NCBI RefSeq assembly: GCF_000974425.1
Contig: NZ_CP010429.1
Coordinates: forward strand, 3,224,001 to 3,288,000
From: Spirosoma radiotolerans
Lineage (GTDB): Bacteria; Bacteroidota; Bacteroidia; Cytophagales; Spirosomataceae
Length of the DNA stretch: 64,000 bases
Reading direction: 5' to 3'
Shown one piece after another: positions 1 to 64,000 of the stretch. The notes beneath the pieces were generated by a model. It was not told the origin of the DNA. It worked only from the letters and a program-made list of their open reading frames with translations, and did not search any database. The position numbers and the translations under genes were made by a program. Within the stretch, counting starts at the first letter, position 1. The number at the start of each line of letters is the position of its first letter.

Positions 1-515
1 GGGCCGGCTTTGGCATACTCGACAAAGACATCGAAATAGCGGTCGGCATCAAATATACCCGTGTCAAGCAATTCAAACTCAGGGTCCAGTCTGCTCCGGC
101 GTCGGTTTTCGCTTAACAGCTGTTCATACGGATAAGCCGCCTGCGGGTATTTATAAAGCATTCGCTGGTAGGAATGCGACGGGGTGTTATCCAGGTAATA
201 ATAAAGCTCTTTTACATCTTCCCCGTGGTTTCCTTCGGCATTGGTCAGCCCGAAATAGCGCTCTTTCAGAATCGGGTCTTTTCCATTCCAAAGTACGAGC
301 CCCAGACAAAGCTGCTGCATGTCGTCGGAAATACCCGCGATGCCCTCCTCGCCCCACCGGAAGGTGTAACTGCGGGCCATGTCGTGGGTTGTGTAATTCC
401 AGGCATCTCCGTTCGCGCTGTAATCCTCGCGCACAGTTCCCCATTGTCGGTCGGAGACATAAGGGCCCCACTGCCGCCAGGCTGGATCTTCTAAACGATG
501 GTGTTCGGTAGTCAA
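1..515 (-). CDS. GH63/MGH1-like glucosidase, N-terminal part (runs off the left edge)
   Basis: The minus-strand frame reads through to base 1 without a stop, so only the first ~170 residues are present. They carry the motif series [21 protein letters not shown], then T-T-H-D-M-A-R-S and [10 protein letters not shown], then [19 protein letters not shown] recognise these as the start of large (~900 aa) cytoplasmic glucosidases of the GH63/MGH1-like group. I place the start at TTG 515 because no ATG precedes the conserved region and because a heptanucleotide repeat tract begins just upstream at 540. The product probably hydrolyses glucosides. A glucose-dehydrogenase-like gene lies upstream on the same strand, which fits a shared role in sugar metabolism. 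The start codon is uncertain. Confidence 0.75.
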
Positions 516-539
516 GTGCGATACGGTGTACAGTGTGTG

Positions 540-642
540 ATGTAGGGTGTAGGATGTATGGTATAAGATGTAGGATGTAGGATATATGATTGCCAGAATT
601 CATACACCATATATCCTACATCATACACCCTATATCCCTTAC
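540..642. repeat. Heptanucleotide-period inverted repeat (GTAGGAT type)
   Basis: Seven consecutive degenerate heptamers of the form ATGTAGG/GTGTAGG/ATGTATG/GTATAAG/ATATATG run from 540 to 588. After a 19-base loop the complementary heptamers run from 608 to about 642. The core arms 574-588 and 608-622 are a perfect 15-bp match. The element fills the gap between the SDR stop codon at 645 and the glucosidase start. It is unlike a simple terminator because it has no T-tract and its arms are themselves repeats. Confidence 0.85.
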
Positions 643-644
643 TC

Positions 645-1454
645 CTATCCATTTGATGCGAAGCCTTCAAAAACGGTCATGCCACCATCGATAAAGATGC
701 TGGCGCCCGTAATGTAGTCCGATTGATCCGAAGCCAGAAAAACAGCCAGGTTACCGATGTCGGCAGGCTGCCCAATCCGATTGTATGGAATCAGGGTCAT
801 CAGGCTATTCAGCGCCTGGGGCGTTTCCCAGGCCGACTTGTTGATAGGCGTCTGAATCGCACCTGGACAAATACTGTTCACCCGAATCCGACGATCACCG
901 TATTCCTGCGCCAGCGATTGCATCAGCATTTTAACGCCACCCTTCGACGTCGCGTAATTGACGTGACCGCCCCAGGGGATGAGTTCGTGTACGGAGCTCA
1001 TGCAAATGATTTTTCCGGTTGCTGCGGACACCTCGGGGCGCGGCCCACGACGCAAAAATTCGCGAATGGCCTCGCGGGCACATAGGAACTGCCCTGTCAG
1101 GTTAACGCTAATTACAGTGTTCCACTGTTCCAGGGTCATTTCGTCAAATTTTGCATCCCGCTGTAAACCCGCGTTATTGATCAAAATATCGACCGTTCCA
1201 AACTGGGCGACAACATCCGCAAACAGTTTAATCACCTGATCTTCCTTCGTAACATCGCACTGAGCAACGATACCCGTACCGCCCTCATTTGTTAGCTCAC
1301 TTAATACGGCATCGGCCGCATCCTTACTGCTCTCGCCCGGGTAATTGACAACTACCGTTGCCCCGGCAAGGGCCAGCGATTTTGCTACGCCTGCGCCTAT
1401 GCCACTACTTGCTCCGGTGATTATGGCGACCTGCCCTTTTAATACCTGCTCCAT
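645..1454 (-). CDS. SDR-family oxidoreductase, glucose 1-dehydrogenase-like
   Basis: This 269-aa protein has a complete classical short-chain dehydrogenase layout. The Rossmann glycine motif TGASSGIG is at residues 13-20, NNAG at 93-96, and the catalytic Ser-Tyr-Lys set is S153/S154, Y167 and K171 (Y-A-T-S-K). The proline-glycine turn 'CPGAIQTPI' and C-terminal 'DGGM' complete the fold. The stretch M-S-S-V-H-E-x-I-P-W-x-x-x-V-N-Y-A closely resembles Bacillus-type glucose 1-dehydrogenases, so NAD(P)-dependent oxidation of glucose or a related sugar is the best guess; substrate is not provable from sequence. The ATG at 1454 is at the expected distance from the Rossmann motif. A partial glucosidase follows in the same direction after a hairpin-filled gap. 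Confidence 0.85.
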   Translation of the reverse strand: MEQVLKGQVAIITGASSGIGAGVAKSLALAGATVVVNYPGESSKDAADAVLSELTNEGGTGIVAQCDVTKEDQVIKLFADVVAQFGTVDILINNAGLQRDAKFDEMTLEQWNTVISVNLTGQFLCAREAIREFLRRGPRPEVSAATGKIICMSSVHELIPWGGHVNYATSKGGVKMLMQSLAQEYGDRRIRVNSICPGAIQTPINKSAWETPQALNSLMTLIPYNRIGQPADIGNLAVFLASDQSDYITGASIFIDGGMTVFEGFASNG

Positions 1455-1909
1455 GAATTTCTTTATAGGTTTAGTCTATAAGCCCCTTTCACCTGATTTT
1501 GTTAAGGTCAATCAACAAGTCATCGCTTCCACGATTTAGGTTGTAAACGTACAGCAGGGACAGCGGTCGTCCAACAAATTAATCAACTGTTAATCTATTA
1601 AACGCCCGAAAAAACGCCTGACATCCTCTACTTCAAATTTGTACTATTTTGAACAAATTGTATTTTAAGAAGACAAACTAGGTTCACAAACGTATAGAGT
1701 CCTAAAATTTAGAATTATTAGAAAAATACAATTCATAAGTAAAAAATATGGACTTGTTGTACTTTTCCAATAAACGCCCTAATTTGCTCAGAAGGAATAT
1801 AATTAAAAAATGAATGTTTCGTAAAACACTGGTTTTCAGCTAGGGCCCTATTGCATTAAATAGGGTTAGACCCACACCTTTGTCCCGGTAAAACAAAAAT
1901 TTCAAACCA
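1455..1909. other. AT-rich divergent intergenic region
   Basis: This 455-base gap separates the SDR start from the plus-strand secreted-protein gene. It is clearly more AT-rich than the flanking genes. A minus-strand -7-like TAnnTTTG match lies at 1687-1694, but it has no good -33 partner and is 230 bases from the SDR start, so I do not call it. A plus-strand promoter candidate and a small hairpin near 1846-1882 are listed separately. I see no coding potential. Confidence 0.6.
1851..1882 (+). promoter_or_regulatory. Candidate Bacteroidota-type promoter with overlapping hairpin
   Basis: TTG at 1851-1853 and CACCTTTG at 1875-1882 are separated by 21 bases. The -7 element matches TAnnTTTG except at its first two positions. 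The start codon lies 28 bases downstream. A 7-bp inverted repeat, CCCTATT / AATAGGG (1846-1852 and 1859-1865), covers the -33 element and could be an operator. This is a weak motif match. Confidence 0.4.
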
Positions 1910-2515
1910 ATGAAAAAATTCCGTTTAACAGTAGCTGTTCTTTTATCAGCAATCAGTCTGGCAGGCATGGGAGATGCTAAAGCTGACACAGGATCAGGAA
2001 TGAGTGGTGTGAAAGTTGAGAAGTCCGAACAAAAGAAAGTACGCATTTATACACAGCCGGGAGCATCGGTTGACGTGGCGATCATGGACGCAGACGGCAA
2101 CATTCTCTATCGGGGATTGATTTCTAAAAATGCCAAACGGGCTACCTCGTTCAACCTGAACAATCTGCCGGATGGTCAGTACTACCTGACTGCCAGCAAC
2201 AACGCCTGGTGGATGTCGCAGGGATTAACGATCAAAGCAAACGCGCTTAATGTAGACGAACGCAGCCTGCAACAAATGACCGAACCAACCCTGACGGCTT
2301 ACGAAAAAAATAAAATTGAAGTAGTTCTGCCCGCAAAAAACATTAAAGAAGCAAACGTAGCGATCTACGATGCACAGAATGTTCTGGTGCAGACGGACAC
2401 GTTCAAAGGCTCGGTTCGCCGGTTCGATTTGTCAGGTCTTCCTGATGGTGCCTACACATTTGTTGTTGGCCCCAACGAGAAGAAGTTCATCTCTCGTGTT
2501 GCTATTCAACACTAA
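1910..2515 (+). CDS. Secreted protein with two T9SS-sorting-like beta-sandwich repeats
   Basis: This 201-aa protein starts with a clear signal peptide (MKKFRLT, a hydrophobic core, A-x-A near residue 25). The mature part holds two related units. The first, around residues 50-95, ends in 'NLNNLPDGQYYLT'; the second, around 145-190, ends in 'DLSGLPDGAYTFVV'. The 'L-P-D-G-x-Y' turn after a 'V-x-I-x-D' strand is typical of Por-secretion (type IX) C-terminal sorting domains and of DUF3244-type domains in Bacteroidota. Here the module is duplicated and makes up the whole protein, with no cargo domain. It is probably a periplasmic or surface protein of unknown role. A strong terminator follows at 2618-2654. 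Confidence 0.7.
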   Translation: MKKFRLTVAVLLSAISLAGMGDAKADTGSGMSGVKVEKSEQKKVRIYTQPGASVDVAIMDADGNILYRGLISKNAKRATSFNLNNLPDGQYYLTASNNAWWMSQGLTIKANALNVDERSLQQMTEPTLTAYEKNKIEVVLPAKNIKEANVAIYDAQNVLVQTDTFKGSVRRFDLSGLPDGAYTFVVGPNEKKFISRVAIQH

Positions 2516-2617
2516 GGGTTCTGCGGTGTAAAGGTATTCGCCTTCGGGTTGTTCAGTACACTTTCTCAACACACGTGACTAGTCTTTTCGGACAAGCTAG
2601 TCACCACTACATTCCGG

Positions 2618-2654
2618 CCCGCTGCTTTCGTAGGAAATGCAGCGGGCTTTTTTG
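2618..2654 (+). terminator. Rho-independent terminator
   Basis: The stem is CCCGCTGC (2618-2625) with GCAGCGGG (2639-2646). It continues inward as TTTC/GAAA around a GTAG loop and is followed by CTTTTTTG. It ends the transcript of the secreted beta-sandwich protein. Confidence 0.9.
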
Positions 2655-2966
2655 TGTACGCCATTGGCTTTTACACACATTGCATAGAACCACTCAAACG
2701 ACTATTCAAGCATGTTCACGTACCGCTCTATTACTTTATTCTTTATTTACCTGTCGATCATATTGAACAGTTCTTAGTCTAACGATTCACCTTATCTATT
2801 AAATAATAATTAAACGTATCAATCTATATACATAGTAGGGACTTAGTTTATTTACAAATTTTCCTTTTCGAAAACTTTATAGATTTAAATAATACATATA
2901 TATACACTTAAGCAAATATTATACACTTTTTTCGCCCTAAAGTATTCCATACCTCTTGTAGGAATG

Positions 2967-2974
2967 TATATTTG
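2967..2974 (+). promoter_or_regulatory. Bacteroidota -7 promoter element (TATATTTG)
   Basis: The octamer is an exact TAnnTTTG match and lies 25 bases before the ATG at 2999. I see no convincing TTTG -33 element at the right spacing. The placement excludes the in-frame TTG at 2972 as the start of the downstream HTH gene, because it would lie inside the promoter. Confidence 0.5.
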
Positions 2975-2998
2975 AGAAATTCTATAAACAGAACACCC

Positions 2999-3307
2999 AT
3001 GATACCCATAAATGAAAAACTTAAAGCAATTTTCATTGCACTAAATACAACTCCCCATAAATTTCTAATTGACCACCAGTTTAATCGAATGACGATTTAC
3101 AACATAGTTGGTGGGAGAACTAAACCCGGTTTAGAGATATTAGAAAGGCTTTGCCAAGCCGAACCCAGAATTTCTGCGGAGTATTTGTTACGGGGAGAAG
3201 GACCTCCTTTACGAGACCCCGGCAAGGCCAGTTCCACTGCTCGACAACTCCGCGGGCGTCAGGCCCACTCGTCCATCAACAGGCAAGTGAAGTCCGATGG
3301 ACAGTGA
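2999..3307 (+). CDS. Small XRE/phage-repressor-like helix-turn-helix protein
   Basis: This 102-aa protein has an N-terminal helical domain of about 72 residues. The order (I-N-E-K-L-K-A-I, then M-T-I-Y-N-I-V-G-G-R-T-K-P, then L-E-R-L, then I-S-A-E-Y-L-L-R-G-E-G-P-P-L) fits the short XRE-type regulators of Bacteroidota that end in 'W/YLLxGEGPML'. It is probably a DNA-binding repressor or activator with an unknown target; no partner gene is adjacent. Codon use is odd: the HTH part is AT-rich, while the last ~30 residues (D-P-G-K-A-S-S-T-A-R) are GC-rich and look disordered. I chose ATG 2999 over TTG 2972 because of the -7 element at 2967-2974. Confidence 0.6.
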   Translation: MIPINEKLKAIFIALNTTPHKFLIDHQFNRMTIYNIVGGRTKPGLEILERLCQAEPRISAEYLLRGEGPPLRDPGKASSTARQLRGRQAHSSINRQVKSDGQ

Positions 3308-3337
3308 CTCCCAAACTAAAGCCATTCCTTTTTATAC

Positions 3338-3370
3338 ATGCCCCACCTGGAAAGAGTGGGGCATTTTTTT
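3338..3370 (+). terminator. Rho-independent terminator
   Basis: The stem TGCCCCAC (3339-3346) pairs with GTGGGGCA (3356-3363), with a 9-base loop and a run of seven T. It ends the HTH gene and sits before the convergent uvsE 3' end. Confidence 0.88.
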
Positions 3371-3397
3371 GCCTTGCCGCTCATGCCTGACCCAGGG

Positions 3398-4297
3398 CTA
3401 TGCAGCCAGACTATTGCTTTTCATTCGCAATACAGCCAGTTCCTTCATTTTACTTTCAAAAACAATATCCAGCTCTTTACCGTACGTATTCACGGGTGTG
3501 TAAATCCAGTCGGCATGCGCTTCCCGGCGGGCTGTTGGGTCTTCATACTCCCGACGAGAATTGGAGAAATGAAAAACAGGTCTGACATCCCAGGTATTGT
3601 AGGCGACCATAAACGCTTCCTCTTCAGTCAATTGCCCCGGATTGAGCGCGTGATGGAAGTAATCAAAAACGATGGGTATACCAATCGTCTCATGCAGATA
3701 AACCAGATCCTCAACAGCATACAGAGTTACCCGATCATCGTTTTCAATGGTCAGACGTGCCCGGAGATTTTCGGATAATAAAGCAAAGTTGCTGGCGAAC
3801 CGTGCCAGTGTCGCGGGTTTGTCGCCATAGGTTCCGCCCACGTGAAAATTGATTTTATTCCAGTGCGACGGTTTGAGACCCATCAAATCGAACACTTCCG
3901 ATTGAGTTTCGAGATCTTTAATCGTATTGTCCAACACCTTCCCTTGCCCGGCCAGCTGATTAAAAGGACCCGGATGAGCCGTTAACCGAATGGGTCGGCT
4001 GCCAATTTCCTCCAGCGTCTCCCGGATGTCGACATAGTCAGGTAAATCCGTAAATCGATACTCCGACGACCAGGGGAATAAGTCGGAAGATATGCGAAAT
4101 ATACGAAATCCATTTTCCAGATTCCAGTCAACAATTTTTAGCAAATCCTGAACATTTTTCAACGCCAGTTCCGACGCATATGCTGTCCCTCTCTCGGTAA
4201 ACGTCTTCTTAATCATGCCCCGATTGCTGGTAATTTTTTCAGCCTGTAGACTCAGATTAATACAAGCATATCCGGCGTTTAGTGGTAGTTCGTCCAT
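3398..4297 (-). CDS. uvsE: UV-damage endonuclease UvsE/UVDE
   Basis: This 299-aa protein has the full length of the UVDE family, a TIM-barrel nuclease. It nicks DNA 5' to UV photoproducts, starting an alternative excision-repair route independent of UvrABC. The family pattern is visible: N-A-G-Y-A-C-I-N near the start, F-R-I-S-S-D-L-F-P, L-T-A-H-P-G-P-F, N-F-H-V-G-G-T-Y-G-D-K, L-T-I-E-N-D-D, P-I-V-F-D-Y-F-H-H and V-F-H-F-S-N-S-R-R. The conserved His, Glu and Asp residues are the metal ligands of the barrel. The ATG at 4297 gives the normal N-terminus. It is transcribed alone. Together with the photoproduct-lyase-like gene at 27930-28982 it suggests investment in direct UV repair. Confidence 0.93.
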   Translation of the reverse strand: MDELPLNAGYACINLSLQAEKITSNRGMIKKTFTERGTAYASELALKNVQDLLKIVDWNLENGFRIFRISSDLFPWSSEYRFTDLPDYVDIRETLEEIGSRPIRLTAHPGPFNQLAGQGKVLDNTIKDLETQSEVFDLMGLKPSHWNKINFHVGGTYGDKPATLARFASNFALLSENLRARLTIENDDRVTLYAVEDLVYLHETIGIPIVFDYFHHALNPGQLTEEEAFMVAYNTWDVRPVFHFSNSRREYEDPTARREAHADWIYTPVNTYGKELDIVFESKMKELAVLRMKSNSLAA

Positions 4298-4451
4298 GAA
4301 GACTTAACTGAAATGCCTATCCACCGGTTTTAGTTTTTTACCGTTTGTTCAAAAGTCAGCTTATCCGAAATAAAAATAGCGGGAAGTGACTTACCTTCAA
4401 TGGTCGAGTCACAGTGCCAATAGTAAAAGCTGATTAAAGTCAGAAGAGCGT

Positions 4452-4844
4452 ATGGAAGACCTTACCCTTGAACAAATCAATGAGCTTGCCTCCGCTTATT
4501 GTGACATGGCTCGTTCGTTAAACGAGTTTCAGGTTGTCCATTGGTCACAACTAACGCATGAACAACAGTTGGACCTGAATGCCTATCAAAACAGTTTATT
4601 GGACCGTGCCCAGGCGATTCAGATGCGAACGACTCGCCCCGCGTTTACGAATGCGCATCAGATGACGGGGCGTATTCTGGAAGGAACCCACAAAGCCAGA
4701 ACGAGCCTGCAACAGCTGGACGATCTGCCGGTTGCGATCAACGTCGGGGCTATTACCGTGGCGCTTGCTGCCTATGCCGCCCGCGCCAACGCCCGGGGTA
4801 TTGAAATAGCCCTCCGCGAACTTGATGATTTAACCAAGGCCTAA
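4452..4844 (+). CDS. Hypothetical helical protein
   Basis: I do not recognise this 130-aa protein. It is predicted to be almost wholly alpha-helical and soluble, with no signal peptide, membrane segment or cysteine cluster (one Cys near the N-terminus). Its N-terminal half (L-E-Q-I-N-E-L-A-S-A-Y) and C-terminal half (N-V-G-A-I-T-V-A-L-A-A-Y-A-A-R-A-N-A-R-G) look like packed amphipathic helices. Codon use matches the neighbouring genes and a strong terminator follows, so it is likely a real gene. The convergent neighbour is a SlyD-like isomerase. Confidence 0.6.
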   Translation: MEDLTLEQINELASAYCDMARSLNEFQVVHWSQLTHEQQLDLNAYQNSLLDRAQAIQMRTTRPAFTNAHQMTGRILEGTHKARTSLQQLDDLPVAINVGAITVALAAYAARANARGIEIALRELDDLTKA

Positions 4845-4865
4845 GAAAAGGCTACCAATAAAAAA

Positions 4866-4901
4866 GGCGGGGAAACATAACTATGTTTCCCCGCCTTTTT
4901 T
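4866..4901. terminator. Bidirectional terminator
   Basis: A perfect 13-bp stem (4866-4878 with 4883-4895, GGCGGGG...CCCCGCC) has a 4-base AACT loop and is flanked by A5 on one side and T6 on the other. It serves both convergent genes. Confidence 0.93.
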
Positions 4902-4918
4902 ATTGAAGCGCTGTTGCT

Positions 4919-5371
4919 CTACAAAATCAAACCTGACGGCGATTTCACGCCCACTAATTCAATAGCAAACGTCAGATCCTGTCCGGCCAGCGGATGATTG
5001 GCATCCAACGTAACATGTGTATCGGTTAATGAACGGATAATCACCGGAATAGGTCGTGGATTGCCATCTTCGTGCATGTTGAGTGTCATGCCCAATTCAA
5101 GCGGAATATCGGCTGGAATATCTGAACGTTCCAGAGTAAAAATCATATCTTCATTGGCTGGCCCATAGGCATCTTCCACGGGGATATTGATGGTTTTCTT
5201 TTCGCCCTGGTTCATGCCCGTTATGCCATCATCGAACCCTTTAATAACCTGACCACTGCCAACAGTGAACTCCAGGGGCGATCGGCCTTCTGATGAATCG
5301 AATATGGTTCCGTCGCTCAGGGTTCCGGTATAGTGGACTTGAACGGTATCGCCAGATTTTGCTTGTGCCAT
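4919..5371 (-). CDS. FKBP-type peptidyl-prolyl isomerase, SlyD-like
   Basis: This 150-aa cytoplasmic protein has the FKBP fold interrupted by an inserted chaperone flap, as in SlyD. The N-terminal part reads V-Q-V-H-Y-T-G-T-L-S-D-G-T-I-F-D-S-S. It is followed by V-I-K-G-F-D-D-G-I-T-G-M-N-Q-G-E-K-K and the P-V-E-D-A-Y-G-P boundary before the insert (about residues 70-128). The chain then returns to the FKBP core at L-T-F-A-I-E-L-V. The His-rich metal-binding tail of E. coli SlyD is absent; the protein ends S-G-L-I-L. It should catalyse cis-trans isomerisation of prolyl bonds and hold unfolded chains. It is transcribed alone. Confidence 0.9.
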   Translation of the reverse strand: MAQAKSGDTVQVHYTGTLSDGTIFDSSEGRSPLEFTVGSGQVIKGFDDGITGMNQGEKKTINIPVEDAYGPANEDMIFTLERSDIPADIPLELGMTLNMHEDGNPRPIPVIIRSLTDTHVTLDANHPLAGQDLTFAIELVGVKSPSGLIL

Positions 5372-5754
5372 ATTGTTATGTTGTTTGTGGTAAAAGACGT
5401 TGCCATAAAAATACCGGAACTTCCGGCAAAGGTTGGGCTATACGCTAACTTTTGACGAACTACCGACCAAGGGCAAAAGTTCAAATTTTATGCATCAGCC
5501 CTGAACGTCCGCCCCCTCGAATCACCACCTAGCGAATGCCCCGTAGCGCTGTTTTCGACTCTATAGTTGGTGAAATACGACCCATTTCCAGGAAGTTACA
5601 GGTTTATAACTGGTTCACCTTGCGTTGATTAGCCATCTCCTCCTTCGTGGTTCTTGTTACGTATAAGTTAATCAAAAAGCAGGCGGAAATTTTTATATAT
5701 TAGGATCTTATATATATTTACAGTAGATAGTTCATTAAACTACCTTTTTCCAAC
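5372..5754. other. Divergent intergenic region, nothing identified
   Basis: This 383-base gap separates the minus-strand SlyD-like gene from the plus-strand PadR gene. The last ~70 bases are AT-rich. TATATTTA at about 5720-5727 is one base off the -7 consensus, but it lacks a clear -33 element. I see no small gene, RNA gene or hairpin of note. Confidence 0.45.
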
Positions 5755-6144
5755 ATGGAATCATCGGGCAATGAGTTCCTAAGGGGAACCCTCAAAACAA
5801 TCATCCTGAAATTACTGTCTGAACAGAAACCCAACCCCACTGGCCAGTCCTCCTTCCGGCAAGGCCGTATGTATGGATATGAGATTACACAGGCGGTAAA
5901 AGAACGAACACATGGCGAAATAACCCTGACCTTTGGTGCTTTATATCCCGTGCTGCATAAGCTGGAACAGGAAGGATTGCTAACAACAGAAACGGAGGAA
6001 GTCGAAGGACGTCTGCGAAAATACTATGCGTTAACGCCACAGGGCACCCAAGCTGCGGTACAAAAGGTATCTGACTTCGAGCGCTTTATGGACACCATGC
6101 GCACCTTACTACAATTACCTGCCAACTTAGCTACAAGCCATTAA
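5755..6144 (+). CDS. PadR-family transcriptional regulator
   Basis: This 129-aa winged-helix protein has the PadR core: L-R-G-T-L-K-T-I-I-L-K-L-L, M-Y-G-Y-E-I-T-Q-A-V, then G-A-L-Y-P-V-L-H-K-L-E-Q-E-G-L-L and R-R/K-Y-Y-A-L-T-P-Q-G. A short C-terminal helix would form the dimer. The loop after the first helix is longer than usual (K-P-N-P-T-G-Q-S-S-F-R-Q-G). PadR proteins typically repress an adjacent membrane-protein gene; here the next gene, 36 bases downstream on the same strand, encodes a membrane protein with a TonB-like segment, so co-transcription and autoregulation are likely. Confidence 0.9.
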   Translation: MESSGNEFLRGTLKTIILKLLSEQKPNPTGQSSFRQGRMYGYEITQAVKERTHGEITLTFGALYPVLHKLEQEGLLTTETEEVEGRLRKYYALTPQGTQAAVQKVSDFERFMDTMRTLLQLPANLATSH

Positions 6145-6180
6145 ACAGCTTTTTTCACGAGTATAAACTGAGATAGCGTC

Positions 6181-6717
6181 ATGAAAAAACTCAGCCCTCA
6201 ACAACTGGCGACTTTGCATAACCATTTAATTCACAATGGCTCAACCGATGCACTGGTTGACGAACTGCTTGATCACCTCGCCTGCGAAGTCGAACGGTAT
6301 CTATGGCTAGGGCTTCCTTTTGAGAAGGCGCTCGACGCTGTGCTGGAACAGGCCAATGTGAAAGCAGTCAGGCATTTACGCGAAACATATCAGATTGAAC
6401 TGGCCATGACCGACGATCAACTGAAGCAGGCAAGCCTGGACGATATTGTATTCGAATTTCGAAACAAAGCCTACGGTGCTTACGATTTGCGCCAGGCTTA
6501 CCCCACTACGTTGCGCAACGCGTTCATCATGGCCCTCGGTCTATTCATGATGCTCATGGCCATGATGGATGGTCTCAGTCGCCACGCTTGGTCCTACATG
6601 AGCCTGGGTGGGGTTGTCTGGTTAACTGGCCTGAGTGGCGTTACGTTTGCCGTCGTTAGCTGGTATATGCAAAGCACGCGTAAACAACAACTGTCTATGC
6701 ACAGAGAATTACACTAA
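6181..6717 (+). CDS. Membrane protein with TonB N-terminus-like motif
   Basis: This 178-aa protein has three parts. Residues 1-75 are a soluble helical domain (V-D-E-L-L-D-H-L-A-C-E-V-E), like the cytoplasmic prefix domains found in proteins encoded next to PadR genes. Residues ~83-112 read S-L-D-D-I-V-F-E-F-R-N-K-A-Y-G-A-Y-D-L-R-Q, which closely matches the N-terminal juxtamembrane motif of Bacteroidota TonB energy transducers. Two transmembrane helices follow (about 115-135 and 140-162). There is no proline-rich periplasmic arm or TonB C-terminal domain, so it cannot be a working TonB. It lies 36 bases after padR and is probably under its control. Function unknown. Confidence 0.7.
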   Translation: MKKLSPQQLATLHNHLIHNGSTDALVDELLDHLACEVERYLWLGLPFEKALDAVLEQANVKAVRHLRETYQIELAMTDDQLKQASLDDIVFEFRNKAYGAYDLRQAYPTTLRNAFIMALGLFMMLMAMMDGLSRHAWSYMSLGGVVWLTGLSGVTFAVVSWYMQSTRKQQLSMHRELH

Positions 6718-6728
6718 ACTGATTAGAA

Positions 6729-6798
6729 TTGTACCTATGGGCTATAGTCCGTAGTCTCTCTTGATAGACGAACTACGGGCTGAAGCCCATAGGTACAA
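6729..6798. repeat. Long inverted repeat between convergent genes (CCTATGGGCT type)
   Basis: Arms 6729-6755 and 6772-6798 match at 24 of 27 positions around a 16-base loop. The outer 15 bp are perfect. It ends 2 bases before the proS stop codon and follows 11 bases after the other gene's stop. No T-tract follows, so termination, if any, would not be of the classical type. Confidence 0.9.
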
Positions 6799-6800
6799 GG

Positions 6801-8273
6801 CTAGTAGGCTCGGGCAAATACGACGCGCCCCGTTGATGGTTTACCCGAGAAAACATCGACGCCTTCTTCGGCTACCTGATCAAACGGAATGCAACGTATA
6901 GTGGCTTTAGTTGCTTCTTTTATAGCTTCTTCTGTTTCGCTTGTACCATCCCAGTGCGCCAGTATAAAACCGCCCTTTTCGAGCTGTTCCTGAAACTGGT
7001 CAAACGTATCGACGGTAAAGGTATTCTCCTGACGAAACGCTTTGGCTTTGGCGTAGATCGTTTCCTGAATTGACTCGAGCAGATTTTTTATATGCTCGGT
7101 CAGCCCATCGAATGGGACCGTTTCCTTAGTTTTTAGGTCGCGACGAGCAACTTCAACGGTTCCGTTTTCCAGGTCACGGCCACCCATAGCCAGCCGGACT
7201 GGAACGCCCCGGAGTTCATATTCGGCAAATTTCCAACCGGGCTTATTCGCGTCGGAGTCGTCGTATTTTACCGAAATACCGGCCTTTTTCAACTCCTGCA
7301 CCAACGGCTTGATCTTGGCAGAAAGTAGTTCCAACTGTTCTTCGCTCCTGTAAATCGGCACGATCACCACCTGGATTGGCGCCAGTTTGGGGGGCAATAC
7401 CAGGCCATCATCGTCGGAGTGGGCCATAATCAGGGCGCCCATAAGCCGCGTTGACACGCCCCAGGAAGTGCCCCAAACGTAATCCAACTGGTTCTGTTTG
7501 TTCAAAAACTGCACCTCAAAAGCTTTGGCAAAGTTCTGCCCCAGGAAGTGCGAGGTACCCGCCTGAAGCGCCTTTCCGTCCTGCATCATGGCTTCAATAC
7601 ATAACGTATCATCCGCCCCGGCAAACCGCTCATTAGCCGTTTTTGTCCCTTTGATAACGGGCAACGCCATCCACTCTTCGGCGAACTGGGCGTAGATATC
7701 GAGCATCTGCCGCGTTTCGAACTGAGCTTCTTCAGAGGTTGCGTGGGCTGTGTGGCCTTCCTGCCATAAAAACTCGGTGGTACGCAGGAAAATACGAGTC
7801 CGCATTTCCCAACGCACGACGTTGGCCCACTGGTTAATCAGCAACGGCAGATCGCGATACGATTGAATCCAGTTTTTGTATGTACTCCAGATTACGGTCT
7901 CTGACGTTGGCCGGACTATAAGCTCTTCTTCGAGTTTAGCTTCCGGATCAACGATTACGCCCGACCCATCCTCGGCGTTTTTAAGCCGGTAATGCGTAAC
8001 CACGGCACATTCTTTAGCAAACCCTTCTACGTGCGAAGCTTCTTTGCTCAAAAAGGATTTGGGGATAAACAGAGGAAAATAAGCATTCTGGTGACCGGTC
8101 TCTTTAAACATGTCATCGAGAGCTCGCTGCATTTTTTCCCAGATTGCAAACCCATAGGGCTTGATAACCATACATCCCCGCACTGCCGAGTTTTCGGCCA
8201 GGTCGGCTTTTTTAATTAATTCGTTATACCACTCGGAGTAGTTTTCACTACGGGACGGAAGCGCTTTTGCCAT
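6801..8273 (-). CDS. proS: Prolyl-tRNA synthetase, archaeal/eukaryotic-type
   Basis: This 490-aa class II synthetase attaches proline to tRNA-Pro. It is the short ProS form without the bacterial editing insert. Class II motifs are visible: [18 protein letters not shown] near the N-terminus, R-P-T-S-E-T and [24 protein letters not shown] (motif 2), and the motif 3 region [13 protein letters not shown]. The anticodon-binding domain starts near [10 protein letters not shown]. The chain ends in A-R-A-Y; a C-terminal Tyr is characteristic of this type. It is a lone housekeeping gene. A candidate minus-strand promoter overlaps that of the divergent lipoprotein gene. Confidence 0.97.
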
Positions 8274-8477
8274 GCGTGAACGGGTCAGAACGAGTCAGGA
8301 TTTGAGGGTTAAATCAGCGAGTGGCCATGGCTTACAGGTTTCAAAAACGAATCGTTTGACCTTACCTGCTGAGGATGGCTACCCTTGGTTCTTCCTAAAT
8401 CTCCAGGGACTATTTCTAACTTTTATTTAAATAGAATTAAACCTTTAGTAACAAAATGGAATCTAATGGACAAGAAC

Positions 8478-8507
8478 TTGCAAAGATAGGTTTTTAGTCT
8501 ATTTTTG
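8478..8507 (+). promoter_or_regulatory. Bacteroidota-type promoter for the Gly/Tyr-rich lipoprotein
   Basis: TTG at 8478-8480 and TATTTTTG at 8500-8507 are separated by 19 bases. The -7 element is an exact TAnnTTTG. The start codon is 80 bases downstream. Confidence 0.65.
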
Positions 8508-8515
8508 TAATCAAA
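8481..8515 (-). promoter_or_regulatory. Candidate divergent promoter toward proS
   Basis: Read on the minus strand, TTTG (8515-8512) and TATCTTTG (8488-8481) are separated by 23 bases, the long end of the accepted range. The element interlocks with the plus-strand promoter at 8478-8507, so the two could not be occupied together. The leader to proS would be about 200 bases. Confidence 0.35.
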
Positions 8516-8586
8516 CAGGTCATTCCTGTGTTATATATTGAAAGAGTTCTCAATATGAGCCTTTATTACTTCAATTCCTTGGCCAA

Positions 8587-9924
8587 ATGAAAACGCAACC
8601 CTTATATCGCTACCTATCTCTGGCCGCGCTGATGGGCATCTGGAGTTGTAGCTCCAGTAAGCAAACAGCCCAAAATGCAGGAGAGATGGATGATTTATAC
8701 GGCAACTCCGGCAACGCTGCCGTGTATGCCAGTAACTCATCCGACTATTCTTCGGTCGCTCCGCAGACATCTCGTCAGCAGCAACGCCTTGACCGGCAAC
8801 AGCAACGATCGCGTAATGCGAACCCGGACTATGTTGACGATCAGACGTATAATTCGAACGGAAGCAGCAATACGGACGAATACTATGCTGACCTGAGTGC
8901 CCGTAAGCTCAACCGTGGTCTTTCCCCTGATCCAGGCTGGAACGACACGGGAACGAATGCCTATAATTCAGGCTTCGTAAACGGTTATAACTCGGCTACA
9001 ACATCGGCATATAGCTGGAATCGCTGGGGTTTCAACAACACTGGTTTTTACAGTGGTCTGGGACTTGGCCTGGGTTTAGGCGCGTTTGGGGGCTATGGCG
9101 GCTATAATAGTTTTGGGTTTGGCTTCGGCAGTCCCTTCTATTCGCCTTTTTATGGCAACTCATTTGCTTATTCGCCATTCGGCTACTCTCCCTTCGGCTA
9201 TGGTGGCTACGACCCTTTCTATAGTTCGTATGCCTTCGGTGGCTATGGTGGCTATTACAGTCCCTTCTATTCACCCTTCGGTTATAGTGGGTATTACGGT
9301 AGTCCTGTCTACGTAAACAATGTTTATGTGGCCGGTGCTGATCCATACCGGAACCGGACATACAGCCGCACAACAGCTCGTTCGGCAGGTCGCTTCAATG
9401 CGCCATTCGATAATTCAGCCCGCACTTATAATCCAAGCGGTGGCCGAAGTGCCAATACGGGCTCTGCCAGCACAGCAACACGTAGTAGTAGCGACGGGTA
9501 TTATGCACGGCCAAGCAATGGTAGTAGCCGGGGTTCTTATTATTACGACAATAGTGGTAGTGGAAACGGCCGCTCAGCCAGTAGCTCCCCTGCCACAGCA
9601 CCAGCTTACAACAGCAATTCGGGTAATGATTATTATGCACGGCCACGGGAAAGCAGCCGGGGTAGTTATACGCCCTCTACGGGTAACAGTGGATATAGCG
9701 GTGGCGGCCGTAGCGGCTATCAGCAGTCTCAGCCAAGCTATCAGCAGCCATCGTATCAAAGCCAGAGCCGGGGTAGCTACCAACAAGCTCAACCCAGCTA
9801 TCAGCAGCCAAATTACAGTGCGCCAAGCCGGAGCTATAGCGCACCAAGCTATAGTGGCGGTGGCGGCTTCTCCTCTGGTGGCGGTGGTCACTCGAGTGGT
9901 GGTGGCGGACGTGGTCCACGCTAA
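8587..9924 (+). CDS. Low-complexity Gly/Tyr/Ser/Gln-rich lipoprotein
   Basis: This 445-aa protein begins with a lipoprotein signal ending in I-W-S-C (Cys21), so it should be anchored in the outer membrane. The mature chain has four zones. First is an Asn/Ser/Asp/Gln-rich zone (about 22-135). A glycine/phenylalanine/tyrosine zone follows, with repeated P-F-Y-S-P-F, G-Y-G-G-Y and S-P-F-G-Y units (about 150-235). Next is a Ser/Arg/Gly zone with two copies of Y-Y-A-R-P...S-S-R-G-S-Y. Last is a Q-P-S-Y-Q-Q-P repeat zone ending in a poly-Gly/Ser tail (G-G-G-G-x-S-S-G-G-G-G). No enzyme domain is visible. The composition is that of an adhesive or phase-separating surface protein. Overlapping frames are open only because of the biased composition. 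Confidence 0.75.
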   Translation: MKTQPLYRYLSLAALMGIWSCSSSKQTAQNAGEMDDLYGNSGNAAVYASNSSDYSSVAPQTSRQQQRLDRQQQRSRNANPDYVDDQTYNSNGSSNTDEYYADLSARKLNRGLSPDPGWNDTGTNAYNSGFVNGYNSATTSAYSWNRWGFNNTGFYSGLGLGLGLGAFGGYGGYNSFGFGFGSPFYSPFYGNSFAYSPFGYSPFGYGGYDPFYSSYAFGGYGGYYSPFYSPFGYSGYYGSPVYVNNVYVAGADPYRNRTYSRTTARSAGRFNAPFDNSARTYNPSGGRSANTGSASTATRSSSDGYYARPSNGSSRGSYYYDNSGSGNGRSASSSPATAPAYNSNSGNDYYARPRESSRGSYTPSTGNSGYSGGGRSGYQQSQPSYQQPSYQSQSRGSYQQAQPSYQQPNYSAPSRSYSAPSYSGGGGFSSGGGGHSSGGGGRGPR

Positions 9925-9948
9925 TACACTAAATTAATTTTCGAAAAA

Positions 9949-9987
9949 ATCCCCGCTGATCAGGACAATTAGCGGGGATTTTCGTTT
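9949..9987 (+). terminator. Rho-independent terminator
   Basis: AATCCCCGCT (9949-9958) pairs with AGCGGGGATT (9971-9980), followed by TTCGTTTT. It ends the lipoprotein transcript. Confidence 0.85.
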
Positions 9988-10097
9988 TGTATGTGTTGTG
10001 CTGACTACGTAATTGCCAGAGACCTATTAAACGTTCAGATCTTAATTTGTTCTAAGTCCTAAAACCCGTAGTACACGCCACCAATCGTATTAAAAAC

Positions 10098-11669
10098 ATG
10101 AATAAACAGTTCTCCTTATCGGTAGCCCTCGTGCTACTATCTCCGCTGGCATTTGGTCAGGGAGCGGCTTTCGACTATGCTGATGACGCTTTCCGTTATT
10201 CTGACTTTACTCAAACCGGTACGGCCCGTTTTCGGGCTCTTGGTGGAAACCATGCCGCCCTGGGTGGCGACGCCAGTAACCTGTTTGGTAATGCAGCTGG
10301 TCTGGCTTTCTACAATCGGTCTGAATTAAGCATCAGCCCTACCTATACGTCCGTCAACAACCAGAATTCGTTTCTGGGGCAGCAAACGAACAGTACAGGT
10401 GGCAAACTCAGCATTGGTCAACTAAGTCTTGTGCTGGCCGGAAGATCAGATAACAATCGACGCTGGCGCCGGACCGCTTTTGGCATCTCGTTTTCTCAAT
10501 CGGCGAATTTTTACAACTATACGGATGCACGCGGGTTGAACAATAACCCCAATTCGTCCATTGCCCAGACCTATATTAATGCCGCTAATAATGCCCAGTA
10601 TAGTGAACAAGAACTGAGCAACGCGTTTTATCCCGGCGACCGCAGCGCCGATTTTAGAGAAGCAGCCGCCTATGGCTTGTTTCTTATCAATCCTACTGAT
10701 TTGGGCACGAACGGTTCAGGCCCCCCTTACACGCGTTTTGATGCGACAAAACAAAAAGACCAGCGCGCAACCCTCACTCGATCAGGAGCCCACTCTCAAT
10801 GGTCGATTTCGTATGCTGGGAACTTAGATGATAAGTTATACATCGGTGGGTCTATTGCGCTAACCCGGCTGAAGTATTCATCTGAATATAATTTTCTGGA
10901 AAGTCCGGTTGGGGGAGTCACCTTTTCCAATTATGGGCAAACAAACACTTTCAATGTTACAGGAAATGGCATAAATGCTTCGCTTGGCTTGATGTATAGA
11001 TTGAGTCCACAATTGCAGGTAGGAGCTACGGTCGTAACACCAACGTTTAGCAGTGCCAACGAAGTGTTTGGGCAAACGCTGACGGCGGTTGCTAAGGACC
11101 CGAACCTACAATTGAAAACAAACAGCGTCGATGTACTCGACCCATCCAACAACTTTGAATACTCCCTTCAAACGCCTTTGCGGGCGTCTGGTGGAGCGAC
11201 CTATTTTTTGGGTAGTGGCAAAATCGGATTCATCACCGCAACGGCTGAATACGTTGGTTACCAAGGCATGCGCGTTCGTACGTCTTCATTCACCAACCAA
11301 CAGGACAACGTCGATTTCAAAAATGATGTAACTGGATTCGTGAAGGAAACGTATCAGAATGTGGTGAACGTTCGGGCAGGGGCTGAGATCCGAGCGGGCT
11401 TGTTACGGCTTCGGGCAGGTGTTGCTTATTTGCCCAGTGCTTACAAAATCGACCTCGACCGCGTAGCAAAATCAGACCGGGACAGAATCCAATTGTCGGC
11501 AGGTTTAGGCGTACGCAATGAGCGCTTCTTTGCTGATCTGGCAGGTACTTACCTGACCTATAAATCAGGGTTTACGCCGTTCGAACTGCCCAATGCCGTT
11601 GATACACCAACCATTGCAACCACGAATCGGAGCACGAGTGTTATGTTATCTGTCGGTGTGTTTTTCTAA
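10098..11669 (+). CDS. OmpP1/FadL-family outer-membrane protein
   Basis: This 523-aa protein has a signal peptide (residues 1-20, ending A-F-G-Q). The mature part starts with the Bacteroidota FadL-like signature: T-G-T-A-R-F-R-A-L-G-G-N-H-A-A-L-G-G-D, then N-P/L-F-G-N-A-A-G-L-A-F-Y-N-R-S-E. The rest is alternating beta strands, as expected for a 14-stranded barrel, ending on an aromatic residue (V-G-V-F-F). FadL relatives import hydrophobic compounds across the outer membrane; Bacteroidota members are often labelled hemin receptor or 'transporter', with substrates unknown. The gene is transcribed alone and ends at a perfect 21-bp hairpin shared with aroK. Confidence 0.85.
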   Translation: MNKQFSLSVALVLLSPLAFGQGAAFDYADDAFRYSDFTQTGTARFRALGGNHAALGGDASNLFGNAAGLAFYNRSELSISPTYTSVNNQNSFLGQQTNSTGGKLSIGQLSLVLAGRSDNNRRWRRTAFGISFSQSANFYNYTDARGLNNNPNSSIAQTYINAANNAQYSEQELSNAFYPGDRSADFREAAAYGLFLINPTDLGTNGSGPPYTRFDATKQKDQRATLTRSGAHSQWSISYAGNLDDKLYIGGSIALTRLKYSSEYNFLESPVGGVTFSNYGQTNTFNVTGNGINASLGLMYRLSPQLQVGATVVTPTFSSANEVFGQTLTAVAKDPNLQLKTNSVDVLDPSNNFEYSLQTPLRASGGATYFLGSGKIGFITATAEYVGYQGMRVRTSSFTNQQDNVDFKNDVTGFVKETYQNVVNVRAGAEIRAGLLRLRAGVAYLPSAYKIDLDRVAKSDRDRIQLSAGLGVRNERFFADLAGTYLTYKSGFTPFELPNAVDTPTIATTNRSTSVMLSVGVFF

Positions 11670-11679
11670 AATAATACAG

Positions 11680-11726
11680 TATAAACTAAGAAAGACGACC
11701 AATTTGGTCGTCTTTCTTAGTTTATA
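11680..11726. terminator. Perfect 21-bp hairpin between convergent genes
   Basis: Positions 11680-11700 and 11706-11726 are perfectly complementary around an AATTT loop. The right arm covers the aroK stop codon at 11722-11724. There is no separate T-tract; the base of the stem is A/T-rich. Confidence 0.9.
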
Positions 11727-12228
11727 GCAATTTCCCTATTCTTTGCAGAATTTCATCGCCCGTCGTTTCGCCGGACACAACGACGTTTGCCTGACTGTAA
11801 ATAGGAAATCGAGTGATATAGCGTTGCCTTAAGTTCGCCAGCAATTCGGGGTCGCTCGGGCTGTGGAGCGGGCGATCATCCTGGGCATGCACCAACATTC
11901 GTTTTGCCAGAATCTCCACCGGGACATCCAAAAACACGGAGATACCGGTGGCGTTGATATAAGCCATGTTCTCATGAAAGCAAGGCATACCCCCACCCGT
12001 TGACACAACCAGACTACCACCCGGTTTGATTGTTCGTAACACCCGCTGTTCGGCTTCCCGAAAGTAATCTTCTCCCGAGTCAGCAAAAATCTCAGCAATG
12101 GACCTTCCCTCCTCCCTGATGATGAGTTTGTCGGTGTCTATAAAGCGATAATGCAGGGCATCGGCTATTCGTTTACCCAGTGTACTCTTGCCAGAGGATG
12201 GCATGCCAATCAGGAAGATGTTTTTCAT
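11722..12228 (-). CDS. aroK: Shikimate kinase
   Basis: This 168-aa P-loop kinase phosphorylates shikimate to shikimate 3-phosphate with ATP, a step toward chorismate and aromatic amino acids. The Walker A motif G-M-P-S-S-G-K-S-T is at residues 7-15. D-T-D (F-I-D-T-D-K-L-I) binds shikimate, F-R-E-A-E-Q-R-V-L follows, and S-T-G-G-G-M is the conserved glycine-rich Walker-B-like loop. The lid Arg is in Q-D-D-R-P-L. The open frame extends to 12294, but those extra residues lie inside the hairpin at 12237-12312. I therefore start at the ATG of M-K-N-I-F-L-I-G. Confidence 0.95.
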   Translation of the reverse strand: MKNIFLIGMPSSGKSTLGKRIADALHYRFIDTDKLIIREEGRSIAEIFADSGEDYFREAEQRVLRTIKPGGSLVVSTGGGMPCFHENMAYINATGISVFLDVPVEILAKRMLVHAQDDRPLHSPSDPELLANLRQRYITRFPIYSQANVVVSGETTGDEILQRIGKLL

Positions 12229-12236
12229 GTATTGAA

Positions 12237-12312
12237 GAGTGAAAGAGCAAAAGAGCGAATGAGTGGTACTATCAACAGCAGTCCACTCATTCACTCTTTC
12301 GCTCTTTCACTC
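12237..12312. repeat. GAGY-GAAN tetranucleotide-period hairpin
   Basis: Left arm 12237-12266 and right arm 12283-12312 pair at 28 of 30 positions around a 16-base loop. The left arm is a string of tetramers (GAGT GAAA GAGC AAAA GAGC GAAT GAGT). It fills the gap between the DoxX-like gene stop (12311-12313, which the right arm overlaps) and the aroK start. Confidence 0.92.
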
Positions 12313-13489
12313 ATTTTACTTTTTCCAGTACCTCAGCCGCATTCGGCGTCGAATTAAAGTGCCATTTACCCCGTACGGTACCATTGCTTAGCAACCAGGT
12401 ACCTGGGTTCGAGCGCATGATCGTTTTCAGAACAGTAGCATCGGCTTTATAATAGGGCACACTTTCCAACTGAAACTCCTTGCGAAAGGCCTTGATTTCG
12501 TCGTCGCTGGTCGACGTCAGAATATAAGGTTTTACCATTGAGCCCTGCAGGCCTTCTACCAGTGCGCGAATAGCGGGCAAGCTACCGGCATCGATATCCT
12601 TGATATTTTTCACAATGATAAAGAGCTTATTACCAGCAAACGTTTCCTGCGTAAAGTCACCCTCATCATTCCAGATGCGGTAATCGGTTATCTTGGGTTT
12701 GGCATTCGGGTTCACCAAAACCATTTCTTTAAAAGTATAGCTCTGGTCGGTCGGGTACTGTTCGAACTCCGTTGTTTTGCCGCCTTTCTCCATCAAGTAC
12801 TTGTAGCGCAACGGCTCTGATGGTTTCATCTGGGCTGGAATGCTCTTGCCAACGGCATACGGCAACATGTCGATAGGCGGTAAAAACTGAACCGCATAGA
12901 TACCGAGTCCTATTGTGAATACAATCGTCAACCCGACCAGCCAGCCCGTGTTGCGGGAACGAAGGCGGTTTCGGTGACCAATGATAAACAGAATTAACAC
13001 CATCAGAACAATGTCTTTCCCAAAGGATGTCCAGGGTTTGAGTTTGATGGCATCGCCAAAACAACCACAGTCGGTCACGCGGTCGAAGTAAGCCGAATAA
13101 AACGTCAGGAACGTAAAGAACGTAATCAGGAAAAACAACAGCCAGACCGTGACTTTGGGTTTATAAGACGCCAGCAGGGCCACACCCAGAATAATTTCGG
13201 CGGCACAAAACAGCACCGACATCGCCAGTGTGAAGGGTACCAGCGCCATGAAGAAGTCGTGCATGAAGGGTAAATCCTGCGCGAAAACTTCGAAATACTC
13301 TTCAAACTTGATCTGTGTGCCAACAGGATCATTGAGTTTGATCAGGCCCGAAAAAATGAATATGATACCGACCAGAATTCGGGCGATACGGGCGGCAATC
13401 AACATGGGTGGTGTGCCGGTCTTAACTTTAGGTTGCGATGTTGTTGGGTTCATGAAGGTAACGCGGACGTCATGCCCGTCGGGTGTCAT
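12311..13489 (-). CDS. BT_3928-like membrane protein, DoxX/MauE plus thioredoxin-like domain
   Basis: This 392-aa protein has a DoxX/MauE-like N-terminal membrane domain with four helices (about residues 30-55, 75-105, 110-135, 145-165) and a fifth at about 180-200. The motif D-C-G-C-F-G-D follows the third helix and is the conserved cysteine pair of MauE/DoxX relatives. The C-terminal ~150 residues resemble a thioredoxin fold without a C-x-x-C. Such proteins are thought to act in periplasmic redox or thiol handling. The start ATG at 13489 overlaps the DUF1599 stop in ATGA, suggesting translational coupling; M13 (13453) is a possible alternative. The gene order folP, DUF1599, BT_3928-like is characteristic of Bacteroidota. 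Confidence 0.8.
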   Translation of the reverse strand: MTPDGHDVRVTFMNPTTSQPKVKTGTPPMLIAARIARILVGIIFIFSGLIKLNDPVGTQIKFEEYFEVFAQDLPFMHDFFMALVPFTLAMSVLFCAAEIILGVALLASYKPKVTVWLLFFLITFFTFLTFYSAYFDRVTDCGCFGDAIKLKPWTSFGKDIVLMVLILFIIGHRNRLRSRNTGWLVGLTIVFTIGLGIYAVQFLPPIDMLPYAVGKSIPAQMKPSEPLRYKYLMEKGGKTTEFEQYPTDQSYTFKEMVLVNPNAKPKITDYRIWNDEGDFTQETFAGNKLFIIVKNIKDIDAGSLPAIRALVEGLQGSMVKPYILTSTSDDEIKAFRKEFQLESVPYYKADATVLKTIMRSNPGTWLLSNGTVRGKWHFNSTPNAAEVLEKVK

Positions 13490-14055
13490 TTTTGTTGGCC
13501 GGACAGAATGTCCGCGTCACTGAGTTTAATCAAACAGAAAACGGCGTAGTTGATCATATCCATATAGTTGGCCTCTACGCCTTCCGAAACTAATGTCGTT
13601 CCCTGATTATCCTCAATCTGCTTCGTTCGAAGGAGCTTCATGAGAATGATATCCGTCATAGAACTGACCCGCATATCACGCCAGGCTTCACCGTAATCAT
13701 GATTTTTGGCAAACAGCAGATCAATAACCCGGCCAATTTCAGCATCATATAGCTTTTCAAGTTCACTGGTTGGAATGTCATTGCCAACCACCGTATTACC
13801 AGTCAACTGAATCTGAATCAGCGCCATCACACAGTAATTGATGATACCCACAAACTCAGGTTCGATCCCCTCTCCGACTAGGCTAACGCCCGTTTCCTGC
13901 AAGGTTCGAATGCGTTGCGCTTTAATGAAAATCTGATCGGTTATACTGGGCAGGCGCAGAATTCGCCAGGCGGTGCCATAGTCCTGGTTCTTTTTCAAAA
14001 ATAAATCTTTGCAGCGTTGGATAACCTGCCGATATTCGGATTCGGTATTTTGCAC
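13486..14055 (-). CDS. DUF1599 protein with an internal duplication
   Basis: This 189-aa soluble protein consists of two copies of the same ~80-residue helical unit. Unit 1 has C-K-D-L-F-L-K-K-N-Q-D-Y-G-T-A-W-R and G-I-I-N-Y-C-V-M-A-L-I-Q-I. Unit 2 has I-D-L-L-F-A-K-N-H-D-Y-G-E-A-W-R and D-M-I-N-Y-A-V-F-C-L-I-K-L. The K-N-x-D-Y-G-x-A-W-R signature is that of DUF1599 ('nucleotide modification associated domain 1'); its biochemical role is not settled. The only in-frame start is GTG at 14055; a TAA lies in frame upstream. It is divergent from folP and coupled to the next gene by ATGA. Confidence 0.88.
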   Translation of the reverse strand: MQNTESEYRQVIQRCKDLFLKKNQDYGTAWRILRLPSITDQIFIKAQRIRTLQETGVSLVGEGIEPEFVGIINYCVMALIQIQLTGNTVVGNDIPTSELEKLYDAEIGRVIDLLFAKNHDYGEAWRDMRVSSMTDIILMKLLRTKQIEDNQGTTLVSEGVEANYMDMINYAVFCLIKLSDADILSGQQK

Positions 14056-14121
14056 GGTTTTCAGTTTACAGTATTCGGTTTACCGTCGTTTGCAGGTTCG
14101 TTACAGTGCACCTAAAACCGT
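14054..14121. repeat. Heptad NGGTTTA-type repeat between divergent genes
   Basis: Heptamers CGGTTTT, CAGTTTA, CAGTATT, CGGTTTA and CCGTCG.. run from 14055 to ~14089, with a partly complementary AAAACCGTAAACC stretch at 14114-14126. Arms ACGGTTTT (14054-14061) and AAAACCGT (14114-14121) are complementary. This is a weaker member of the family at 23321-23397 and 26848-26935. The left end touches the GTG start of the DUF1599 gene. Confidence 0.6.
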
Positions 14122-14139
14122 AAACCAAAATCCTATTTT

Positions 14140-14982
14140 ATGCCGAAAGTTACGAAAAAAACGCTGAACTGCCGGGGGCGCCTTGTCGATTTGACCCAGC
14201 CCGCCGTCATGGGAATCCTGAACATAACCCCCGATTCTTTCTTTGCCGATAGCCGTGTGTCACTCAACAATACCGTTGCTACAGCCGAACGGATGCTACA
14301 GGACGGGGCCACGTTTCTGGATATAGGCGGCTATTCGACCCGGCCCGGTGCAGCAGAGGTCAGCCCTTCTGAAGAGGCCGATCGCGTATTACCCATCATT
14401 GAGGCTATCCTGGCGGCTTTCCCCACAGCCCTGATCTCGATTGACACCTTCAGAGCGTCGGTGGCCCGGCAGGCGGTAGCCTTGGGGGCGGTTCTGGTCA
14501 ACGACATTGCGGGGGGTACGTTGGACCCTGCCATGTTTGGCACTGTTGCTGAATTAGGCGTTCCTTATATACTGATGCACACACGCGGCACACCCCAAAC
14601 GATGCAGTCGATGGCGACCTATACGAATGTAACCACCGAAATCATAGACGAATTGGCCATTCGCCTAACCGAACTCCGATCTTTAGGGCACAAGGATATA
14701 ATTCTGGACCCCGGATTTGGCTTTGCCAAGACACCCACTCAAAATTTTGAACTCCTGCACTATCTGGACGATTTCAAGGTATTCGATGAACCAATCCTGG
14801 TAGGTCTCTCGCGCAAAACAACCATCTGGAAAACCTTGAAAATCAAAGCCGAAGATGCCTTAAATGGCACGACCGTTTTAAACACGGTGGCTCTCCTGAA
14901 AGGGGCCTCTATTCTACGCGTCCATGATGTCCGGGAGGCCGTAGAAGCCGTAAAACTCACTCAGCGATTAACTTTTTTTTAA
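14140..14982 (+). CDS. folP: Dihydropteroate synthase
   Basis: This 280-aa TIM-barrel enzyme condenses p-aminobenzoate with the pterin diphosphate in folate synthesis. It is the sulfonamide target. Visible motifs are M-G-I-L-N-I-T-P-D-S-F-F (pterin/diphosphate loop), D-I-G-G-Y-S-T-R-P-G-A (family S-T-R-P), S-I-D-T-F-R, V-N-D-I-A-G-G, M-H-T-R-G-T-P, D-P-G-F-G-F-A-K-T and V-G-L-S-R-K-T. ATG 14140 gives a normal N-terminus. It is divergent from DUF1599, a pairing usual in Bacteroidota. A short gap separates it from the tRNA-Lys gene. Confidence 0.96.
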   Translation: MPKVTKKTLNCRGRLVDLTQPAVMGILNITPDSFFADSRVSLNNTVATAERMLQDGATFLDIGGYSTRPGAAEVSPSEEADRVLPIIEAILAAFPTALISIDTFRASVARQAVALGAVLVNDIAGGTLDPAMFGTVAELGVPYILMHTRGTPQTMQSMATYTNVTTEIIDELAIRLTELRSLGHKDIILDPGFGFAKTPTQNFELLHYLDDFKVFDEPILVGLSRKTTIWKTLKIKAEDALNGTTVLNTVALLKGASILRVHDVREAVEAVKLTQRLTFF

Positions 14983-14989
14983 CATTCGC

Positions 14990-15020
14990 TTGCGCTTACA
15001 AAATCAAAACCTTACTTTTG
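14990..15020 (+). promoter_or_regulatory. Bacteroidota-type promoter of the tRNA-Lys gene
   Basis: TTG at 14990-14992 and TACTTTTG at 15013-15020 are separated by 20 bases. The -7 element is an exact TAnnTTTG. The mature tRNA begins 43 bases downstream, leaving a short 5' leader for RNase P. Confidence 0.7.
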
Positions 15021-15062
15021 CATTCCCAAACGACGAACAGCTGGTTTGTCGAACAGGAAAAT

Positions 15063-15138
15063 GATCTGGTAGCTCAGCTGGTAGAGCAATACACTTTTAA
15101 TGTATGGGTCCTGGGTTCGAATCCCAGCCGGATCACCA
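15063..15138 (+). tRNA. tRNA-Lys (anticodon TTT)
   Basis: The 76-base cloverleaf is complete. The acceptor stem is GATCTGG/CCGGATC (one T-G pair) and the D stem is GCTC/GAGC with a GG-containing loop. The anticodon stem ATACA/TGTAT carries the loop CTTTTAA, giving anticodon TTT. The variable loop has 5 bases and the T stem is CTGGG/CCCAG with loop TTCGAAT. The discriminator base is A, and CCA is encoded. Confidence 0.97.
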
Positions 15139-15745
15139 AAAAATTAAAGCCACTCAGTTGAGTGGCTTTTTTTATGTCGTTCAATCTATTTACCGGCCAT
15201 TTTTAATAGCTTATGCTAACCATTGCCTATACTTGCTTACCTTCAATTACTCGGCACAGCGCTTCTTTGCTTACTTGATGGGTTGGTACATGAGACAGTA
15301 TTGCCACTGGGCAAAGGCGAGCAAGGCAGGTATCCAGCCGATAGAACAAGGTTCTTTAAGGTTAACAAGTCAGCCTGCACAGTCAAATCGTACGTAAAGT
15401 TTATTGGATGACTAGTAACCTATGAAAATAGTTATTGACATTTAGCGCGATTCATTTCACAGGAGAGTTGGCCATAATTGATATATTCCAAGAACAATTA
15501 TAACCGAATTCATAATTAAGACCGTCTACTATTAAATTCCGGCAAAAGCGATTTTTGCCAAATTTTTTTAGTAGTATATTGCATGACTTTGTCACAAACG
15601 CCCGTCAGCCCGGCTACCATCTTCTGATTTAATTTATAGCCTGGGCTACCTTTTAATTTAGCTTTTCTCAATAATCGTCTCTGTTTTTTACGATTTTGGC
15701 AATCAAGATCTAGAAACAGCGACCTTACCCAACACTGTTACGACC
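15139..15745. other. Long intergenic region after tRNA-Lys
   Basis: These 607 bases separate the tRNA from gltB. The first 40 hold the tRNA terminator. The rest is AT-rich and has no recognised gene. Two overlapping short open frames (around 15104-15411) show no domain, no start context and mixed codon use. I looked for a direct repeat of the tRNA 3' end, which would mark an integrated element, and did not see one. The gltB promoter must lie here, but no clean TAnnTTTG was found (TGACTTTG near 15585 is one base off and lacks a spaced -33). Confidence 0.45.
15148..15174 (+). terminator. Rho-independent terminator of tRNA-Lys
   Basis: AGCCACTCA (15148-15156) and TGAGTGGCT (15159-15167) pair perfectly and are followed by seven T. 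Confidence 0.92.
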
Positions 15746-18700
15746 ATGTCTGATCAGGTTGACCAAACGGCGGGACTCTACCGCCCCGAGTTTGAACATG
15801 ATAACTGCGGTATCGGCTTTGTGGCCCATATCAAAGGCCGCAAGTCTCACAAAATTGTAGCGGATGCCCTCCAGATGCTTCGGCGTATGGAGCACCGGGG
15901 TGCCGTTGGTTCCGAGCCAAATTCTGGCGACGGTGCCGGGCTGCTTATCCAGATTCCGCACGAATTTTTTATTGATGAAACCCGCAAGCTCGGCGTTCAC
16001 TTACCACCCGCCCTCGAGTATGGCGTGGGGATGGTGTATTTTCCGAAAGACGTCTGGCTCCGTGAGGAATGCCGGGCAGTGCTGAACCGGAAAATGAAAA
16101 TGCTTGGTCTGGAGCTTCTTTGCTACCGGATTGTGCCGGTTAATAACAGTGACCTTGGCAACGGGTCCCGTTCGGCTGAACCGCAAATGGAGCAGGTATT
16201 TATCAAACGCCCGGCCGATGTTACCAACGCTGAAGACTTTGAGCGTAAACTGTACATTCTGCGTAATTACAGTACCCGCATCATTAATGAAACCATTGCC
16301 GGTGTAGATACATTTTACTTTTCGTCACTTTCGTGCCGCACAATTACCTATAAAGGTCAGTTAACGACCCTTCAGCTGGAACCCTACTTCCCGGACCTTC
16401 AGAATGAAGAGGTTGTTTCGGCGCTTGGCGTTGTCCATTCGCGCTTTTCGACCAATACGTTTCCATCGTGGAAACTAGCCCAGCCATTCCGGTACATTGC
16501 TCACAACGGTGAGATCAATACCGTGCGCGGCAACGTAAACTGGATGAAAGCCGCTGAAGGTCTCCTTGAGTCGGCCAAGTTTACGAAAGACGAAATGGAC
16601 ATGCTGCTGCCCATTTGCGATCAGCGTCAGTCCGACTCGGCAAACCTCGATAATGCCATTGAACTGCTTGTCATGAGCGGACGGTCGTTGCCGCACGTGA
16701 TGATGATGCTTGTTCCCGAAGCCTGGGATGGCAACGATCACATGGACCCCGTCCGGAAGGCGTTCTATGAATTTCACGCAGCACTGATTGAGCCCTGGGA
16801 TGGTCCGGCGTCAATTTCTTTCACGGATGGCCGCATTGTTGGAGCCACCCTCGACCGGAATGGCCTACGCCCATCGCGTTTCTGGGTGACCAACGACGAT
16901 ACTGTTATTATGGCCTCCGAGGTTGGGGTGCTCGATATTGATCCCGCCAAAGTGGTCTCTAAAGGTCGTCTGCAACCCGGCAAAATGTTCCTGGTCGATA
17001 TGGAACAGGGGCGGATTGTATCCGACGAAGAGATTAAAGAAGAAATATCGTCCCGCAAGCCCTATCAGGCATGGCTGGACGACAACAAAGTGCGGATTCA
17101 GGATCTGGAATCGCCCATTCGGACGTACAGTAACTACGATCCCGCAAAATTACTGCGGATGCAGCAGGCGTTCGGCTTCACATCTGAAGACCTGCGGATG
17201 ATTCTGGCGCCGATGGTGGAAACAGGGAAAGAAGCGCTTGGCTCTATGGGTACCGATGTGCCGCTGGCGGTGCTATCGGAACAGAGCCAGCACATGAGCC
17301 ACTATTTCAAACAGTTGTTCGCTCAAGTGACTAATCCACCGATTGACTCCATCCGCGAGCGGTCGATTATGTCGTTGATTTCGTTCGTTGGGGCAACGTA
17401 TAACCTTCTGAGCGAGTCGCCCAAGCATTGCCGTCAGGTGGAGCTGGATCAACCCGTATTGACGACGAAGGAGTTTGATAAACTTCGGTTCATTGATAAA
17501 CCTAACTTCCAGGCTAAAACCATCAACTGTTTATTTACAGCCGATGGGCAGGGAAAATCGTTAGAACGCGCTCTTGATCGTATTTGCCGGTATGCTGAAG
17601 ATGCAATTCAGGACGGGTATTCGATTCTGGTGCTATCCGACCGGGCTATCGACTCCAGCCACGCCCCGATTCCGTCGCTGCTGTCGACGTCTGCAATTCA
17701 CCACTACCTCATTCGTCAGGGATTACGGGGTAAGGTAGGTATTGTCGTTGAAGCGGGCGATGTTTGGGAAACACACCATGTGGCCACCCTTATCGGGTAT
17801 GGCGCGTCGGGAGTGAATCCGTACATGGCGTTTGAAACCATCGCCAATATGAAGGAGAAAGGGTTGCTACAGGTGGATTATGACCTGGATAAACTCTACA
17901 AGAATTACATCAAGGCCGTAAACGGCGAGCTACTCAAGATCTTCTCGAAGATGGGTATCTCTACCCTGCAATCATACCAGGGCGCGATGATTTTTGAGTG
18001 CCTCGGGTTGAACGAAGATGTCGTTAGCCGCTACTTTACGGGTACAGTATCGCGCATCGGCGGCATGGGTCTGGACGAAATTGCCCGCGAGATTCTAGTC
18101 CGTCACTGCGTGGCGTTCCCAGATATGCCGGTGTCGGCACCCCGACTGGAAGTAGGCGGTATTTATCAGTGGAAACAGCGGGGCGAAAAGCACATTTTCA
18201 ACCCGGACACTATCCACCTGCTTCAGCAATCGACGCAAAAGAACGATTACGCGATTTTCAAGAAATACTCCAAGCTGATTGACGATCAGTCGCAGAAAGC
18301 AATCACGCTGCGTGGTCTGCTGAAGTTTAAGAAGGGGGCCTCCGTTCCTCTGGAGGAAGTTGAGCCTATCGAAAGCATTTTCAAACGCTTCGCCACGGGA
18401 GCCATGTCCTTCGGTTCTATTTCATGGGAAGCGCACACCACCCTGGCCATTGCCATGAACCGCATCGGGGGCAAAAGCAATTCGGGCGAGGGTGGCGAAG
18501 ACGAGCTACGGTATACGCCCCTGGCCAATGGTGACAGCATGAATTCGGGTATTAAGCAGGTTGCCTCGGGGCGCTTTGGCGTAACGAGTTACTACCTGAC
18601 CAATGCGCGTGAGTTGCAGATTAAGATGGCGCAGGGCGCCAAACCCGGCGAAGGTGGTCAGTTACCTGGGTTTAAAGTCGATGACTGGATCGGCCGGACT

Positions 18701-20320
18701 CGCCACTCCACACCTGGTGTTGGCTTGATTTCGCCCCCTCCTCACCACGATATTTATTCGATTGAGGATTTGGCACAGCTTATTTCCGACCTCAAAAATG
18801 CCAACCGGGCTGCCCGTATTAGTGTCAAACTGGTGTCGGAAGCAGGCGTTGGTACCATTGCGGCTGGGGTGGCCAAAGCTCACGCCGATCACATCCTGAT
18901 CTCGGGTCACGATGGCGGTACGGGAGCCTCTCCCCTGTCGTCGATCCGCCACGCGGGTCTGCCGTGGGAACTGGGTCTGGCCGAAGCACACCAGACACTG
19001 GTTCGGAACAAGCTGCGTGGCCGTGTAACGGTGCAGGCTGATGGACAAATGCGCACTGGCCGTGATCTGGCGATTGCAGCCCTGCTAGGAGCCGAAGAAT
19101 TTGGTGTTGCCACGGCTGCACTGGTCGCAACGGGTTGTATCATGATGCGGAAATGCCATCTGAATACCTGCCCGGTGGGTGTAGCGACGCAGAACAAAGA
19201 ACTACGCGCGCTGTTTACAGGTAAGCCCGAGCACGTCGTTAATATGTTCACGTTCCTGGCTATGGAGCTGCGCGAAATTATGGCTGAGCTTGGCTTCCGC
19301 ACGATCAACGAAATGGTTGGTCAGGCACAGATGCTTGAGGTTCGCGATAATCTTCCACACTGGAAATACAAAAGGGTAAACCTGAATGCTCTGCTCTACA
19401 AAGAACCGACGAACCTCGATGTAGCGCTCTACAAGCAGGAAGAACAGAATCACTATCTGGACGACGTCCTCGACCGGAAACTGATTGAGGTAGCGCAACC
19501 AGCACTGTCCTCTGCCGAATCGGTTTATGGTGAATTTACCGTACAAAATATCGACCGAAGCATTGGCACTATGTTGTCCAATGAAATCTCGAAAGTGTAT
19601 GGCGGCCCTGGCCTACCCGACAGTACGATTCATATCAAACTGCGGGGAACCGCCGGTCAGAGCTTTGGTGCTTTCGCGACGGCCGGTATCAAACTGGAAC
19701 TTGAAGGCGATGCCAATGACTACTTTGGGAAGGGACTTTGTGGCGCTCAGTTGATTGTCTATCCCGACCGGACTGCTCAGTTCAAACCGGAAGAGAACAG
19801 CATCGTCGGTAACGTGACATTCTACGGAGCCACCTCGGGCGAAGCTTTCATTCGGGGAATGGCGGGCGAACGGTTCTGCGTCCGTAACTCCGGTGCTAAA
19901 GTTGTGGTGGAAGGCGTGGGCGATCACGGCCTCGAATACATGACGGGTGGGCTGGCCATCATTCTGGGACAAACGGGCCGCAATTTTGCTGCTGGTATGT
20001 CGGGTGGTGTGGCCTATGTTTACGATCAGGACGGCACCTTCGCGTCGAAAGTAAATCCCGAAATGGTGAACCTGGAGCAGCTCACCGGCGAAGATCAGGG
20101 CATCATCCGCGAATACGTCGAGAAGCACTTCCAGTACACGACCAGCAATGTTGCGCTCGCTCTTCTTGAGAACTGGAACGAGCAAATCCATCGGTTTGTG
20201 AAGGTCATGCCCGGCGATTTCAGCAAAGCGCTGGCCGGACGCGGCATCTCACTGGCAGAACAGATTCGTGATAAGAACATTGTGTATCAGGATATAACGG
20301 TTGATGTGACGCAGGGGTAA
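15746..20320 (+). CDS. gltB: Glutamate synthase, large (alpha) subunit
   Basis: This 1524-aa enzyme transfers the amide of glutamine to 2-oxoglutarate, giving two glutamates. Domains appear in order. The N-terminal class II amidotransferase has its nucleophile at Cys21 (H-D-N-C-G-I-G-F), so the first 20 residues form a cleaved propeptide. A central domain is followed by the FMN-binding synthase barrel (about 830-1220; S-G-E-G-G-E-D and P-G-E-G-G-Q-L-P). The 3Fe-4S ligands lie in G-C-I-M-M-R-K-C-H-L-N-T-C-P-V-G. The C-terminal GxGxG beta-helix (about 1250-1490) has repeated G-G-x-G motifs. Length is normal. gltD follows 206 bases downstream on the same strand, so the two subunits are co-oriented and probably co-expressed. 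Confidence 0.97.
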   Translation: MSDQVDQTAGLYRPEFEHDNCGIGFVAHIKGRKSHKIVADALQMLRRMEHRGAVGSEPNSGDGAGLLIQIPHEFFIDETRKLGVHLPPALEYGVGMVYFPKDVWLREECRAVLNRKMKMLGLELLCYRIVPVNNSDLGNGSRSAEPQMEQVFIKRPADVTNAEDFERKLYILRNYSTRIINETIAGVDTFYFSSLSCRTITYKGQLTTLQLEPYFPDLQNEEVVSALGVVHSRFSTNTFPSWKLAQPFRYIAHNGEINTVRGNVNWMKAAEGLLESAKFTKDEMDMLLPICDQRQSDSANLDNAIELLVMSGRSLPHVMMMLVPEAWDGNDHMDPVRKAFYEFHAALIEPWDGPASISFTDGRIVGATLDRNGLRPSRFWVTNDDTVIMASEVGVLDIDPAKVVSKGRLQPGKMFLVDMEQGRIVSDEEIKEEISSRKPYQAWLDDNKVRIQDLESPIRTYSNYDPAKLLRMQQAFGFTSEDLRMILAPMVETGKEALGSMGTDVPLAVLSEQSQHMSHYFKQLFAQVTNPPIDSIRERSIMSLISFVGATYNLLSESPKHCRQVELDQPVLTTKEFDKLRFIDKPNFQAKTINCLFTADGQGKSLERALDRICRYAEDAIQDGYSILVLSDRAIDSSHAPIPSLLSTSAIHHYLIRQGLRGKVGIVVEAGDVWETHHVATLIGYGASGVNPYMAFETIANMKEKGLLQVDYDLDKLYKNYIKAVNGELLKIFSKMGISTLQSYQGAMIFECLGLNEDVVSRYFTGTVSRIGGMGLDEIAREILVRHCVAFPDMPVSAPRLEVGGIYQWKQRGEKHIFNPDTIHLLQQSTQKNDYAIFKKYSKLIDDQSQKAITLRGLLKFKKGASVPLEEVEPIESIFKRFATGAMSFGSISWEAHTTLAIAMNRIGGKSNSGEGGEDELRYTPLANGDSMNSGIKQVASGRFGVTSYYLTNARELQIKMAQGAKPGEGGQLPGFKVDDWIGRTRHSTPGVGLISPPPHHDIYSIEDLAQLISDLKNANRAARISVKLVSEAGVGTIAAGVAKAHADHILISGHDGGTGASPLSSIRHAGLPWELGLAEAHQTLVRNKLRGRVTVQADGQMRTGRDLAIAALLGAEEFGVATAALVATGCIMMRKCHLNTCPVGVATQNKELRALFTGKPEHVVNMFTFLAMELREIMAELGFRTINEMVGQAQMLEVRDNLPHWKYKRVNLNALLYKEPTNLDVALYKQEEQNHYLDDVLDRKLIEVAQPALSSAESVYGEFTVQNIDRSIGTMLSNEISKVYGGPGLPDSTIHIKLRGTAGQSFGAFATAGIKLELEGDANDYFGKGLCGAQLIVYPDRTAQFKPEENSIVGNVTFYGATSGEAFIRGMAGERFCVRNSGAKVVVEGVGDHGLEYMTGGLAIILGQTGRNFAAGMSGGVAYVYDQDGTFASKVNPEMVNLEQLTGEDQGIIREYVEKHFQYTTSNVALALLENWNEQIHRFVKVMPGDFSKALAGRGISLAEQIRDKNIVYQDITVDVTQG

Positions 20321-20526
20321 GTTGAGTTCGTTACCGCAGATGGTAAGACAATTGCGGTAGAAACACGCTCGCAAAGCCAAATCAAAAAAATCAACCAGGC
20401 GAAAGCAATCCTGCATGTTCCAGAAATGGAATTACACCCTTAAAAAGGCTTTTAAAAACATTAGGACGCATTACCAGGATATGATGTTCCATCGAAAGGA
20501 ACGTTAGAAACTGCCCGATACACAAG

Positions 20527-22017
20527 ATGGGAAAACCTACCGGATTTTTAGAATTTACGCGTGAACTACCCAAAAAGCGCGACCCGCAGCAGCGGATTCA
20601 TGATTATAAGGAAATTGAGGTTCCGTTTTCTGAACAGGACTCGCAGCGGCAGGCCGCGCGGTGTATGGACTGCGGTACCCCTTTCTGCCATAGCGGCTGT
20701 CCACTGGGAAATATAATTCCTGAGTTCAACGACGCGGTCTACGAACAGAACTGGGCCTATGCCTACGAGATTCTGGCTACGACCAATAACTTTCCTGAGT
20801 TTACAGGACGTATTTGCCCCGCACCCTGCGAAGCGTCGTGTGTATTAGGCATCAATAAACCACCCGTTGCCATTGAGTTCATTGAGAAATCAATTGCCGA
20901 AGTGGCCTTTGAACGTGGCTACGTGACGCCCAAACCACCCAAAGAGCGTACGGGAAAACAGATCGCCGTTGTGGGTTCCGGACCTGCCGGGCTGGCGGCT
21001 GCTTCTCAATTAAATAAAGCCGGTCATACGGTAACTGTTTTTGAACGGGCCGATCAGATTGGTGGCCTGCTACGCTACGGTATCCCTGATTTCAAACTGG
21101 AAAAATGGACCATCGACCGCCGATTGGCCGTTATGGAAGCCGAAGGCATCATGTTTAAAACCGGCGTTAACGTGGGTGTGCATCTGAAAGCCAACGACTT
21201 GCTGGATCAGTTCGATCTGATCATGCTCACCGGTGGGTCGACCGTACCGCGTGACTTACCAATTCCTGGCCGTAACCTGAAAGGTATTTACCCGGCGATG
21301 GAATTCCTGAGCCAGCAGAATAAGCGCAATGCGAACCTGCCCGTTGAAGTCGATCACCAGGGGCAGAAATATGGTGATGGCGAATTGCTGGCCACCGGCA
21401 AAAATGTTGTTGTCATTGGCGGGGGCGACACGGGGTCCGACTGTGTAGGTACGTCGAACCGGCATGGGGCAACGAGCGTGACGCAAATTGAACTGATGCC
21501 AATGCCGCCGAAAGACCGGGCAGAAAACACTCCCTGGCCCAACTGGCCAATGATGCTACGCACCAGCACCTCCCATGAGGAAGGCTGCGACCGTCACTGG
21601 TCAATCAATACGAAAGAATTTGTTGGCGATGAGCAGGGTAACCTGAAAGCGCTGCGGATTGTGGACCTGACCTGGAAGAATGAAAACGGTCGGATGCAGA
21701 TGGTTGAACTACCCGGATCGGAGCGCGAAATTCCCTGCGAACTGGCTCTCCTGGCCGCGGGTTTCCTGCATCCACAACACAACGGCCTGCTCGACGATCT
21801 TGGTCTGGAATATGACGAGCGAGGCAACGTAAAAGCCACGAATTATCAATCCTTAAGCAATCCTAAAGTTTTTGCTGCGGGCGACATGCGTCGGGGTCAA
21901 TCCTTGGTCGTATGGGCGATCTCGGAAGGCCGTGAAGCCGCCCGTGCCGCCGACTGCTACCTGATGGGCGAAACCAGGCTCGAAGCCAAAGCCGTTTCGA
22001 TGATTGCGGTAGAGTAG
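20527..22017 (+). CDS. gltD: Glutamate synthase, small (beta) subunit
   Basis: This 496-aa flavoprotein passes electrons from NADPH to the large subunit. The N-terminal domain holds cysteines for two 4Fe-4S clusters: C-M-D-C-G-T-P-F-C-H-S-G-C-P, then C-P-A-P-C-E-A-S-C. FAD binding is at G-S-G-P-A-G-L-A-A-A (~148-157), and the NADPH site at G-G-G-D-T-G-S-D-C (~298-306). A second FAD contact is at A-A-G-D-M-R-R-G-Q-S-L-V-V-W-A near the C-terminus. Length and motifs are complete. A terminator follows at 22068-22098. Confidence 0.97.
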   Translation: MGKPTGFLEFTRELPKKRDPQQRIHDYKEIEVPFSEQDSQRQAARCMDCGTPFCHSGCPLGNIIPEFNDAVYEQNWAYAYEILATTNNFPEFTGRICPAPCEASCVLGINKPPVAIEFIEKSIAEVAFERGYVTPKPPKERTGKQIAVVGSGPAGLAAASQLNKAGHTVTVFERADQIGGLLRYGIPDFKLEKWTIDRRLAVMEAEGIMFKTGVNVGVHLKANDLLDQFDLIMLTGGSTVPRDLPIPGRNLKGIYPAMEFLSQQNKRNANLPVEVDHQGQKYGDGELLATGKNVVVIGGGDTGSDCVGTSNRHGATSVTQIELMPMPPKDRAENTPWPNWPMMLRTSTSHEEGCDRHWSINTKEFVGDEQGNLKALRIVDLTWKNENGRMQMVELPGSEREIPCELALLAAGFLHPQHNGLLDDLGLEYDERGNVKATNYQSLSNPKVFAAGDMRRGQSLVVWAISEGREAARAADCYLMGETRLEAKAVSMIAVE

Positions 22018-22067
22018 TCAATAAGCCGTTTCGATTGGACTAAATCGTACGTTATTAATAATTATGA

Positions 22068-22098
22068 AGCCCGGTATCCTTCGATATCGGGCTTTTTT
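22068..22098 (+). terminator. Rho-independent terminator of gltBD
   Basis: AGCCCGGTAT pairs with ATATCGGGCT (one G-T pair) around a 6-base loop and is followed by TTTTTTAT. Confidence 0.85.
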
Positions 22099-22140
22099 AT
22101 GGGATTCAGATTGGAAAATCGTCTTGCTTCAAGCGAACGC

Positions 22141-22431
22141 TTAACTACCAGCTAACGGTGTTCCGAAGATGCCAACAGCCAGTTCGATCCAGATGAGAAC
22201 AAGCATGAGCAGGATTACCCCACAAATGGCAATTCGGTAATTTACTCTCTTTACATTTCTAATCACTAACTCACACAACAGTCCCGTGCCAAGCAGTAAA
22301 ACGCCAGCCACGATAAAATCGAAAGGGCTCCAGTTCACCTCAGGAGTGAATTGCATCGCAATTAGTGGTACAGACAATACAAGCGCTACCGTGAGCACAA
22401 TGCCGATCAGTCTTTTGTTTTGAAGAAGCAT
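22141..22431 (-). CDS. Small three-helix membrane protein, unknown
   Basis: This 96-aa protein is almost entirely membrane. It has three hydrophobic helices, at about residues 7-27, 38-58 and 66-88, joined by short charged loops (R-N-V-K-R-V-N). No motif identifies it. Codon use and a plausible ATG support a real gene. It lies alone between the convergent gltD terminator and a divergent gap before DUF2461. I cannot assign a function. Confidence 0.55.
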   Translation of the reverse strand: MLLQNKRLIGIVLTVALVLSVPLIAMQFTPEVNWSPFDFIVAGVLLLGTGLLCELVIRNVKRVNYRIAICGVILLMLVLIWIELAVGIFGTPLAGS

Positions 22432-22583
22432 AACCGTATTTCTTTATAGTAAAAAGTTCATGGAACAAATGTAATATAAAGTACTTTGTATTTCAAAGTG
22501 AATGAGTAAAAAACTTTTGGAAGCTCATTCTTCCTTAAAATTCAGCAGGAATATGTTACTCAAAATCGGCTAACCGCTGGGCT

Positions 22584-23294
22584 CTATAACGTCACTGGTT
22601 CTTCTTTTTCGTCGAAAAACAGGTAGTTCAATAAGTCACAGTAGGGCTTTATGATGCGGGAGCCGCGTACAATTTCATCGGCAAAACTAGGCTTGAGTAC
22701 CTCTTTGTCCGTAAACCGGTGCATGAAGAACAACTCCTTCCGGCGTAGCAATGCGATTTCCGGATGGTCGGCTGGGTATCCTTTGGGGGTCGTTTTCATG
22801 ACCTCTCCCGATGCCTCCGGGAAGTAGGCGTTGAATTCCTCAGCCTCAATGATCGTCTTCAGTTCCTCAACATTGTAATCTACTTCCTGCCGAAACTTGG
22901 CGAGATTGGCAGGAGTTGGCTGCCACATTCCCGCACCGAGAAACGATTGGTTGCCCGGCTGAATGTGTACGTAATAATCAATCCGACCCGAATGCCGGCC
23001 ACCGGGTCCAATGGCAAACGCCAGGTTGGATTTATATGGAGCCTTATCTTTTGAAAAGCGAACGTCGCGATTAATCCGAAAAATACAGTCTTTTACAGCC
23101 GTGTTGGCCAGTGGTTCGAAGGGGCTTAATCCCGCCAGGACCCGCTCTACTACGCCACAAAGTTCGGCTTTGGCCGCATCATAACGAGGTCGGTTGGCCT
23201 GAAACCATTCCCGATTATTGTTTTGAACGAGTTCGCACATGAACTCCAGTGTAGGCGCCGTAAAGGCGGCTTTTGAAGAAGGCTTTGTTGTCAT
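22584..23294 (-). CDS. DUF2461 protein
   Basis: This 236-aa soluble protein matches DUF2461 in layout. It starts with F-M-C-E-L-V-Q-N-N-N-R-E-W-F-Q-A-N-R-P-R-Y, then F-R-I-N-R-D-V-R-F-S-K-D-K-A-P-Y-K-S-N. It continues with Y-Y-V-H-I-Q-P-G-N-Q-S-F-L-G-A-G-M-W-Q-P, then T-P-K-G-Y-P-A-D-H-P-E-I-A-L-L-R-R-K. The family is widespread and conserved but without an assigned activity. The open frame reaches 23372, but those residues lie within the hairpin at 23321-23397. I place the start at the ATG of M-T-T-K-P-S-S. Confidence 0.9.
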   Translation of the reverse strand: MTTKPSSKAAFTAPTLEFMCELVQNNNREWFQANRPRYDAAKAELCGVVERVLAGLSPFEPLANTAVKDCIFRINRDVRFSKDKAPYKSNLAFAIGPGGRHSGRIDYYVHIQPGNQSFLGAGMWQPTPANLAKFRQEVDYNVEELKTIIEAEEFNAYFPEASGEVMKTTPKGYPADHPEIALLRRKELFFMHRFTDKEVLKPSFADEIVRGSRIIKPYCDLLNYLFFDEKEEPVTL

Positions 23295-23320
23295 AACTAA
23301 CCAAAGATAGGCAAAAACGG

Positions 23321-23397
23321 TATTCGGTTTACCGTTAACGGTTGGCTGACGCGTGAATTTCCAATGCATCAACCAACCGTTAACGGTAAACCGAATA
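23321..23397. repeat. Heptad NGGTTTA hairpin, perfect 25-bp arms
   Basis: Arms 23321-23345 and 23373-23397 are perfectly complementary around a 27-base loop. Reading from 23325, the left arm is the heptamers CGGTTTA, CCGTTAA, CGGTTGG. The element occupies most of the 115-base gap between the AraC-type gene stop (23410) and the DUF2461 start (23294). There is no T-tract. Confidence 0.93.
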
Positions 23398-23409
23398 CTA
23401 TAAACCTTC

Positions 23410-24345
23410 TTAGTTCAGTCCAAAAAGTTGCCGTTTAAACTGCCGGGGGCAGATGTGCTCGATGGAGCGAAAGGCATTGCTAAAGTGGGTCAGGCTATTG
23501 AAGCCCGATTCGTAGCAAGCATCACTGATCGTTTTGGTCGGATTGCTCAAAATAGCTTTCGACAGTTGAATACGCTCACTTAGAATAAATTGGGCTGGTG
23601 ATACGCCCAGTTCACTCTTGAAAAGTCGGAAGAAGTGCGATTTGGACAGGCAGGCTTTATCACTCAAGTCTTCGACCGATAAGGCACGGGTGAGATTTTC
23701 CCGAATATAGGTTACGACATACGCCAAGCGATTCGTATTGATATGTTGACTTGTTTGCTGAAGCAGTCCCGTTCGAACCTGGGTTTGCGAAAGCCGGACA
23801 ATCAGCTCCCGCAGGGTATTTTTGATAAAGAAGGGTTTAAATGGGTTATTTTCCCGAAAAAGCCGAATGAGTTTATCGGTGAGCGAGCTGATTTCAGGAT
23901 CGTTTTGAAGGAGGTAATTTTCAACGTCCAGTTGCCATTCATTAGCCGTTTCAACCCGGGGAACCTGTTCATTGAGTTCGGCAATGGTTTCGCGGATGAA
24001 CTCATCGGAAATCGTCAGGGCCAGACAACGCGTCGGCTCGTCAGTGGTTGCGTCGGGGAAGTCAATTTGCATCAGCCGATCAGATGGCAGCAACAACGAC
24101 TCGCCGGGTTGGTAATTGAACGGCTCCATCTCGCGAAGGTGCATCACTTTACGTCCGCTCAGCATGCTTGTCATAACGGGGGCATTGAACCGCAACTGAA
24201 TTAAGTGTGCTTGCTGAAACGTCTCATACAAATGTAATTCAGCCGAATCGTGGCTTAGCGTCAGTTTATTCTCTACCAGCGTGTCTAATCGGTTGCCCCA
24301 CGCGCTAACCGCTTCGTTCTTCACTACTTTTCCTGTCTGTCTCAT
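23410..24345 (-). CDS. AraC-family transcriptional regulator
   Basis: This 311-aa protein has an N-terminal effector domain of the AraC N-domain type (E-L-H-L-Y-E-T, P-G-E-S-L-L-L-P) and a C-terminal pair of helix-turn-helix motifs. The first HTH reads L-S-V-E-D-L-S-D-K-A-C-L-S-K-S-H-F-F-R-L-F-K. The second is I-S-D-A-C-Y-E-S-G-F-N-S-L-T-H-F-S-N-A-F. It is transcribed divergently from the aldehyde dehydrogenase gene 117 bases away, the usual position for its activator. The effector is probably an aldehyde, alcohol or aromatic precursor. Confidence 0.92.
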   Translation of the reverse strand: MRQTGKVVKNEAVSAWGNRLDTLVENKLTLSHDSAELHLYETFQQAHLIQLRFNAPVMTSMLSGRKVMHLREMEPFNYQPGESLLLPSDRLMQIDFPDATTDEPTRCLALTISDEFIRETIAELNEQVPRVETANEWQLDVENYLLQNDPEISSLTDKLIRLFRENNPFKPFFIKNTLRELIVRLSQTQVRTGLLQQTSQHINTNRLAYVVTYIRENLTRALSVEDLSDKACLSKSHFFRLFKSELGVSPAQFILSERIQLSKAILSNPTKTISDACYESGFNSLTHFSNAFRSIEHICPRQFKRQLFGLN

Positions 24346-24462
24346 ACCAGTAGCAAATGATAGGATTACGTAAGTTTATGAGAGAATAACGCAACTAAAC
24401 TTGTACAATTTCGGCAAAATTTGTGAAGAAGCTAATTAATCACAAAAAACCTTTTTTCAGCC

Positions 24463-25977
24463 ATGCAAACTGCAGAAGCACCGAGCAAGATTATGCCCCG
24501 GCCAATATTCAAGACTCAGTACGAAAATTACATAGGAGGAAAATGGGTACCGCCCGTTGGTGGTGAGTATTTTAACAATGAATCCCCGGTAGATGGCAGT
24601 TTAATTGCAAAAATGCCCCGCTCAAAAGCAGCCGATGTCGATTTAGCCGTCGACGCTGCCCATAAGGCGTTTGAAACCTGGGGAAAAACGTCAGTAACCG
24701 AACGCAGTAAAATCCTTTTGCAGATTGCCGATGTTATTGAGCAGAACCTGGAATTTCTGGCCCGTGTCGAAACGGTCGAAAATGGCAAGGCCCTCCGCGA
24801 AACGATGGCAGCCGATATGCCGCTGGTCGTTGATCACTTCCGCTATTTTGCAGGCGTCATCCGAGCGGAAGAAGGGTCGGCAACCGAACTCAATGCCGAT
24901 ACCTTATCCCTGATTATTAAGGAGCCTATTGGCGTTGTCGGCCAGATTATTCCCTGGAATTTCCCGTTGCTGATGGCGACCTGGAAACTGGCCCCCGCTT
25001 TGGCCGCCGGTTGCTGTGTGGTGATCAAACCCGCCGAGCAAACGCCGACATCGCTGGCCGTGCTGTTCGAGTTACTGGAAGGGATCGTGCCGCCGGGCGT
25101 GGTCAACATCATCCAGGGCTTTGGCCCCGAAGCCGGCAAGCCCCTCGCCCAGCACAAGCGCATCAATAAAGTCGCGTTTACGGGCGAAACGACCACCGGA
25201 CGACTGATTATGCAGTATGCATCCGAAAACCTGGTTCCTGTTACGATGGAACTGGGTGGCAAATCGCCCAACATTTTCATGAAATCCGTGGCGGATCAGG
25301 ATGATGAGTTTTTTGATAAATGCGTAGAAGGAGCCGTGATGTTTGCGCTCAACCAGGGCGAAATATGCACCTGTCCTTCTCGCCTGCTGGTGCACGAAGA
25401 CATCTATGATCAGTTTATGGAGCGGGTTATCGAGCGCACCAAAGCCATCAAACTTGGCCATCCGCTCGATCCGGAAACCATGATGGGTGCGCAGGCCAGC
25501 AATGATCAATACGAGAAAATTCTGTCGTATATCGACATTGGCAAACAGGAAGGCGCGGAGGTATTGACGGGCGGTGGCCCGGCCAATAGTGTCGAAGGCG
25601 GTTTCTACATCCAGCCGACGATTTTCAAAGGCAACAACAAGATGCGGATCTTCCAGGAAGAAATCTTCGGGCCGGTCCTATCGGTGACGACGTTCAAAGA
25701 TGCGGACGAAGCCGTTGCCATTGCCAATGATACCCTGTACGGACTTGGGGCCGGTTTCTGGTCGAGGGATGCCCACGAATTGTATACCATTCCCCGGCAG
25801 ATTCAGGCGGGTCGTGTCTGGGTCAACTGCTATCACGATTACCCGGCTCATGCGCCGTTTGGTGGCTATAAAAAATCAGGCTTCGGGCGTGAAAACCACC
25901 TGATGATGCTGAACCACTATCGCCAGGTCAAAAACCTGCTGATCTCGTACAGTAAAAATAAATTAGGCTTTTTCTGA
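24463..25977 (+). CDS. NAD-dependent aldehyde dehydrogenase, AldB/ExaC-type
   Basis: This 504-aa enzyme oxidises an aldehyde to its carboxylic acid. The ALDH pattern is complete: I-P-W-N-F-P-L (cofactor), [16 protein letters not shown], then the catalytic Glu in E-L-G-G-K-S-P and the catalytic Cys in [11 protein letters not shown]. The 'GEICTCPSR' sequence and the [14 protein letters not shown] end are typical of acetaldehyde dehydrogenases of the ExaC/AldB type. The next genes encode EthD-like and DUF779 proteins, and an AraC regulator is divergent. The substrate is likely acetaldehyde or a similar small aldehyde. Confidence 0.95.
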
Positions 25978-25992
25978 TAACGAGTGAACGTA

Positions 25993-26100
25993 CGAACGAG
26001 TGAATGAGCGAAAAGCAGGCCCACACCTGACTTTCGCTCATTCACTCGTTCGTTCCGCTTTTGCGGTCCGATTTCGCACGTTCGCTTATTCATGCTTTCA
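25993..26100. repeat. GAGY-GAAN tetranucleotide-period hairpin
   Basis: Arms 25993-26013 and 26032-26052 are perfectly complementary (21 bp, 18-base loop). A further degenerate tail of the same repeat type (TTCG CTTA TTCA, TTCA CTTA) continues to about 26100. It fills the gap between the aldehyde dehydrogenase stop and the EthD-like gene. Confidence 0.9.
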
Positions 26101-26125
26101 CTTATTTTCTCACTAATTTTCCATT

Positions 26126-26431
26126 ATGGTTCGTCTAACCGTTCTTTATCCGAAAACAGAAACCAGTCAGTTCGATCTGGCCTATTACCTGGAGAAACAC
26201 ATTCCTTTGGTGAAAGAGCGGTTAACTCCGTTTGGCCTCACGGGGGTCGATGTGAATGAAGGGATGGACGCGGGCGACGCGCTCCCGCCATACGCCATGA
26301 TTACCTTCCTGGCTTTTAACACCACCGACGAACTGAACAAAGGCATGGGCACTCACGGCGGTGAACTGCTGGGTGACATTCCTAACTTTACGGATGTAGA
26401 ACCCCAGACTCAGGTGTGTCGGGTGCTTTAA
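26126..26431 (+). CDS. EthD-family protein
   Basis: This 101-aa protein fits the EthD ferredoxin-like fold. It has V-R-L-T-V-L-Y-P-K near the start, the pair Y-Y-L-E-K-H-I-P-L-V-K with the conserved His, and a C-terminal strand with T-D-V-E-P-Q-T-Q-V-C-R. EthD-like proteins are small dimeric enzymes or accessory proteins found near degradation genes; many have no known reaction. It lies between the aldehyde dehydrogenase and DUF779 genes on the same strand, so an auxiliary role in the same pathway is likely. Confidence 0.85.
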   Translation: MVRLTVLYPKTETSQFDLAYYLEKHIPLVKERLTPFGLTGVDVNEGMDAGDALPPYAMITFLAFNTTDELNKGMGTHGGELLGDIPNFTDVEPQTQVCRVL

Positions 26432-26454
26432 AAATTTGTCAACAACTTCCGCTT

Positions 26455-26850
26455 ATGACAACGCAAACCACTTCCCGTGTTGATGTCACTCCGGCAGCTG
26501 CTGAGGTAATCAATAAAGTTCGGGCAGAGCATGGCCCCCTGATGTTTCACCAAAGCGGGGGCTGCTGCGACGGCTCCTCACCCATGTGCTTTGCCAAAGG
26601 TGAGTTCCGAATTGGCCAGTCCGATATTTTGCTGGGGCAGATTGACGGATGCGACTTCTGGATGTCGAGCGATCAGTTCGAGTACTGGCAACATACGCAC
26701 CTCACCATCGACGTAACACCCGGACGTGGGGCGAGTTTCTCGCTTGAAATTCCGTTGGGTGTTCGGTTTTTGATTCGATCCCGGCTCTTTGAACCTGACG
26801 AGTTAGCGCACATGGCGCCCGTGCATGTCGGTCCGTTGGAGGAAATGTAG
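26455..26850 (+). CDS. DUF779 protein
   Basis: This 131-aa protein has the DUF779 hallmarks: M-F-H-Q-S-G-G-C-C-D-G-S-S-P-M-C near residue 30 and F-W-M-S-S-D-Q-F-E-Y-W-Q-H-T in the middle. It ends in the F-S-L-E-I-P-L-G-V-R-F-L-I-R-S-R-L-F motif. DUF779 genes are commonly next to aldehyde dehydrogenases, as here; the clustered Cys residues suggest metal or thiol chemistry, but the activity is not established. I choose ATG 26455 over GTG 26416, which would overlap the end of the EthD gene. The stop codon is the first triplet of the inverted repeat at 26848. Confidence 0.88.
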   Translation: MTTQTTSRVDVTPAAAEVINKVRAEHGPLMFHQSGGCCDGSSPMCFAKGEFRIGQSDILLGQIDGCDFWMSSDQFEYWQHTHLTIDVTPGRGASFSLEIPLGVRFLIRSRLFEPDELAHMAPVHVGPLEEM

Positions 26851-26935
26851 TTTACGGTTAGTGGTTTATGGTTGCCGACGCGAAGCTATACAGGCGTCAG
26901 CCAACTGTAAACCTCAAACCACTAACCATAAACTA
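26848..26935. repeat. Heptad GGTTTAC-type hairpin
   Basis: Left arm 26848-26868 and right arm 26915-26935 pair at 19 of 21 positions. The left arm continues as heptamers GGTTAGT, GGTTTAT, GGTTGCC; the right side carries the mirror units. The left arm starts at the DUF779 stop codon. The heptamers are related to those at 23321-23397 and 14054-14126. Confidence 0.88.
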
Positions 26936-26966
26936 CAAACCACAAACTAACTCCCTGATCATCAGG

Positions 26967-26997
26967 TTGATTTCCTACTTTCGTTTCTGTACATTCG
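26967..26997 (+). promoter_or_regulatory. Candidate promoter of the DoxX gene
   Basis: TTG at 26967-26969 and TACATTCG at 26990-26997 are separated by 20 bases. The -7 element differs from TAnnTTTG at one position. The ATG at 27026 is 28 bases downstream. Confidence 0.45.
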
Positions 26998-27025
26998 GTT
27001 AGTTTTCACTAAACCAATAACAGAT

Positions 27026-27460
27026 ATGAATATTCTGAATCGCGTTGAAAACTGGGGCGACACGCATCATCCGGCGTGGACAGATGCCCTCCGTATCGTA
27101 CTGGGCATTATACTTGTCCTGAAAGGTGTCAGTTTTATCAGTGACACGGCTTATCTGACCCGCTTGGTGGGTGGCCTTCATTTTGGTCTTTTCCCGGTTA
27201 TTCTGGTTCACTACGTAGCCTTTGCGCATTTAATGGGTGGCTTTCTGATCGCGGTAGGTTGCCTGACACGGCTGATGGTGCTGATCCAGTTACCGATTCT
27301 GGTCGGTGCGCTCTTCTTCGTTAATATCCGTCAGGGATTCTCACCAATGAATTCTGAATTGTGGCTGTCGGTTGTCGTACTGCTGCTATTGATCCTGTTT
27401 CTGGTGCTCGGGTCCGGACGGTTTTCAATGGACGAATATGTAAAACAACACGCCCGCTGA
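27026..27460 (+). CDS. DoxX-family membrane protein
   Basis: This 144-aa protein has four transmembrane helices (about 20-40, 58-78, 82-104, 112-132). Its first loop reads R-I-V-L-G-I-I-L-V-L-K-G-V-S-F-I, typical of DoxX. The family includes subunits of terminal oxidases and proteins of thiol or redox stress; the general function is not resolved. It follows the aldehyde dehydrogenase cluster but has its own candidate promoter. Confidence 0.82.
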   Translation: MNILNRVENWGDTHHPAWTDALRIVLGIILVLKGVSFISDTAYLTRLVGGLHFGLFPVILVHYVAFAHLMGGFLIAVGCLTRLMVLIQLPILVGALFFVNIRQGFSPMNSELWLSVVVLLLLILFLVLGSGRFSMDEYVKQHAR

Positions 27461-27497
27461 TCAGTTATGGCGTTAATTAACTTAACTCATCAGCGTT

Positions 27498-27692
27498 ATG
27501 GCAGACAAAACCTTAGAAAAAGTCGAAGAATCGTACGATGGCCAGCGGATCACCGACAACCAGGACAACGGTACTGGTCACGGCCAAAAAGGCAACGGCC
27601 GGAGTTCAACAGCGCACAAAAGCTCCCATAAAGGCAGCCGCAGTGCGGGTGGATCATCAGGTGGTAGCAAAGGTGGCAGTAAGACAAACTAA
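27498..27692 (+). CDS. Small disordered Gly/Ser/Lys-rich protein
   Basis: This 64-aa protein has an acidic start (M-A-D-K-T-L-E-K-V-E-E-S-Y-D-G) followed by a fully low-complexity tail of Ser, Gly, His, Lys and Arg (H-K-G-S-R-S-A-G-G-S-S-G-G-S-K-G-G-S-K). It has no signal peptide or cysteine. The tail composition suggests binding to nucleic acid or another polyanion. It has a clean ATG and stands 18 bases before a second small basic gene. Not recognised. Confidence 0.5.
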   Translation: MADKTLEKVEESYDGQRITDNQDNGTGHGQKGNGRSSTAHKSSHKGSRSAGGSSGGSKGGSKTN

Positions 27693-27710
27693 CCGCAAAT
27701 TCGCTGAGCT

Positions 27711-27890
27711 ATGAACCTGTTTATCAAGTATTATTCGCCACAGATTGGTGGGGCCAATAATACAAAGAACCAGAAAAAAGAAGGGAAAGCCGGGAAGGAC
27801 GGCAGCCATCAGCGCTCAACCAAGAAGACAACGGAGAAGAGCGATCCAGATAAAGAGGATACAAAAAAGAACGCCAACAGCGTTGGGTAA
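27711..27890 (+). CDS. Very small Lys-rich disordered protein
   Basis: This 59-aa frame starts M-N-L-F-I-K-Y-Y-S-P-Q-I-G-G and continues as a charged chain (K-K-E-G-K-A-G-K-D-G, then R-S-T-K-K-T-T-E-K-S-D-P-D-K-E-D). About a quarter of its residues are Lys or Arg. It lies 18 bases after the other small basic gene on the same strand and is followed at once by a terminator, which supports a real two-gene unit. No family is recognised. Confidence 0.45.
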   Translation: MNLFIKYYSPQIGGANNTKNQKKEGKAGKDGSHQRSTKKTTEKSDPDKEDTKKNANSVG

Positions 27891-27896
27891 CCTGAC

Positions 27897-27928
27897 ACAA
27901 AAGGCCCGTTTTCGAACGGGCCTTTTGC
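27897..27928. terminator. Bidirectional terminator
   Basis: CAAAAGGCCCGTT (27898-27910) and AACGGGCCTTTTG (27915-27927) pair perfectly around a TTCG loop. The stem is flanked by an A-run and a T-run, serving the convergent small gene and the photoproduct-lyase-like gene. Confidence 0.92.
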
Positions 27929-27929
27929 G

Positions 27930-28982
27930 TTAAAATATGTACCGGATTTCGCACCACGGGATTTCTTCGCGGACCATATCCTCAAAAATGGCAATCATTT
28001 TTCGCTTTAACTGGTGATTGTAACGGATGTTCCAGCCCCCAAACTGACTTACCTTACTCTCCTGCAACTCGGGTACCCACAGCAGTTCTTCCGCCTTTGG
28101 ATTAATGGCCAGATTGGCCTGATGTTGCCATTGATTGTGGGTTAGAAAAATGACCTCGCACTTGAGCTGCGCCCGAACCTCGGGCCGAATGGCCGCGTCC
28201 AGTTGCTGAAATAACTCGCGGTAGTCATTCCGCCAGGCCTTTTTATCGCCATCGGGTCCACTGTACACGATGACCGGAGAGAAATTGACGTGTACTTCAT
28301 ACCCGGCATCGTAAAAGTCATTGATAGCCGCAATCCGCTTTTCAATGCTATCCGTGCGTACATCAACCAGTTTACTGACATGGCTGGGCATCAGACTAAA
28401 CCGGATGCGTACCTTCCGCTTCGGATCGAAATCCAGTAAGAGCGGATTGACAAATTTAGTCGCGAAAGTCGCTTTGGCGCGGGGATGATCGCGGTAAAAC
28501 GCGAACACCTGCTGAATGCCGTCTGTTAACCCATAGTCCACAGATATATCTGAATTACAACCAATGTCATACGTCCAATAGGCCGCATCGGTTTGGTTGA
28601 TCGGCTTGGGCCAGGCTAACGAATTGACATGTTTATCAATACTTGCCAGGTTTTCATCAATGTTCGTGAAGAGCGTAATTGGATTAACGGTCTTGTGGCG
28701 GTCGACATAACAATAGGTACACGCCCCAAAACAGCCATTAGCCAGACTCGGGGCAATGTAGTCCGAACTACGCCCGCTCCATTTAATATCCTGGCTTTTG
28801 AGTCGCCCCAACACCAGCACATCGGACTTAACTTTAAAGTGATTTAACCCCAATTCGGGCAGGCGGTTATGCTGCTTCACTTCAAGGGTTTCAGCACTCG
28901 GGAACTGCGCCAGCACAGCTTCGCCCCGTTCGTTGAGCGCGTCGGCCGTATACAGAATGATTGACGGATTGAAATCAGGCAT
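27930..28982 (-). CDS. Spore-photoproduct-lyase-like radical SAM protein
   Basis: This 350-aa protein has the radical SAM cluster motif C-F-G-A-C-T-Y-C (CxxxCxxC) near residue 90, followed by Y-V-D-R-H. Later elements fit the SplB family: I-G-C-N-S-D-I-S-V-D, K-A-T-F-A-T-K-F-V-N-P-L, R-I-R-F-S-L-M-P, and V-H-V-N-F-S-P-V-I-V. SplB reverses spore photoproduct in Firmicutes spores. This organism is not expected to sporulate, so this is the 'spore photoproduct lyase family' form found in other phyla. Its substrate is unknown; repair of a UV lesion or another thymine adduct is possible. It is a single gene. Confidence 0.85.
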   Translation of the reverse strand: MPDFNPSIILYTADALNERGEAVLAQFPSAETLEVKQHNRLPELGLNHFKVKSDVLVLGRLKSQDIKWSGRSSDYIAPSLANGCFGACTYCYVDRHKTVNPITLFTNIDENLASIDKHVNSLAWPKPINQTDAAYWTYDIGCNSDISVDYGLTDGIQQVFAFYRDHPRAKATFATKFVNPLLLDFDPKRKVRIRFSLMPSHVSKLVDVRTDSIEKRIAAINDFYDAGYEVHVNFSPVIVYSGPDGDKKAWRNDYRELFQQLDAAIRPEVRAQLKCEVIFLTHNQWQHQANLAINPKAEELLWVPELQESKVSQFGGWNIRYNHQLKRKMIAIFEDMVREEIPWCEIRYIF

Positions 28983-29225
28983 GAAAGACCGGTAAGAGTT
29001 AGCAGTTACATAACAGTCAAGAGCCGTTTATTGTTCATAATGCTCACCCAATAAATAGCTAATAATCAGCATATTATAAAATATTGTTACACTTAAATCA
29101 CCTAATTAGAGACACCTCGCCTGCCCGTTGATTATCTATAAAGTCAACATGAATCCGTTGTCAATTTCGTATATGCATCAAATACCTTACTTTTAGAGCG
29201 TTATCTTCTGTTAACTATAGCGCAC

Positions 29226-29729
29226 ATGTTCTTCCAACGAGTCACCCTCTTAACCAGTTGCTTCTTTGTTCTGCTAATCCCCTATACACAGGCTCAGACT
29301 GTTTCAGCAGCGCTACTCCTAAAGGGGCCTTCCGGGCAGTCGGTTTCAATACCGGCAACCGTTATTAACAAACTACCCCACATTGAACACCAGGGGAAAG
29401 ATCATGACGGTCAGGAACATACCTATACCGGGGTACCGCTGGCCACCTTATTAAAGCAAGTGGATGCCCCACTGGGAGGCCGGCTACGCGGAAAAGCGCT
29501 GGCAAACTACTTGCTCGTTGGAGCAAAAGATGGGTATCAGGTTGTTTTTGCTCTGCCAGAACTGGATTCGGTTTTTACCAAACAGGTTATTTTTCTGGCT
29601 GACCGGCGGGATGGCCAGCCCCTACCTGCCGAACAGGGGCCGTACCGAATCGTGGTGCCGCAGGAGACTAAACAGGCTCGCTGGGTCCGGCAAGTAACAA
29701 CCTTGACCGTCCTGACGGCAAAAGAATGA
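29226..29729 (+). CDS. Secreted molybdopterin-fold (SUOX-like) protein without Mo-ligand Cys
   Basis: This 167-aa protein has a signal peptide (residues 1-24, ending Y-T-Q-A-Q). The mature domain follows the small 'oxidoreductase molybdopterin-binding' pattern. It has Y-T-G-V-P-L-A-T-L-L, Y-L-L-V-G-A-K-D-G-Y-Q-V-V-F-A-L-P-E-L-D, D-G-Q-P-L-P-A-E-Q-G-P-Y-R-I-V-V-P and V-R-Q-V-T-T-L-T-V. In sulfite oxidase and YedY a cysteine ligates molybdenum. The mature part of this protein has no cysteine at all, so it cannot bind the cofactor that way and is probably a non-enzymatic or repurposed fold. It is transcribed alone. Confidence 0.75.
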   Translation: MFFQRVTLLTSCFFVLLIPYTQAQTVSAALLLKGPSGQSVSIPATVINKLPHIEHQGKDHDGQEHTYTGVPLATLLKQVDAPLGGRLRGKALANYLLVGAKDGYQVVFALPELDSVFTKQVIFLADRRDGQPLPAEQGPYRIVVPQETKQARWVRQVTTLTVLTAKE

Positions 29730-29798
29730 GCACAAAAGGGCCGTACATCAGTACGCATCTTTCCTGATAGCTTCCTTGACAAGAATACTAGGCAGCGT

Positions 29799-29890
29799 TT
29801 TTTGTCATCCCGACAAAAGAGGGATTTTAAGGTATCCTTACTTGAGTATCAGGATACGTCAAGATCCCTCCTTTGTCGGGATGACAAAAA
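29799..29890. repeat. GTCATCCCGAC-type inverted repeat between convergent genes
   Basis: Left arm 29799-29825 and right arm 29864-29890 pair at 26 of 27 positions. Inside are a second hairpin (GTATCCT with AGGATAC) and a near-palindrome in each arm (TTTTGTCATCCCGACAAAA). It separates the 3' ends of the SUOX-like gene and the kinase gene. Confidence 0.9.
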
Positions 29891-29944
29891 CATTCACGGC
29901 AAACAACGGATAATCAATAATTTATTTATCTATGAAACAGCCTT

Positions 29945-31225
29945 TTATTCAAACTGAATCAGAAATTCAGTCCAGCCGCTTTCTTCCGTCCGAAGAGAAA
30001 ACGGCAGTTTGTGGTTAAGTAGAATTTCGCGGGTGAGCGTCAGGCCAATGCCCTGCCCATCGGGTTTGGTGCTGTAAAAAGGATTGAAAAGGTTAGCTGC
30101 AATCCCGTCGGGAATAGGGTCGCCATTGTCCCGAATGAGTAGCGAGCGAACGTTGCTGATAACCTCTACGCGTTGGCCCGCCCGACAGGCTTCGAGGGCG
30201 TTTTTGACCACATTGATCAGCACTTGCTCCAGCTGGTCTGCATCAACCGACTTAACGTTTTTTTCGCTCACTATCTCCGTCAGAAAAACGCCCCGACCGA
30301 CGGCTTGTGGCTGCATGAGCTGAACCACATTACGAACAAGTTCGCTCAAATCAATGGATCGTATTTGTGGCTGGGGTAAGCGAACGACATCAGCGAAGCG
30401 ACTCATAAATCGATTCAGGCGGTCGTTTCGCTCGATCGCTACCCGAATAGCGTGTTTTACATCCGGTTCATCGACATAGGATTGCGTGCTGTCGAGAATG
30501 GAATTTACGGCGCCAATCGAGTTATTAACCTCATGCGCCATCATCCGGATAACCTTACTATATGACTTCTTTTCGGTAGCCAGTATCTCGGGCGTGAGCT
30601 CTTCAATCATAAGAAACGACCGCCGAAATCCCCGGTCCATAAAGTATGAACGCAGTACTTTATACGTCTCAATACCGTTGGGCTTCATAATGCGGGCTTC
30701 GCCATCGGCCAAATCAGCCACCTGAGCCAGCAGCGAATACCCGAGTTCAGATAACCGTTTGGCAATCATTTCGTCGGGCTGCATCCCCAGCAATTGGCTG
30801 GCCCTTGGGTTGACGGAGGCAATGCGGTCATCGAAATCGAAGATCAAAATGGCAATGGGTGCCGCGTCGATCAGTTTGTTAAGAAAGAATTGCTGTTCAA
30901 CCTGCCGGGTTCGCTCGTGCCGGAGCTGGTCGATCATCAGGTTATAGACCGATATGAGATCATCAACTTCCTGATTACTCGTTGGCACAAACTTAACCGT
31001 AAAATCCTTATCCTGAATGGCTTCGATGCCCGACGCAATAAATTCCGACGGTTGCCGAAACGCCTGGTATAATCGAACAGCGACCAGGATAGAAAGCAGA
31101 ATAAGCAGTTCCGACGCAATGAACACCGCCTTATTTTCGCGCAGCACCCACCAGGTCAGCCCAACAAGTGCGAGATGAACAGCAATGATATAGATCAGAA
31201 AGCGGGTACGAAGGGGTAGATTCAT
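29945..31225 (-). CDS. Sensor histidine kinase, NtrB/AtoS-type
   Basis: This 426-aa membrane kinase has two N-terminal helices (about 8-28 and 34-52), a HAMP-like linker, then a PAS domain (about 115-215). The kinase core follows, with the H-box at M-A-H-E-V-N-N-S-I-G-A-V, N-box N-V-V-K-N-A-L-E-A, G1-box R-D-N-G-D-P-I-P and G2-box G-Q-G-I-G-L-T-L-T. The periplasmic loop between the helices is very short, so the signal is probably sensed in the membrane or by PAS. It overlaps the NtrC-type gene upstream by 4 bases (ATGA). The pair closes the export operon and may sense envelope stress or the exported compound. Confidence 0.93.
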   Translation of the reverse strand: MNLPLRTRFLIYIIAVHLALVGLTWWVLRENKAVFIASELLILLSILVAVRLYQAFRQPSEFIASGIEAIQDKDFTVKFVPTSNQEVDDLISVYNLMIDQLRHERTRQVEQQFFLNKLIDAAPIAILIFDFDDRIASVNPRASQLLGMQPDEMIAKRLSELGYSLLAQVADLADGEARIMKPNGIETYKVLRSYFMDRGFRRSFLMIEELTPEILATEKKSYSKVIRMMAHEVNNSIGAVNSILDSTQSYVDEPDVKHAIRVAIERNDRLNRFMSRFADVVRLPQPQIRSIDLSELVRNVVQLMQPQAVGRGVFLTEIVSEKNVKSVDADQLEQVLINVVKNALEACRAGQRVEVISNVRSLLIRDNGDPIPDGIAANLFNPFYSTKPDGQGIGLTLTREILLNHKLPFSLRTEESGWTEFLIQFE

Positions 31226-32613
31226 TCCTCGGTTGTGTAGGGAATGCCAAATTTCTCTAATCGACGGTAGAGCGCAAAACGGGTGATGCCCAGCGCCCGC
31301 GCTACTTTTGCCACCCGGTTCTGATGGAATGCCATCGCGCGGTGAATCATCTGATACTCCATCTCCTCCAGCGTCATGCTGCCAACGGGGGGAAGAGACG
31401 GTCCGGCAATTGCGCCAGAGGCCTGGAGCTTGGAGCCAGTTGTTTGAGTGAGGTTGCGTTCGAAATCATCAACCTGCAATTCATCATTTGACGACAGGAG
31501 TACGGTTCGCTCTACGCCGTTTTTCAGTTGTCGGATGTTGCCCGGCAGCGGAAGATTTTTCAACCACTTCTGTGCCGATGCACTGACCTGCAAATCGGGT
31601 CGATTGTAAATGACTTTCAGGTTATCGACAAAATAGGAAACCAGCAGGGGAATGTCGCCCGGACGTTCGCGCAGGGCTGGCAAGTGTATGGATATAAGGT
31701 TAATCCGGTAGAATAAATCCTCCCGAAACTGTCCCCTGCTGACCATTTCCTCCAGATTTCGGTTGGTGGCGCAGATAACCCGGACATCTACCGTCCGGGA
31801 TTTGCTGCTTCCCAGCGGCTCAAACGTCCGGTCCTGCAAGACGCGCAAGAGTTTCACCTGACTTGCCGGGTCCAGGTCCCCAATTTCGTCCAGAAAAATA
31901 GACCCCTTGTCCGCGAGTTCAAAACGTCCGATACGATCCGATTTGGCATCGGTAAACGCACCCCGCACATGCCCAAACAGTTCACTTTCAAACAACGTGG
32001 AGGAGATTCCCCCTAAATTTACTTTCACAAATGGCTGGCGGTGACGACGGCTGTTCTGGTGAATGGCTTCCGCAATGAGTTCCTTGCCGGTACCACTTTC
32101 GCCGGTAATCAAAACGGGGGCATCTGTTGGCGCTACCCGCCCGATGGTCGTCAGGATGGCCAGTAGGTTCGGATCTTCGCCAACAATGTTATCGAACCGA
32201 AACTGCTGGTCGAGTTTACGGCGATTGGGCGACGTGGGTGTTGCCTGCGCCAGATTCAGGGCGGTTCGCACCGACTGAACCAGGTGATCATTCTGCCAGG
32301 GTTTGGTAATAAAATCCCGGGCACCGGCCTTCATTCCCTCGACGGCGAGGTCGATACTCCCCCAGCCCGTTATGAGAATGACCGGCACGTTCGGCAACCG
32401 CTCCCGAATCCGACGCAACAGGCGAAGGCCATCATCGCCGGAGGTGTCCACCGAAAAATTCATGTCGAGCAGGATCAACTCCGGCGTTTCTTCGGCCAGG
32501 ATCTCAAAGGTGTCAAACGGCCCGTCGGCCAGACGCACCCCAAATCCCTCCTTCCTGAACAACAGGGAAAGAGAGGTTTGAATGGCAATATCGTCGTCAA
32601 TGATAAGAAGCAT
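31222..32613 (-). CDS. Sigma-54-dependent response regulator, NtrC family
   Basis: This 463-aa protein has three domains. The receiver domain carries D6-D7-D8 and the phospho-acceptor Asp50 (L-L-D-M-N-F), with T and K at I-T-G-W and I-T-K-P-W. The AAA+ domain has Walker A G-E-S-G-T-G-K-E, the sigma-54 contact loop G-A-F-T-D-A (the variant of G-A-F-T-G-A common in this phylum) and Walker B I-F-L-D-E-I-G-D-L. The C-terminal Fis-type HTH is A-R-A-L-G-I-T-R-F-A-L-Y-R-R-L. It activates RpoN-dependent promoters. It stands between the permease genes and the kinase, separated from the permease by the hairpin at 32624-32704. Confidence 0.95.
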   Translation of the reverse strand: MLLIIDDDIAIQTSLSLLFRKEGFGVRLADGPFDTFEILAEETPELILLDMNFSVDTSGDDGLRLLRRIRERLPNVPVILITGWGSIDLAVEGMKAGARDFITKPWQNDHLVQSVRTALNLAQATPTSPNRRKLDQQFRFDNIVGEDPNLLAILTTIGRVAPTDAPVLITGESGTGKELIAEAIHQNSRRHRQPFVKVNLGGISSTLFESELFGHVRGAFTDAKSDRIGRFELADKGSIFLDEIGDLDPASQVKLLRVLQDRTFEPLGSSKSRTVDVRVICATNRNLEEMVSRGQFREDLFYRINLISIHLPALRERPGDIPLLVSYFVDNLKVIYNRPDLQVSASAQKWLKNLPLPGNIRQLKNGVERTVLLSSNDELQVDDFERNLTQTTGSKLQASGAIAGPSLPPVGSMTLEEMEYQMIHRAMAFHQNRVAKVARALGITRFALYRRLEKFGIPYTTEE

Positions 32614-32623
32614 ATTTTTATAG

Positions 32624-32704
32624 GTAGAGACGCGACCCTTCGCGTCTCCTGGGCATCAGCAAAAAAACCATCCGGTCAGGAGACGCGAAGGGCCGCGTCT
32701 CTAC
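32624..32704. repeat. AGACGCG double-palindromic hairpin
   Basis: Arms 32624-32651 and 32677-32704 pair at 27 of 28 positions. Each arm is itself a palindrome (GAGACGCGA...TTCGCGTCTC), so four stems are possible. The right arm covers the stop codon (32701-32703) of the permease gene; the left arm begins 11 bases after the start of the response-regulator gene on the other side of the gap. Confidence 0.92.
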
Positions 32705-33855
32705 TCTTCATGCAGGGCGGTAGCCGGTTGAATCATGGCAGCCTGCTGGCTTGGGAAGAGGGCGCATACGGTAACAAGCACATAAATTATCAGAATCGAA
32801 ACACCGATAGCCGTTACGTAAACTCCTGCCTGTAAGTCAAATACGTTCAGTAGTGGAAACTGAGCCGCAAACAGCAACCCAATCAACAAGGCAAAGGTAG
32901 CCAGGACCCATATTTCGCCAATAAATTGGGTCGATATTCCTCCGCTAGTAGCGCCCAACGCCCGGCGCAGGCCGATTTCTCCCCGGCGTTTGGCAATACT
33001 CAGGTTTAATACCCCAAACAGCCCCAGCGCCACATTGATTAACAGAAAGCTGCAAACGATAAGCGCAATAATAATAGGCACCAGAACAAGATTGTGCTGA
33101 TTTTTTCGTGAATCCGTCAGGTAATCGACTTCAACGTTCCAGCCGGTCACCATAGAAGCAATATCCTTTACAATCTTAGCTTCCAAAATAGCATCGGTGC
33201 CGGGCTTCACCTTGATCAACATCGTATCGTTCCAGATCGCATCGGCCTTCATTAACTCAAATACGGCCGGTTTATTCGACATAAATTCGCCTTTTGCCTT
33301 GAAATTATCGATCAGGCCAACCACTTTGAAACGTTCGCCGATTACTTTTCCCAGCGGATTCTCGTCACCGAACAACTCGTCTTTCGTTTTCTGGTTGATA
33401 ACCACCGGTGTGTATTTGCCTACACTATCCGCATTGCGATACCAACGGCCCGCCGGTACCGCAATGTCGAGTGTCTTGGCAAATGCTTCATCGGTTACAT
33501 AAAAATCAGCGAGCACTTTGCGCTTTTTATACTCGATTCCGTTATTCGTCGAGTTCGCCGAAAAGGGAAAGTTATTACTCATTCGGGACACCGACTCCAC
33601 GTCGGGATATGCCTTTAGCCGCTGCTGCACCCGTTGGAGTTTATTCGCCAGATCGGTTGTATCCTGATTACTTTTCAGACCGATTGCCCAGACGTTCTCG
33701 TACGTGAAGCCCAAAGGCTCCCTGTAGTTGCGCACGTTGACGACGATCAAGGTTGCCAGCCCAAAAAGGACCATAAATGAAGCCCAGATTTCGACAATCA
33801 GCAAGGCGTGCGCTTTCTTTTTATTCCAGATTAATTTTAGCAGATGAGGGATCAT
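32701..33855 (-). CDS. ABC exporter permease, FtsX/MacB-type (second of pair)
   Basis: This 384-aa membrane protein has an N-terminal helix (about 18-40), a periplasmic MacB-like domain (about 45-240) and an FtsX domain with three helices (about 250-275, 305-330, 345-370). The typical cytoplasmic coupling motif R-R-G-E-I-G-L-R-R-A-L-G-A follows the first FtsX helix. It lacks the N-terminal ATPase of MacB, so it must use the separate ATPase at 35294-35962. It follows the other permease across a 91-base hairpin-filled gap. The two probably form a heterodimer. Confidence 0.9.
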   Translation of the reverse strand: MIPHLLKLIWNKKKAHALLIVEIWASFMVLFGLATLIVVNVRNYREPLGFTYENVWAIGLKSNQDTTDLANKLQRVQQRLKAYPDVESVSRMSNNFPFSANSTNNGIEYKKRKVLADFYVTDEAFAKTLDIAVPAGRWYRNADSVGKYTPVVINQKTKDELFGDENPLGKVIGERFKVVGLIDNFKAKGEFMSNKPAVFELMKADAIWNDTMLIKVKPGTDAILEAKIVKDIASMVTGWNVEVDYLTDSRKNQHNLVLVPIIIALIVCSFLLINVALGLFGVLNLSIAKRRGEIGLRRALGATSGGISTQFIGEIWVLATFALLIGLLFAAQFPLLNVFDLQAGVYVTAIGVSILIIYVLVTVCALFPSQQAAMIQPATALHEE

Positions 33856-33873
33856 GATAATAAGGAAAAAGGT

Positions 33874-33948
33874 GAATGAGCGAAAGAGTGAATGAGTGAA
33901 TGAGTGAATGGATGGTTGATGCGTCAGCTATTCACTCATTTGCTCGTT
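33874..33948. repeat. GAGY-GAAN tetranucleotide-period hairpin
   Basis: The repeat runs as GAAT GAGC GAAA GAGT GAAT GAGT GAAT GAGT GAAT from ~33874. The inner arms 33899-33909 and 33930-33940 pair perfectly (11 bp). Outer pairing to 33948 is imperfect (16 of 19 against 33875-33893). The right arm overlaps the stop codon of the permease at 33947. Confidence 0.85.
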
Positions 33949-35194
33949 AGCCTCTGAGCGCTTCAGCTATGTTTAGTTTCGACATTCGTAGCGCGGGTAA
34001 CACGCCGGATAACAAGCCAAAGATCAAACTCACGAACAGACTGATCAGGAACACATTGATGTTGATTGTCAGATCAGCGTAGGCAATCCAGCCACTCGTA
34101 TTAATCAAATGAATGACAATAACGGTTAGAATCAGGGCGATGACTCCGCCGATCAGCGTAATGAAGATATTCTCAACAATGAACTGCCACATGAGCGTGC
34201 GGATGGGAGCTCCAAAGGCTTTCCGAATGCCGATTTCCGAGGCTCTTTCCATGATCCGACTGATGTTTACGTTTACTAAGTTGATCGCCGGAAGGCCCAT
34301 CAACATGAATAAAATAAACGCAATGACTCCGAAAAAAATGGTTTTAAGGCCCGCGTTACCGTCTAAAAGGGGACCCATAAAATTTTCCAGATAAGGTTCA
34401 CTTTTTACTTCCAATGTCGCATACTTGAATCCATCCTGAACACCCGGAAATGGAATTCGATCTATGTGGCTCTGAAATTCGTCCTGAATTTCTTTTCGGT
34501 CCGATTCATTTTTAGCCAGAATAATGGCGACGTAACCACCGCGCATGTCGTTTCGCTGATAATTACTTTTAGGGGCTGTATACGGAAAATAGACGTCGGC
34601 GTAAGTAAATGGGCGCGTAACCGGGCTCCCTTTTACCACACCAATTACCTTATAATGAATCGTTTCTATTTCAATATCTTTACCCAAAACGGATTCAGAC
34701 GAATTTTCGAAATAGTGTTTTTTCAGGTCGTCGGTAATCACCGCTACGTTTTCTCCACTGGCAATAGTTTGCTCATTGTAGGGCTTGCCCTCCAGGAATT
34801 CGAAGTCGGCCACCCGCCAGAAATCAGCATCGGTGAATTTAGTATTCAGCTTTATTTTCTGCGATCCCACATACGCATTCGAGCTGTTGATGAGGGTACA
34901 AATCGTTACCCGTTCGGGGGTTTTCAACGATTTGGCATAGTCCGTCAGAAATTTAAAACTCATTGGGCCCGACTGCCGGGATGTTCGGCTGGAATCATTC
35001 AATTGCATCTGCATGATATAGAGCGAACGATCCCGCTTAGTTTCAGGATAATGGCTCCCAATCAGGTGATCCAGAAACGAGGTCAGCACCATCAATACGG
35101 TTAGCGTCAGGCTAATTCCGAAAAGCGTGATGAAGGTGTAAAACGGGTGCCGCAGCAACACCTTCCAGGCGATTTTAATGTAGTTCAGTAGCAT
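33947..35194 (-). CDS. ABC exporter permease, FtsX/MacB-type (first of pair)
   Basis: This 415-aa permease has an N-terminal helix (about 17-40), a large periplasmic domain and three C-terminal FtsX helices (about 290-315, 340-365, 380-405). The coupling motif E-R-A-S-E-I-G-I-R-K-A-F-G-A lies after the second helix, and the chain ends A-L-R-M-S-K-L-N-I-A-E-A-L-R-G. It belongs with the HlyD, TolC, ATPase and second permease genes in a MacAB-TolC-like export system. It overlaps no neighbour; the ATPase is 99 bases upstream across a GARN-type hairpin. Confidence 0.9.
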   Translation of the reverse strand: MLLNYIKIAWKVLLRHPFYTFITLFGISLTLTVLMVLTSFLDHLIGSHYPETKRDRSLYIMQMQLNDSSRTSRQSGPMSFKFLTDYAKSLKTPERVTICTLINSSNAYVGSQKIKLNTKFTDADFWRVADFEFLEGKPYNEQTIASGENVAVITDDLKKHYFENSSESVLGKDIEIETIHYKVIGVVKGSPVTRPFTYADVYFPYTAPKSNYQRNDMRGGYVAIILAKNESDRKEIQDEFQSHIDRIPFPGVQDGFKYATLEVKSEPYLENFMGPLLDGNAGLKTIFFGVIAFILFMLMGLPAINLVNVNISRIMERASEIGIRKAFGAPIRTLMWQFIVENIFITLIGGVIALILTVIVIHLINTSGWIAYADLTININVFLISLFVSLIFGLLSGVLPALRMSKLNIAEALRG

Positions 35195-35204
35195 ATCTAA
35201 TCTT

Positions 35205-35290
35205 GAATGAGTGAGTGATGGAATGAGTGAATGGTTGGACAGAACGGCGGGATAGATATTATTCTATCACTCACCCATTCTATCATTCAA
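35205..35290. repeat. GAGY-GAAN tetranucleotide-period hairpin
   Basis: Arms 35205-35224 and 35261-35280 pair at 18 of 20 positions; the repeat character extends to about 35290. It fills the gap between the ABC ATPase stop (35294) and the first permease start (35194). Confidence 0.88.
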
Positions 35291-35293
35291 CAT

Positions 35294-35962
35294 TCACAAC
35301 ACCTGCGTCCCGTCAAATAACCTGATCAGCCGGTGAGTACGCTTAGCCATCTGTTCGTCGTGCGTGACCATCACAATGGTGGCGCCATCGTCGTTAAGCT
35401 GTTGCAAAATGTTCATGATTTCGTTGCCCATGGCACTATCAAGGTTACCGGTTGGCTCATCGGCGAGGATGATGTCAGGCTGGCCCACAATGGCACGGGC
35501 GATGGCCACGCGTTGTTTTTGTCCACCCGACAATTGCTTCGGAAAGTGTTTCATGCGGTTGCTCAAGCCCACTTTTGTCAGGGCATCTTTGGCATACTCC
35601 TGCCGGGGCTTCCCATTAGATGACCGATAGAGCAGTGGAATCTCGACATTATCCAGCACGGTCAGGTCGTTGATCAGGTGAAAACTCTGAAAAATGAAGC
35701 CGATTTTCTGGTTGCGTAATTTGGCCAGTTCCTTATCACCGTACTTTGTGACGGCCTGTCCATCAAGCTGAACCGTTCCTTTTGAAGGCTCATCCAGCAG
35801 GCCCATTACGTTCAGCAACGTACTCTTGCCGCAACCCGACGGCCCCATGATGGAGACGAATTCACCCTTTTTGATTGTCAGGTTAATGTTGTTCAAGGCC
35901 ATCGTTTCGATGGTGCTCGTCCGGTACACTTTTTCGATGTTTTGTAAGGCGATCATGGTCAA
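35294..35962 (-). CDS. ABC transporter ATPase, MacB/LolD-type
   Basis: This 222-aa ATPase powers the two FtsX permeases. Walker A is G-P-S-G-C-G-K-S-T (~40-48), the Q-loop is I-F-Q-S-F-H, the signature is [14 protein letters not shown], and Walker B is [12 protein letters not shown]. The H-loop is M-V-T-H-D. The [10 protein letters not shown] form is that of LolD/MacB-like exporters. Its start overlaps the TolC gene stop by 4 bases (ATGA), so the two are translationally coupled. Confidence 0.96.
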
Positions 35963-37449
35963 TACTTTATTTTCTGGTTCGTTTCAAAATCAAATAAGGT
36001 CAATAAGCGAAGCGTGTAGAACGCCTGCCAGTAATCGCGCAGGGCCAGAATGGCATCCCGACGGGCGCGGTCTTTTTCCTGGGTAGCGATACCTAGATCA
36101 GTCACACTCAGATCACTGAGCTTAAACCGATCCTGGGCAATCTGATACCGATTCTGACCGATCTGATCGGCTTTAGCGGTAAGCGTTACCTGTTGATTTA
36201 ACATTTGAAGCAGGGTGACCTGCGTAAAGATTTCCTGCTCAAACGTTAGTTTATCCTGCTCGACGGTTTGCTGCGCTAATTGCCGGTTTGCCTTAGCCGT
36301 CTCAACAATTGCCTGCGCCCGTCCCCAGGTCATGATGGGGAGTGTAAACTGAAGAGAAACGTATTCGCGGTTCTGCGGGCGGACATAGACATCCAGCAAA
36401 TTCGGCCCCTGATTCGATAACCCATAACCTGCCGTAAGGGTAGCGTTCAGGCCGTTGTTCTTCCGGGCTTTTTCCAGGTCCCGCTCGGCTTCCAGCATTC
36501 GTCGCCGGAATCCGATAGATCCCGCCCGGTTGGCAACAGCCTCATCGAATGCCCGCTTTACATCCACGATCAGGTCAGGAATCTGATTGGGGATAGCCAG
36601 TTCCAGCGGCCGTAGCTGACCGGCGCTCTCCTCGCGATAGCCCACAAACGTCTTTAATTTCAACGACGCTACGGCCGCCGTTTGCCGGGCGGATGCCAGA
36701 TCTTTTTCGGCATTCAGCACACTCAACTGCAACTGCAGCAGGTCATTCTGCGAAATCTTACCCATGTCAAGCTTATGCAGCGCGATTCGGTACAGGGTGT
36801 CATTGTTGGCCCGATTGGTTTCGGCGATTTGCAGGTTCACCTGGGCCACCAGCAGATCAAAATATAGGTTCGTCGCCGATAGAGACACTTGTTCCAGGGA
36901 TTCGATCTGGAGCTGATTGCCTTCGGCATACAACAGCGGCTGTATCTTCCGGTCCCAGCGCATCTGGTTAAACTGAAACAGGGGTTGCGTTACCCCGATC
37001 CCGAACGGTATACCGTTATACAAGGTGCTGCTTTGGATGAAATTATCGAACCGCTGGAGTTGCTGCTGGACAAAAATAGTCCCGCCCGTGGGCGCAATGG
37101 TTTGACTTAACGACAGATTCAGGATGGAGTTATTATACGATACCGGCTCAAAGCGGATGTTGCCATCTGGCTGCGTCACCTGTACATACGACCGCGTGAA
37201 GTTGGGCAGCGATCCGTCGAGACTCAACTGCGGCTTAAACTGGGCCAGGAAAGAACGGTATTGCCAATAATTCGTTCGCTGCTGAGTATTGGCTCGTTTT
37301 GCCGCTACCGACTGTGCCTGGGCCAGTTGCACAACTTCGGTCAATGTAGTCGTTTGGGGTTGAGCAGCAAGCTGTTGAGTAATAAGCAGTAAGGCAAAGA
37401 AAAGCCCATACAGGTGTTTTTGTATCGGAGCTTGCCTCTCCCCTCTCAT
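35959..37449 (-). CDS. TolC-family outer-membrane efflux protein
   Basis: This 496-aa protein has a signal peptide (residues ~12-30, ending Q-Q-L-A-A-Q). The mature part has the long helical TolC repeats (F-D-L-L-V-A-Q-V-N-L-Q-I-A, then L-H-K-L-D-M-G-K-I-S-Q-N-D-L-L-Q-L-Q-L) and beta segments (S-L-Q-F-T-L-P-I). It forms the outer-membrane tunnel for the ABC exporter. The open frame continues to 37557, but the added residues fall in the palindromic gap at 37452-37528. I therefore start at M-R-G-E-R-Q (37449), which also gives a normal signal peptide. Confidence 0.92.
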   Translation of the reverse strand: MRGERQAPIQKHLYGLFFALLLITQQLAAQPQTTTLTEVVQLAQAQSVAAKRANTQQRTNYWQYRSFLAQFKPQLSLDGSLPNFTRSYVQVTQPDGNIRFEPVSYNNSILNLSLSQTIAPTGGTIFVQQQLQRFDNFIQSSTLYNGIPFGIGVTQPLFQFNQMRWDRKIQPLLYAEGNQLQIESLEQVSLSATNLYFDLLVAQVNLQIAETNRANNDTLYRIALHKLDMGKISQNDLLQLQLSVLNAEKDLASARQTAAVASLKLKTFVGYREESAGQLRPLELAIPNQIPDLIVDVKRAFDEAVANRAGSIGFRRRMLEAERDLEKARKNNGLNATLTAGYGLSNQGPNLLDVYVRPQNREYVSLQFTLPIMTWGRAQAIVETAKANRQLAQQTVEQDKLTFEQEIFTQVTLLQMLNQQVTLTAKADQIGQNRYQIAQDRFKLSDLSVTDLGIATQEKDRARRDAILALRDYWQAFYTLRLLTLFDFETNQKIKY

Positions 37450-37451
37450 GC

Positions 37452-37528
37452 CCTGTGTCCTCACAGGCCCCTTTTTCGTCAGCTCACGGTTGCCATTTGG
37501 TCGAGTGGCTTGTGGGGACACAAGCCAC
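37452..37528. repeat. GTG-GGGA-CAC type hairpins (two)
   Basis: CCTGTG (37452-37457) and CACAGG (37462-37467) enclose a TCCT loop. GTGGCTTGTG (37505-37514) and CACAAGCCAC (37519-37528) enclose a GGGA loop, a perfect 10-bp stem. The two loops are complementary forms of one core, GTG-[AG]GGA-CAC. Both lie in the gap between the HlyD stop and the TolC start. The same type recurs at 41631-41717. Confidence 0.85.
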
Positions 37529-37569
37529 GGACAAAAAAGTAAATAAGTAGCGTTCATAGCGGTGGGGAA

Positions 37570-38832
37570 TTAACGTTTCGGTTCAATAGTGATTTCTTCC
37601 AGATGCTCATAATCACTCAGATCGGTCAGAATAACCTGTTCGCCCGCCTGAAGGCCCGACTTTATTTCAACATAATCGAAGTTTGACAAGCCGAGAGCTA
37701 CTTCCCGCCGACGGGCCACCGTACTTCCCTTTGGCAATACATAGATAAACTGTTTCCGTTTGCCTTTAAACGCTGGCCCATTGGCAACGCGCACGGCCCT
37801 TGCGACCCGGTCGGTGATGACGAATACTTCCACCTTCATGTCTGGCCGTAGAGACGCATGGTGGTTATTGTCCAGTTGAATCACAAACTGAACGATACCG
37901 TTCTTGATGGCCGGTTTGACCTGGGTAATAAGCCCACGTAAATTGGTTTCGTTTACTTTGACGATAACGGGCAGGCCCACTTTCACCTGATCGGCATACA
38001 CATCGGAGCAGGACCCCTCGACCCGAAAACTAGCCAGATCGGCCAGCTTAGCCAGCATTTCCCCTTCGTTGACGGCTGAGCCAATGTTTTCATTGACCCA
38101 GGTCAGCACACCCGGCCGGTCGGCTATTATGTCGGCCTGTTTTAGTTTATGGGTTAACTCTTTCAGGTTTTTTTCTTCAATCTGAGCCTGTAACGTTGTT
38201 TCACGTAAGCTGGCCCCCATCGACTGACGGTTGTAAGCGAGGTCGTTTTCCAACTGCTTTTTCTCCAACTCCGCGACACGAAGTGCATTTTCAGCCCGCG
38301 TCACATCTTCGCCCGTGCTCCCGCCTACTTTCTTTAAGCGCATCGACCCTTCCAATTCGGCCCGTAAGCGGTTGATGTTAAGCAGCTTGATCTGGTCATT
38401 TACTTCGGCATCATACAGGCTTTTATTCAGTTTCATGCGCAGCTGATCGATGCCGTTTCGTTTCAGAGCGAGCTGGTCATTTAGCTTTTCCAGCTCAATT
38501 TCGGTCAGTGATTTATCGAGATCCAGAATCGCCTGACCCGGTTTTACGGCTGTGCCGGGTGTAAGCAACACCCGACGGATGCTGGCCCGAATGGGGCTAG
38601 TGATAATCTGCTCGTAAGCCGGTATCACCTCTCCGGTTGCGTTCAGCGAATTTTCGACAGGGCCAATTTCGGCGGTTGCCGTGCGAATTTTTCCCCCTTC
38701 GACTGACGTCTTCACGGCATCCCGCAGCCAGGTGATGGCAATCGCCAGAACAATTACAACCACCACCCCAATCAGCAGGCTTCGGTTGCGACTACGGTTG
38801 GCTATCTCCGGGGCAAGTTCTTTATCCATCAT
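37570..38832 (-). CDS. HlyD-family periplasmic adaptor of the ABC exporter
   Basis: This ~420-aa protein has one N-terminal membrane helix (S-L-L-I-G-V-V-V-V-I-V-L-A-I-A-I, about residues 18-36), then the membrane-fusion layout. A first barrel/lipoyl strand region comes first (P-G-T-A-V-K-P-G-Q-A-I-L-D-L-D). A long coiled-coil hairpin follows (about 110-220), then the second lipoyl half (G-V-L-T-W-V-N-E-N-I-G). A beta-barrel with R-P-D-M-K-V-E-V-F-V and a membrane-proximal domain complete it. It links permeases to TolC and is the first gene of the operon. The frame extends to 38961, but those residues come from the hairpin at 38927-38962. Start ATG is at 38832 or 38829 (M-M-D-K-E-L). Confidence 0.9.
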   Translation of the reverse strand: MMDKELAPEIANRSRNRSLLIGVVVVIVLAIAITWLRDAVKTSVEGGKIRTATAEIGPVENSLNATGEVIPAYEQIITSPIRASIRRVLLTPGTAVKPGQAILDLDKSLTEIELEKLNDQLALKRNGIDQLRMKLNKSLYDAEVNDQIKLLNINRLRAELEGSMRLKKVGGSTGEDVTRAENALRVAELEKKQLENDLAYNRQSMGASLRETTLQAQIEEKNLKELTHKLKQADIIADRPGVLTWVNENIGSAVNEGEMLAKLADLASFRVEGSCSDVYADQVKVGLPVIVKVNETNLRGLITQVKPAIKNGIVQFVIQLDNNHHASLRPDMKVEVFVITDRVARAVRVANGPAFKGKRKQFIYVLPKGSTVARRREVALGLSNFDYVEIKSGLQAGEQVILTDLSDYEHLEEITIEPKR

Positions 38833-39285
38833 CTTGTTTACAATCTTATGTAGAGATAGCCAAACAACATGCCAACCAATAACCAACTGTTTATCAACAA
38901 CTTGACCATTTATACAAAAATTAATTCGTGCGAAATCGCACCGTTTTTTGCGGTTTCGCACGAGTTAACAGGCGGCTGGGGTGCTGGTAGATGATGTGGT
39001 GTCGGTTCCTTATAACCGACACGTGAGGACGGTTCGCCGTTTCGATTCTTAAAACTGCGTCAAATTCAGCATCACACCTGGAAAGCTTCTGCCAGCATAG
39101 AAAATCGGTCGGAGACCGGATAACGCGGTGGCGTAGTCTCCGACTACGCCCAACATTACAGTACGCCAAACACCAACTGCCTTCGACAACACAATGAATA
39201 ATATGGCGGCACAGCAAGGCGCTTCCGAAAGCTTTTCGTACCTTTTTAGCCCTTAGCTCAATCAGTGAAGTAACCCACTTAAAAA
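38833..39285. other. Palindrome-rich divergent intergenic region
   Basis: This 453-base gap lies between the HlyD start and the GH92 start, where the promoters of both should be. The first 90 bases on the HlyD side are AT-rich without a clean TAnnTTTG. From 38927 to 39150 there is a dense set of palindromes, listed separately. The last ~120 bases before GH92 carry no clear element. Confidence 0.6.
38927..39150. repeat. Cluster of nested palindromes
   Basis: There are four main stems. CGTGCGAAA/TTTCGCACG at 38927-38962 is the first. GTGTCGGTT/AACCGACAC at 38999-39022 has a 6-base loop. GTCGGAGAC (39108-39116) pairs with GTCTCCGAC (39136-39144). GGCGTAGT (39130-39137) pairs with ACTACGCC (39143-39150). 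The third and fourth share bases, so two alternative foldings compete. The second resembles the palindrome at 63781-63805. Confidence 0.85.
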
Positions 39286-41574
39286 ATGATGAAATTACTT
39301 TTTACAATCCTTTTTCAATCTCTTTTTCTCCTATCCTACGCCCAACAGAATCTCGTCCCCTATGTACACCCGCTCATCGGCACCGAAAAAATGGGGCATA
39401 CGTATCCGGGAGCCACAGTGCCGTTCGGGTCTGTCCAGTTAAGCCCCGATACGGATACGTTGTCGTATGAACTTAATGGCAAGTACAATGGGGAAGTCTA
39501 TAAATACTGTGCAGGCTATAAATACGAAGACAAAACAATAGTTGGGTTTAGCCACACTCACTTTAGCGGCACGGGCCATTCTGATCTCGGCGATTTCCTG
39601 ATTATGCCGACGCAGGGGGCTTTACAACTCAATCCGGGCGTGTCGTCGAATCCAAAAACGGGGTATCGGTCAGCGTTTTCGCACACCAATGAAGTGGCAG
39701 AAGCGGGGTATTACAAAGTCAAACTCGACGATGATGGGATTCTGGCCGAAATGACGGCCTCCAATCGGGTGGGTTTTCACCAGTACACGTTTCCCAAATC
39801 GGACCAGTCGCACATCATTCTGGATTTGACCCACGGCATTTATAATTACGACGATAAGGTTGTCTGGACCTTCGTTCGGGTCGTTAACGATACCTTGATC
39901 ACCGGGTTCCGGCAAACCAACGGCTGGGCCCGCACCCGAACGGTGTATTTTGCCCTGTCGTTCTCCAAGCCGTTTAAAGCCTATGGCCAGAAAAATCTGG
40001 ATAAAGCGCAGGTTTACAGAGGATTCTGGCGAAAGTTTGATCAAACCAAAAACTTCCCGGAGATAGCGGGCAAGCGCATCCGGATGTATTTCGATTTCGA
40101 TACGGAAGCGGGTGAAAAAGTGAAACTGAAAATGGCTTTATCGCCCGTGAGTCAGGAGAATGCGCTGGCCAACATGCAAGCCGAAGTTCCGCACTGGGAT
40201 TTTGACCAGACTAAAGCCAAAGCACAGGCCGACTGGAACCGGGAATTAAATAAGATCCAGATCGACGCATCCGAAAACAACAAAGTTAACTTCTACACGG
40301 CATTGTACCATTCATTTATTAACCCAACAACGTACATGGACGTCAACGGCCAGTACAAGGGGCTGGATCAGAATGTACATTCAGCCACTGGCTTCACAAA
40401 TTACACGACCTTTTCACTCTGGGACACTTACCGGGCTCTCCACCCGTTTTTCAACCTGATTCAGCCCGGCCGCAACAACGATATGGTACAATCCATGCTG
40501 AATCATTATGATCAAAGTACCCTGAAGATGCTGCCCGTCTGGTCGCACTATGCCAATGAGAACTGGTGCATGAGCGGTTACCATAGTGTGTCGGTGTTGG
40601 CCGATGCGGTGATAAAAGGCGTATTCAAAGGCGATGCCCAGAAAGCGCTGGATGCCTGCATTGCCACATCCAACCACCGCCCTTATGAGGGCATTGGGGC
40701 GTACATCGATAAGGGCTATGTGCCTTCGGCCAGCAACGGCACGTCGGTGTCGAACACGCTGGAATACGCCTATGACGACTGGTGTATTGCCCAACTGGCG
40801 AAGAAGCTGAATCGACCTGATGTATACGACACTTACTTAAAGCGGTCTCAAAACTGGCAGAATGTCTTCGATAAGTCCATTGGCTTTATGCGTCCCCGCC
40901 TGGCGGATGGGTCCTTTAAGAAAGAATTCGACGTTTATAAAACGGATGGCCAGGGCTTCATTGAAGGTAACTCGTGGAATTTCAGCTTTTTCGTTCCTCA
41001 AGATCCGGCAGCTCTTATTCAATACATGGGCGGCCCCAAGGCGTTTGCCGCTCGACTCGATACGCTCTTTTCGATGCACTTGCCCGATGAATTTTTTGCC
41101 GAAACGGAAGACATTACCCGCGAAGGAATTATTGGCGGATACATTCACGGCAACGAACCGGCGCACCATATTGCCTATCTTTACAACTGGACCAGCCAGC
41201 CCTGGAAGACACAGGAGCGTGTGCGCATGATTCTCAACATGCAATACAAACCGACAGCCGACGGATTAGGTGGCAACGACGATTGTGGCCAGATGAGCGC
41301 CTGGTATATGTTCTCGTCCATGGGTTTTTACCCGGTTGCACCGGGATCGGAAGACTATTCACTGGGAAGCCCCTCGGTTAAAAACGCCCGGCTTACCCTT
41401 GAAAACGGCAAAACGTTTACCATCGAAGCTATTAATCAGGGCGACAAAAATATGTATGTGCAGAAAGTATTGCTGAATGGTAAGATACTGACCCAGCCCG
41501 TCATTACCCATTCGGACATTCTCAAGGGCGGCACCCTAACGTTTTACATGAGCGCCAAACCGACGAAAAAATAA
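39286..41574 (+). CDS. GH92 alpha-mannosidase
   Basis: This 762-aa secreted enzyme has a signal peptide (residues 1-19, ending S-Y-A-Q). The GH92 pattern is complete: V-H-P-L-I-G-T, G-A-T-V-P-F-G-S-V-Q-L-S-P-D, then F-S-H-T-H-F-S-G-T-G. Later come T-F-S-L-W-D-T-Y-R-A-L-H-P, G-N-E-P-A-H-H-I-A-Y-L-Y, and G-N-D-D-C-G-Q-M-S-A-W-Y. GH92 enzymes are Ca-dependent exo-mannosidases acting on alpha-1,2/1,3/1,4-linked mannose, as in N-glycans and fungal mannans. No SusC/SusD genes are next to it, so this is not a classical polysaccharide-utilisation locus. A terminator-like hairpin follows at 41631. Confidence 0.93.
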   Translation: MMKLLFTILFQSLFLLSYAQQNLVPYVHPLIGTEKMGHTYPGATVPFGSVQLSPDTDTLSYELNGKYNGEVYKYCAGYKYEDKTIVGFSHTHFSGTGHSDLGDFLIMPTQGALQLNPGVSSNPKTGYRSAFSHTNEVAEAGYYKVKLDDDGILAEMTASNRVGFHQYTFPKSDQSHIILDLTHGIYNYDDKVVWTFVRVVNDTLITGFRQTNGWARTRTVYFALSFSKPFKAYGQKNLDKAQVYRGFWRKFDQTKNFPEIAGKRIRMYFDFDTEAGEKVKLKMALSPVSQENALANMQAEVPHWDFDQTKAKAQADWNRELNKIQIDASENNKVNFYTALYHSFINPTTYMDVNGQYKGLDQNVHSATGFTNYTTFSLWDTYRALHPFFNLIQPGRNNDMVQSMLNHYDQSTLKMLPVWSHYANENWCMSGYHSVSVLADAVIKGVFKGDAQKALDACIATSNHRPYEGIGAYIDKGYVPSASNGTSVSNTLEYAYDDWCIAQLAKKLNRPDVYDTYLKRSQNWQNVFDKSIGFMRPRLADGSFKKEFDVYKTDGQGFIEGNSWNFSFFVPQDPAALIQYMGGPKAFAARLDTLFSMHLPDEFFAETEDITREGIIGGYIHGNEPAHHIAYLYNWTSQPWKTQERVRMILNMQYKPTADGLGGNDDCGQMSAWYMFSSMGFYPVAPGSEDYSLGSPSVKNARLTLENGKTFTIEAINQGDKNMYVQKVLLNGKILTQPVITHSDILKGGTLTFYMSAKPTKK

Positions 41575-41630
41575 ATCAACGCTATCCTGTATCTGTGACG
41601 TCAAGTCAGCAGAAAACAGATTGTTATCCT

Positions 41631-41717
41631 TGGTCCGTGTCCTCACGGACCATTCTTTTTGAGGGCGGTTGCAGCCCGCTGGATTTACCTGCTGGATAGG
41701 TGGCACGTGGGGCCACG
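41631..41717. repeat. GTG-TCCT-CAC hairpins, first also a terminator
   Basis: TGGTCCGTG (41631-41639) and CACGGACCA (41644-41652) enclose a TCCT loop and are followed by TTCTTTTT, so this stem can terminate GH92 transcription. CGTG (41706-41709) and CACG (41714-41717) enclose GGGC. The core matches the hairpins at 37452-37528. Confidence 0.85.
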
Positions 41718-41772
41718 AAGAAATCTGTGTCCCTATGGACCATGAACATGAAACCGACTTCAATCTAAATTA

Positions 41773-42876
41773 CTATAAGCCAGGCACCTGTTTGATGATT
41801 CCTTTGGGCCGGTAGCGAATCCGCTTGCCGAATACCAGTTTAATATAGTCCGCATCAGTATTGATCAAGCCCTTGGAAAAAGTGCGATTTACTTTGGTAG
41901 TCGATCCATATATGCCTCCGTAATAACTAGCCGAGCTGTAGCCAAGCGTTACGGATGCCGTTCCCTGCCAGCCAGCCTGTAGCTGGCTGGCTGACTCGTT
42001 CAACTCCGTCTTCGTCTGTTGGTGTAGAACCGTTAGGCCGGGCCGTACTGTAAAACTCATAAAGTAGCGCTTATGAAAAATAACCGTCTGCGTGTAGCCA
42101 ACGTCAATGCCCAACGACAGCGATTGCAGGCTTAGCAAACGGGATTCAGGACGAAAATCAGCCACTAATCCAGAGGGAACCAGCGACGAATCGGCCCGAA
42201 TATACTGGTAAGAGAACGACCCGCCAAGATTCCAAGAGCGGGCGTTCCTGCGCTGCTCTTCCCGCTGTAGCAACGTAGCCGGAATAGAAAGCCGCAGAGG
42301 GTTAAACTGGTACAGTAACCGACTCGTCACGGTCTGACTACGGATATCATTCCGGTACGGATAGGCCGTCGAATGTTCGAACCAATTCGGCTGCAGAACA
42401 TCGGGGTTGCTGAGGTAAAATCCCCGATAAAACTGATATTGCGTTGAAAACCAGAACCGGCGGTTGTTTAGGTTGATCGTCACCCCAAATGGCTTTGTTT
42501 TCCCGCGTCGCTCTGGGGTGTACCCAAAAAAGGGCAGCTTGATGGTTAGTTCGGTCCCGATCCATTTGTAGTTAACACCAAGCCCCAGCGCCCAGGGCAG
42601 ATTTGGCTTATACTGTAGCGAATAGGCATTGCCTACGACCCGCATGTTATAACCCTGTCGATCACTGAGCGCGTACAGATGCAACTGTCGGTAGTAGGTT
42701 GTTATATACGCCCGATCAACTCGGGGCGTTCTGGTTTTTAGGAGCGTATCCAGCGGAATACCCAGAAACCCAAAGCCCTGGCCGTTGCTGATCAGGGGAA
42801 ACAGCATAAGCATCACACAGATAATCCACCTGTTGGCCCGTACCGTTCCCATTCCTAAAACAGTAAATTTCTTCAT
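41773..42876 (-). CDS. DUF4421 protein, outer-membrane-like
   Basis: This 367-aa protein has a signal peptide-like segment (W-I-I-C-V-M-L-M-L-F-P-L-I-S, about 17-31) and a mature part of alternating amphipathic strands. The strands have many aromatic residues near their ends (Y-Q-F-Y-R-G-F-Y, Y-Q-Y-I-R-A-D, Y-F-M-S-F-T-V-R-P). The overall pattern is that of DUF4421 in Bacteroidota, an outer-membrane-barrel-like family without a known function. It is co-directional with and 29 bases downstream of the quinone oxidoreductase gene, so it is likely the last gene of that unit. Confidence 0.78.
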   Translation of the reverse strand: MKKFTVLGMGTVRANRWIICVMLMLFPLISNGQGFGFLGIPLDTLLKTRTPRVDRAYITTYYRQLHLYALSDRQGYNMRVVGNAYSLQYKPNLPWALGLGVNYKWIGTELTIKLPFFGYTPERRGKTKPFGVTINLNNRRFWFSTQYQFYRGFYLSNPDVLQPNWFEHSTAYPYRNDIRSQTVTSRLLYQFNPLRLSIPATLLQREEQRRNARSWNLGGSFSYQYIRADSSLVPSGLVADFRPESRLLSLQSLSLGIDVGYTQTVIFHKRYFMSFTVRPGLTVLHQQTKTELNESASQLQAGWQGTASVTLGYSSASYYGGIYGSTTKVNRTFSKGLINTDADYIKLVFGKRIRYRPKGIIKQVPGL

Positions 42877-42905
42877 AACGCGACCCGTAAAACATCTGCA
42901 ACTAC

Positions 42906-43895
42906 CTACAATACCACAACTGCCTTGCCCACCACCCGACGTTCCATCATATCGGTCAGCGCCTGTGGGGCTTCGGCTAATGAATAGTGTTTGGAAATGT
43001 AGGGCGAAATCTTACCCTGCATCGCCCAGGTAGCGATTTGCTGCATGTTCTTTTGGCTCAGGTCGGCTTCTTTCTGCGTGAACGCTCCCCAGAACACCCC
43101 CACGATGGAGCTGCCTTTGAGCAAGGCCAGATTGAGGGGAATTTTAGGAATTTCGCCACCTGCAAAGCCTACCACCAGATACCGCCCTCGCCAGGCCAGC
43201 GACCGAATGGCGGGTTCCGCCCATTGATCGCCGACGGGATCATAGATCACATCGACGCCCTTGCCCTGCGTGATCTCTTTAAGCCGTTCGCGTAGATCCT
43301 CCGTTGTGTAATTGATTAGATGCGTGGCCCCTTTCTGTTGGCAAACCGCCAGTTTTTCGGCAGTCGATGCGGCTGCGATTACGGTAGCGCCCATTAGTTT
43401 ACCCAACTCGACGGCAGCCAGTCCTACGCCACCGGCAGCACCCAGTACCAGCAGGGTTTCCGGTTCACTGCCAGAATTGGCAGTGAGTTGCCCCCGATCT
43501 TTCAGCGCGTGATAGGACGTCCCATACGCATACATCGTCGATGCGCCGGTTATAAAGTCCATGCCGTCGGGTAGCCGTATGGTGGCGCGGGCGTCCGAAA
43601 TCCGTTCTTCGGCCAGTCCGCCATGCGACCCGAACGTAAAAACACGGTCACCGGGTTTAACATGCGTCACGCCCGCTCCGACGGCTGTCACAATTCCGGA
43701 CGACTCGCTCCCCGGCGAAAACGGCAACGCCGGTTTGAACTGGTACATATTCCGGATGGTGAGTGTATCCGGGAAATTCAGACTACAGGCTTTTACCTGG
43801 GTCAGCACCTCGCCGGGTCCCGGCACAGGCGACGCTATGTCTTCGAGCGTAAGGGTGTCGGGGAGCCCGAAGGCTTTGCAGAGAATGGCTTTCAT
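42906..43895 (-). CDS. NADPH:quinone oxidoreductase-like MDR protein
   Basis: This 329-aa medium-chain dehydrogenase lacks the zinc ligands of alcohol dehydrogenases. It has the quinone-reductase pattern: G-P-G-E-V-L-T-Q-V-K-A-C, F-S-P-G-S-E-S-S-G-I-V, then the Rossmann motif A-A-G-G-V-G-L-A-A-V-E-L-G-K-L-M-G-A (~150-167). It continues with D-V-I-Y-D-P-V-G and G-K-A-V-V-V-L at the end. It should reduce quinones or alpha,beta-unsaturated carbonyls with NADPH. It begins 3 bases after the stop of the membrane regulator gene at 43899, so the two are surely co-transcribed. Confidence 0.9.
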   Translation of the reverse strand: MKAILCKAFGLPDTLTLEDIASPVPGPGEVLTQVKACSLNFPDTLTIRNMYQFKPALPFSPGSESSGIVTAVGAGVTHVKPGDRVFTFGSHGGLAEERISDARATIRLPDGMDFITGASTMYAYGTSYHALKDRGQLTANSGSEPETLLVLGAAGGVGLAAVELGKLMGATVIAAASTAEKLAVCQQKGATHLINYTTEDLRERLKEITQGKGVDVIYDPVGDQWAEPAIRSLAWRGRYLVVGFAGGEIPKIPLNLALLKGSSIVGVFWGAFTQKEADLSQKNMQQIATWAMQGKISPYISKHYSLAEAPQALTDMMERRVVGKAVVVL

Positions 43896-43898
43896 GAG

Positions 43899-45260
43899 CT
43901 ATTGTTGCGAATGAGTATGGGGCAGAGCAAGTGGGGACGAGTTGAAGTCATCGGCAAATGCACTTGTTCCATCCGGTCGTTTGAAGCGGACAAAATCGAC
44001 GGAGCCAGTTCCTTCAAACTCATAACTGACCCCCACAATATCGTGGGCTGAATTGGGGGCAATAGCCTCGTAGGCTTTTTTACCGTTTACAAACAGGCTC
44101 GCTTGTTTGTTGCGAACCTCACAACGCAGGTCTACCCATTTCGACAGATCGGTACCAAAGGCCGTCAAATCCGTATTCTTGGCCTGCGCTTCGTGCCCCG
44201 CCAGGTAGAGATCCAAATTGGCGACACATCCTTTTGCCGACAGGGTAACGGAGAAGAATTCATTTTTACAGAGAATCGACACGCGAACATACTGGCAAGG
44301 CGACGTTCCTTGTTTAACGTCGTTTTTCAGTCGAGTTTCAAAAACGAAATTATCGGCTCTCAGGCGGTCAAACTCACGCACATAACGGTATTGAACCGTT
44401 CTGGGATGAGGTTGTATCGGAATATGAAGTTTTTCCATAGCCGCTGTGGTCAGGCTTAACGCTCCCTGATGAATAGCTTCACTAGCTTTAAAATAAATAG
44501 GAACGGGCTCTTCAATAACGGCCACATGCCACCCATCCGACGGGATCAGCAGGTTGTGTTCTTTCATAATCTGCTTGCCCACCACCAACTTAGCTCTGAA
44601 ATAACCGGGATGGTAATAGATAGACGTATACTGATGGCCGTTTTTAGGAACCAGTTCGCGTCGGCGGGGGTCCCACGATTGTTGAATGAAAACGGAATCG
44701 GTGGGCGACGCTGTTGCATCATAATGAAAAACGACCGAGTTGGGCAGGCCACGGGCAAGGGGCTGGCTGCTGAAGGAAAAGTCGGTTGGGGAGAGCGCTG
44801 GCGATGGCGAGGAGTAGTTCAGAAAAAACACCAGTATCCCAGTCAGCCCAATCGCCAGACTGGCGCCAATCCACCAGCGTTTATTTCCGGTTACAGGCAT
44901 TAAACGGGCGGGTTCAGGTACATCCCTGGTTGCATCGGTGCCGATGTCGGGTTGTGCTGTTGATGCCGGTTGTTGGGTGTTCGTTGGGGCTGTTTCCTTG
45001 AATTGCGGCCAATTTTCATACCCAAGAAATTGCGCGAGTGTGTTGAGCGTCGTGGCCGTTGGAGCCGAATCGTAGCGAACCCGCCCCCACACCCGCTTCA
45101 GGGTCGTTACGCTCAAGGAGATGCCCGTTTGGGCGGCAATCTGGTCGCTCAGCCGATCAAAATCCTGCGTCGACCAACTGTCGCTGCTCCCCCAACCTGT
45201 TTTCTCCTCAATTAACCGACGGCAGCGGGCGAGTTCTTTATCTTCCTGTTGCGAAACCAT
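43899..45260 (-). CDS. Membrane-spanning regulator-like protein: HTH-like N-terminus, beta-sandwich outside
   Basis: This 453-aa protein has three parts. Residues ~1-85 are cytoplasmic and helical. They read L-S-D-Q-I-A-A-Q-T-G-I-S-L-S-V-T-T-L-K-R-V-W-G, then L-N-T-L-A-Q-F-L-G-Y-E-N-W, which looks like a DNA-binding or protein-contact domain. One transmembrane helix follows (W-W-I-G-A-S-L-A-I-G-L-T-G-I-L, about 120-142). The rest, ~300 residues, is extracytoplasmic: a PKD-like part, then a lectin/LamG-like beta-sandwich (V-N-G-K-K-A-Y-E-A). This fits an inside-out sensor coupling an external ligand to a cytoplasmic target. The ATG at 45260 is preferred to TTG at 45275. It may respond to compounds handled by the neighbouring secreted proteins. 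Confidence 0.7.
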   Translation of the reverse strand: MVSQQEDKELARCRRLIEEKTGWGSSDSWSTQDFDRLSDQIAAQTGISLSVTTLKRVWGRVRYDSAPTATTLNTLAQFLGYENWPQFKETAPTNTQQPASTAQPDIGTDATRDVPEPARLMPVTGNKRWWIGASLAIGLTGILVFFLNYSSPSPALSPTDFSFSSQPLARGLPNSVVFHYDATASPTDSVFIQQSWDPRRRELVPKNGHQYTSIYYHPGYFRAKLVVGKQIMKEHNLLIPSDGWHVAVIEEPVPIYFKASEAIHQGALSLTTAAMEKLHIPIQPHPRTVQYRYVREFDRLRADNFVFETRLKNDVKQGTSPCQYVRVSILCKNEFFSVTLSAKGCVANLDLYLAGHEAQAKNTDLTAFGTDLSKWVDLRCEVRNKQASLFVNGKKAYEAIAPNSAHDIVGVSYEFEGTGSVDFVRFKRPDGTSAFADDFNSSPLALPHTHSQQ

Positions 45261-45396
45261 ATTCCTGTCGGTCAACCACTTAGACTATTGAATAAACTTG
45301 AACAGAAGTTGAACGGCTCTGAATAGCTCCTTTTTCAGAGGCATCGCAAATTTGTTGCCGTTCGCTACTCCTTAACCAAATGTACAGAAACATCCG

Positions 45397-46236
45397 ATGA
45401 TTAAGCATTTGTTCGCCAATGTGGTTTTGTTCCTCGCCACCGCCAACGTCGTTCCAGCACAGAGCAGTATTCCCTATGGCCACAATCCAGAGACGGGCCA
45501 TTACTACAATGTCGGTGACGCTAAAATCTACTATGAGCTTTACGGGCAGGGTAAACCCGTTGTGCTGCTTCATGGTGGCTTGTTTGGCTACATCGATGAG
45601 TACGAATTCCTGATACCAAAACTGGCTCAGACCCATCAGGTCATTGCTATCGGAACGCGTGGTCACGGAAAATCGGAGATTGGAACCAGGCCTTTTTCGT
45701 ATCAGCAGCTAGCCGACGATGCCTATCAGGTTGTCAGGCATTTGACGAAAGATAGTGTCCTTGTGCTTGGCTTCAGCGACGGCGGTATCACAGGGTATAA
45801 CCTTACAGCCACACACCCCGAACTGGTCCGAAAGCTGATTACCATCGGTGCGCCCAGACGTCCGACAGACCGTCTGTTGTCGGTTGAAAAAGAGGGGAAA
45901 ATGACGGCCGAACGACTCGATACACTAGCGCCCGATTTTGTAAAAACCAGAAAGCTACTCATGCCTGATCCGAATCGATGGACTGAATTTCTGGACAAAC
46001 TTGACATCCTGTGGAATCAGCCCAGTTTCATTCCCGACGAGGCCATTCGCCAAATTCAATGCCCGACTTTACTCATGGCGGGTGATAAAGATCCTTACTT
46101 TAAGACCGACAAGGTACTCGAAACAGCTCGTTTACTGCCACATGGCACGCTTTCAATCATCCCAGGCTGTGGCCATGTGGTGCTTTACTGCAACTTCCCT
46201 GCTGTCTGGGAATCAATTTCTCCATTTATCAAGTAA
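45397..46236 (+). CDS. Secreted alpha/beta hydrolase
   Basis: This 279-aa hydrolase has a signal peptide (residues 1-22, ending V-V-P-A-Q). The fold motifs are the oxyanion loop V-L-L-H-G-G-L-F-G, R-G-H-G-K-S, the nucleophile elbow G-F-S-D-G-G with Ser in the centre, and a late Asp (A-G-D-K-D-P-Y-F) and His (G-C-G-H-V-V). The catalytic Ser-Asp-His set is complete. The substrate is unknown; ester or lactone hydrolysis is likely. It lies divergent from the membrane regulator and 11 bases before two lectin-like secreted proteins on the same strand. Confidence 0.88.
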   Translation: MIKHLFANVVLFLATANVVPAQSSIPYGHNPETGHYYNVGDAKIYYELYGQGKPVVLLHGGLFGYIDEYEFLIPKLAQTHQVIAIGTRGHGKSEIGTRPFSYQQLADDAYQVVRHLTKDSVLVLGFSDGGITGYNLTATHPELVRKLITIGAPRRPTDRLLSVEKEGKMTAERLDTLAPDFVKTRKLLMPDPNRWTEFLDKLDILWNQPSFIPDEAIRQIQCPTLLMAGDKDPYFKTDKVLETARLLPHGTLSIIPGCGHVVLYCNFPAVWESISPFIK

Positions 46237-46247
46237 CTAACTTGCTC

Positions 46248-46910
46248 ATGAAAATCATCCCATCGACCTTACTCCTTATTTTGGCATCCCTTATGGCAAC
46301 GGCGCAAAATGCAGTTGAACACTACGGCAACTTTTCGCCGACCCAATGGACGTTCGAGGGTAAACACGCTAATGCTACGTATCTGGGCAAATCCGGCCTT
46401 AAACTCATCAGCGACCAGGACAATGCATTGGGAGCAAATATCGCTTACCTCCGCAATTACACGTTTATAGACGGGCGTATTGACCTGGATATAGCTACGC
46501 CTTTTTCGCCCTCAACTGTCTCTTTTTTAGGGGTTCTGTTCCGCTTGAATAAAGTAGGCAGTGAATCACGGTACGAATGTTTTTACTTCCGACCGTTTAT
46601 GTCAGGTAAATTGGGCGCCATGCAGTACATGCCTATTAATAACGGTCTCATTAATTGGCCCGACTATCAGGCAGCCATTTTCCAGGGTGCTCCTGTTTGT
46701 AAAACTCAGCAGTGGTTTCACGTCAGCCTGGACATTAAAGGACCAATGGCCACTGTTTTTGTGGATGGCAAACAGGTTTATCAGATTAAAAATCTGGCTC
46801 GGGGAAGCTCCAGGGGCTCCGTTGGCATTTGGCTTGGTAACACCCCTGAAGGGTATTTCGCCAATGTCAATGTATCTCGTGCGCACCCTATAGCCAGTAA
46901 AATGAAGTGA
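46248..46910 (+). CDS. Secreted lectin-like beta-sandwich protein
   Basis: This 220-aa protein starts at ATG 46248 with a signal peptide (M-K-I-I-P-S-T-L-L-L-I-L-A-S-L-M-A-T-A-Q). The mature domain is a LamG/concanavalin-like sandwich: W-T-F-E-G-K, then Y-T-F-I-D-G-R-I-D-L-D-I, then Y-F-R-P...A-M-Q-Y-M-P-I-N-N-G-L-I-N-W. It ends with W-F-H-V-S-L-D-I and V-F-V-D-G-K-Q-V-Y. It shares the Y-x-R-P...Q-Y-M-P-x-x-N-G signature with the next gene, so the two are paralogs. Such domains often bind or cleave carbohydrates, but no catalytic pair is obvious. It follows the hydrolase gene by 11 bases and overlaps the next open frame. Confidence 0.75.
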   Translation: MKIIPSTLLLILASLMATAQNAVEHYGNFSPTQWTFEGKHANATYLGKSGLKLISDQDNALGANIAYLRNYTFIDGRIDLDIATPFSPSTVSFLGVLFRLNKVGSESRYECFYFRPFMSGKLGAMQYMPINNGLINWPDYQAAIFQGAPVCKTQQWFHVSLDIKGPMATVFVDGKQVYQIKNLARGSSRGSVGIWLGNTPEGYFANVNVSRAHPIASKMK

Positions 46911-46945
46911 TAAAAGAGACTAATCCTTTCCTATTTATTCCTATT

Positions 46946-48046
46946 ATGAACGCCCGTTTGATCGCTCTCTTGCTATTTGTCAGTTCCTATACCTTCGGCC
47001 AAACCGTCGTTCCATTCGACTCATCGGCTTGGGTTTTCGCCGGGAAAGTAACTCAGGAAACGTTTCAGGGCAAAGCGGGCATTTCCCTGACGAATGGCTC
47101 GATTTATCTTAAAGACAGCACATTTAAAAACGGCAGTATCGAATTTGATATGACCCTTTCTAAAGAGCGTTATTTCCCTGGTTTCTGTTTCCGGATTCAG
47201 GATAAAGCCAACGTTGAGACGGTGTACCTGCGGCCACATCAGGTAGGCAACCCGGATGCGATCCAATACATGCCTGTTTTTAATGGGCAGGAAGCCTGGC
47301 AACTCTACTACGGGGATGGCTATTCCACAGCGGTCACTTATCCCCTGAACACGTGGATTCACGTTAAACTACTGGTTCGTGACGCTCAGGCAGAGGTGTA
47401 CATTGGCAACACAGCCGCGCCGACCCTCGTCATTCACCACCTTAAACGACCCACAAAAGCCGGGCAGATTAGTCTCAACAATGACGCTCCGGCCCTTACG
47501 CGCTTTGCCAATTTTCAGTATACAAAATCAGATACGCCACCGATGGCGGGAACGTTTAAACCTGAGCCAACCCCACAACCAGGTACAATTCTTACCTGGC
47601 AGGTTTCCAGCCCATTCGACGAAAAACTACTGCAAACAGATTATAGCCTTCCGCAGCTACTGGTTAATCGCCTAACCTGGCAGACGTTAACCGCCGAAAA
47701 CTCAGGCAAACTCAACCTATCCAGAATCAGCAAACTAAGCGAAGGCAATAATTCGGTCTTTGCCAAGGTGACAATCGTTTCGGACAAGCCACAGATTAAA
47801 AAGCTACAATTGGGCTTCAGTGACCGCGCCAAGGTTTACGTAAATGGCGGGCTAGTGTATACGGGCCATGATGAATTTGGCTCCCGTGACTACCGGTTTT
47901 TGGGCACGATGGGGTATTTCGATGCGGTTTATCTTGCGTTGAAAAAAGGCCCGAATGACCTCTGGATCGCTATCTCGGAGACGTTTGGTGGCTGGGGTCT
48001 TCAGGCCATGATGACCGATCAAACCGGACTAACTATCAACCGGTAA
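46946..48046 (+). CDS. Secreted protein: lectin-like domain plus jelly-roll domain
   Basis: This 366-aa protein starts at ATG 46946 with a signal peptide ending in Y-T-F-G-Q. The first domain (about 20-190) is a paralog of the previous protein: W-V-F-A-G-K, then Y-L-R-P-H-Q-V-G-N-P-D-A-I-Q-Y-M-P. The second domain (about 210-360) has the galactose-binding-like pattern: W-Q-V-S-S-P-F-D, N-L-S-R-I, F-A-K-V-T-I, G-F-S-D-R-A-K-V-Y-V-N-G, G-S-R-D-Y-R-F-L-G-T and F-G-G-W-G. It may bind a sugar or a surface polymer. It ends 16 bases before the convergent stop of the membrane regulator. Confidence 0.72.
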   Translation: MNARLIALLLFVSSYTFGQTVVPFDSSAWVFAGKVTQETFQGKAGISLTNGSIYLKDSTFKNGSIEFDMTLSKERYFPGFCFRIQDKANVETVYLRPHQVGNPDAIQYMPVFNGQEAWQLYYGDGYSTAVTYPLNTWIHVKLLVRDAQAEVYIGNTAAPTLVIHHLKRPTKAGQISLNNDAPALTRFANFQYTKSDTPPMAGTFKPEPTPQPGTILTWQVSSPFDEKLLQTDYSLPQLLVNRLTWQTLTAENSGKLNLSRISKLSEGNNSVFAKVTIVSDKPQIKKLQLGFSDRAKVYVNGGLVYTGHDEFGSRDYRFLGTMGYFDAVYLALKKGPNDLWIAISETFGGWGLQAMMTDQTGLTINR

Positions 48047-48061
48047 ACGACAGAAGGCCGG

Positions 48062-48985
48062 TCAATTTCTGACAACTTCCTGCACCTCCAGCCGATAGCC
48101 AACTCCATGTACAGCCGCAATTCTGATGGTGGAATCACTTTGCAGAAGCTTCCGTAATCGCGATATAAACACATCCACACTTCTGCCCACGATAATGCCC
48201 TCATCTTCCCAGACCAGCTTCAAAATCAGATCGCGCTCCAGTACCTGATTGGGATGATTTACCAGCAAACGCAGCAGCTTGGTCTCCCGATAGGTTAAGT
48301 TGTGCTGGCAGGTATCGGTGGTGAGTATTTGGTTGTTCACATCGAGACTGGAACGTCCGAACTGGAGTAACGATGTTGGAACCGTTGACGAAGGAGCTGG
48401 TTCAGTCAACTGACTCGTTCGCTCTTTTCGGTGCCAGCCCGCGACGAGTAAACTCACGATCATCCCGCCAATGGAAAGCACTGGCCAGAATGGAACCGGC
48501 TGAGCGGGTTCGGTAGCTTCGTCGAAGGTGACTTGTAGCAGGTAACAACCAGACGTTATGGATCGACCTACGCACGGCACCGACTTGTGGTCCAGTATAT
48601 CCTTCACGGAATACCCTACTTGTACTTTACCATTGGCACAATCCAGTACGGCAACCGTATACTCACCCGCAACCTTATGGAGCCGGAAGGATTCCTGAAG
48701 GAGAGCCGGAAGCCTGCCATAATCGAAGGCATGATCTATCTGGACACGATAGGTTTTTGAATCGAGTTGCTGTACGGCTGGAATTCGGGATGTTGAATCG
48801 CCAGCCGCACGCAACAGGTGGTGAAGCGTTCGTCGGAGGGCCAGGTTGACTTTTTCAGGTGTGTACGGCTGGTTCGCATTGGACGACGGTCCCACAAATC
48901 GGGCAAACAACAGGCTTATCATCAGGATAATCCCACTGACAATCAGCAGACGAAATACCGTCGGTAAGCCCGAATAAACCCGCAT
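48062..48985 (-). CDS. Membrane-anchored winged-helix regulator
   Basis: This 307-aa protein has a first helix (about 11-31), an extracytoplasmic domain (about 32-164), a second helix (P-V-L-S-I-G-G-M-I-V-S-L-L-V-A-G-W, about 167-185) and a C-terminal OmpR/PhoB-type winged-helix domain (about 205-303). The winged helix includes L-T-Y-R-E-T-K-L-L-R-L-L-V, V-G-R-S-V-D-V-F-I-S-R-L-R-K-L-L and G-V-G-Y-R-L-E-V. Three Cys in the outer domain could pair. Unlike ToxR or CadC the DNA-binding domain is C-terminal. It is a one-component transmembrane regulator that reads the periplasm directly. It is convergent with the lectin-like genes and followed by a small Cys-rich secreted protein. Confidence 0.82.
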   Translation of the reverse strand: MRVYSGLPTVFRLLIVSGIILMISLLFARFVGPSSNANQPYTPEKVNLALRRTLHHLLRAAGDSTSRIPAVQQLDSKTYRVQIDHAFDYGRLPALLQESFRLHKVAGEYTVAVLDCANGKVQVGYSVKDILDHKSVPCVGRSITSGCYLLQVTFDEATEPAQPVPFWPVLSIGGMIVSLLVAGWHRKERTSQLTEPAPSSTVPTSLLQFGRSSLDVNNQILTTDTCQHNLTYRETKLLRLLVNHPNQVLERDLILKLVWEDEGIIVGRSVDVFISRLRKLLQSDSTIRIAAVHGVGYRLEVQEVVRN

Positions 48986-49087
48986 ATACTATGGTCGTTT
49001 TCTAACAGTGATTCAGTCTGCGAAAGTTAATTATTTTCGGGGGTATTACCCGGCTAACCAACCTGTTAGCTGACGTTACCTAACCTT

Positions 49088-49504
49088 TTATTTGACCAGA
49101 ATTTCATTATGAGGCAGTGCATACCGATTACTCACAGTCAGCAGCACAATGTTGTCGCCTTTTTTGCAGTTGGCTAACACCCGTTGCACAGGAATCTGAC
49201 ACATGGGCTTGCGAGAGTACATATGCAGCGTATTCGTCGCTTTGTCACGGATGGCCACCGTAAAAGGTATCTTGTTCAGTGGTTTGCTTTCCGTTGACGA
49301 CAGCGCTATCGTCTTGACGGTCAACTCGCCGGAAGCCTTAGGCGACAGGCGGCACTGGCCCGTTGGCTGAAATAAATTGACAATCATTTTACTGTCGATA
49401 AAAGCAGCCGAGCAAGTCGAGAACGGCTGCTTTTGCTGGGCGAAGCTTACCGTGCAAAGGCTACAAAGAACGGCAATCAGGCTTTTTTTCATTACTTGTT
49501 TCAT
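49088..49504 (-). CDS. Small secreted protein with four cysteines
   Basis: This 138-aa protein begins with a signal peptide (K-K-S-L-I-A-V-L-C-S-L-C-T-V-S-F-A-Q). The mature chain of ~115 residues has four cysteines (S-T-C-S, G-Q-C-R-L, P-M-C-Q, A-N-C-K-K), likely two disulfides, and a beta-rich pattern (P-F-T-V-A-I-R-D, N-I-V-L-L-T-V). No family is recognised. A -7 element at 49534-49541 supports ATG 49504 or 49492 over the longer frame to 49582. It is co-oriented with, and ~100 bases upstream of, the membrane winged-helix regulator, and could be its partner or ligand. Confidence 0.6.
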   Translation of the reverse strand: MKQVMKKSLIAVLCSLCTVSFAQQKQPFSTCSAAFIDSKMIVNLFQPTGQCRLSPKASGELTVKTIALSSTESKPLNKIPFTVAIRDKATNTLHMYSRKPMCQIPVQRVLANCKKGDNIVLLTVSNRYALPHNEILVK

Positions 49505-49533
49505 GGCGTTTGCTATTGTGTTTAGTGAAGTAG

Positions 49534-49541
49534 CAAAACTA
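49534..49541 (-). promoter_or_regulatory. Bacteroidota -7 element (TAGTTTTG)
   Basis: This octamer is an exact TAnnTTTG on the minus strand, 30 bases before ATG 49504. No -33 TTTG is present at the right spacing, so this is only suggestive. Confidence 0.4.
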
Positions 49542-49673
49542 CCGGCCAGCAAACTGTCCTTTGTTAAATGCCTGTAAAACAATGTAAAGGAAATGTAAAA
49601 GTACGAAATAGCCCAACGGGCGGTAATTCCGTCATGATTTATAGGCTCAAGGATACGCTTCGTACCCGTTTTT

Positions 49674-52307
49674 TTACTCAGTCCGCAAGCTTTTCACCGG
49701 ATCTAATAAGGCCGCTTTGATTGCCTGGAAACTGACGGTGATAACCACAATCAGGATAGATGACAATAAAGTTAGGATAAAGACGCCCGCTCCAATGGCT
49801 ATCCGGTAGTCATAATCCTGCAACCATTTTTCCATAGTATACCAACCAATTGGCGCACCAATGACAAAGGCGATGCCCATGAGCTTTATAAAATCCCTGG
49901 TCAACAGTTGAACGATGCTGGTTACGGTGGCTCCCAATACTTTCCGGATGCCAATTTCTTTAGTTCGTTGCTGGGCGGTGTAAGCGGCTAATCCGAATAG
50001 ACCCAGGCAGGAAATAAATATGGTCAGTCCTGTGAATAGTTCCGTTAGCGAACCCGTACGTTGGTCGTCGGAAAACTTGGCTTTGTACGATTCGTCGGCA
50101 AATGTGTATTCGAACGGATAGCCCGGATTATATTTTTTAAAGATCGTTTCTACAAGTTCCAGATTTTTGATTGCTGGGTTGTTTGGATTTAACCGGATAC
50201 TCGTCCATGCCAGTGCCACGGATCCCTTAGGCCCATGAATGATGACCGGATTAATAGCTTCATAGGGTGAAGCAAAAATGAAATCTTTCACAACACCCAC
50301 TACGTGCCAATTTTGGTTATCGAAAGCAATTGAGGTTCCAATCGGTTTTTTCAAATGCATCGTTTTCACCGCCGTTTCGTTTAGCACAACGGCGGTTGAA
50401 TCCGTTGGATACTCCCGGACGTCAATCTCCCTGCCTGCAAGTAGTTTCGTTCCTGTCGTTTTCAGAAAATTGACATCAGCACCAAATCGATCGAACTCAA
50501 CGTCTTTGTCGGCTTTTGTGCTACCGGGCCAGGAAAGGCCCCACTGACGAGAATTGATCATCGTAATAGGACCGAGTGATTTGCTGACCGAGACGGCGGC
50601 TCCACTATGGATCAACTCCTGTTGCAGAGAACCATAGTGCTTTTGCAAATCACCTGAGAGATACGAAAACATGAGATTATTTTGATCGTATCCGCTTACT
50701 CGGTTTTGAGCGTGATTGACTTGCTGCTTAATCACTAATGTGGCTATAATCAGAACAATAGCGAAGGTAAACTGTGCGATGACTAACCCTCGTCTTGGCG
50801 AGAAAACGGCATTTACTGGCCGATGAATCCCTTTAATAACCTTCACTGGCTGGAAATTAGCGAGAAAAAATGCAGGGTAACTTCCAGCCAGCAAACCCGT
50901 AAATAGAGTAAAACCGAGGGCAACAAGCCAAAACTCAACAGAGCCGAGCGACAAGGATAACTGCTTGTCAGTTAGCTTATTGAAGGCCGGCATATACAGC
51001 ACAATTAGTAGCAGGGCCAGCATTCCAGCAAAAAAAGTAAGCATTACTGACTCACTGATAAATTGAAAAACAAGCGAAGTTTTTTGGGCGCCAGCTACTT
51101 TTCTAACGCCAACTTCTTTGGCTCGCTTTTCACTCCTAGCCGTACTTAAATTCACAAAATTGACAGCCGCAATCAGCAGGATAAGGGCCGCAATAATACC
51201 GAATAAGCGAACGGTAACAATTTTCCCTTCGGTCAACTGGCCATTTTCCTGTTTTGAGTACAAATGCCATTGGCTGGCCGGATGAAGAAAAATCTGCCGA
51301 TTTGATACGTCATCGAGTATACCCTTGAGGTGTACGGCCGTAACTCGTTTGATTTTCTCATTGACAACCGCAGCATTAACCTTGTCTTTCAAAAGCACAT
51401 AGGTATAATTATTATTCGAAGCCCATCCACCGGAATCCCAACTGGGCGTCACAAAGTACGTCCAGGGTAATAGGTAAGCTATACCGTTAAACCGAGTGTT
51501 GTCAGGCAAATTGTCCAGCACGCCTGTCACCGAAAAACTGTCCTTATGGTCGAGCTGAATAATTTTTCCCAGGGCATCGGTGGTCCCAAACAGTTTCTCT
51601 GCCAAGGATTTTGTGATAACGATTTTGTTCTTTCCTGAAAGGGACGTTTCTCGGTTACCCGAGCTTAACGGAAAGTCAAACAAATCGAGGAAAGCAGGAT
51701 CTACAAATGCACCGTCGATATTCAGATTTTTGTCTTTTGTGGTCAAAAGATACGTCGTAGGCCGATACCTGGAGGCAGCCTCAATATCAGGATAATTCTG
51801 TTTTAGCGCGGGAGCCAACGGTTCGGGTGTAGTGTTCCAGACCTGCGCATTTCCGCTAAATACATCCCGATTACAGACTTGAAAAAGCCGGTCTGTTTTC
51901 TTATAAAAGCGGTCATAATTCAACTCACTTTGTATCCATAAACAAATGAGCGCAGAAGATGCCATCCCGACGGCGAGCCCGGCAATATTAATAGACGTAT
52001 AACCTTTAGCCCTTATCAGATTTCGAAAGGCGATTTTCAGATAATTCCGTAGCATGTCAGTCGTTGTTGGGGTAGGAAACGGGGATGGTTTACGTTTGAT
52101 GATAGAGGGCCGCATATATGAGAGCACCTCGCGCCAGTAGGTACCACGCGCTTTGCGTTCGCCCAACCGCCTGACCCGCAGGGCATAACGCTCATGTAGG
52201 TCCCCCAGCACTTCCTCCCGACAGTGCGGAGCCAGCAGGTTGCTGAGCAGTTTGTCGAGCCATTCAGGTGGGCCACTGTGGTTATGAGGTGACGGATCGC
52301 GGTTCAT
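49674..52307 (-). CDS. FtsX-type ABC permease with prefix domain, 877 aa (second of pair)
   Basis: This giant permease starts with a cytoplasmic 'permease prefix' domain (about 10-80; P-P-E-W-L-D-K-L-L, E-V-L-G-D-L-H-E-R-Y-A-L-R-V). A core with two MacB/FtsX halves follows. Each half has a leading helix, a periplasmic domain and three FtsX helices. The first carries A-K-E-V-G-V-R-K-V-A-G-A and the second T-K-E-I-G-I-R-K-V-L-G-A. There is no ATP-binding domain and no ATPase gene in the cluster. The end reads D-P-V-K-S-L-R-T-E. It is ~12 bases downstream of its paralog and shares with it a prefix domain very similar even at DNA level. Such proteins may regulate or export peptides; substrate unknown. 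Confidence 0.88.
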   Translation of the reverse strand: MNRDPSPHNHSGPPEWLDKLLSNLLAPHCREEVLGDLHERYALRVRRLGERKARGTYWREVLSYMRPSIIKRKPSPFPTPTTTDMLRNYLKIAFRNLIRAKGYTSINIAGLAVGMASSALICLWIQSELNYDRFYKKTDRLFQVCNRDVFSGNAQVWNTTPEPLAPALKQNYPDIEAASRYRPTTYLLTTKDKNLNIDGAFVDPAFLDLFDFPLSSGNRETSLSGKNKIVITKSLAEKLFGTTDALGKIIQLDHKDSFSVTGVLDNLPDNTRFNGIAYLLPWTYFVTPSWDSGGWASNNNYTYVLLKDKVNAAVVNEKIKRVTAVHLKGILDDVSNRQIFLHPASQWHLYSKQENGQLTEGKIVTVRLFGIIAALILLIAAVNFVNLSTARSEKRAKEVGVRKVAGAQKTSLVFQFISESVMLTFFAGMLALLLIVLYMPAFNKLTDKQLSLSLGSVEFWLVALGFTLFTGLLAGSYPAFFLANFQPVKVIKGIHRPVNAVFSPRRGLVIAQFTFAIVLIIATLVIKQQVNHAQNRVSGYDQNNLMFSYLSGDLQKHYGSLQQELIHSGAAVSVSKSLGPITMINSRQWGLSWPGSTKADKDVEFDRFGADVNFLKTTGTKLLAGREIDVREYPTDSTAVVLNETAVKTMHLKKPIGTSIAFDNQNWHVVGVVKDFIFASPYEAINPVIIHGPKGSVALAWTSIRLNPNNPAIKNLELVETIFKKYNPGYPFEYTFADESYKAKFSDDQRTGSLTELFTGLTIFISCLGLFGLAAYTAQQRTKEIGIRKVLGATVTSIVQLLTRDFIKLMGIAFVIGAPIGWYTMEKWLQDYDYRIAIGAGVFILTLLSSILIVVITVSFQAIKAALLDPVKSLRTE

Positions 52308-52319
52308 AGGGTCGATAGC

Positions 52320-54935
52320 TTACTCAATGCGCAAACTCTTCACTGGGTCCAGTAAGGCCGCTTTGATGCTTTGAAAACTGACCGTGAGCAACGTAACCGC
52401 CAGAGCGCCTATTCCCGTCAGGGCGAAGATCCACCACGACAGTTCCGTGCGGTATTCGTACTTCTGCAGCCAGTTCGAGAGCAGGTAGTACGCGATTGGC
52501 GTGGCCAGGATAAAGGCGATACCAACCAGATAAATAAATTCTTTACACAACAGCCCCCAGACATTGAGTATCGAGGCTCCCAGCACTTTGCGAACCCCAA
52601 TCTCCTTCGTACGTCGCTCGGCCATGAACGATGCCAGACCAAATAAACCCAGGCAGGAGATAAAAATGGCCAGACCCGCGAAAATGCCAGCCAGTTTTCC
52701 AATCAGCGATTCCAGTTTAAACTTAGCGGCATAGCTCACATCGGCAAACTGGTAACTGTAAGCATAAGACGGATTGTGTTTATTGAACAGAGCCGTCATC
52801 TGTGTGAGAGCGTCCTGCGTTGCCAGACGAGGAGCGATACGGTATAACAGAACGTTGAGCGGGCCAGGTGTACAGACGAACATAGTTGGATCAGCTTTGG
52901 CAAAGGGCGATTCCATTAAGGCATCTTTCGCTACGCCGACAATCCTTAGTGGTCTACCTTGCCAGGTGATGAGCTGATCAACGGGATTCAGCAATCGAAA
53001 CCGCCTGATGGCTGCTTCGTTGAGGATAACGCTGGTTGTGTCGTTTTCACCGCTAAAATCCCGGCCCTGCACTAACGTCATGCCTACGGTTTTGAAATAG
53101 TCATCGGCAACCCGAATAATCCCCATTTCTACCGTCTCACCCGCACTTTTGCCGGGCCATTTGTCTAAATCGGAATGCCACCAGATTTCGGTAGCCGGGC
53201 TCGATGACTGTGAGACATTTTCAGCAATCCCTTTTTTGATTAACTCGTCTTTTAGAATAGTGAAATTCTGACCTAACTCACTGTTCATGTTGGTCATCAG
53301 CAGTCGGTTCACATTATACCCAGTCGGCCTATTCTTTGCGAATTGAATTTGCTTGAAAACGATAACGGCACTCAGTATCAAGGCAATGGAGCAACTAAAC
53401 TGCGCGACCACCAACACTTTGCGAGGCCAGGAAGCGGATTTCCCTACTTGCATCGTGCCTTTCAGAACCTTTACGGGCTGAAAGGAGGACAGATAAAAGG
53501 CAGGTAAACTACCGGCCAGCAAAGCCGTAATCAAGAGGCAGCCTAGCATAGCCGTCCAGAACCCTGCGTTTGCGTAAGGAATAGCTAGGTGACCATCAAT
53601 CAACGCGTTGAATACTGGCAGCAGGAGTTGTACTAAGAGCAATGAAAACAAGAAGGCCACTACCGTAAGCAGGAATGATTCCGTCAGAAATTGGCTGATG
53701 AGCTGCTGCCGTAGCGAACCAACTGATTTTCTGATGCCCACTTCTTTTGCTCGCTTGGCAGAACGGGCGGTAGTCAGATTGACAAAGTTGATGCAGGCAA
53801 TCAGGACGACCAGAACGCCAATGATGCTAAACATCCGTACGTATTCAATGAATCCACCCGTTTCTTTCCCGTTCGTATACGTTGAGTACAGATGCCAATT
53901 TTGTAAAGGTTGCAGGATAACCACCGAATTCATGGCATTGAGATTATTCCTCTCCGTATGTTCAATCAGCGCGATTTTGCCAGCTATCTGCGCGTAGGAT
54001 ACGCCGGGTTTGAGTTTAACGAAGAGTTGATATGAGTTATCGCCAAAGCTTCCGCTGCGCGCCATTCGCACGTCGTTTACTGTTGCTTCATAATAACTGA
54101 ACGGAACGAGGTAGTTAAACTGCAGCGATGAGTTGGTGGGTAGATCTTGCAGAATACCCGTTACTTTTAAGTCGTTCTGATTGTCAAAGCGCACAATCTT
54201 CCCCATTGCGTTTTCGCTTCCAAAAAGCGCTTTGGCTGTCGATTCGGTCAGTACAATTGAATAGGGGTCTTTCAGCGCCATACCAGCCTCTCCTTCGAGC
54301 AGTGGATAGTGAAACATGTTCAGAAAGTCGCCCCCAATTTGGGCACCGCGTAAGTAAATCTTTTTGTCGCCTACCTTGAGTCCATGAGATCCCATATAAT
54401 CGCTTTCGGCGACGTGTTCAATTTCTGGAATCTGATTGCGCAGGGCATTGGCTAGCTTAAGCGATGTCGACGTAAAGGTGAGCGTGTCGCCATTGCTGTT
54501 AAAATTTCGTCTTACCTGATACAGTTGCTGAAAGCTGGGAAGAAACCGGTCATACGAGTACTCATGGTGTATCCACAGGCCAATGAGCATGGCAACCGCC
54601 ATGCCAACCGATAGCCCCGCAATGTTGATGAACGAGTAGCCCTTTTGCTTAAGTAGGTTGCGCCAGGCAATTTTCAAATAGTTTCGTAGCATGTCTGTAT
54701 GTCTTGGATTAGGGTATACGGATGGTTTACGCTTGATGATAGAGGGTCGCACGTAGGCTAGCACTTCGCGCCAGTAGGTAAGGCGGGCCCTGCGTTCGCC
54801 CAGTCGCTTCACCCGCAGCGCGTAGCGTTCATGCAGGTCCCCGAGCACTTCTTCCCGCAGGTGAGGAGCCACCAGCTTGTTGAGCCACTTATCGAGCCAT
54901 TTGGGCGGTGATGTATTTTGTTGGGTAGGTTCCAT
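52320..54935 (-). CDS. FtsX-type ABC permease with prefix domain, 871 aa (first of pair)
   Basis: This 871-aa protein has the same layout as its downstream neighbour. The prefix domain (about 10-80; P-P-K-W-L-D-K-W-L, E-V-L-G-D-L-H-E-R-Y-A-L) precedes two FtsX halves. A-K-E-V-G-I-R-K-S-V-G-S comes after the first set and T-K-E-I-G-V-R-K-V-L-G-A after the second. It ends D-P-V-K-S-L-R-I-E. It follows padR after 12 bases, so the regulator and both permeases form one unit. No ATPase is nearby; such permeases are common in this group and their energy source is unclear. They may use an ATPase encoded elsewhere. Confidence 0.88.
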   Translation of the reverse strand: MEPTQQNTSPPKWLDKWLNKLVAPHLREEVLGDLHERYALRVKRLGERRARLTYWREVLAYVRPSIIKRKPSVYPNPRHTDMLRNYLKIAWRNLLKQKGYSFINIAGLSVGMAVAMLIGLWIHHEYSYDRFLPSFQQLYQVRRNFNSNGDTLTFTSTSLKLANALRNQIPEIEHVAESDYMGSHGLKVGDKKIYLRGAQIGGDFLNMFHYPLLEGEAGMALKDPYSIVLTESTAKALFGSENAMGKIVRFDNQNDLKVTGILQDLPTNSSLQFNYLVPFSYYEATVNDVRMARSGSFGDNSYQLFVKLKPGVSYAQIAGKIALIEHTERNNLNAMNSVVILQPLQNWHLYSTYTNGKETGGFIEYVRMFSIIGVLVVLIACINFVNLTTARSAKRAKEVGIRKSVGSLRQQLISQFLTESFLLTVVAFLFSLLLVQLLLPVFNALIDGHLAIPYANAGFWTAMLGCLLITALLAGSLPAFYLSSFQPVKVLKGTMQVGKSASWPRKVLVVAQFSCSIALILSAVIVFKQIQFAKNRPTGYNVNRLLMTNMNSELGQNFTILKDELIKKGIAENVSQSSSPATEIWWHSDLDKWPGKSAGETVEMGIIRVADDYFKTVGMTLVQGRDFSGENDTTSVILNEAAIRRFRLLNPVDQLITWQGRPLRIVGVAKDALMESPFAKADPTMFVCTPGPLNVLLYRIAPRLATQDALTQMTALFNKHNPSYAYSYQFADVSYAAKFKLESLIGKLAGIFAGLAIFISCLGLFGLASFMAERRTKEIGVRKVLGASILNVWGLLCKEFIYLVGIAFILATPIAYYLLSNWLQKYEYRTELSWWIFALTGIGALAVTLLTVSFQSIKAALLDPVKSLRIE

Positions 54936-54947
54936 ACGAAATGCCTG

Positions 54948-55283
54948 TTAGCTCCACTTCAGTATGGTTTGTGGGACAATACGATCCCACAACCGATTCC
55001 GAACGGCCCGTACCTCGCTCAGTACCCGGCCGCCCAAGGGCGTAACGGTAAACAGGCGTTTGCGTCGCCCACCCCGCTCAGCGGTTGCTTCACCCAACAG
55101 CGAAGTCAGATAGCCTTTCTGTTCCAGCCGCTGAAGGGCCGCATGAACAGCTCCCGTACTGACCGAGTTGCCCGTTTCCTGCTCCAGCTCTTCCGCAATC
55201 ACCACCGAATACGCCGTCGGCGAAAGGGCCGCCACTGCCAGCAAAACCACCTCTTCAAATTCGCCTAAATCACTCCGACGCAT
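54948..55283 (-). CDS. PadR-family transcriptional regulator
   Basis: This 111-aa winged-helix protein has the PadR core: L-G-E-F-E-E-V-V-L-L-A-V, A-Y-S-V-V-I-A-E-E-L-E, S-T-G-A-V-H-A-A-L-Q-R-L-E-Q-K-G-Y-L, then R-R-K-R-L-F-T-V-T-P-L-G. It is of the short type with a reduced C-terminal helix. The frame opens at 55352, but the sequence before ATG 55283 has no conserved start. It is directly followed by the two permeases, whose expression it probably controls. Confidence 0.9.
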   Translation of the reverse strand: MRRSDLGEFEEVVLLAVAALSPTAYSVVIAEELEQETGNSVSTGAVHAALQRLEQKGYLTSLLGEATAERGGRRKRLFTVTPLGGRVLSEVRAVRNRLWDRIVPQTILKWS

Positions 55284-55357
55284 GGAATTAGCTCTTAAGA
55301 ATATACGTTGTGTTTTATTTCCTCTATTTCTGTATGTCAAATGCCTTGCCAAACTAC

Positions 55358-55392
55358 AAAAAAGGCCACTCCATGGTGGAGTGGCCTTTTTT
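55358..55392 (-). terminator. Rho-independent terminator of the RND efflux operon
   Basis: Perfect 15-bp stem (55358-55372 with 55378-55392, GGCCACTCC/GGAGTGGCC) flanked by A6 and T6, with a 5-base loop. It can act in both directions; on the minus strand it lies downstream of the RND pump gene. Confidence 0.92.
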
Positions 55393-55499
55393 AAGGTAAT
55401 CCAAAGCTGGTATATCGTCCAGAAACGGACACTTTCCGTACGTTTCTGGACAGACGAATGAAGCTATCTTGCTTCTATTCGGCTTAGCTATGCTCTACG

Positions 55500-58400
55500 T
55501 TAATCATGATTTTGGCCGTTGGCAGGTACAGCCTGAGCAACCGGTCTGGCTGGCTCCTGGGGCTTTTCGTCCTTCTTTGCGTTCTCCTTCAATTTTTCAA
55601 GCCCTTTTTTGCCATACGCAAGTTTCGAGATGGCGACGTACAGGACTGGTACGACGAAAATAGCCAGCGAAGTCGCAGCCAGCATACCGCCTAACACCGT
55701 TCGGCCAATGGTAGCCCGGGCAACACCCCCTGCTCCTGTGGCTAGTGCCAGTGGGAATACCCCCAAAATGAACGCCAGCGACGTCATTAAAATCGGACGC
55801 AAGCGCAGGCGAACCGCTTCAATGGTCGACTCCAGCAAATCCTCACCTTTATCGACCCGCTCCTTAGCAAACTCCACGATCAGAATGGCATTTTTTGCCG
55901 CCAGACCAATCAGGGTAATTAACCCAATCTGCGCATAAACGTTATTCGTCAAGTACGGAAAAATAATCAGTGCGGTAATAGCCCCCAAAGCACCAATCGG
56001 CACTGACAGTAAGACCGAAAAAGGCACCGACCAGCTTTCGTATAAAGCCGCCAGAAACAAGAACACGAAGCCAATCGACAGCATGAATATATAAATAGAA
56101 CTGCTGCCGGCGTTGATCTCTTCGCGGCTCAAGCCCCCGAAATCATAGGCATACCCGGCGGGCAACACTTTAGCCGCCACTTCGCGCAGGGCGTCGTTGG
56201 CCTGACTGGTACTGTACCCCGGCTTGGCTCCCCCATTTAGTTCCACCGAACGGAACAGGTTAAAGTGTGAGATCAGTGGGGCATTCTCAATAACGCTGGT
56301 TTTGATCACTGTGCTGATAGGCACCAACTGACCCGCCCCATTGCGAACATAATATTGGTTAAGTGCTTTAATGTCGGCCCGGTACATGGTATCCGCCTGC
56401 GCCACAACCCGGAATTTCCGACCGTAAATAATAAAGTCGTTCACGTATTGGCTACCCAGCAGCGTCTGCATGGTGGTGTACACCGAACTAACTGAAATCC
56501 CCAGCTTCTTGCATTTATCCCGATCGACATCCACCCGGTAGGCCGGTGATTTGGCGGTAAAATAGGTAAAGGCACGGGAAATTTCGGGGCGCTTATTGGC
56601 CTCCACCAGGAAATTCTGGACCACGTTGTCAAACGCCCGTACATCGTCGTTGGATTCGCGCTGCTGAATCTCGAAGGTAAAACCGGACGATTGACCCAGA
56701 CCCGGAATAGCGGGTGGTTGCAGCACCTGTGGACGGGCATCGTTCAAACCAGCCAATGCTTTTTGCAGCTTCACAACCAGTGAGTCGGCCTGCATATTCC
56801 GTTCCTTGCGTTCTTCCCAGGGTTTCAACTGCATGAACACCGTACCACTATTCGACTTGGATGCGAAGGTGATGGCGTTCAAGCCACCCAGGGCCGCGAA
56901 GTGAGCCACATACGGTTGCTGTTTCAAAATACCCATCACTTTGTTGAGTACTTCAAGGCTACGCGTTGTCGAAGCCGCTTCGGGAATTTCGTATGTAACA
57001 ATCAGACGGCCTTCATCTTCCGTCGGAATGAACCCAGTTGGTTTCGCCCGGAACAACAATCCGGTTCCAACATACACCACAATGAGCCCGACGATGACCA
57101 GCGGAGTTGCTTTGATCAGTCGTTGGACCCCATTCGAATAGGCAGTGGTAACCCGTTCGAACCATTGATTGAACTTATAGAAAAACTTGTTCAATCCCGT
57201 TGCTTTCTCATCGATATGCATGGGGCGCAGGAGCAACGTACACAAAGCCGGGGTAAGTGACAGGGCCACGAATGCCGAAATCAACACAGAAACGGCAATG
57301 GTAATGGCAAACTGCTGATAGAGTCGGCCGACAATGCCCGGAATGAATCCAACCGGCACGAATACAGCGGCCAGAATCAGAGCAATGGCGATTACCGGCG
57401 CCGAAATTTCGCGCATAGCTTCCCGGGTAGCCTCTTTAGGTGTCATGCCTTTGTCGATGTTAACCTGGACGGCCTCCACCACCACAATCGCATCATCCAC
57501 CACAATACCGATGGCCAGTACGAATGCAAAAAGTGTTAATGTGTTAATCGTAAACCCGAGCGGCACAAACAAGGCGAATGTACCGACGATAGACACTGGA
57601 ATAGCCAACAGCGTAATCAGCGTAGCTCGCCAGCTTTGCAGGAACAGGAAAACTACCAGAATAACCAGGCCCAACGCTTCGAGTAGCGTTTCGACCACCT
57701 CGCCAATGGATACCTGAATAACCGATACCGATTCGAACGGCACTACGTATTCAATATCTTTGGGGAAGGTCTTTTTCAGGTTGTCCATGGCTGCATAAAC
57801 GCCCTTCGCTGTTTCAAGCGCATTACTGCCCGGCAACTGATACACAAGCAGATACGAAGCGCGTTTGCCATCAACAAATGAGTTACTGGCGTAGGAGAAC
57901 TTGCCCAATTGCACCCGGGCTACGTCTGACAGATAAACCAACGATCCTTTGGACGGATCGCTGCGGACGATAATCTTCCGAAAGTCGTCTTCCTTACTGA
58001 GTCGGCTATTGGTAAAAACTGAGTATTCAAAAGCCTGGGACGCTGGCTGGGGCGACGCGCCCACAGACCCACCGGCAACCTGCAAGTTTTGTTCCTGTAA
58101 AGCGGCTACCACATCATCGGGTGTCAGGCCTAACTGTGCCAGCCGGTCTGGTTTGATCCAGATCCGCATACTGAAATCGTCGGCCCGGCTGAAAATATCC
58201 CCCACACCCGGCACCCGCAACAGCGCATCCCGGATATAAATGTTGGTGTAGTTATCCAGGAACGACACATTGTGGGTTCCTTTTGGCGAATACATAGCCA
58301 CCAGCATAAACAGCGATGGGTTCCGTTTACGAACCACAACACCAAGACGGGTAACTTCCTGGGGCAATTGCGGCTGTGCAATACCGACGCGGTTCTGCAC

Positions 58401-58721
58401 ATCGAGGGCGGCAATGTTTACGTCGGTGCCCACTTTGAACGTCACGTTCATGGTCATCCGACCGTCATTGGTAGCGTTGGTCTGCACATAGTCCATACCT
58501 GGTGTACCATTCACCTGGGTTTCAATAGGGGTGGCAACGGTTTGTTCCACCGTTTGGGCATCGGCTCCGGTATAGGTGCCGGTTACCTGAACCACCGGGG
58601 GTGTAATGTCCGGATACTGGCTGACAGGTAAGCTTAACAGGGCCAGTACGCCCATGACAACGATCACGATAGACGCGACGATGGCGGTAACTGGCCGATT
58701 TATAAATATTTCTGCGAACAT
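55500..58721 (-). CDS. RND efflux pump, inner-membrane transporter (HAE1/AcrB-type)
   Basis: This 1073-aa proton-driven pump has the RND architecture: N-terminal helix, porter domain, helices 2-6, a second large periplasmic part and helices 8-12. The charge relay Asp-Asp is in G-I-V-V-D-D-A-I-V-V-V-E (TM4, ~residues 405-416). Motif A (G-x-x-L-x-x-x-x-x-P-x-x-x-F-x-P) is represented by V-F-V-P-V-G-F-I-P-G. The ends I-N-R-P-V-T-A-I-V-A and the short hydrophilic C-terminal tail (K-P-Q-E-P-A-R-P) are usual. It exports drugs, detergents or dyes with the adaptor and TolC genes immediately upstream. Confidence 0.96.
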   Translation of the reverse strand: MFAEIFINRPVTAIVASIVIVVMGVLALLSLPVSQYPDITPPVVQVTGTYTGADAQTVEQTVATPIETQVNGTPGMDYVQTNATNDGRMTMNVTFKVGTDVNIAALDVQNRVGIAQPQLPQEVTRLGVVVRKRNPSLFMLVAMYSPKGTHNVSFLDNYTNIYIRDALLRVPGVGDIFSRADDFSMRIWIKPDRLAQLGLTPDDVVAALQEQNLQVAGGSVGASPQPASQAFEYSVFTNSRLSKEDDFRKIIVRSDPSKGSLVYLSDVARVQLGKFSYASNSFVDGKRASYLLVYQLPGSNALETAKGVYAAMDNLKKTFPKDIEYVVPFESVSVIQVSIGEVVETLLEALGLVILVVFLFLQSWRATLITLLAIPVSIVGTFALFVPLGFTINTLTLFAFVLAIGIVVDDAIVVVEAVQVNIDKGMTPKEATREAMREISAPVIAIALILAAVFVPVGFIPGIVGRLYQQFAITIAVSVLISAFVALSLTPALCTLLLRPMHIDEKATGLNKFFYKFNQWFERVTTAYSNGVQRLIKATPLVIVGLIVVYVGTGLLFRAKPTGFIPTEDEGRLIVTYEIPEAASTTRSLEVLNKVMGILKQQPYVAHFAALGGLNAITFASKSNSGTVFMQLKPWEERKERNMQADSLVVKLQKALAGLNDARPQVLQPPAIPGLGQSSGFTFEIQQRESNDDVRAFDNVVQNFLVEANKRPEISRAFTYFTAKSPAYRVDVDRDKCKKLGISVSSVYTTMQTLLGSQYVNDFIIYGRKFRVVAQADTMYRADIKALNQYYVRNGAGQLVPISTVIKTSVIENAPLISHFNLFRSVELNGGAKPGYSTSQANDALREVAAKVLPAGYAYDFGGLSREEINAGSSSIYIFMLSIGFVFLFLAALYESWSVPFSVLLSVPIGALGAITALIIFPYLTNNVYAQIGLITLIGLAAKNAILIVEFAKERVDKGEDLLESTIEAVRLRLRPILMTSLAFILGVFPLALATGAGGVARATIGRTVLGGMLAATSLAIFVVPVLYVAISKLAYGKKGLEKLKENAKKDEKPQEPARPVAQAVPANGQNHD

Positions 58722-58741
58722 GAGTCAGAGAGTGAAAGAGC

Positions 58742-58833
58742 GAACGAGCAAAAGATGGAAAGAGTGAATCGCCTGAACAGAGTGAATTGGGTACTTACTG
58801 CTTCCATTCACTCCTTCCATCTTTCGCTCGTTC
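58742..58833. repeat. GAGY-GAAN tetranucleotide-period hairpin
   Basis: Arms 58742-58769 and 58806-58833 pair at 26 of 28 positions; the repeat character starts at ~58724 and ends ~58840. Units include GAGC GAAC GAGC AAAA GATG GAAA GAGT GAAT. It fills the 124-base gap between the adaptor stop (58846) and the pump start (58721). Confidence 0.9.
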
Positions 58834-58845
58834 ACTCATTTATTT

Positions 58846-60009
58846 TTATTTTGCGGCTGTTTGTCGATTGTTGGAGTCGCCCTTCGCAGTACCTTCCTGA
58901 CCTGAAGAGGTAACCCGCACTTTAGCGCCTTCACGTACTTTCTGGGTTCCTTCCGTCACCACCAGTTCTCCTTCGTTCAGGCCATTCTTAACAATCACTT
59001 TATCGTTGATGCGGGCTCCCAGCGTTACTTTCTTCTGGGTCACTTTACTACTATCGCCAACCACGTAAACGAAGTATTCACTCATCTGCTCGGTTACGGC
59101 CTGGTATGGAATCAGCAACTGAGGCTGGCCCGTACTATTTTTTACCCGAACATTGGCGTTAAGTCCTACTTTCAACTCCTTATTTGGATTAGGAAAAGCT
59201 ACCCGAACGCGTAACGTCCCCGTTTGCGGGTCAACGGCGCGGTCAACAATGCGCACGGAGCCGGGGTATTTATAGGTAGTTCCATCAGGCAGCACCAACA
59301 GGAGCGTCGAATCCCGAGCAACGTTCTTCTGATTTTGCAATCGCACAAAACGTGGTATTTCAGCGGCATCTACCTGAAGGTCAGCCGAAATCGGGTTGTC
59401 CGAAGAAATTGTGTTCAGAGGGGTCGACCCCGGTGCTACAGCCGCGCCAAGCCGTACCTGCGAGATACCAATCGTTCCGTCAAGGGGTGCGTAAATTGTG
59501 GTGTATTTCAAATTCGTACCGACCTGCCGAATTGTCGCCTGAGCCGCTTCAACCTGCATTCGAGTGGCCTCCAGCGACGCATTGGCATTGTCGACCAATT
59601 GCTTGGCAACCGCGTCCTGCTGCGCTAGGGTGTTATAGCGATCGGCGTCTTTCTGAGCCCGGTTCAGGTTCGCTTTCTGAACATTGAGGTTTGCCACCGC
59701 CTGGTCGTAGCCAGCCCGGTATTGCTGTGGATCAATGGTATAGAGCTTTTGCCCTTTACGAACCTGCTGCCCATCCTGAAAGAAAATACCCGTGATATTG
59801 CCAGACACCTGCGGCTGAATTTCTACCTCGACCAGAGCCGTTATTGTGGCTGGGAATAGATCGTAGTAGGTAGCATTTCCCCGCTCTGCCTTCACGGCAG
59901 AAACAGCAGTTGGTGGTGGAGGAGCCTGCTGCTGGTCGTCTTTTTTGCCGCCACAGGCAGCCAGGAACACTCCTCCAGTCAGTAAAATCAGGTGATTGAA
60001 AAGCTTCAT
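58846..60009 (-). CDS. RND efflux periplasmic adaptor, lipoprotein
   Basis: This 387-aa lipoprotein has a lipobox L-A-A-C (Cys19). The membrane-fusion layout follows. The first lipoyl half is V-E-V-E-I-Q-P-Q-V-S-G-N-I-T-G, an alpha-helical hairpin covers about 95-165, and the second lipoyl half is I-Y-A-P-L-D-G-T-I-G. The barrel shows D-P-Q-T-G-T-L-R-V-R-V-A-F-P-N and the membrane-proximal part V-V-T-E-G-T-Q-K-V-R-E-G. It bridges the pump and TolC. It is co-oriented with both genes. Confidence 0.95.
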   Translation of the reverse strand: MKLFNHLILLTGGVFLAACGGKKDDQQQAPPPPTAVSAVKAERGNATYYDLFPATITALVEVEIQPQVSGNITGIFFQDGQQVRKGQKLYTIDPQQYRAGYDQAVANLNVQKANLNRAQKDADRYNTLAQQDAVAKQLVDNANASLEATRMQVEAAQATIRQVGTNLKYTTIYAPLDGTIGISQVRLGAAVAPGSTPLNTISSDNPISADLQVDAAEIPRFVRLQNQKNVARDSTLLLVLPDGTTYKYPGSVRIVDRAVDPQTGTLRVRVAFPNPNKELKVGLNANVRVKNSTGQPQLLIPYQAVTEQMSEYFVYVVGDSSKVTQKKVTLGARINDKVIVKNGLNEGELVVTEGTQKVREGAKVRVTSSGQEGTAKGDSNNRQTAAK

Positions 60010-60122
60010 AAATGATTTGTTCCGGGTCGCCGGTACGAGTTACTATAGGCCGTTTATTCGTAGAATCCAGGGGTATATTCAGAGTTTACAGACAACCGGC
60101 AAATGAGTTTTATGGTCCTTTA

Positions 60123-61469
60123 CTATTGTTGAAATTGAATAATGCCTAATGCCTGCTGAACATCTAATTTACTGATTAACACCTGATACAAGGCATTGAA
60201 TACATTGAGTCGTGCAGTTCTCAGATCGGCTTCGGCAATGGTCACATCCAGATACGTTTTTATGCCGGATCGGTACTGAAGGTTAATCACTCGATACACA
60301 TCTTCAGCCAGCAGTTGGTTTTCCCGAAGCGCCAGATAGTTAGACAAACTACCCTTGTAATTGGCCAGCGCCTGGGCATATTCAGCATCGACAGCACTGG
60401 TCAGGGCGGCCAGGTCCCAGTTCAACCGCTGAACTTGTAATTCGGCAATTTTAGTCTGCTGAATTCGTCGTCCTCCCTGAAAAATGGGTAGTGCGAGCGA
60501 TAAGCCAATGGCTGAGTTTGGAAACGATGTATTGTAAATCTGACTGAAGGCATTATTCTGATACAGTAAATTATAATTACCAAAAGCCGATACGGATGGC
60601 AGATAAGCCCATCGGTTGTAGCGCACGTTAGCGGCCAGCAGGCGGCCCTGCGTTTGCAGTAGTTGATATTCTATCCGACTCTGTGGATTGGCCAGCAGGG
60701 TTGTATCCAGACTAACCTCGTTTGCCAGTTGAAGTGTGTCGTAGGTTAAGTTGAGTACCCCATTGGGTGGATAACCCATGAGTTGCTTCAACGTTTGCAC
60801 CTTTGCTCCTACCAGATCCCGATATTGCTTTTGCTGGGCTCGGGAATTGTTGAGCGCAATCCGCGCCCGTTGCGGGTCCGTTCGGTCAACGATGCCGCCC
60901 TGATACTGGTTGGACGCATCCTGAAGGCTCCGTTGCAGCCGGACAATGTCCTCGCTTAGTATATCCACCTGCCGCTGCGTCAGAATAACATCATAAAAGG
61001 CTTTGCTGACGTTGACAACTACGTCGATCTTGTTTCTGACCGTATTTTGGGAAGCCTGTGCGCGGTACGCATCGGCAGTTCGGCTGGCCAGCAACACATC
61101 CCGATTAAAAATACTTTGCGTTACCGACAACGAAGCGGTCGATGTGTTCTTTGCCCCAATCGTTCGGGGAACGCTCTCTCCGGTAGTTGGATCAGGAAAG
61201 ATCGTTGTTGGTAACTTAATGTTGTGAATGAGGTTGTACCCAGCGGCAATCTGCGGATACCAGGCGGCCAGCGCACTTTGAACCGTCCGTTCGGCAATTT
61301 CCTGATCAATGACTGACTGGCGAACAATAGGCTGATGGCCTAAAGCATACTGAATACAATCGGGCAGGTAAGCCTGTCTGGCTAAAGAGTCTGCTGTTTT
61401 TTGCGCGAAAACCGAACCCGAACATGCGCTGATAACTCCAAGAAGGAGAATAAACCAACAATTCTTCAT
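60123..61469 (-). CDS. TolC-family outer-membrane protein of the RND system
   Basis: This 448-aa protein has a signal peptide (residues 1-22, ending S-V-F-A-Q) and two TolC repeats. The first has C-I-Q-Y-A-L-G-H-Q-P and A-A-W-Y-P-Q-I-A-A-G-Y-N-L. The second has Y-L-P-S-V-S-A-F-G-N-Y-N-L, I-G-L-S-L-A-L-P-I-F-Q-G-G-R-R and L-Q-Y-R-S-G-I-K-T-Y-L-D-V. These are hallmark strand-helix junctions of outer-membrane factors. It is the first gene of the efflux operon (TolC, adaptor, pump). Confidence 0.95.
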   Translation of the reverse strand: MKNCWFILLLGVISACSGSVFAQKTADSLARQAYLPDCIQYALGHQPIVRQSVIDQEIAERTVQSALAAWYPQIAAGYNLIHNIKLPTTIFPDPTTGESVPRTIGAKNTSTASLSVTQSIFNRDVLLASRTADAYRAQASQNTVRNKIDVVVNVSKAFYDVILTQRQVDILSEDIVRLQRSLQDASNQYQGGIVDRTDPQRARIALNNSRAQQKQYRDLVGAKVQTLKQLMGYPPNGVLNLTYDTLQLANEVSLDTTLLANPQSRIEYQLLQTQGRLLAANVRYNRWAYLPSVSAFGNYNLLYQNNAFSQIYNTSFPNSAIGLSLALPIFQGGRRIQQTKIAELQVQRLNWDLAALTSAVDAEYAQALANYKGSLSNYLALRENQLLAEDVYRVINLQYRSGIKTYLDVTIAEADLRTARLNVFNALYQVLISKLDVQQALGIIQFQQ

Positions 61470-61845
61470 AAATCAATGAGTGGCAATCGTATCCGCAGTT
61501 GATACTAGTCAACAACGTGTACTATCCAACAACTGTTTCTGATCGCTCTTTTGTTCACTCGTAATAATAAATTAATTAACGATCTTTGATTACTTAAGTA
61601 ATTTTCTTCAAATAAAATCAGCAAATTCACTAAGCCTATACCCCTAATAATCAGCAACATAGGTAACCCTTAAATTTAAATAGCTAATTACTTCACTGGC
61701 AGCTTTAATTAGCGAAGCGTATATCCCTTACTTAGTTAGTGGTTTTTCGGCAAGTATTCATTCGTTTCAAAACAACTTGGTCTGGGTTTGTCAAACCCGC
61801 TCAAAGCCCGTAATTTCGGGGCTTTATCAGCAGCGATTAAGCGAC
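61470..61845. other. Divergent intergenic region, AT-rich, nothing identified
   Basis: This 376-base gap lies between the TolC start and the glnS start. Both promoters should be here. I see no exact TAnnTTTG with a spaced -33; GATCTTTG at ~61582 is near. No hairpins or small genes are evident. The upstream part of the glnS open frame (61777-61845) is not counted as coding. Confidence 0.45.
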
Positions 61846-63573
61846 ATGAGTGAAGTAACCAAAGACTCCGACGAATACAGTGCGGCAGACCGCAACAACG
61901 CCGGAGGATCATTGAATTTTATTGAACAGATTGTTGAAGACGATTTAGCGTCGGGCAAGAACGGTGGCCGGGTACATACCCGTTTTCCGCCCGAGCCAAA
62001 CGGCTATCTGCATATTGGCCACGCCAAGTCGATTTGCCTCAACTTCGGTTTGGCAGACAAATACGGCGGGCAGACAAACCTCCGTTTTGATGATACAAAT
62101 CCCGTTACGGAAGATACCGAATACGTCGATTCTATCAAGAATGATGTCCGCTGGCTTGGTTTCAACTGGGAAAATGAATTTTATGCATCTGATTACTTCG
62201 ACCAGATTTACCAGTTTGCTGAAACCCTAATTCTGAAAGGTTTAGCCTACGTCGATGATTCAACGGCCGAGGAAATAGCGGCTCAGAAAGGAACTCCTAC
62301 CGAACCAGGCAAATCGAATCAGTACCGCGACCGGAGCGTCGATGAGAACCTCGATCTGTTCCGGCGCATGAAGGCGGGCGAATATCCTGATGGCGCGAAA
62401 GTGCTACGGGCAAAGGTCGATATGGCCTCGCCAAATATGCAGTTGCGCGACCCGATCATTTACCGCATTAAACACGCGCATCACCACCGTACGGGCGATA
62501 CCTGGTGCATTTATCCCATGTATGATTTTGCCCACGGGCAGTCCGACGCCATTGAGCATATTACCCACTCGTTGTGTACACTGGAGTTTGAGGTACACCG
62601 GCCGTTGTATGAATGGTTTATCGATAAATTAGCCATTTTCCCTTCCCGCCAAATTGAGTTTGCCCGGCTGAACCTGACCTATACGGTCATGAGCAAACGT
62701 AAGTTGAAACTGTTGGTGGAAGAAGGACACGTGACTGGTTGGGACGACCCACGTATGCCAACCATTGCGGGCATTCGTCGGCGGGGCTATACACCGGCCA
62801 GCCTGCGTGAATTTGCTGACCGGATCGGCATTGCCAAACGGGACAACCTGATTGATGTTGGTTTGCTTGAATTCTGCATCCGTGAAGAACTCAACAAAAC
62901 GACCCACCGGGTTATGGCTGTTCTGGACGAGAAGCCCCTTAAGCTCGTCCTGACCAACTACGAAGTTGGCCGTGAGGAAATCATGCGGATTGAAAACAAT
63001 CCCGAAGATCCGGCATCGGGTGAGCGGGATGTGCCGTTTAGTCGGGAGGTGTATATCGAGCGGGATGATTTCATGGAGAACCCGCCCAAGAAGTTCTTCC
63101 GACTATTTCCTGGCGGTATGGTTCGGCTCAAAGGTGCCTACATTATTAAATGCGACGAGGTGGTGAAAGACAATGCGGGCGAGATTATTGAACTGCGTTG
63201 CTCTTACATTCCTGAAAGCCGGAGTGGATCCGATACGTCGGGTATCAACGTCAAAGGCACCATTCACTGGGTGTCGGTACCACACGCCGTAGAAGCCGAA
63301 GTCCGTCTGTATGACCGTCTGTTCTCCGTCGAGAACCCGGCCGCCGACGACCGGGATTTCAAAGAATTATTAAACCCAGATTCACTAACAGTCGTCCGTG
63401 CGTTTGTGGAGCCGTCGCTGGTTGAATCCATTCGGTCGGGTTCGCCAGCCAACGTGCAGTTTATGCGCAAAGGGTACTTCATCAGCGACCCTGATTCTAC
63501 CGCCGAGCGGCCCGTTTTCAACCGGACCGTCACGCTGAAAGACGCCTGGGCGAAAGAGCTAAAGAAGGGTTAG
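61846..63573 (+). CDS. glnS: Glutaminyl-tRNA synthetase
   Basis: This 575-aa class I enzyme charges tRNA-Gln directly with glutamine, so the organism does not depend only on the GatCAB amidation route for Gln-tRNA. The HIGH motif is in [12 protein letters not shown] and the KMSKS equivalent is V-M-S-K-R-K-L. Other family residues include R-F-P-P-E-P, R-F-D-D-T-N-P and Y-P-M-Y-D-F-A-H. The C-terminal anticodon-binding beta-barrels extend to [19 protein letters not shown] 61846 (M-S-E-V-T-K) gives a normal N-terminus; the frame extension upstream is not conserved-like. A degraded copy of the gene's 3' end lies 71 bases downstream. Confidence 0.97.
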
Positions 63574-63582
63574 GAATATATA

Positions 63583-63626
63583 TCAATCTGGTGCCATCTA
63601 CTCAAAACTCAATGGCGCCAGATTGA
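63583..63626. repeat. 15-bp inverted repeat after glnS
   Basis: Arms 63583-63597 and 63612-63626 pair at 14 of 15 positions (one G-T pair). It stands between the glnS stop and the duplicated glnS tail. It has no T-tract, so it may be a weak terminator or a duplication scar. Confidence 0.8.
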
Positions 63627-63644
63627 GCTAAAATTGTTAGCAGT

Positions 63645-63716
63645 ATGCCCTATTTCGTTTTCAACCGAACCGTAACGTTGAAAGACGTCTGGGCCAAAGA
63701 GCAGAAGGAGAGATGA
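63645..63716 (+). pseudogene. Duplicated 3'-end fragment of glnS
   Basis: A 23-codon open frame begins with ATG and reads [15 protein letters not shown], nearly the same as the end of GlnRS ([15 protein letters not shown]). Over the first 15 shared codons the DNA differs at five, four of them synonymous. It cannot encode a functional enzyme. It is best read as the remnant of a second glnS-like gene whose remainder is lost. Confidence 0.85.
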
Positions 63717-63941
63717 GATTAAAGAGATAGTTGGTCATAATTTATCATTAAAAAGTATGGCCAACTAGCTTTTATTTGTGGTGCCGGTTTCTTAAAAACC
63801 GATACGGGAAGGTTTCTCAAAACCTCCTTTACTCAACCAGCAGTACGCGGTTTTGAGAAACCGCTCACGTCAGTTTTATGAAACTGATTTCACCGATAAG
63901 ACTTAGAAAACCTGCCTGGATTGTCCTAACTAAGCTACAAT
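63717..63941. other. Palindrome-rich tail before a truncated open frame
   Basis: No gene is supportable here. The region holds AGTTGG..CATA/TATG..CCAACT arms at 63729-63768 and the palindrome cluster at 63781-63886 (separate entry), then ~55 ordinary bases. Confidence 0.55.
63781..63886. repeat. xGGTTT/AAACCx palindrome cluster
   Basis: Four stems lie in tandem. GTGCCGGTTT with AAACCGATAC (63781-63805, 8 of 10) resembles the stem at 38999-39022. AGGTTT with AAACCT (63810-63825), GCGGTTT with AAACCGC (63847-63864) and CAGTTT with AAACTG (63871-63886) are perfect, each with a 4-base loop. The 14 bases 63811-63824 are also the exact complement of 63849-63862, so larger cruciforms can form. Confidence 0.9.
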
Positions 63942-64000
63942 TCACTTTCCGCAGGCGGCACTGCCCGAACAGGCCAGGCTGACGAACAGCTCGGAACGAA
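63942..64000 (-). CDS. C-terminal end of an unidentified minus-strand gene (cut by right edge)
   Basis: A minus-strand frame ends at the TGA at 63944-63942 and is open to the window edge. The last residues read E-L-F-V-S-L-A-C-S-G-S-A-A-C-G-K. Only 18 residues are visible, so no family can be named. The two Cys near the end may matter. Confidence 0.35.
   Translation of the reverse strand, partial: RSELFVSLACSGSAACGK

Follow-up and report, generated by a model that had tools for sequence, protein, structure and literature searches.

Hairpins with degenerate repeat arms between operon genes of Spirosoma radiotolerans: candidate ORF-less members of an intervening-sequence-like class of inserts

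Intervening sequences (IVSs) of the 23S rRNA type lie in a 16S or 23S rRNA gene, where they replace the loop of a helix, and are excised by RNase III without ligation. PF05635 is the 23S rRNA intervening-sequence protein (S23/IVP), an Avd-like four-helix bundle. Neither the IVSs nor the S23/IVP protein has an agreed role, and the literature that we found treats both inside rRNA. One strain is reported to have lost 176 bp from its S23p ORF (PMC4990558), a case with which locus L302 (see below) can be compared. The protein that PF05635 resembles is, according to PMC10053308, Avd, the accessory protein of diversity-generating retroelements. Two other types of described structure are close to the hairpins reported here. 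The ribosome termination structure (RTS), as presented in PMC7518266, is a stable mRNA stem directly after the stop codon, which inhibits translation re-initiation. The bacterial stem-loop repeat families (PMC2267715) are dispersed intergenic palindromes, and so are the REPs.

The sequence-only reading of a 64,000-nt stretch of the S. radiotolerans chromosome (the window) had claimed at least five recurring intergenic hairpins with arms composed of GAGY or GAAN tetramers. These hairpins are real and far above chance (Table 1): the arms were found in all five cases, GA[GA]N runs of at least 4 units number 6 in the window, while 50 third-order Markov sequences had 0.08 on average and never more than 1, and for each hairpin, folded as mRNA, 0/200 dinucleotide shuffles folded as well. 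The copy at 33874 is indeed the weaker one that it was said to be, its arms being 79% complementary. Across the 7.03-Mb genome the stricter pattern GARNGAGYGARNGAGYGARN matched 54+41 times, and its reversed control never. At gathering scores Rfam detected only one tRNA in the window.

Table 1. Repeat-armed hairpins of the window (window positions; complementarity of the two arms; fold z of the hairpin folded as mRNA)
Hairpin	Position	Strand	Arms	Complementarity	Fold z	Context
GAGY/GAAN	12237..12312	-	12237-12266/12283-12312	93%	-12.4	between MauE-domain gene and shikimate kinase gene (both -), stop-to-start
GGTTTACGG dialect	23320..23398	-				co-directional gap; class by arm type
GAAC/GAGT/GAAT	25992..26053	+	25992-26013/26032-26053	22/22 paired	-9.3	3' of aldehyde dehydrogenase gene, 5' of unnamed gene
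GGTTTATGG dialect	26846..26949	+				co-directional gap; class by arm type
GAGY/GAAN, weak	33874..33948	-	33891-33914/33925-33948	79%	-4.4	separates two MacB-type permease genes
GAAT/GATA/GAGT	35205..35280	-	35205-35224/35261-35280	90%	-3.1	between ABC ATPase gene and first MacB-type permease gene
GAGY/GAAN	58735..58840	-	58735-58769/58806-58840	89%	-9.0	between membrane fusion protein gene and AcrB-type gene

Like the IVSs, the window hairpins are stable stem-loops of complementary ends; unlike them, all five sit between protein-coding genes and not in the helices of a 16S or 23S rRNA gene, and their arms are degenerate G-rich repeats. The flanking genes are co-directional in all five cases, three of which are within evident operons. 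Most copies of the class are without an ORF, and none of the five window hairpins has a PF05635 ORF in its loop. A stable stem directly after the stop codon is found here as in the RTS, which is however a folding tendency without repeats, whereas the spacer hairpins are discrete elements that reach the next start and are present or absent between species. The REPs and the stem-loop repeat families are sequence families, while the spacer hairpins differ in unit order and even in dialect.

The tetramer is not the defining trait of the hairpins: GAGY/GAAN is one of several repeat dialects, and the hairpin of a given gap can equally be written in another. GAGY/GAAN units are present, mostly as alternating GAGY-GAAW, but the 35205 copy is written in a GAAT-GATA-GAGT dialect, which is not strict GAGY/GAAN. 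The dialects have three features in common: the arms are periodic and degenerate, the 5' arm is rich in G and poor in C, and the hairpin runs approximately from the stop codon to a point shortly before the next start. G exceeded C in the 5' arm of 31/34 ORF-less repeat-armed hairpins in one sample and 30/30 in another, and in 48/49 hairpins bridging three orthologous gaps (see below), compared with 51 G>C vs. 48 C>G (n=111) and 21 vs. 25 (n=46) among non-repeat hairpins. The distance from stop codon to stem has a median of 3 nt (n=34), the loop a median of 19.5 nt, and in repeat-armed gaps of 50-130 nt (n=23) a mean net of 17.7 of 90.5 nt is outside the hairpin. In the window, the 12237 hairpin has dstop -2 and dstart 8, and about 72 nt are left between the 25992 stem and the called start. 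The results support a class dispersed across unrelated genes, with 26 repeat-armed hairpins in 0.86 Mb of this genome.

In segments of five genomes the repeat-armed hairpins were distributed 34/1/1 among co-directional, convergent and divergent gaps, and the other hairpins 111/70/8 (Fisher p 1.5e-5); two pairs among the five genomes are related, so a few hairpins are counted twice. G000 alone gave 24/1/1. Strict confinement to co-directional gaps was dropped as a claim because at 28 named loci 5 repeat-armed hairpins sit in convergent gaps (5/37, compared with 30 hairpins in 204 co-directional gaps), where they span stop to stop. In divergent gaps they are rare.

It had been stated that no described family combines these traits, which overlooks the tie to PF05635. 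Flanking inverted arms with a score of at least 12.5 were present at 39/62 examined PF05635 loci of Bacteroidota, located by a profile search that found all 62 (at loci with several hits the better of two was taken), and at 3/336 small co-directional Spirosoma genes; an earlier pass, which located 53/62 loci, had given 31/53. The 5' arm was G-rich (G>C) in 37/39 armed elements, and at L241, L242 and other loci the PF05635 ORF is inside the hairpin loop. PF05635 matches occurred in 35/36 genomes of the genus and 116/148 of the phylum. One and the same site is occupied in some species by the full PF05635 gene and in others by a remnant with a deletion or by a different hairpin, and in still others it is empty (20 stretches compared, with L321 left out as mis-parsed). 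In the PF05635 tree, sequences from the same site group together (11 changes vs. 27.8 shuffled). An ORF in the loop of some members, sporadic presence between relatives and ORF loss are all traits of the IVSs as well; only one ORF-deleted intermediate (L302) was seen.

At three orthologous gaps in Spirosoma a bridging hairpin was present in 49/83 cases, nearly always with different arms, and left a median of 8-16 nt outside. The remaining 34/83 were made up of 10/83 with almost no gap and 24/83 that were longer yet without a hairpin at threshold. It must be noted that the L103 Mac1-Mac2 gap, which has a bridging hairpin, was scored as 19 nt because of partial alignment; corrected for this, the counts become 50 with a hairpin and 9 with almost no gap, in place of 49 and 10. 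The proposal that pairing between the arms is maintained held in part. Pairing persists: for hairpins in co-directional gaps of two species pairs, 25 double changes were complementary and 3 were not, besides 59 single changes. The arms of the repeat-armed hairpins are, on the other hand, mostly replaced whole, as 47/66 comparisons of related loci were unalignable, and base-by-base compensation is therefore demonstrated mainly for other hairpins. The 19 aligned repeat-armed comparisons gave 23 complementary and 8 non-complementary double changes and 89 single changes; with few alignable loci and low complexity confounding the alignment, compensatory change specific to repeat-armed hairpins was set aside as a claim. 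L102, L107 and L108 have related Mac1-Mac2 gaps, in which the changes were, by eye, single and not paired; this speaks against tight maintenance there.

That PF05635 genes are surrounded by the same type of hairpin suggests that a class of messenger-RNA inserts has been overlooked. With somewhat more confidence than doubt, we regard the hairpins as ORF-less members of an IVS-like insert class that occupies transcribed spacers, chiefly those separating co-directional genes of an operon. In each element a degenerate, G-rich repeat arm would be followed by a loop and then by a complementary C-rich arm, and a minority would carry the PF05635 four-helix-bundle gene in the loop, mostly in operon direction. 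In the transcript the arms would form a long double-stranded stem closing the spacer, which would bring stop and start to about 10-20 nt from each other, so that the insert could be tolerated; RNase III probably cuts this stem, as it does in the IVSs of 23S rRNA. ORF-bearing insertions may be old and inherited at a site, later losing the ORF, being rewritten or deleted; the way in which the arms are written is a step that we infer. Counting against an IVS-like class are the low number of PF05635 genes (3 in the genome, one of which, L240, has no arms at threshold) relative to the repeat-armed hairpins, the 23/62 PF05635 loci without arms at threshold, the occupied convergent gaps and the longer orthologous gaps free of hairpins. 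No insertion mechanism or target duplication came to light for this class. A wider formulation, which we offer tentatively and with more doubt than belief, is that Bacteroidota have phylum-wide mRNA-borne intervening sequences between stop and start, some encoding an Avd-like PF05635 protein, whose arms are rewritten by a templated process with the G-rich degenerate repeat always 5' and its complement 3'; what is passed on would then be pairing and polarity, not sequence.

The persistence of pairing at one gap while the dialects change would also be expected if the stems were made by the host, selection for a stop-start stem that couples, insulates or processes the cistrons recruiting any pairable low-complexity sequence, with PF05635 genes entering secondarily. 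The excess of complementary double changes and the single changes in co-directional gaps, where in mRNA sense G-U outnumbered A-C by 24 to 11 (7 vs. 7 in convergent gaps), agree with this, and according to PMC7518266 re-initiation is governed by stems that lie immediately 3' of stop codons. We nevertheless consider it rather unlikely, given that orthologous gaps are often stemless, a stem needs neither strict G-rich 5' polarity nor periodicity, and the signature is common to the PF05635 elements. The last point, together with the tight stop-to-start span and the rarity in divergent gaps, makes quite improbable a functionless mutational by-product, in which slippage yields degenerate repeats and fold-back template switching in replication copies arm onto arm, even if such a process would fit the low-complexity arms, their whole replacement, the hairpins in some convergent gaps and the double transversions (8) found besides transitions (17) among the complementary changes in co-directional gaps.

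Intrinsic terminators or attenuators inside operons would follow stop codons as these stems do, and would span stop to stop in convergent gaps. The hairpins, however, separate genes that belong together, reach the next start and have long loops. T-rich tails (3/34 repeat-armed hairpins, 7/70 non-repeat hairpins of convergent gaps by the same rule) are a weak test because the latter, presumed terminators, fail it as well; it is mainly the position inside operons that makes this explanation very improbable. We give equally little credence to a family of DNA transposons of the MITE or REP type. The hairpins are dispersed, two gaps of one operon (L102) have a common loop and most units in common, and the commonest 7-unit word occurs 3 times where 0.25 is expected; yet unit orders are mostly unique among the 62 GAGY/GAAN runs, in which no common consensus sequence was found, there are several dialects, and no common terminal sequence was seen. 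These unit orders led us to reject the idea of one mobile consensus sequence.

Our literature search, judged mostly by titles and the openings of abstracts and covering few subscription journals, found no description of mRNA spacers in which repeat-armed hairpins occur with PF05635 genes. If the IVS-like reading is true, a class of inserts built like the IVSs, located in mRNA spacers and frequent across Bacteroidota, would provide many natural replicates for studying the role of the protein and the origin of the inserts, and would give insight into operons that tolerate or use long intergenic stems. Some of the odd low-complexity sequence in the spacers of these genomes would be accounted for as well.

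An apical motif, GGCTGACGC, was considered as a conserved signature of the class and rejected, because it occurs in all gap types, convergent and divergent ones included, in both senses, and is absent from the sampled gaps of G018 and G001. In the gaps of this genome GGCTGACGC is more frequent than would be predicted from its rate in coding sequence.

All five intergenic hairpins described in the sequence-only reading were present at the reported positions, and their repeats exceed chance expectation: six runs of GA[GA]N units were found vs. 0.08 expected, a stricter form of the pattern gave 95 matches in the whole 7.03-Mb, single-contig genome and none in the reversed control, and the folding of the five hairpins was not matched by any of 200 shuffles each. 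Three of the five are housed in evident operons, namely the one encoding an ABC ATPase, two MacB-type permeases (Mac1 and Mac2) and an outer-membrane efflux protein, and the one encoding a membrane fusion protein (MFP) and an AcrB-type pump; the remaining two are flanked by genes that share a direction but have no evident partnership.

Palindromic features of the window
Position	Feature	Setting or remark
532-643	GGATGTA-type repeat hairpin, a further dialect	window's edge; arms 77-79% complementary
12237-12312	GAGY/GAAN hairpin	
25992-26053	GAGY/GAAN hairpin	
29799-29890	TTTTTGTCATCCCGAC... hairpin	convergent gap
32624-32704	hairpin with GAGACGCGA arms	gap after second MacB-type gene
33874-33948	weak GAGY/GAAN hairpin	
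35205-35280	GAAT/GATA/GAGT hairpin	
58735-58840	GAGY/GAAN hairpin	

The proposed scan of related genomes detected the GAGY pattern in every one of the 36 genus genomes, with 1 to 293 matches each. It occurred in only 15 of 395 evenly drawn Bacteroidota genomes, S. radiotolerans among them, and some of these 15 had simple tandem runs which matched the reversed control as well. The idea of a dispersed element held in so far as the class recurs, but the GAGY/GAAN tetramer is just one repeat dialect among several, which include GAGY-GAAW, GGTTTAYGG, GGATGTA, GATTGAAT and GATGAAG.

Hairpins were listed by one rule (gaps of 30-400 nt) in 0.86 Mb of the S. radiotolerans genome and 0.4 Mb from each of four relatives, which form two pairs, so a few hairpins were counted twice. 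The periodic-armed hairpins were distributed 34/1/1 among co-directional, convergent and divergent gaps (24/1/1 in S. radiotolerans alone), the non-periodic ones 111/70/8. Because 4.4% of shuffled arms pass the periodicity rule, compared to 16% observed, about 10 of the 36 periodic-armed hairpins are perhaps false. With the first MacB-type protein we retrieved 29 named loci, including, to go by their titles, 13 from Spirosoma, six from Dyadobacter and three from Larkinella; one locus, titled Flavobacterium sp. SUN052, encodes a MacB-type protein 82% identical to that of the window, and its label looks wrong. The unchanged rule, applied to 28 named loci, found repeat-armed hairpins in 30 co-directional (204 gaps) and five convergent cases (37 gaps), most of the latter spanning from stop to stop, and none in 36 divergent gaps. 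These counts show that the element's place is the transcribed spacer, mainly where neighbouring genes run the same way but in convergent gaps too. The 23 repeat-armed co-directional gaps measuring 50-130 nt averaged 90.5 nt, of which a mean net 17.7 nt lay outside the hairpin.

The repeat arms are polar. G exceeded C in the 5' arm of 31 of 34 repeat-armed hairpins in the five-genome sample and in 30/30 at the named loci, whereas non-repeat hairpins were balanced (G>C vs. C>G: 51 vs. 48, n=111; 21 vs. 25, n=46). As the polarity is unchanged when a hairpin is read from the opposite strand, it belongs to the element and not to gene direction.

Orthologous gaps, scored by one rule, exist in several states. 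A bridging hairpin (spanning stop to next start) was found at 18 of 23 MFP-AcrB, 18 of 30 ABC-Mac1 and 13 of 30 Mac1-Mac2 loci; 0, 4 and 6 gaps, respectively, were at most 20 nt long (one of the six, L103, was mis-scored and has a hairpin), and 5, 8 and 11 were longer with no bridging hairpin by the rule. Bridging hairpins were also seen in Larkinella and Dyadobacter. Several stems, e.g. those of loci L107, L110 and L120, include the stop codon and end 2-3 nt before the start codon. Among the 49 bridging 5' arms 47 were distinct within their own gap, 36 were periodic and 48 had G>C. Across three Dyadobacter loci (L229-L231) the ABC-Mac1 loop, some 85-103 nt long, is for the most part similar from species to species, in contrast to Spirosoma, where loops change fast.

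The expectation of compensatory change was borne out for co-directional-gap hairpins in general: in two closer pairs of genomes 25 double changes were complementary and three were not, next to 59 single changes (24 G-U and 11 A-C in mRNA sense). By eye, the arms of locus L082 differed from those of L083 by one paired change, and the loop was mostly different. For the repeat-armed hairpins of the named loci, 47 of 66 comparisons were not alignable; these hairpins are mostly replaced rather than altered base by base. This wholesale replacement is the oddest result, and it also limits the claim of maintenance. In the MacB operon of locus L102 the hairpins of both gaps have the loop GCTGGATCACT and the majority of their arm units in common, which looks like a copying of one hairpin to the second gap.

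Some repeat arms enclose a gene. In Rhabdobacter the ABC-Mac1 gap measures 659 nt, and its repeat arms flank a gene with a match to PF05635 (23S_rRNA_IVP, E 3.6e-27). S. radiotolerans has three PF05635 genes, each between co-directional genes and with arms visible by eye (dialects GAGY, GGTTTAYGG and GATGAGTGAA); two reach the numerical arm threshold and the third, L240, is below it. In a sample of best matches, neither random nor complete (32 genus and 30 phylum loci), 39 of 62 had flanking inverted arms scoring at least 12.5 (19/32 and 20/30), compared to 3/336 other small co-directional genes, a control from Spirosoma only. Of these 39, 33 were periodic, and the 5' arm was G-rich in 37, tied in two and C-rich in none; 21 of the 30 phylum loci scored above all 30 of their own shuffles. 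Both neighbours were co-directional for 44 of 56 PF05635 loci with callable neighbours vs. 276/539 small genes. Judging from downstream sequences, PF05635 genes presumably interrupt core operons, e.g. those with a respiratory-chain subunit or thiolases. The PF05635 tree, built on 109 columns only, groups by insertion site (11 changes; minimum 10, shuffled mean 27.8), thus the insertions look old. The closest solved structure is 2gsc (E 2e-9). The GMC-oxidoreductase gap holds a PF05635 gene in 7/35 genomes. Among 20 further genomes, one of which was left unparsed, this gap had arms enclosing a remnant without its middle in one (L302), other hairpins in two, only 7-19 nt in nine, and a longer spacer with no hairpin at score 10 in seven.

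Location, signature, several states per site and turnover are thus direct observations. The constant G-rich 5' arm suggests that a directional, templated process writes the arms. Long stems are typical substrates of RNase III. Cleavage by this enzyme is described for rRNA intervening sequences (IVSs) in PMC4990558. Our hairpins have the same build as rRNA IVSs and are linked to them via the shared protein family PF05635, but they are not rRNA IVSs, because they do not lie in rRNA, the defining place. We consider it somewhat probable that they are ORF-less members of an IVS-like insert class in transcribed spacers. A more tentative and rather doubtful reading is that Bacteroidota carry phylum-wide mRNA-borne intervening sequences, in which templated arm rewriting keeps pairing and polarity, not sequence. 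The convergent copies make both readings slightly less probable.

In the transcript, the stem would close the spacer and bring stop and start codon near each other. Re-initiation drops steeply with distance (PMC10666635), so closing the spacer would make an insert of 80-100 nt less harmful. Alternatively, closure may be used for coupling; the opposite role, insulation, has been proposed for stems that follow a stop codon (PMC7518266).

Other palindromes were also seen. The hairpin in the convergent gap is like a dispersed palindrome (TGTCATTCCGACGAAGGAGGAATCTT) which occurs several times in the sampled segments. GAGACGC hairpins resembling that with GAGACGCGA arms were found at 309418 of segment B and in another genome (G007), and together they form a second, non-periodic palindrome family. 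GCTGACGC is commoner in the gaps of S. radiotolerans and of genomes G007 and G010 than the coding rate predicts, and is often near hairpin tips.
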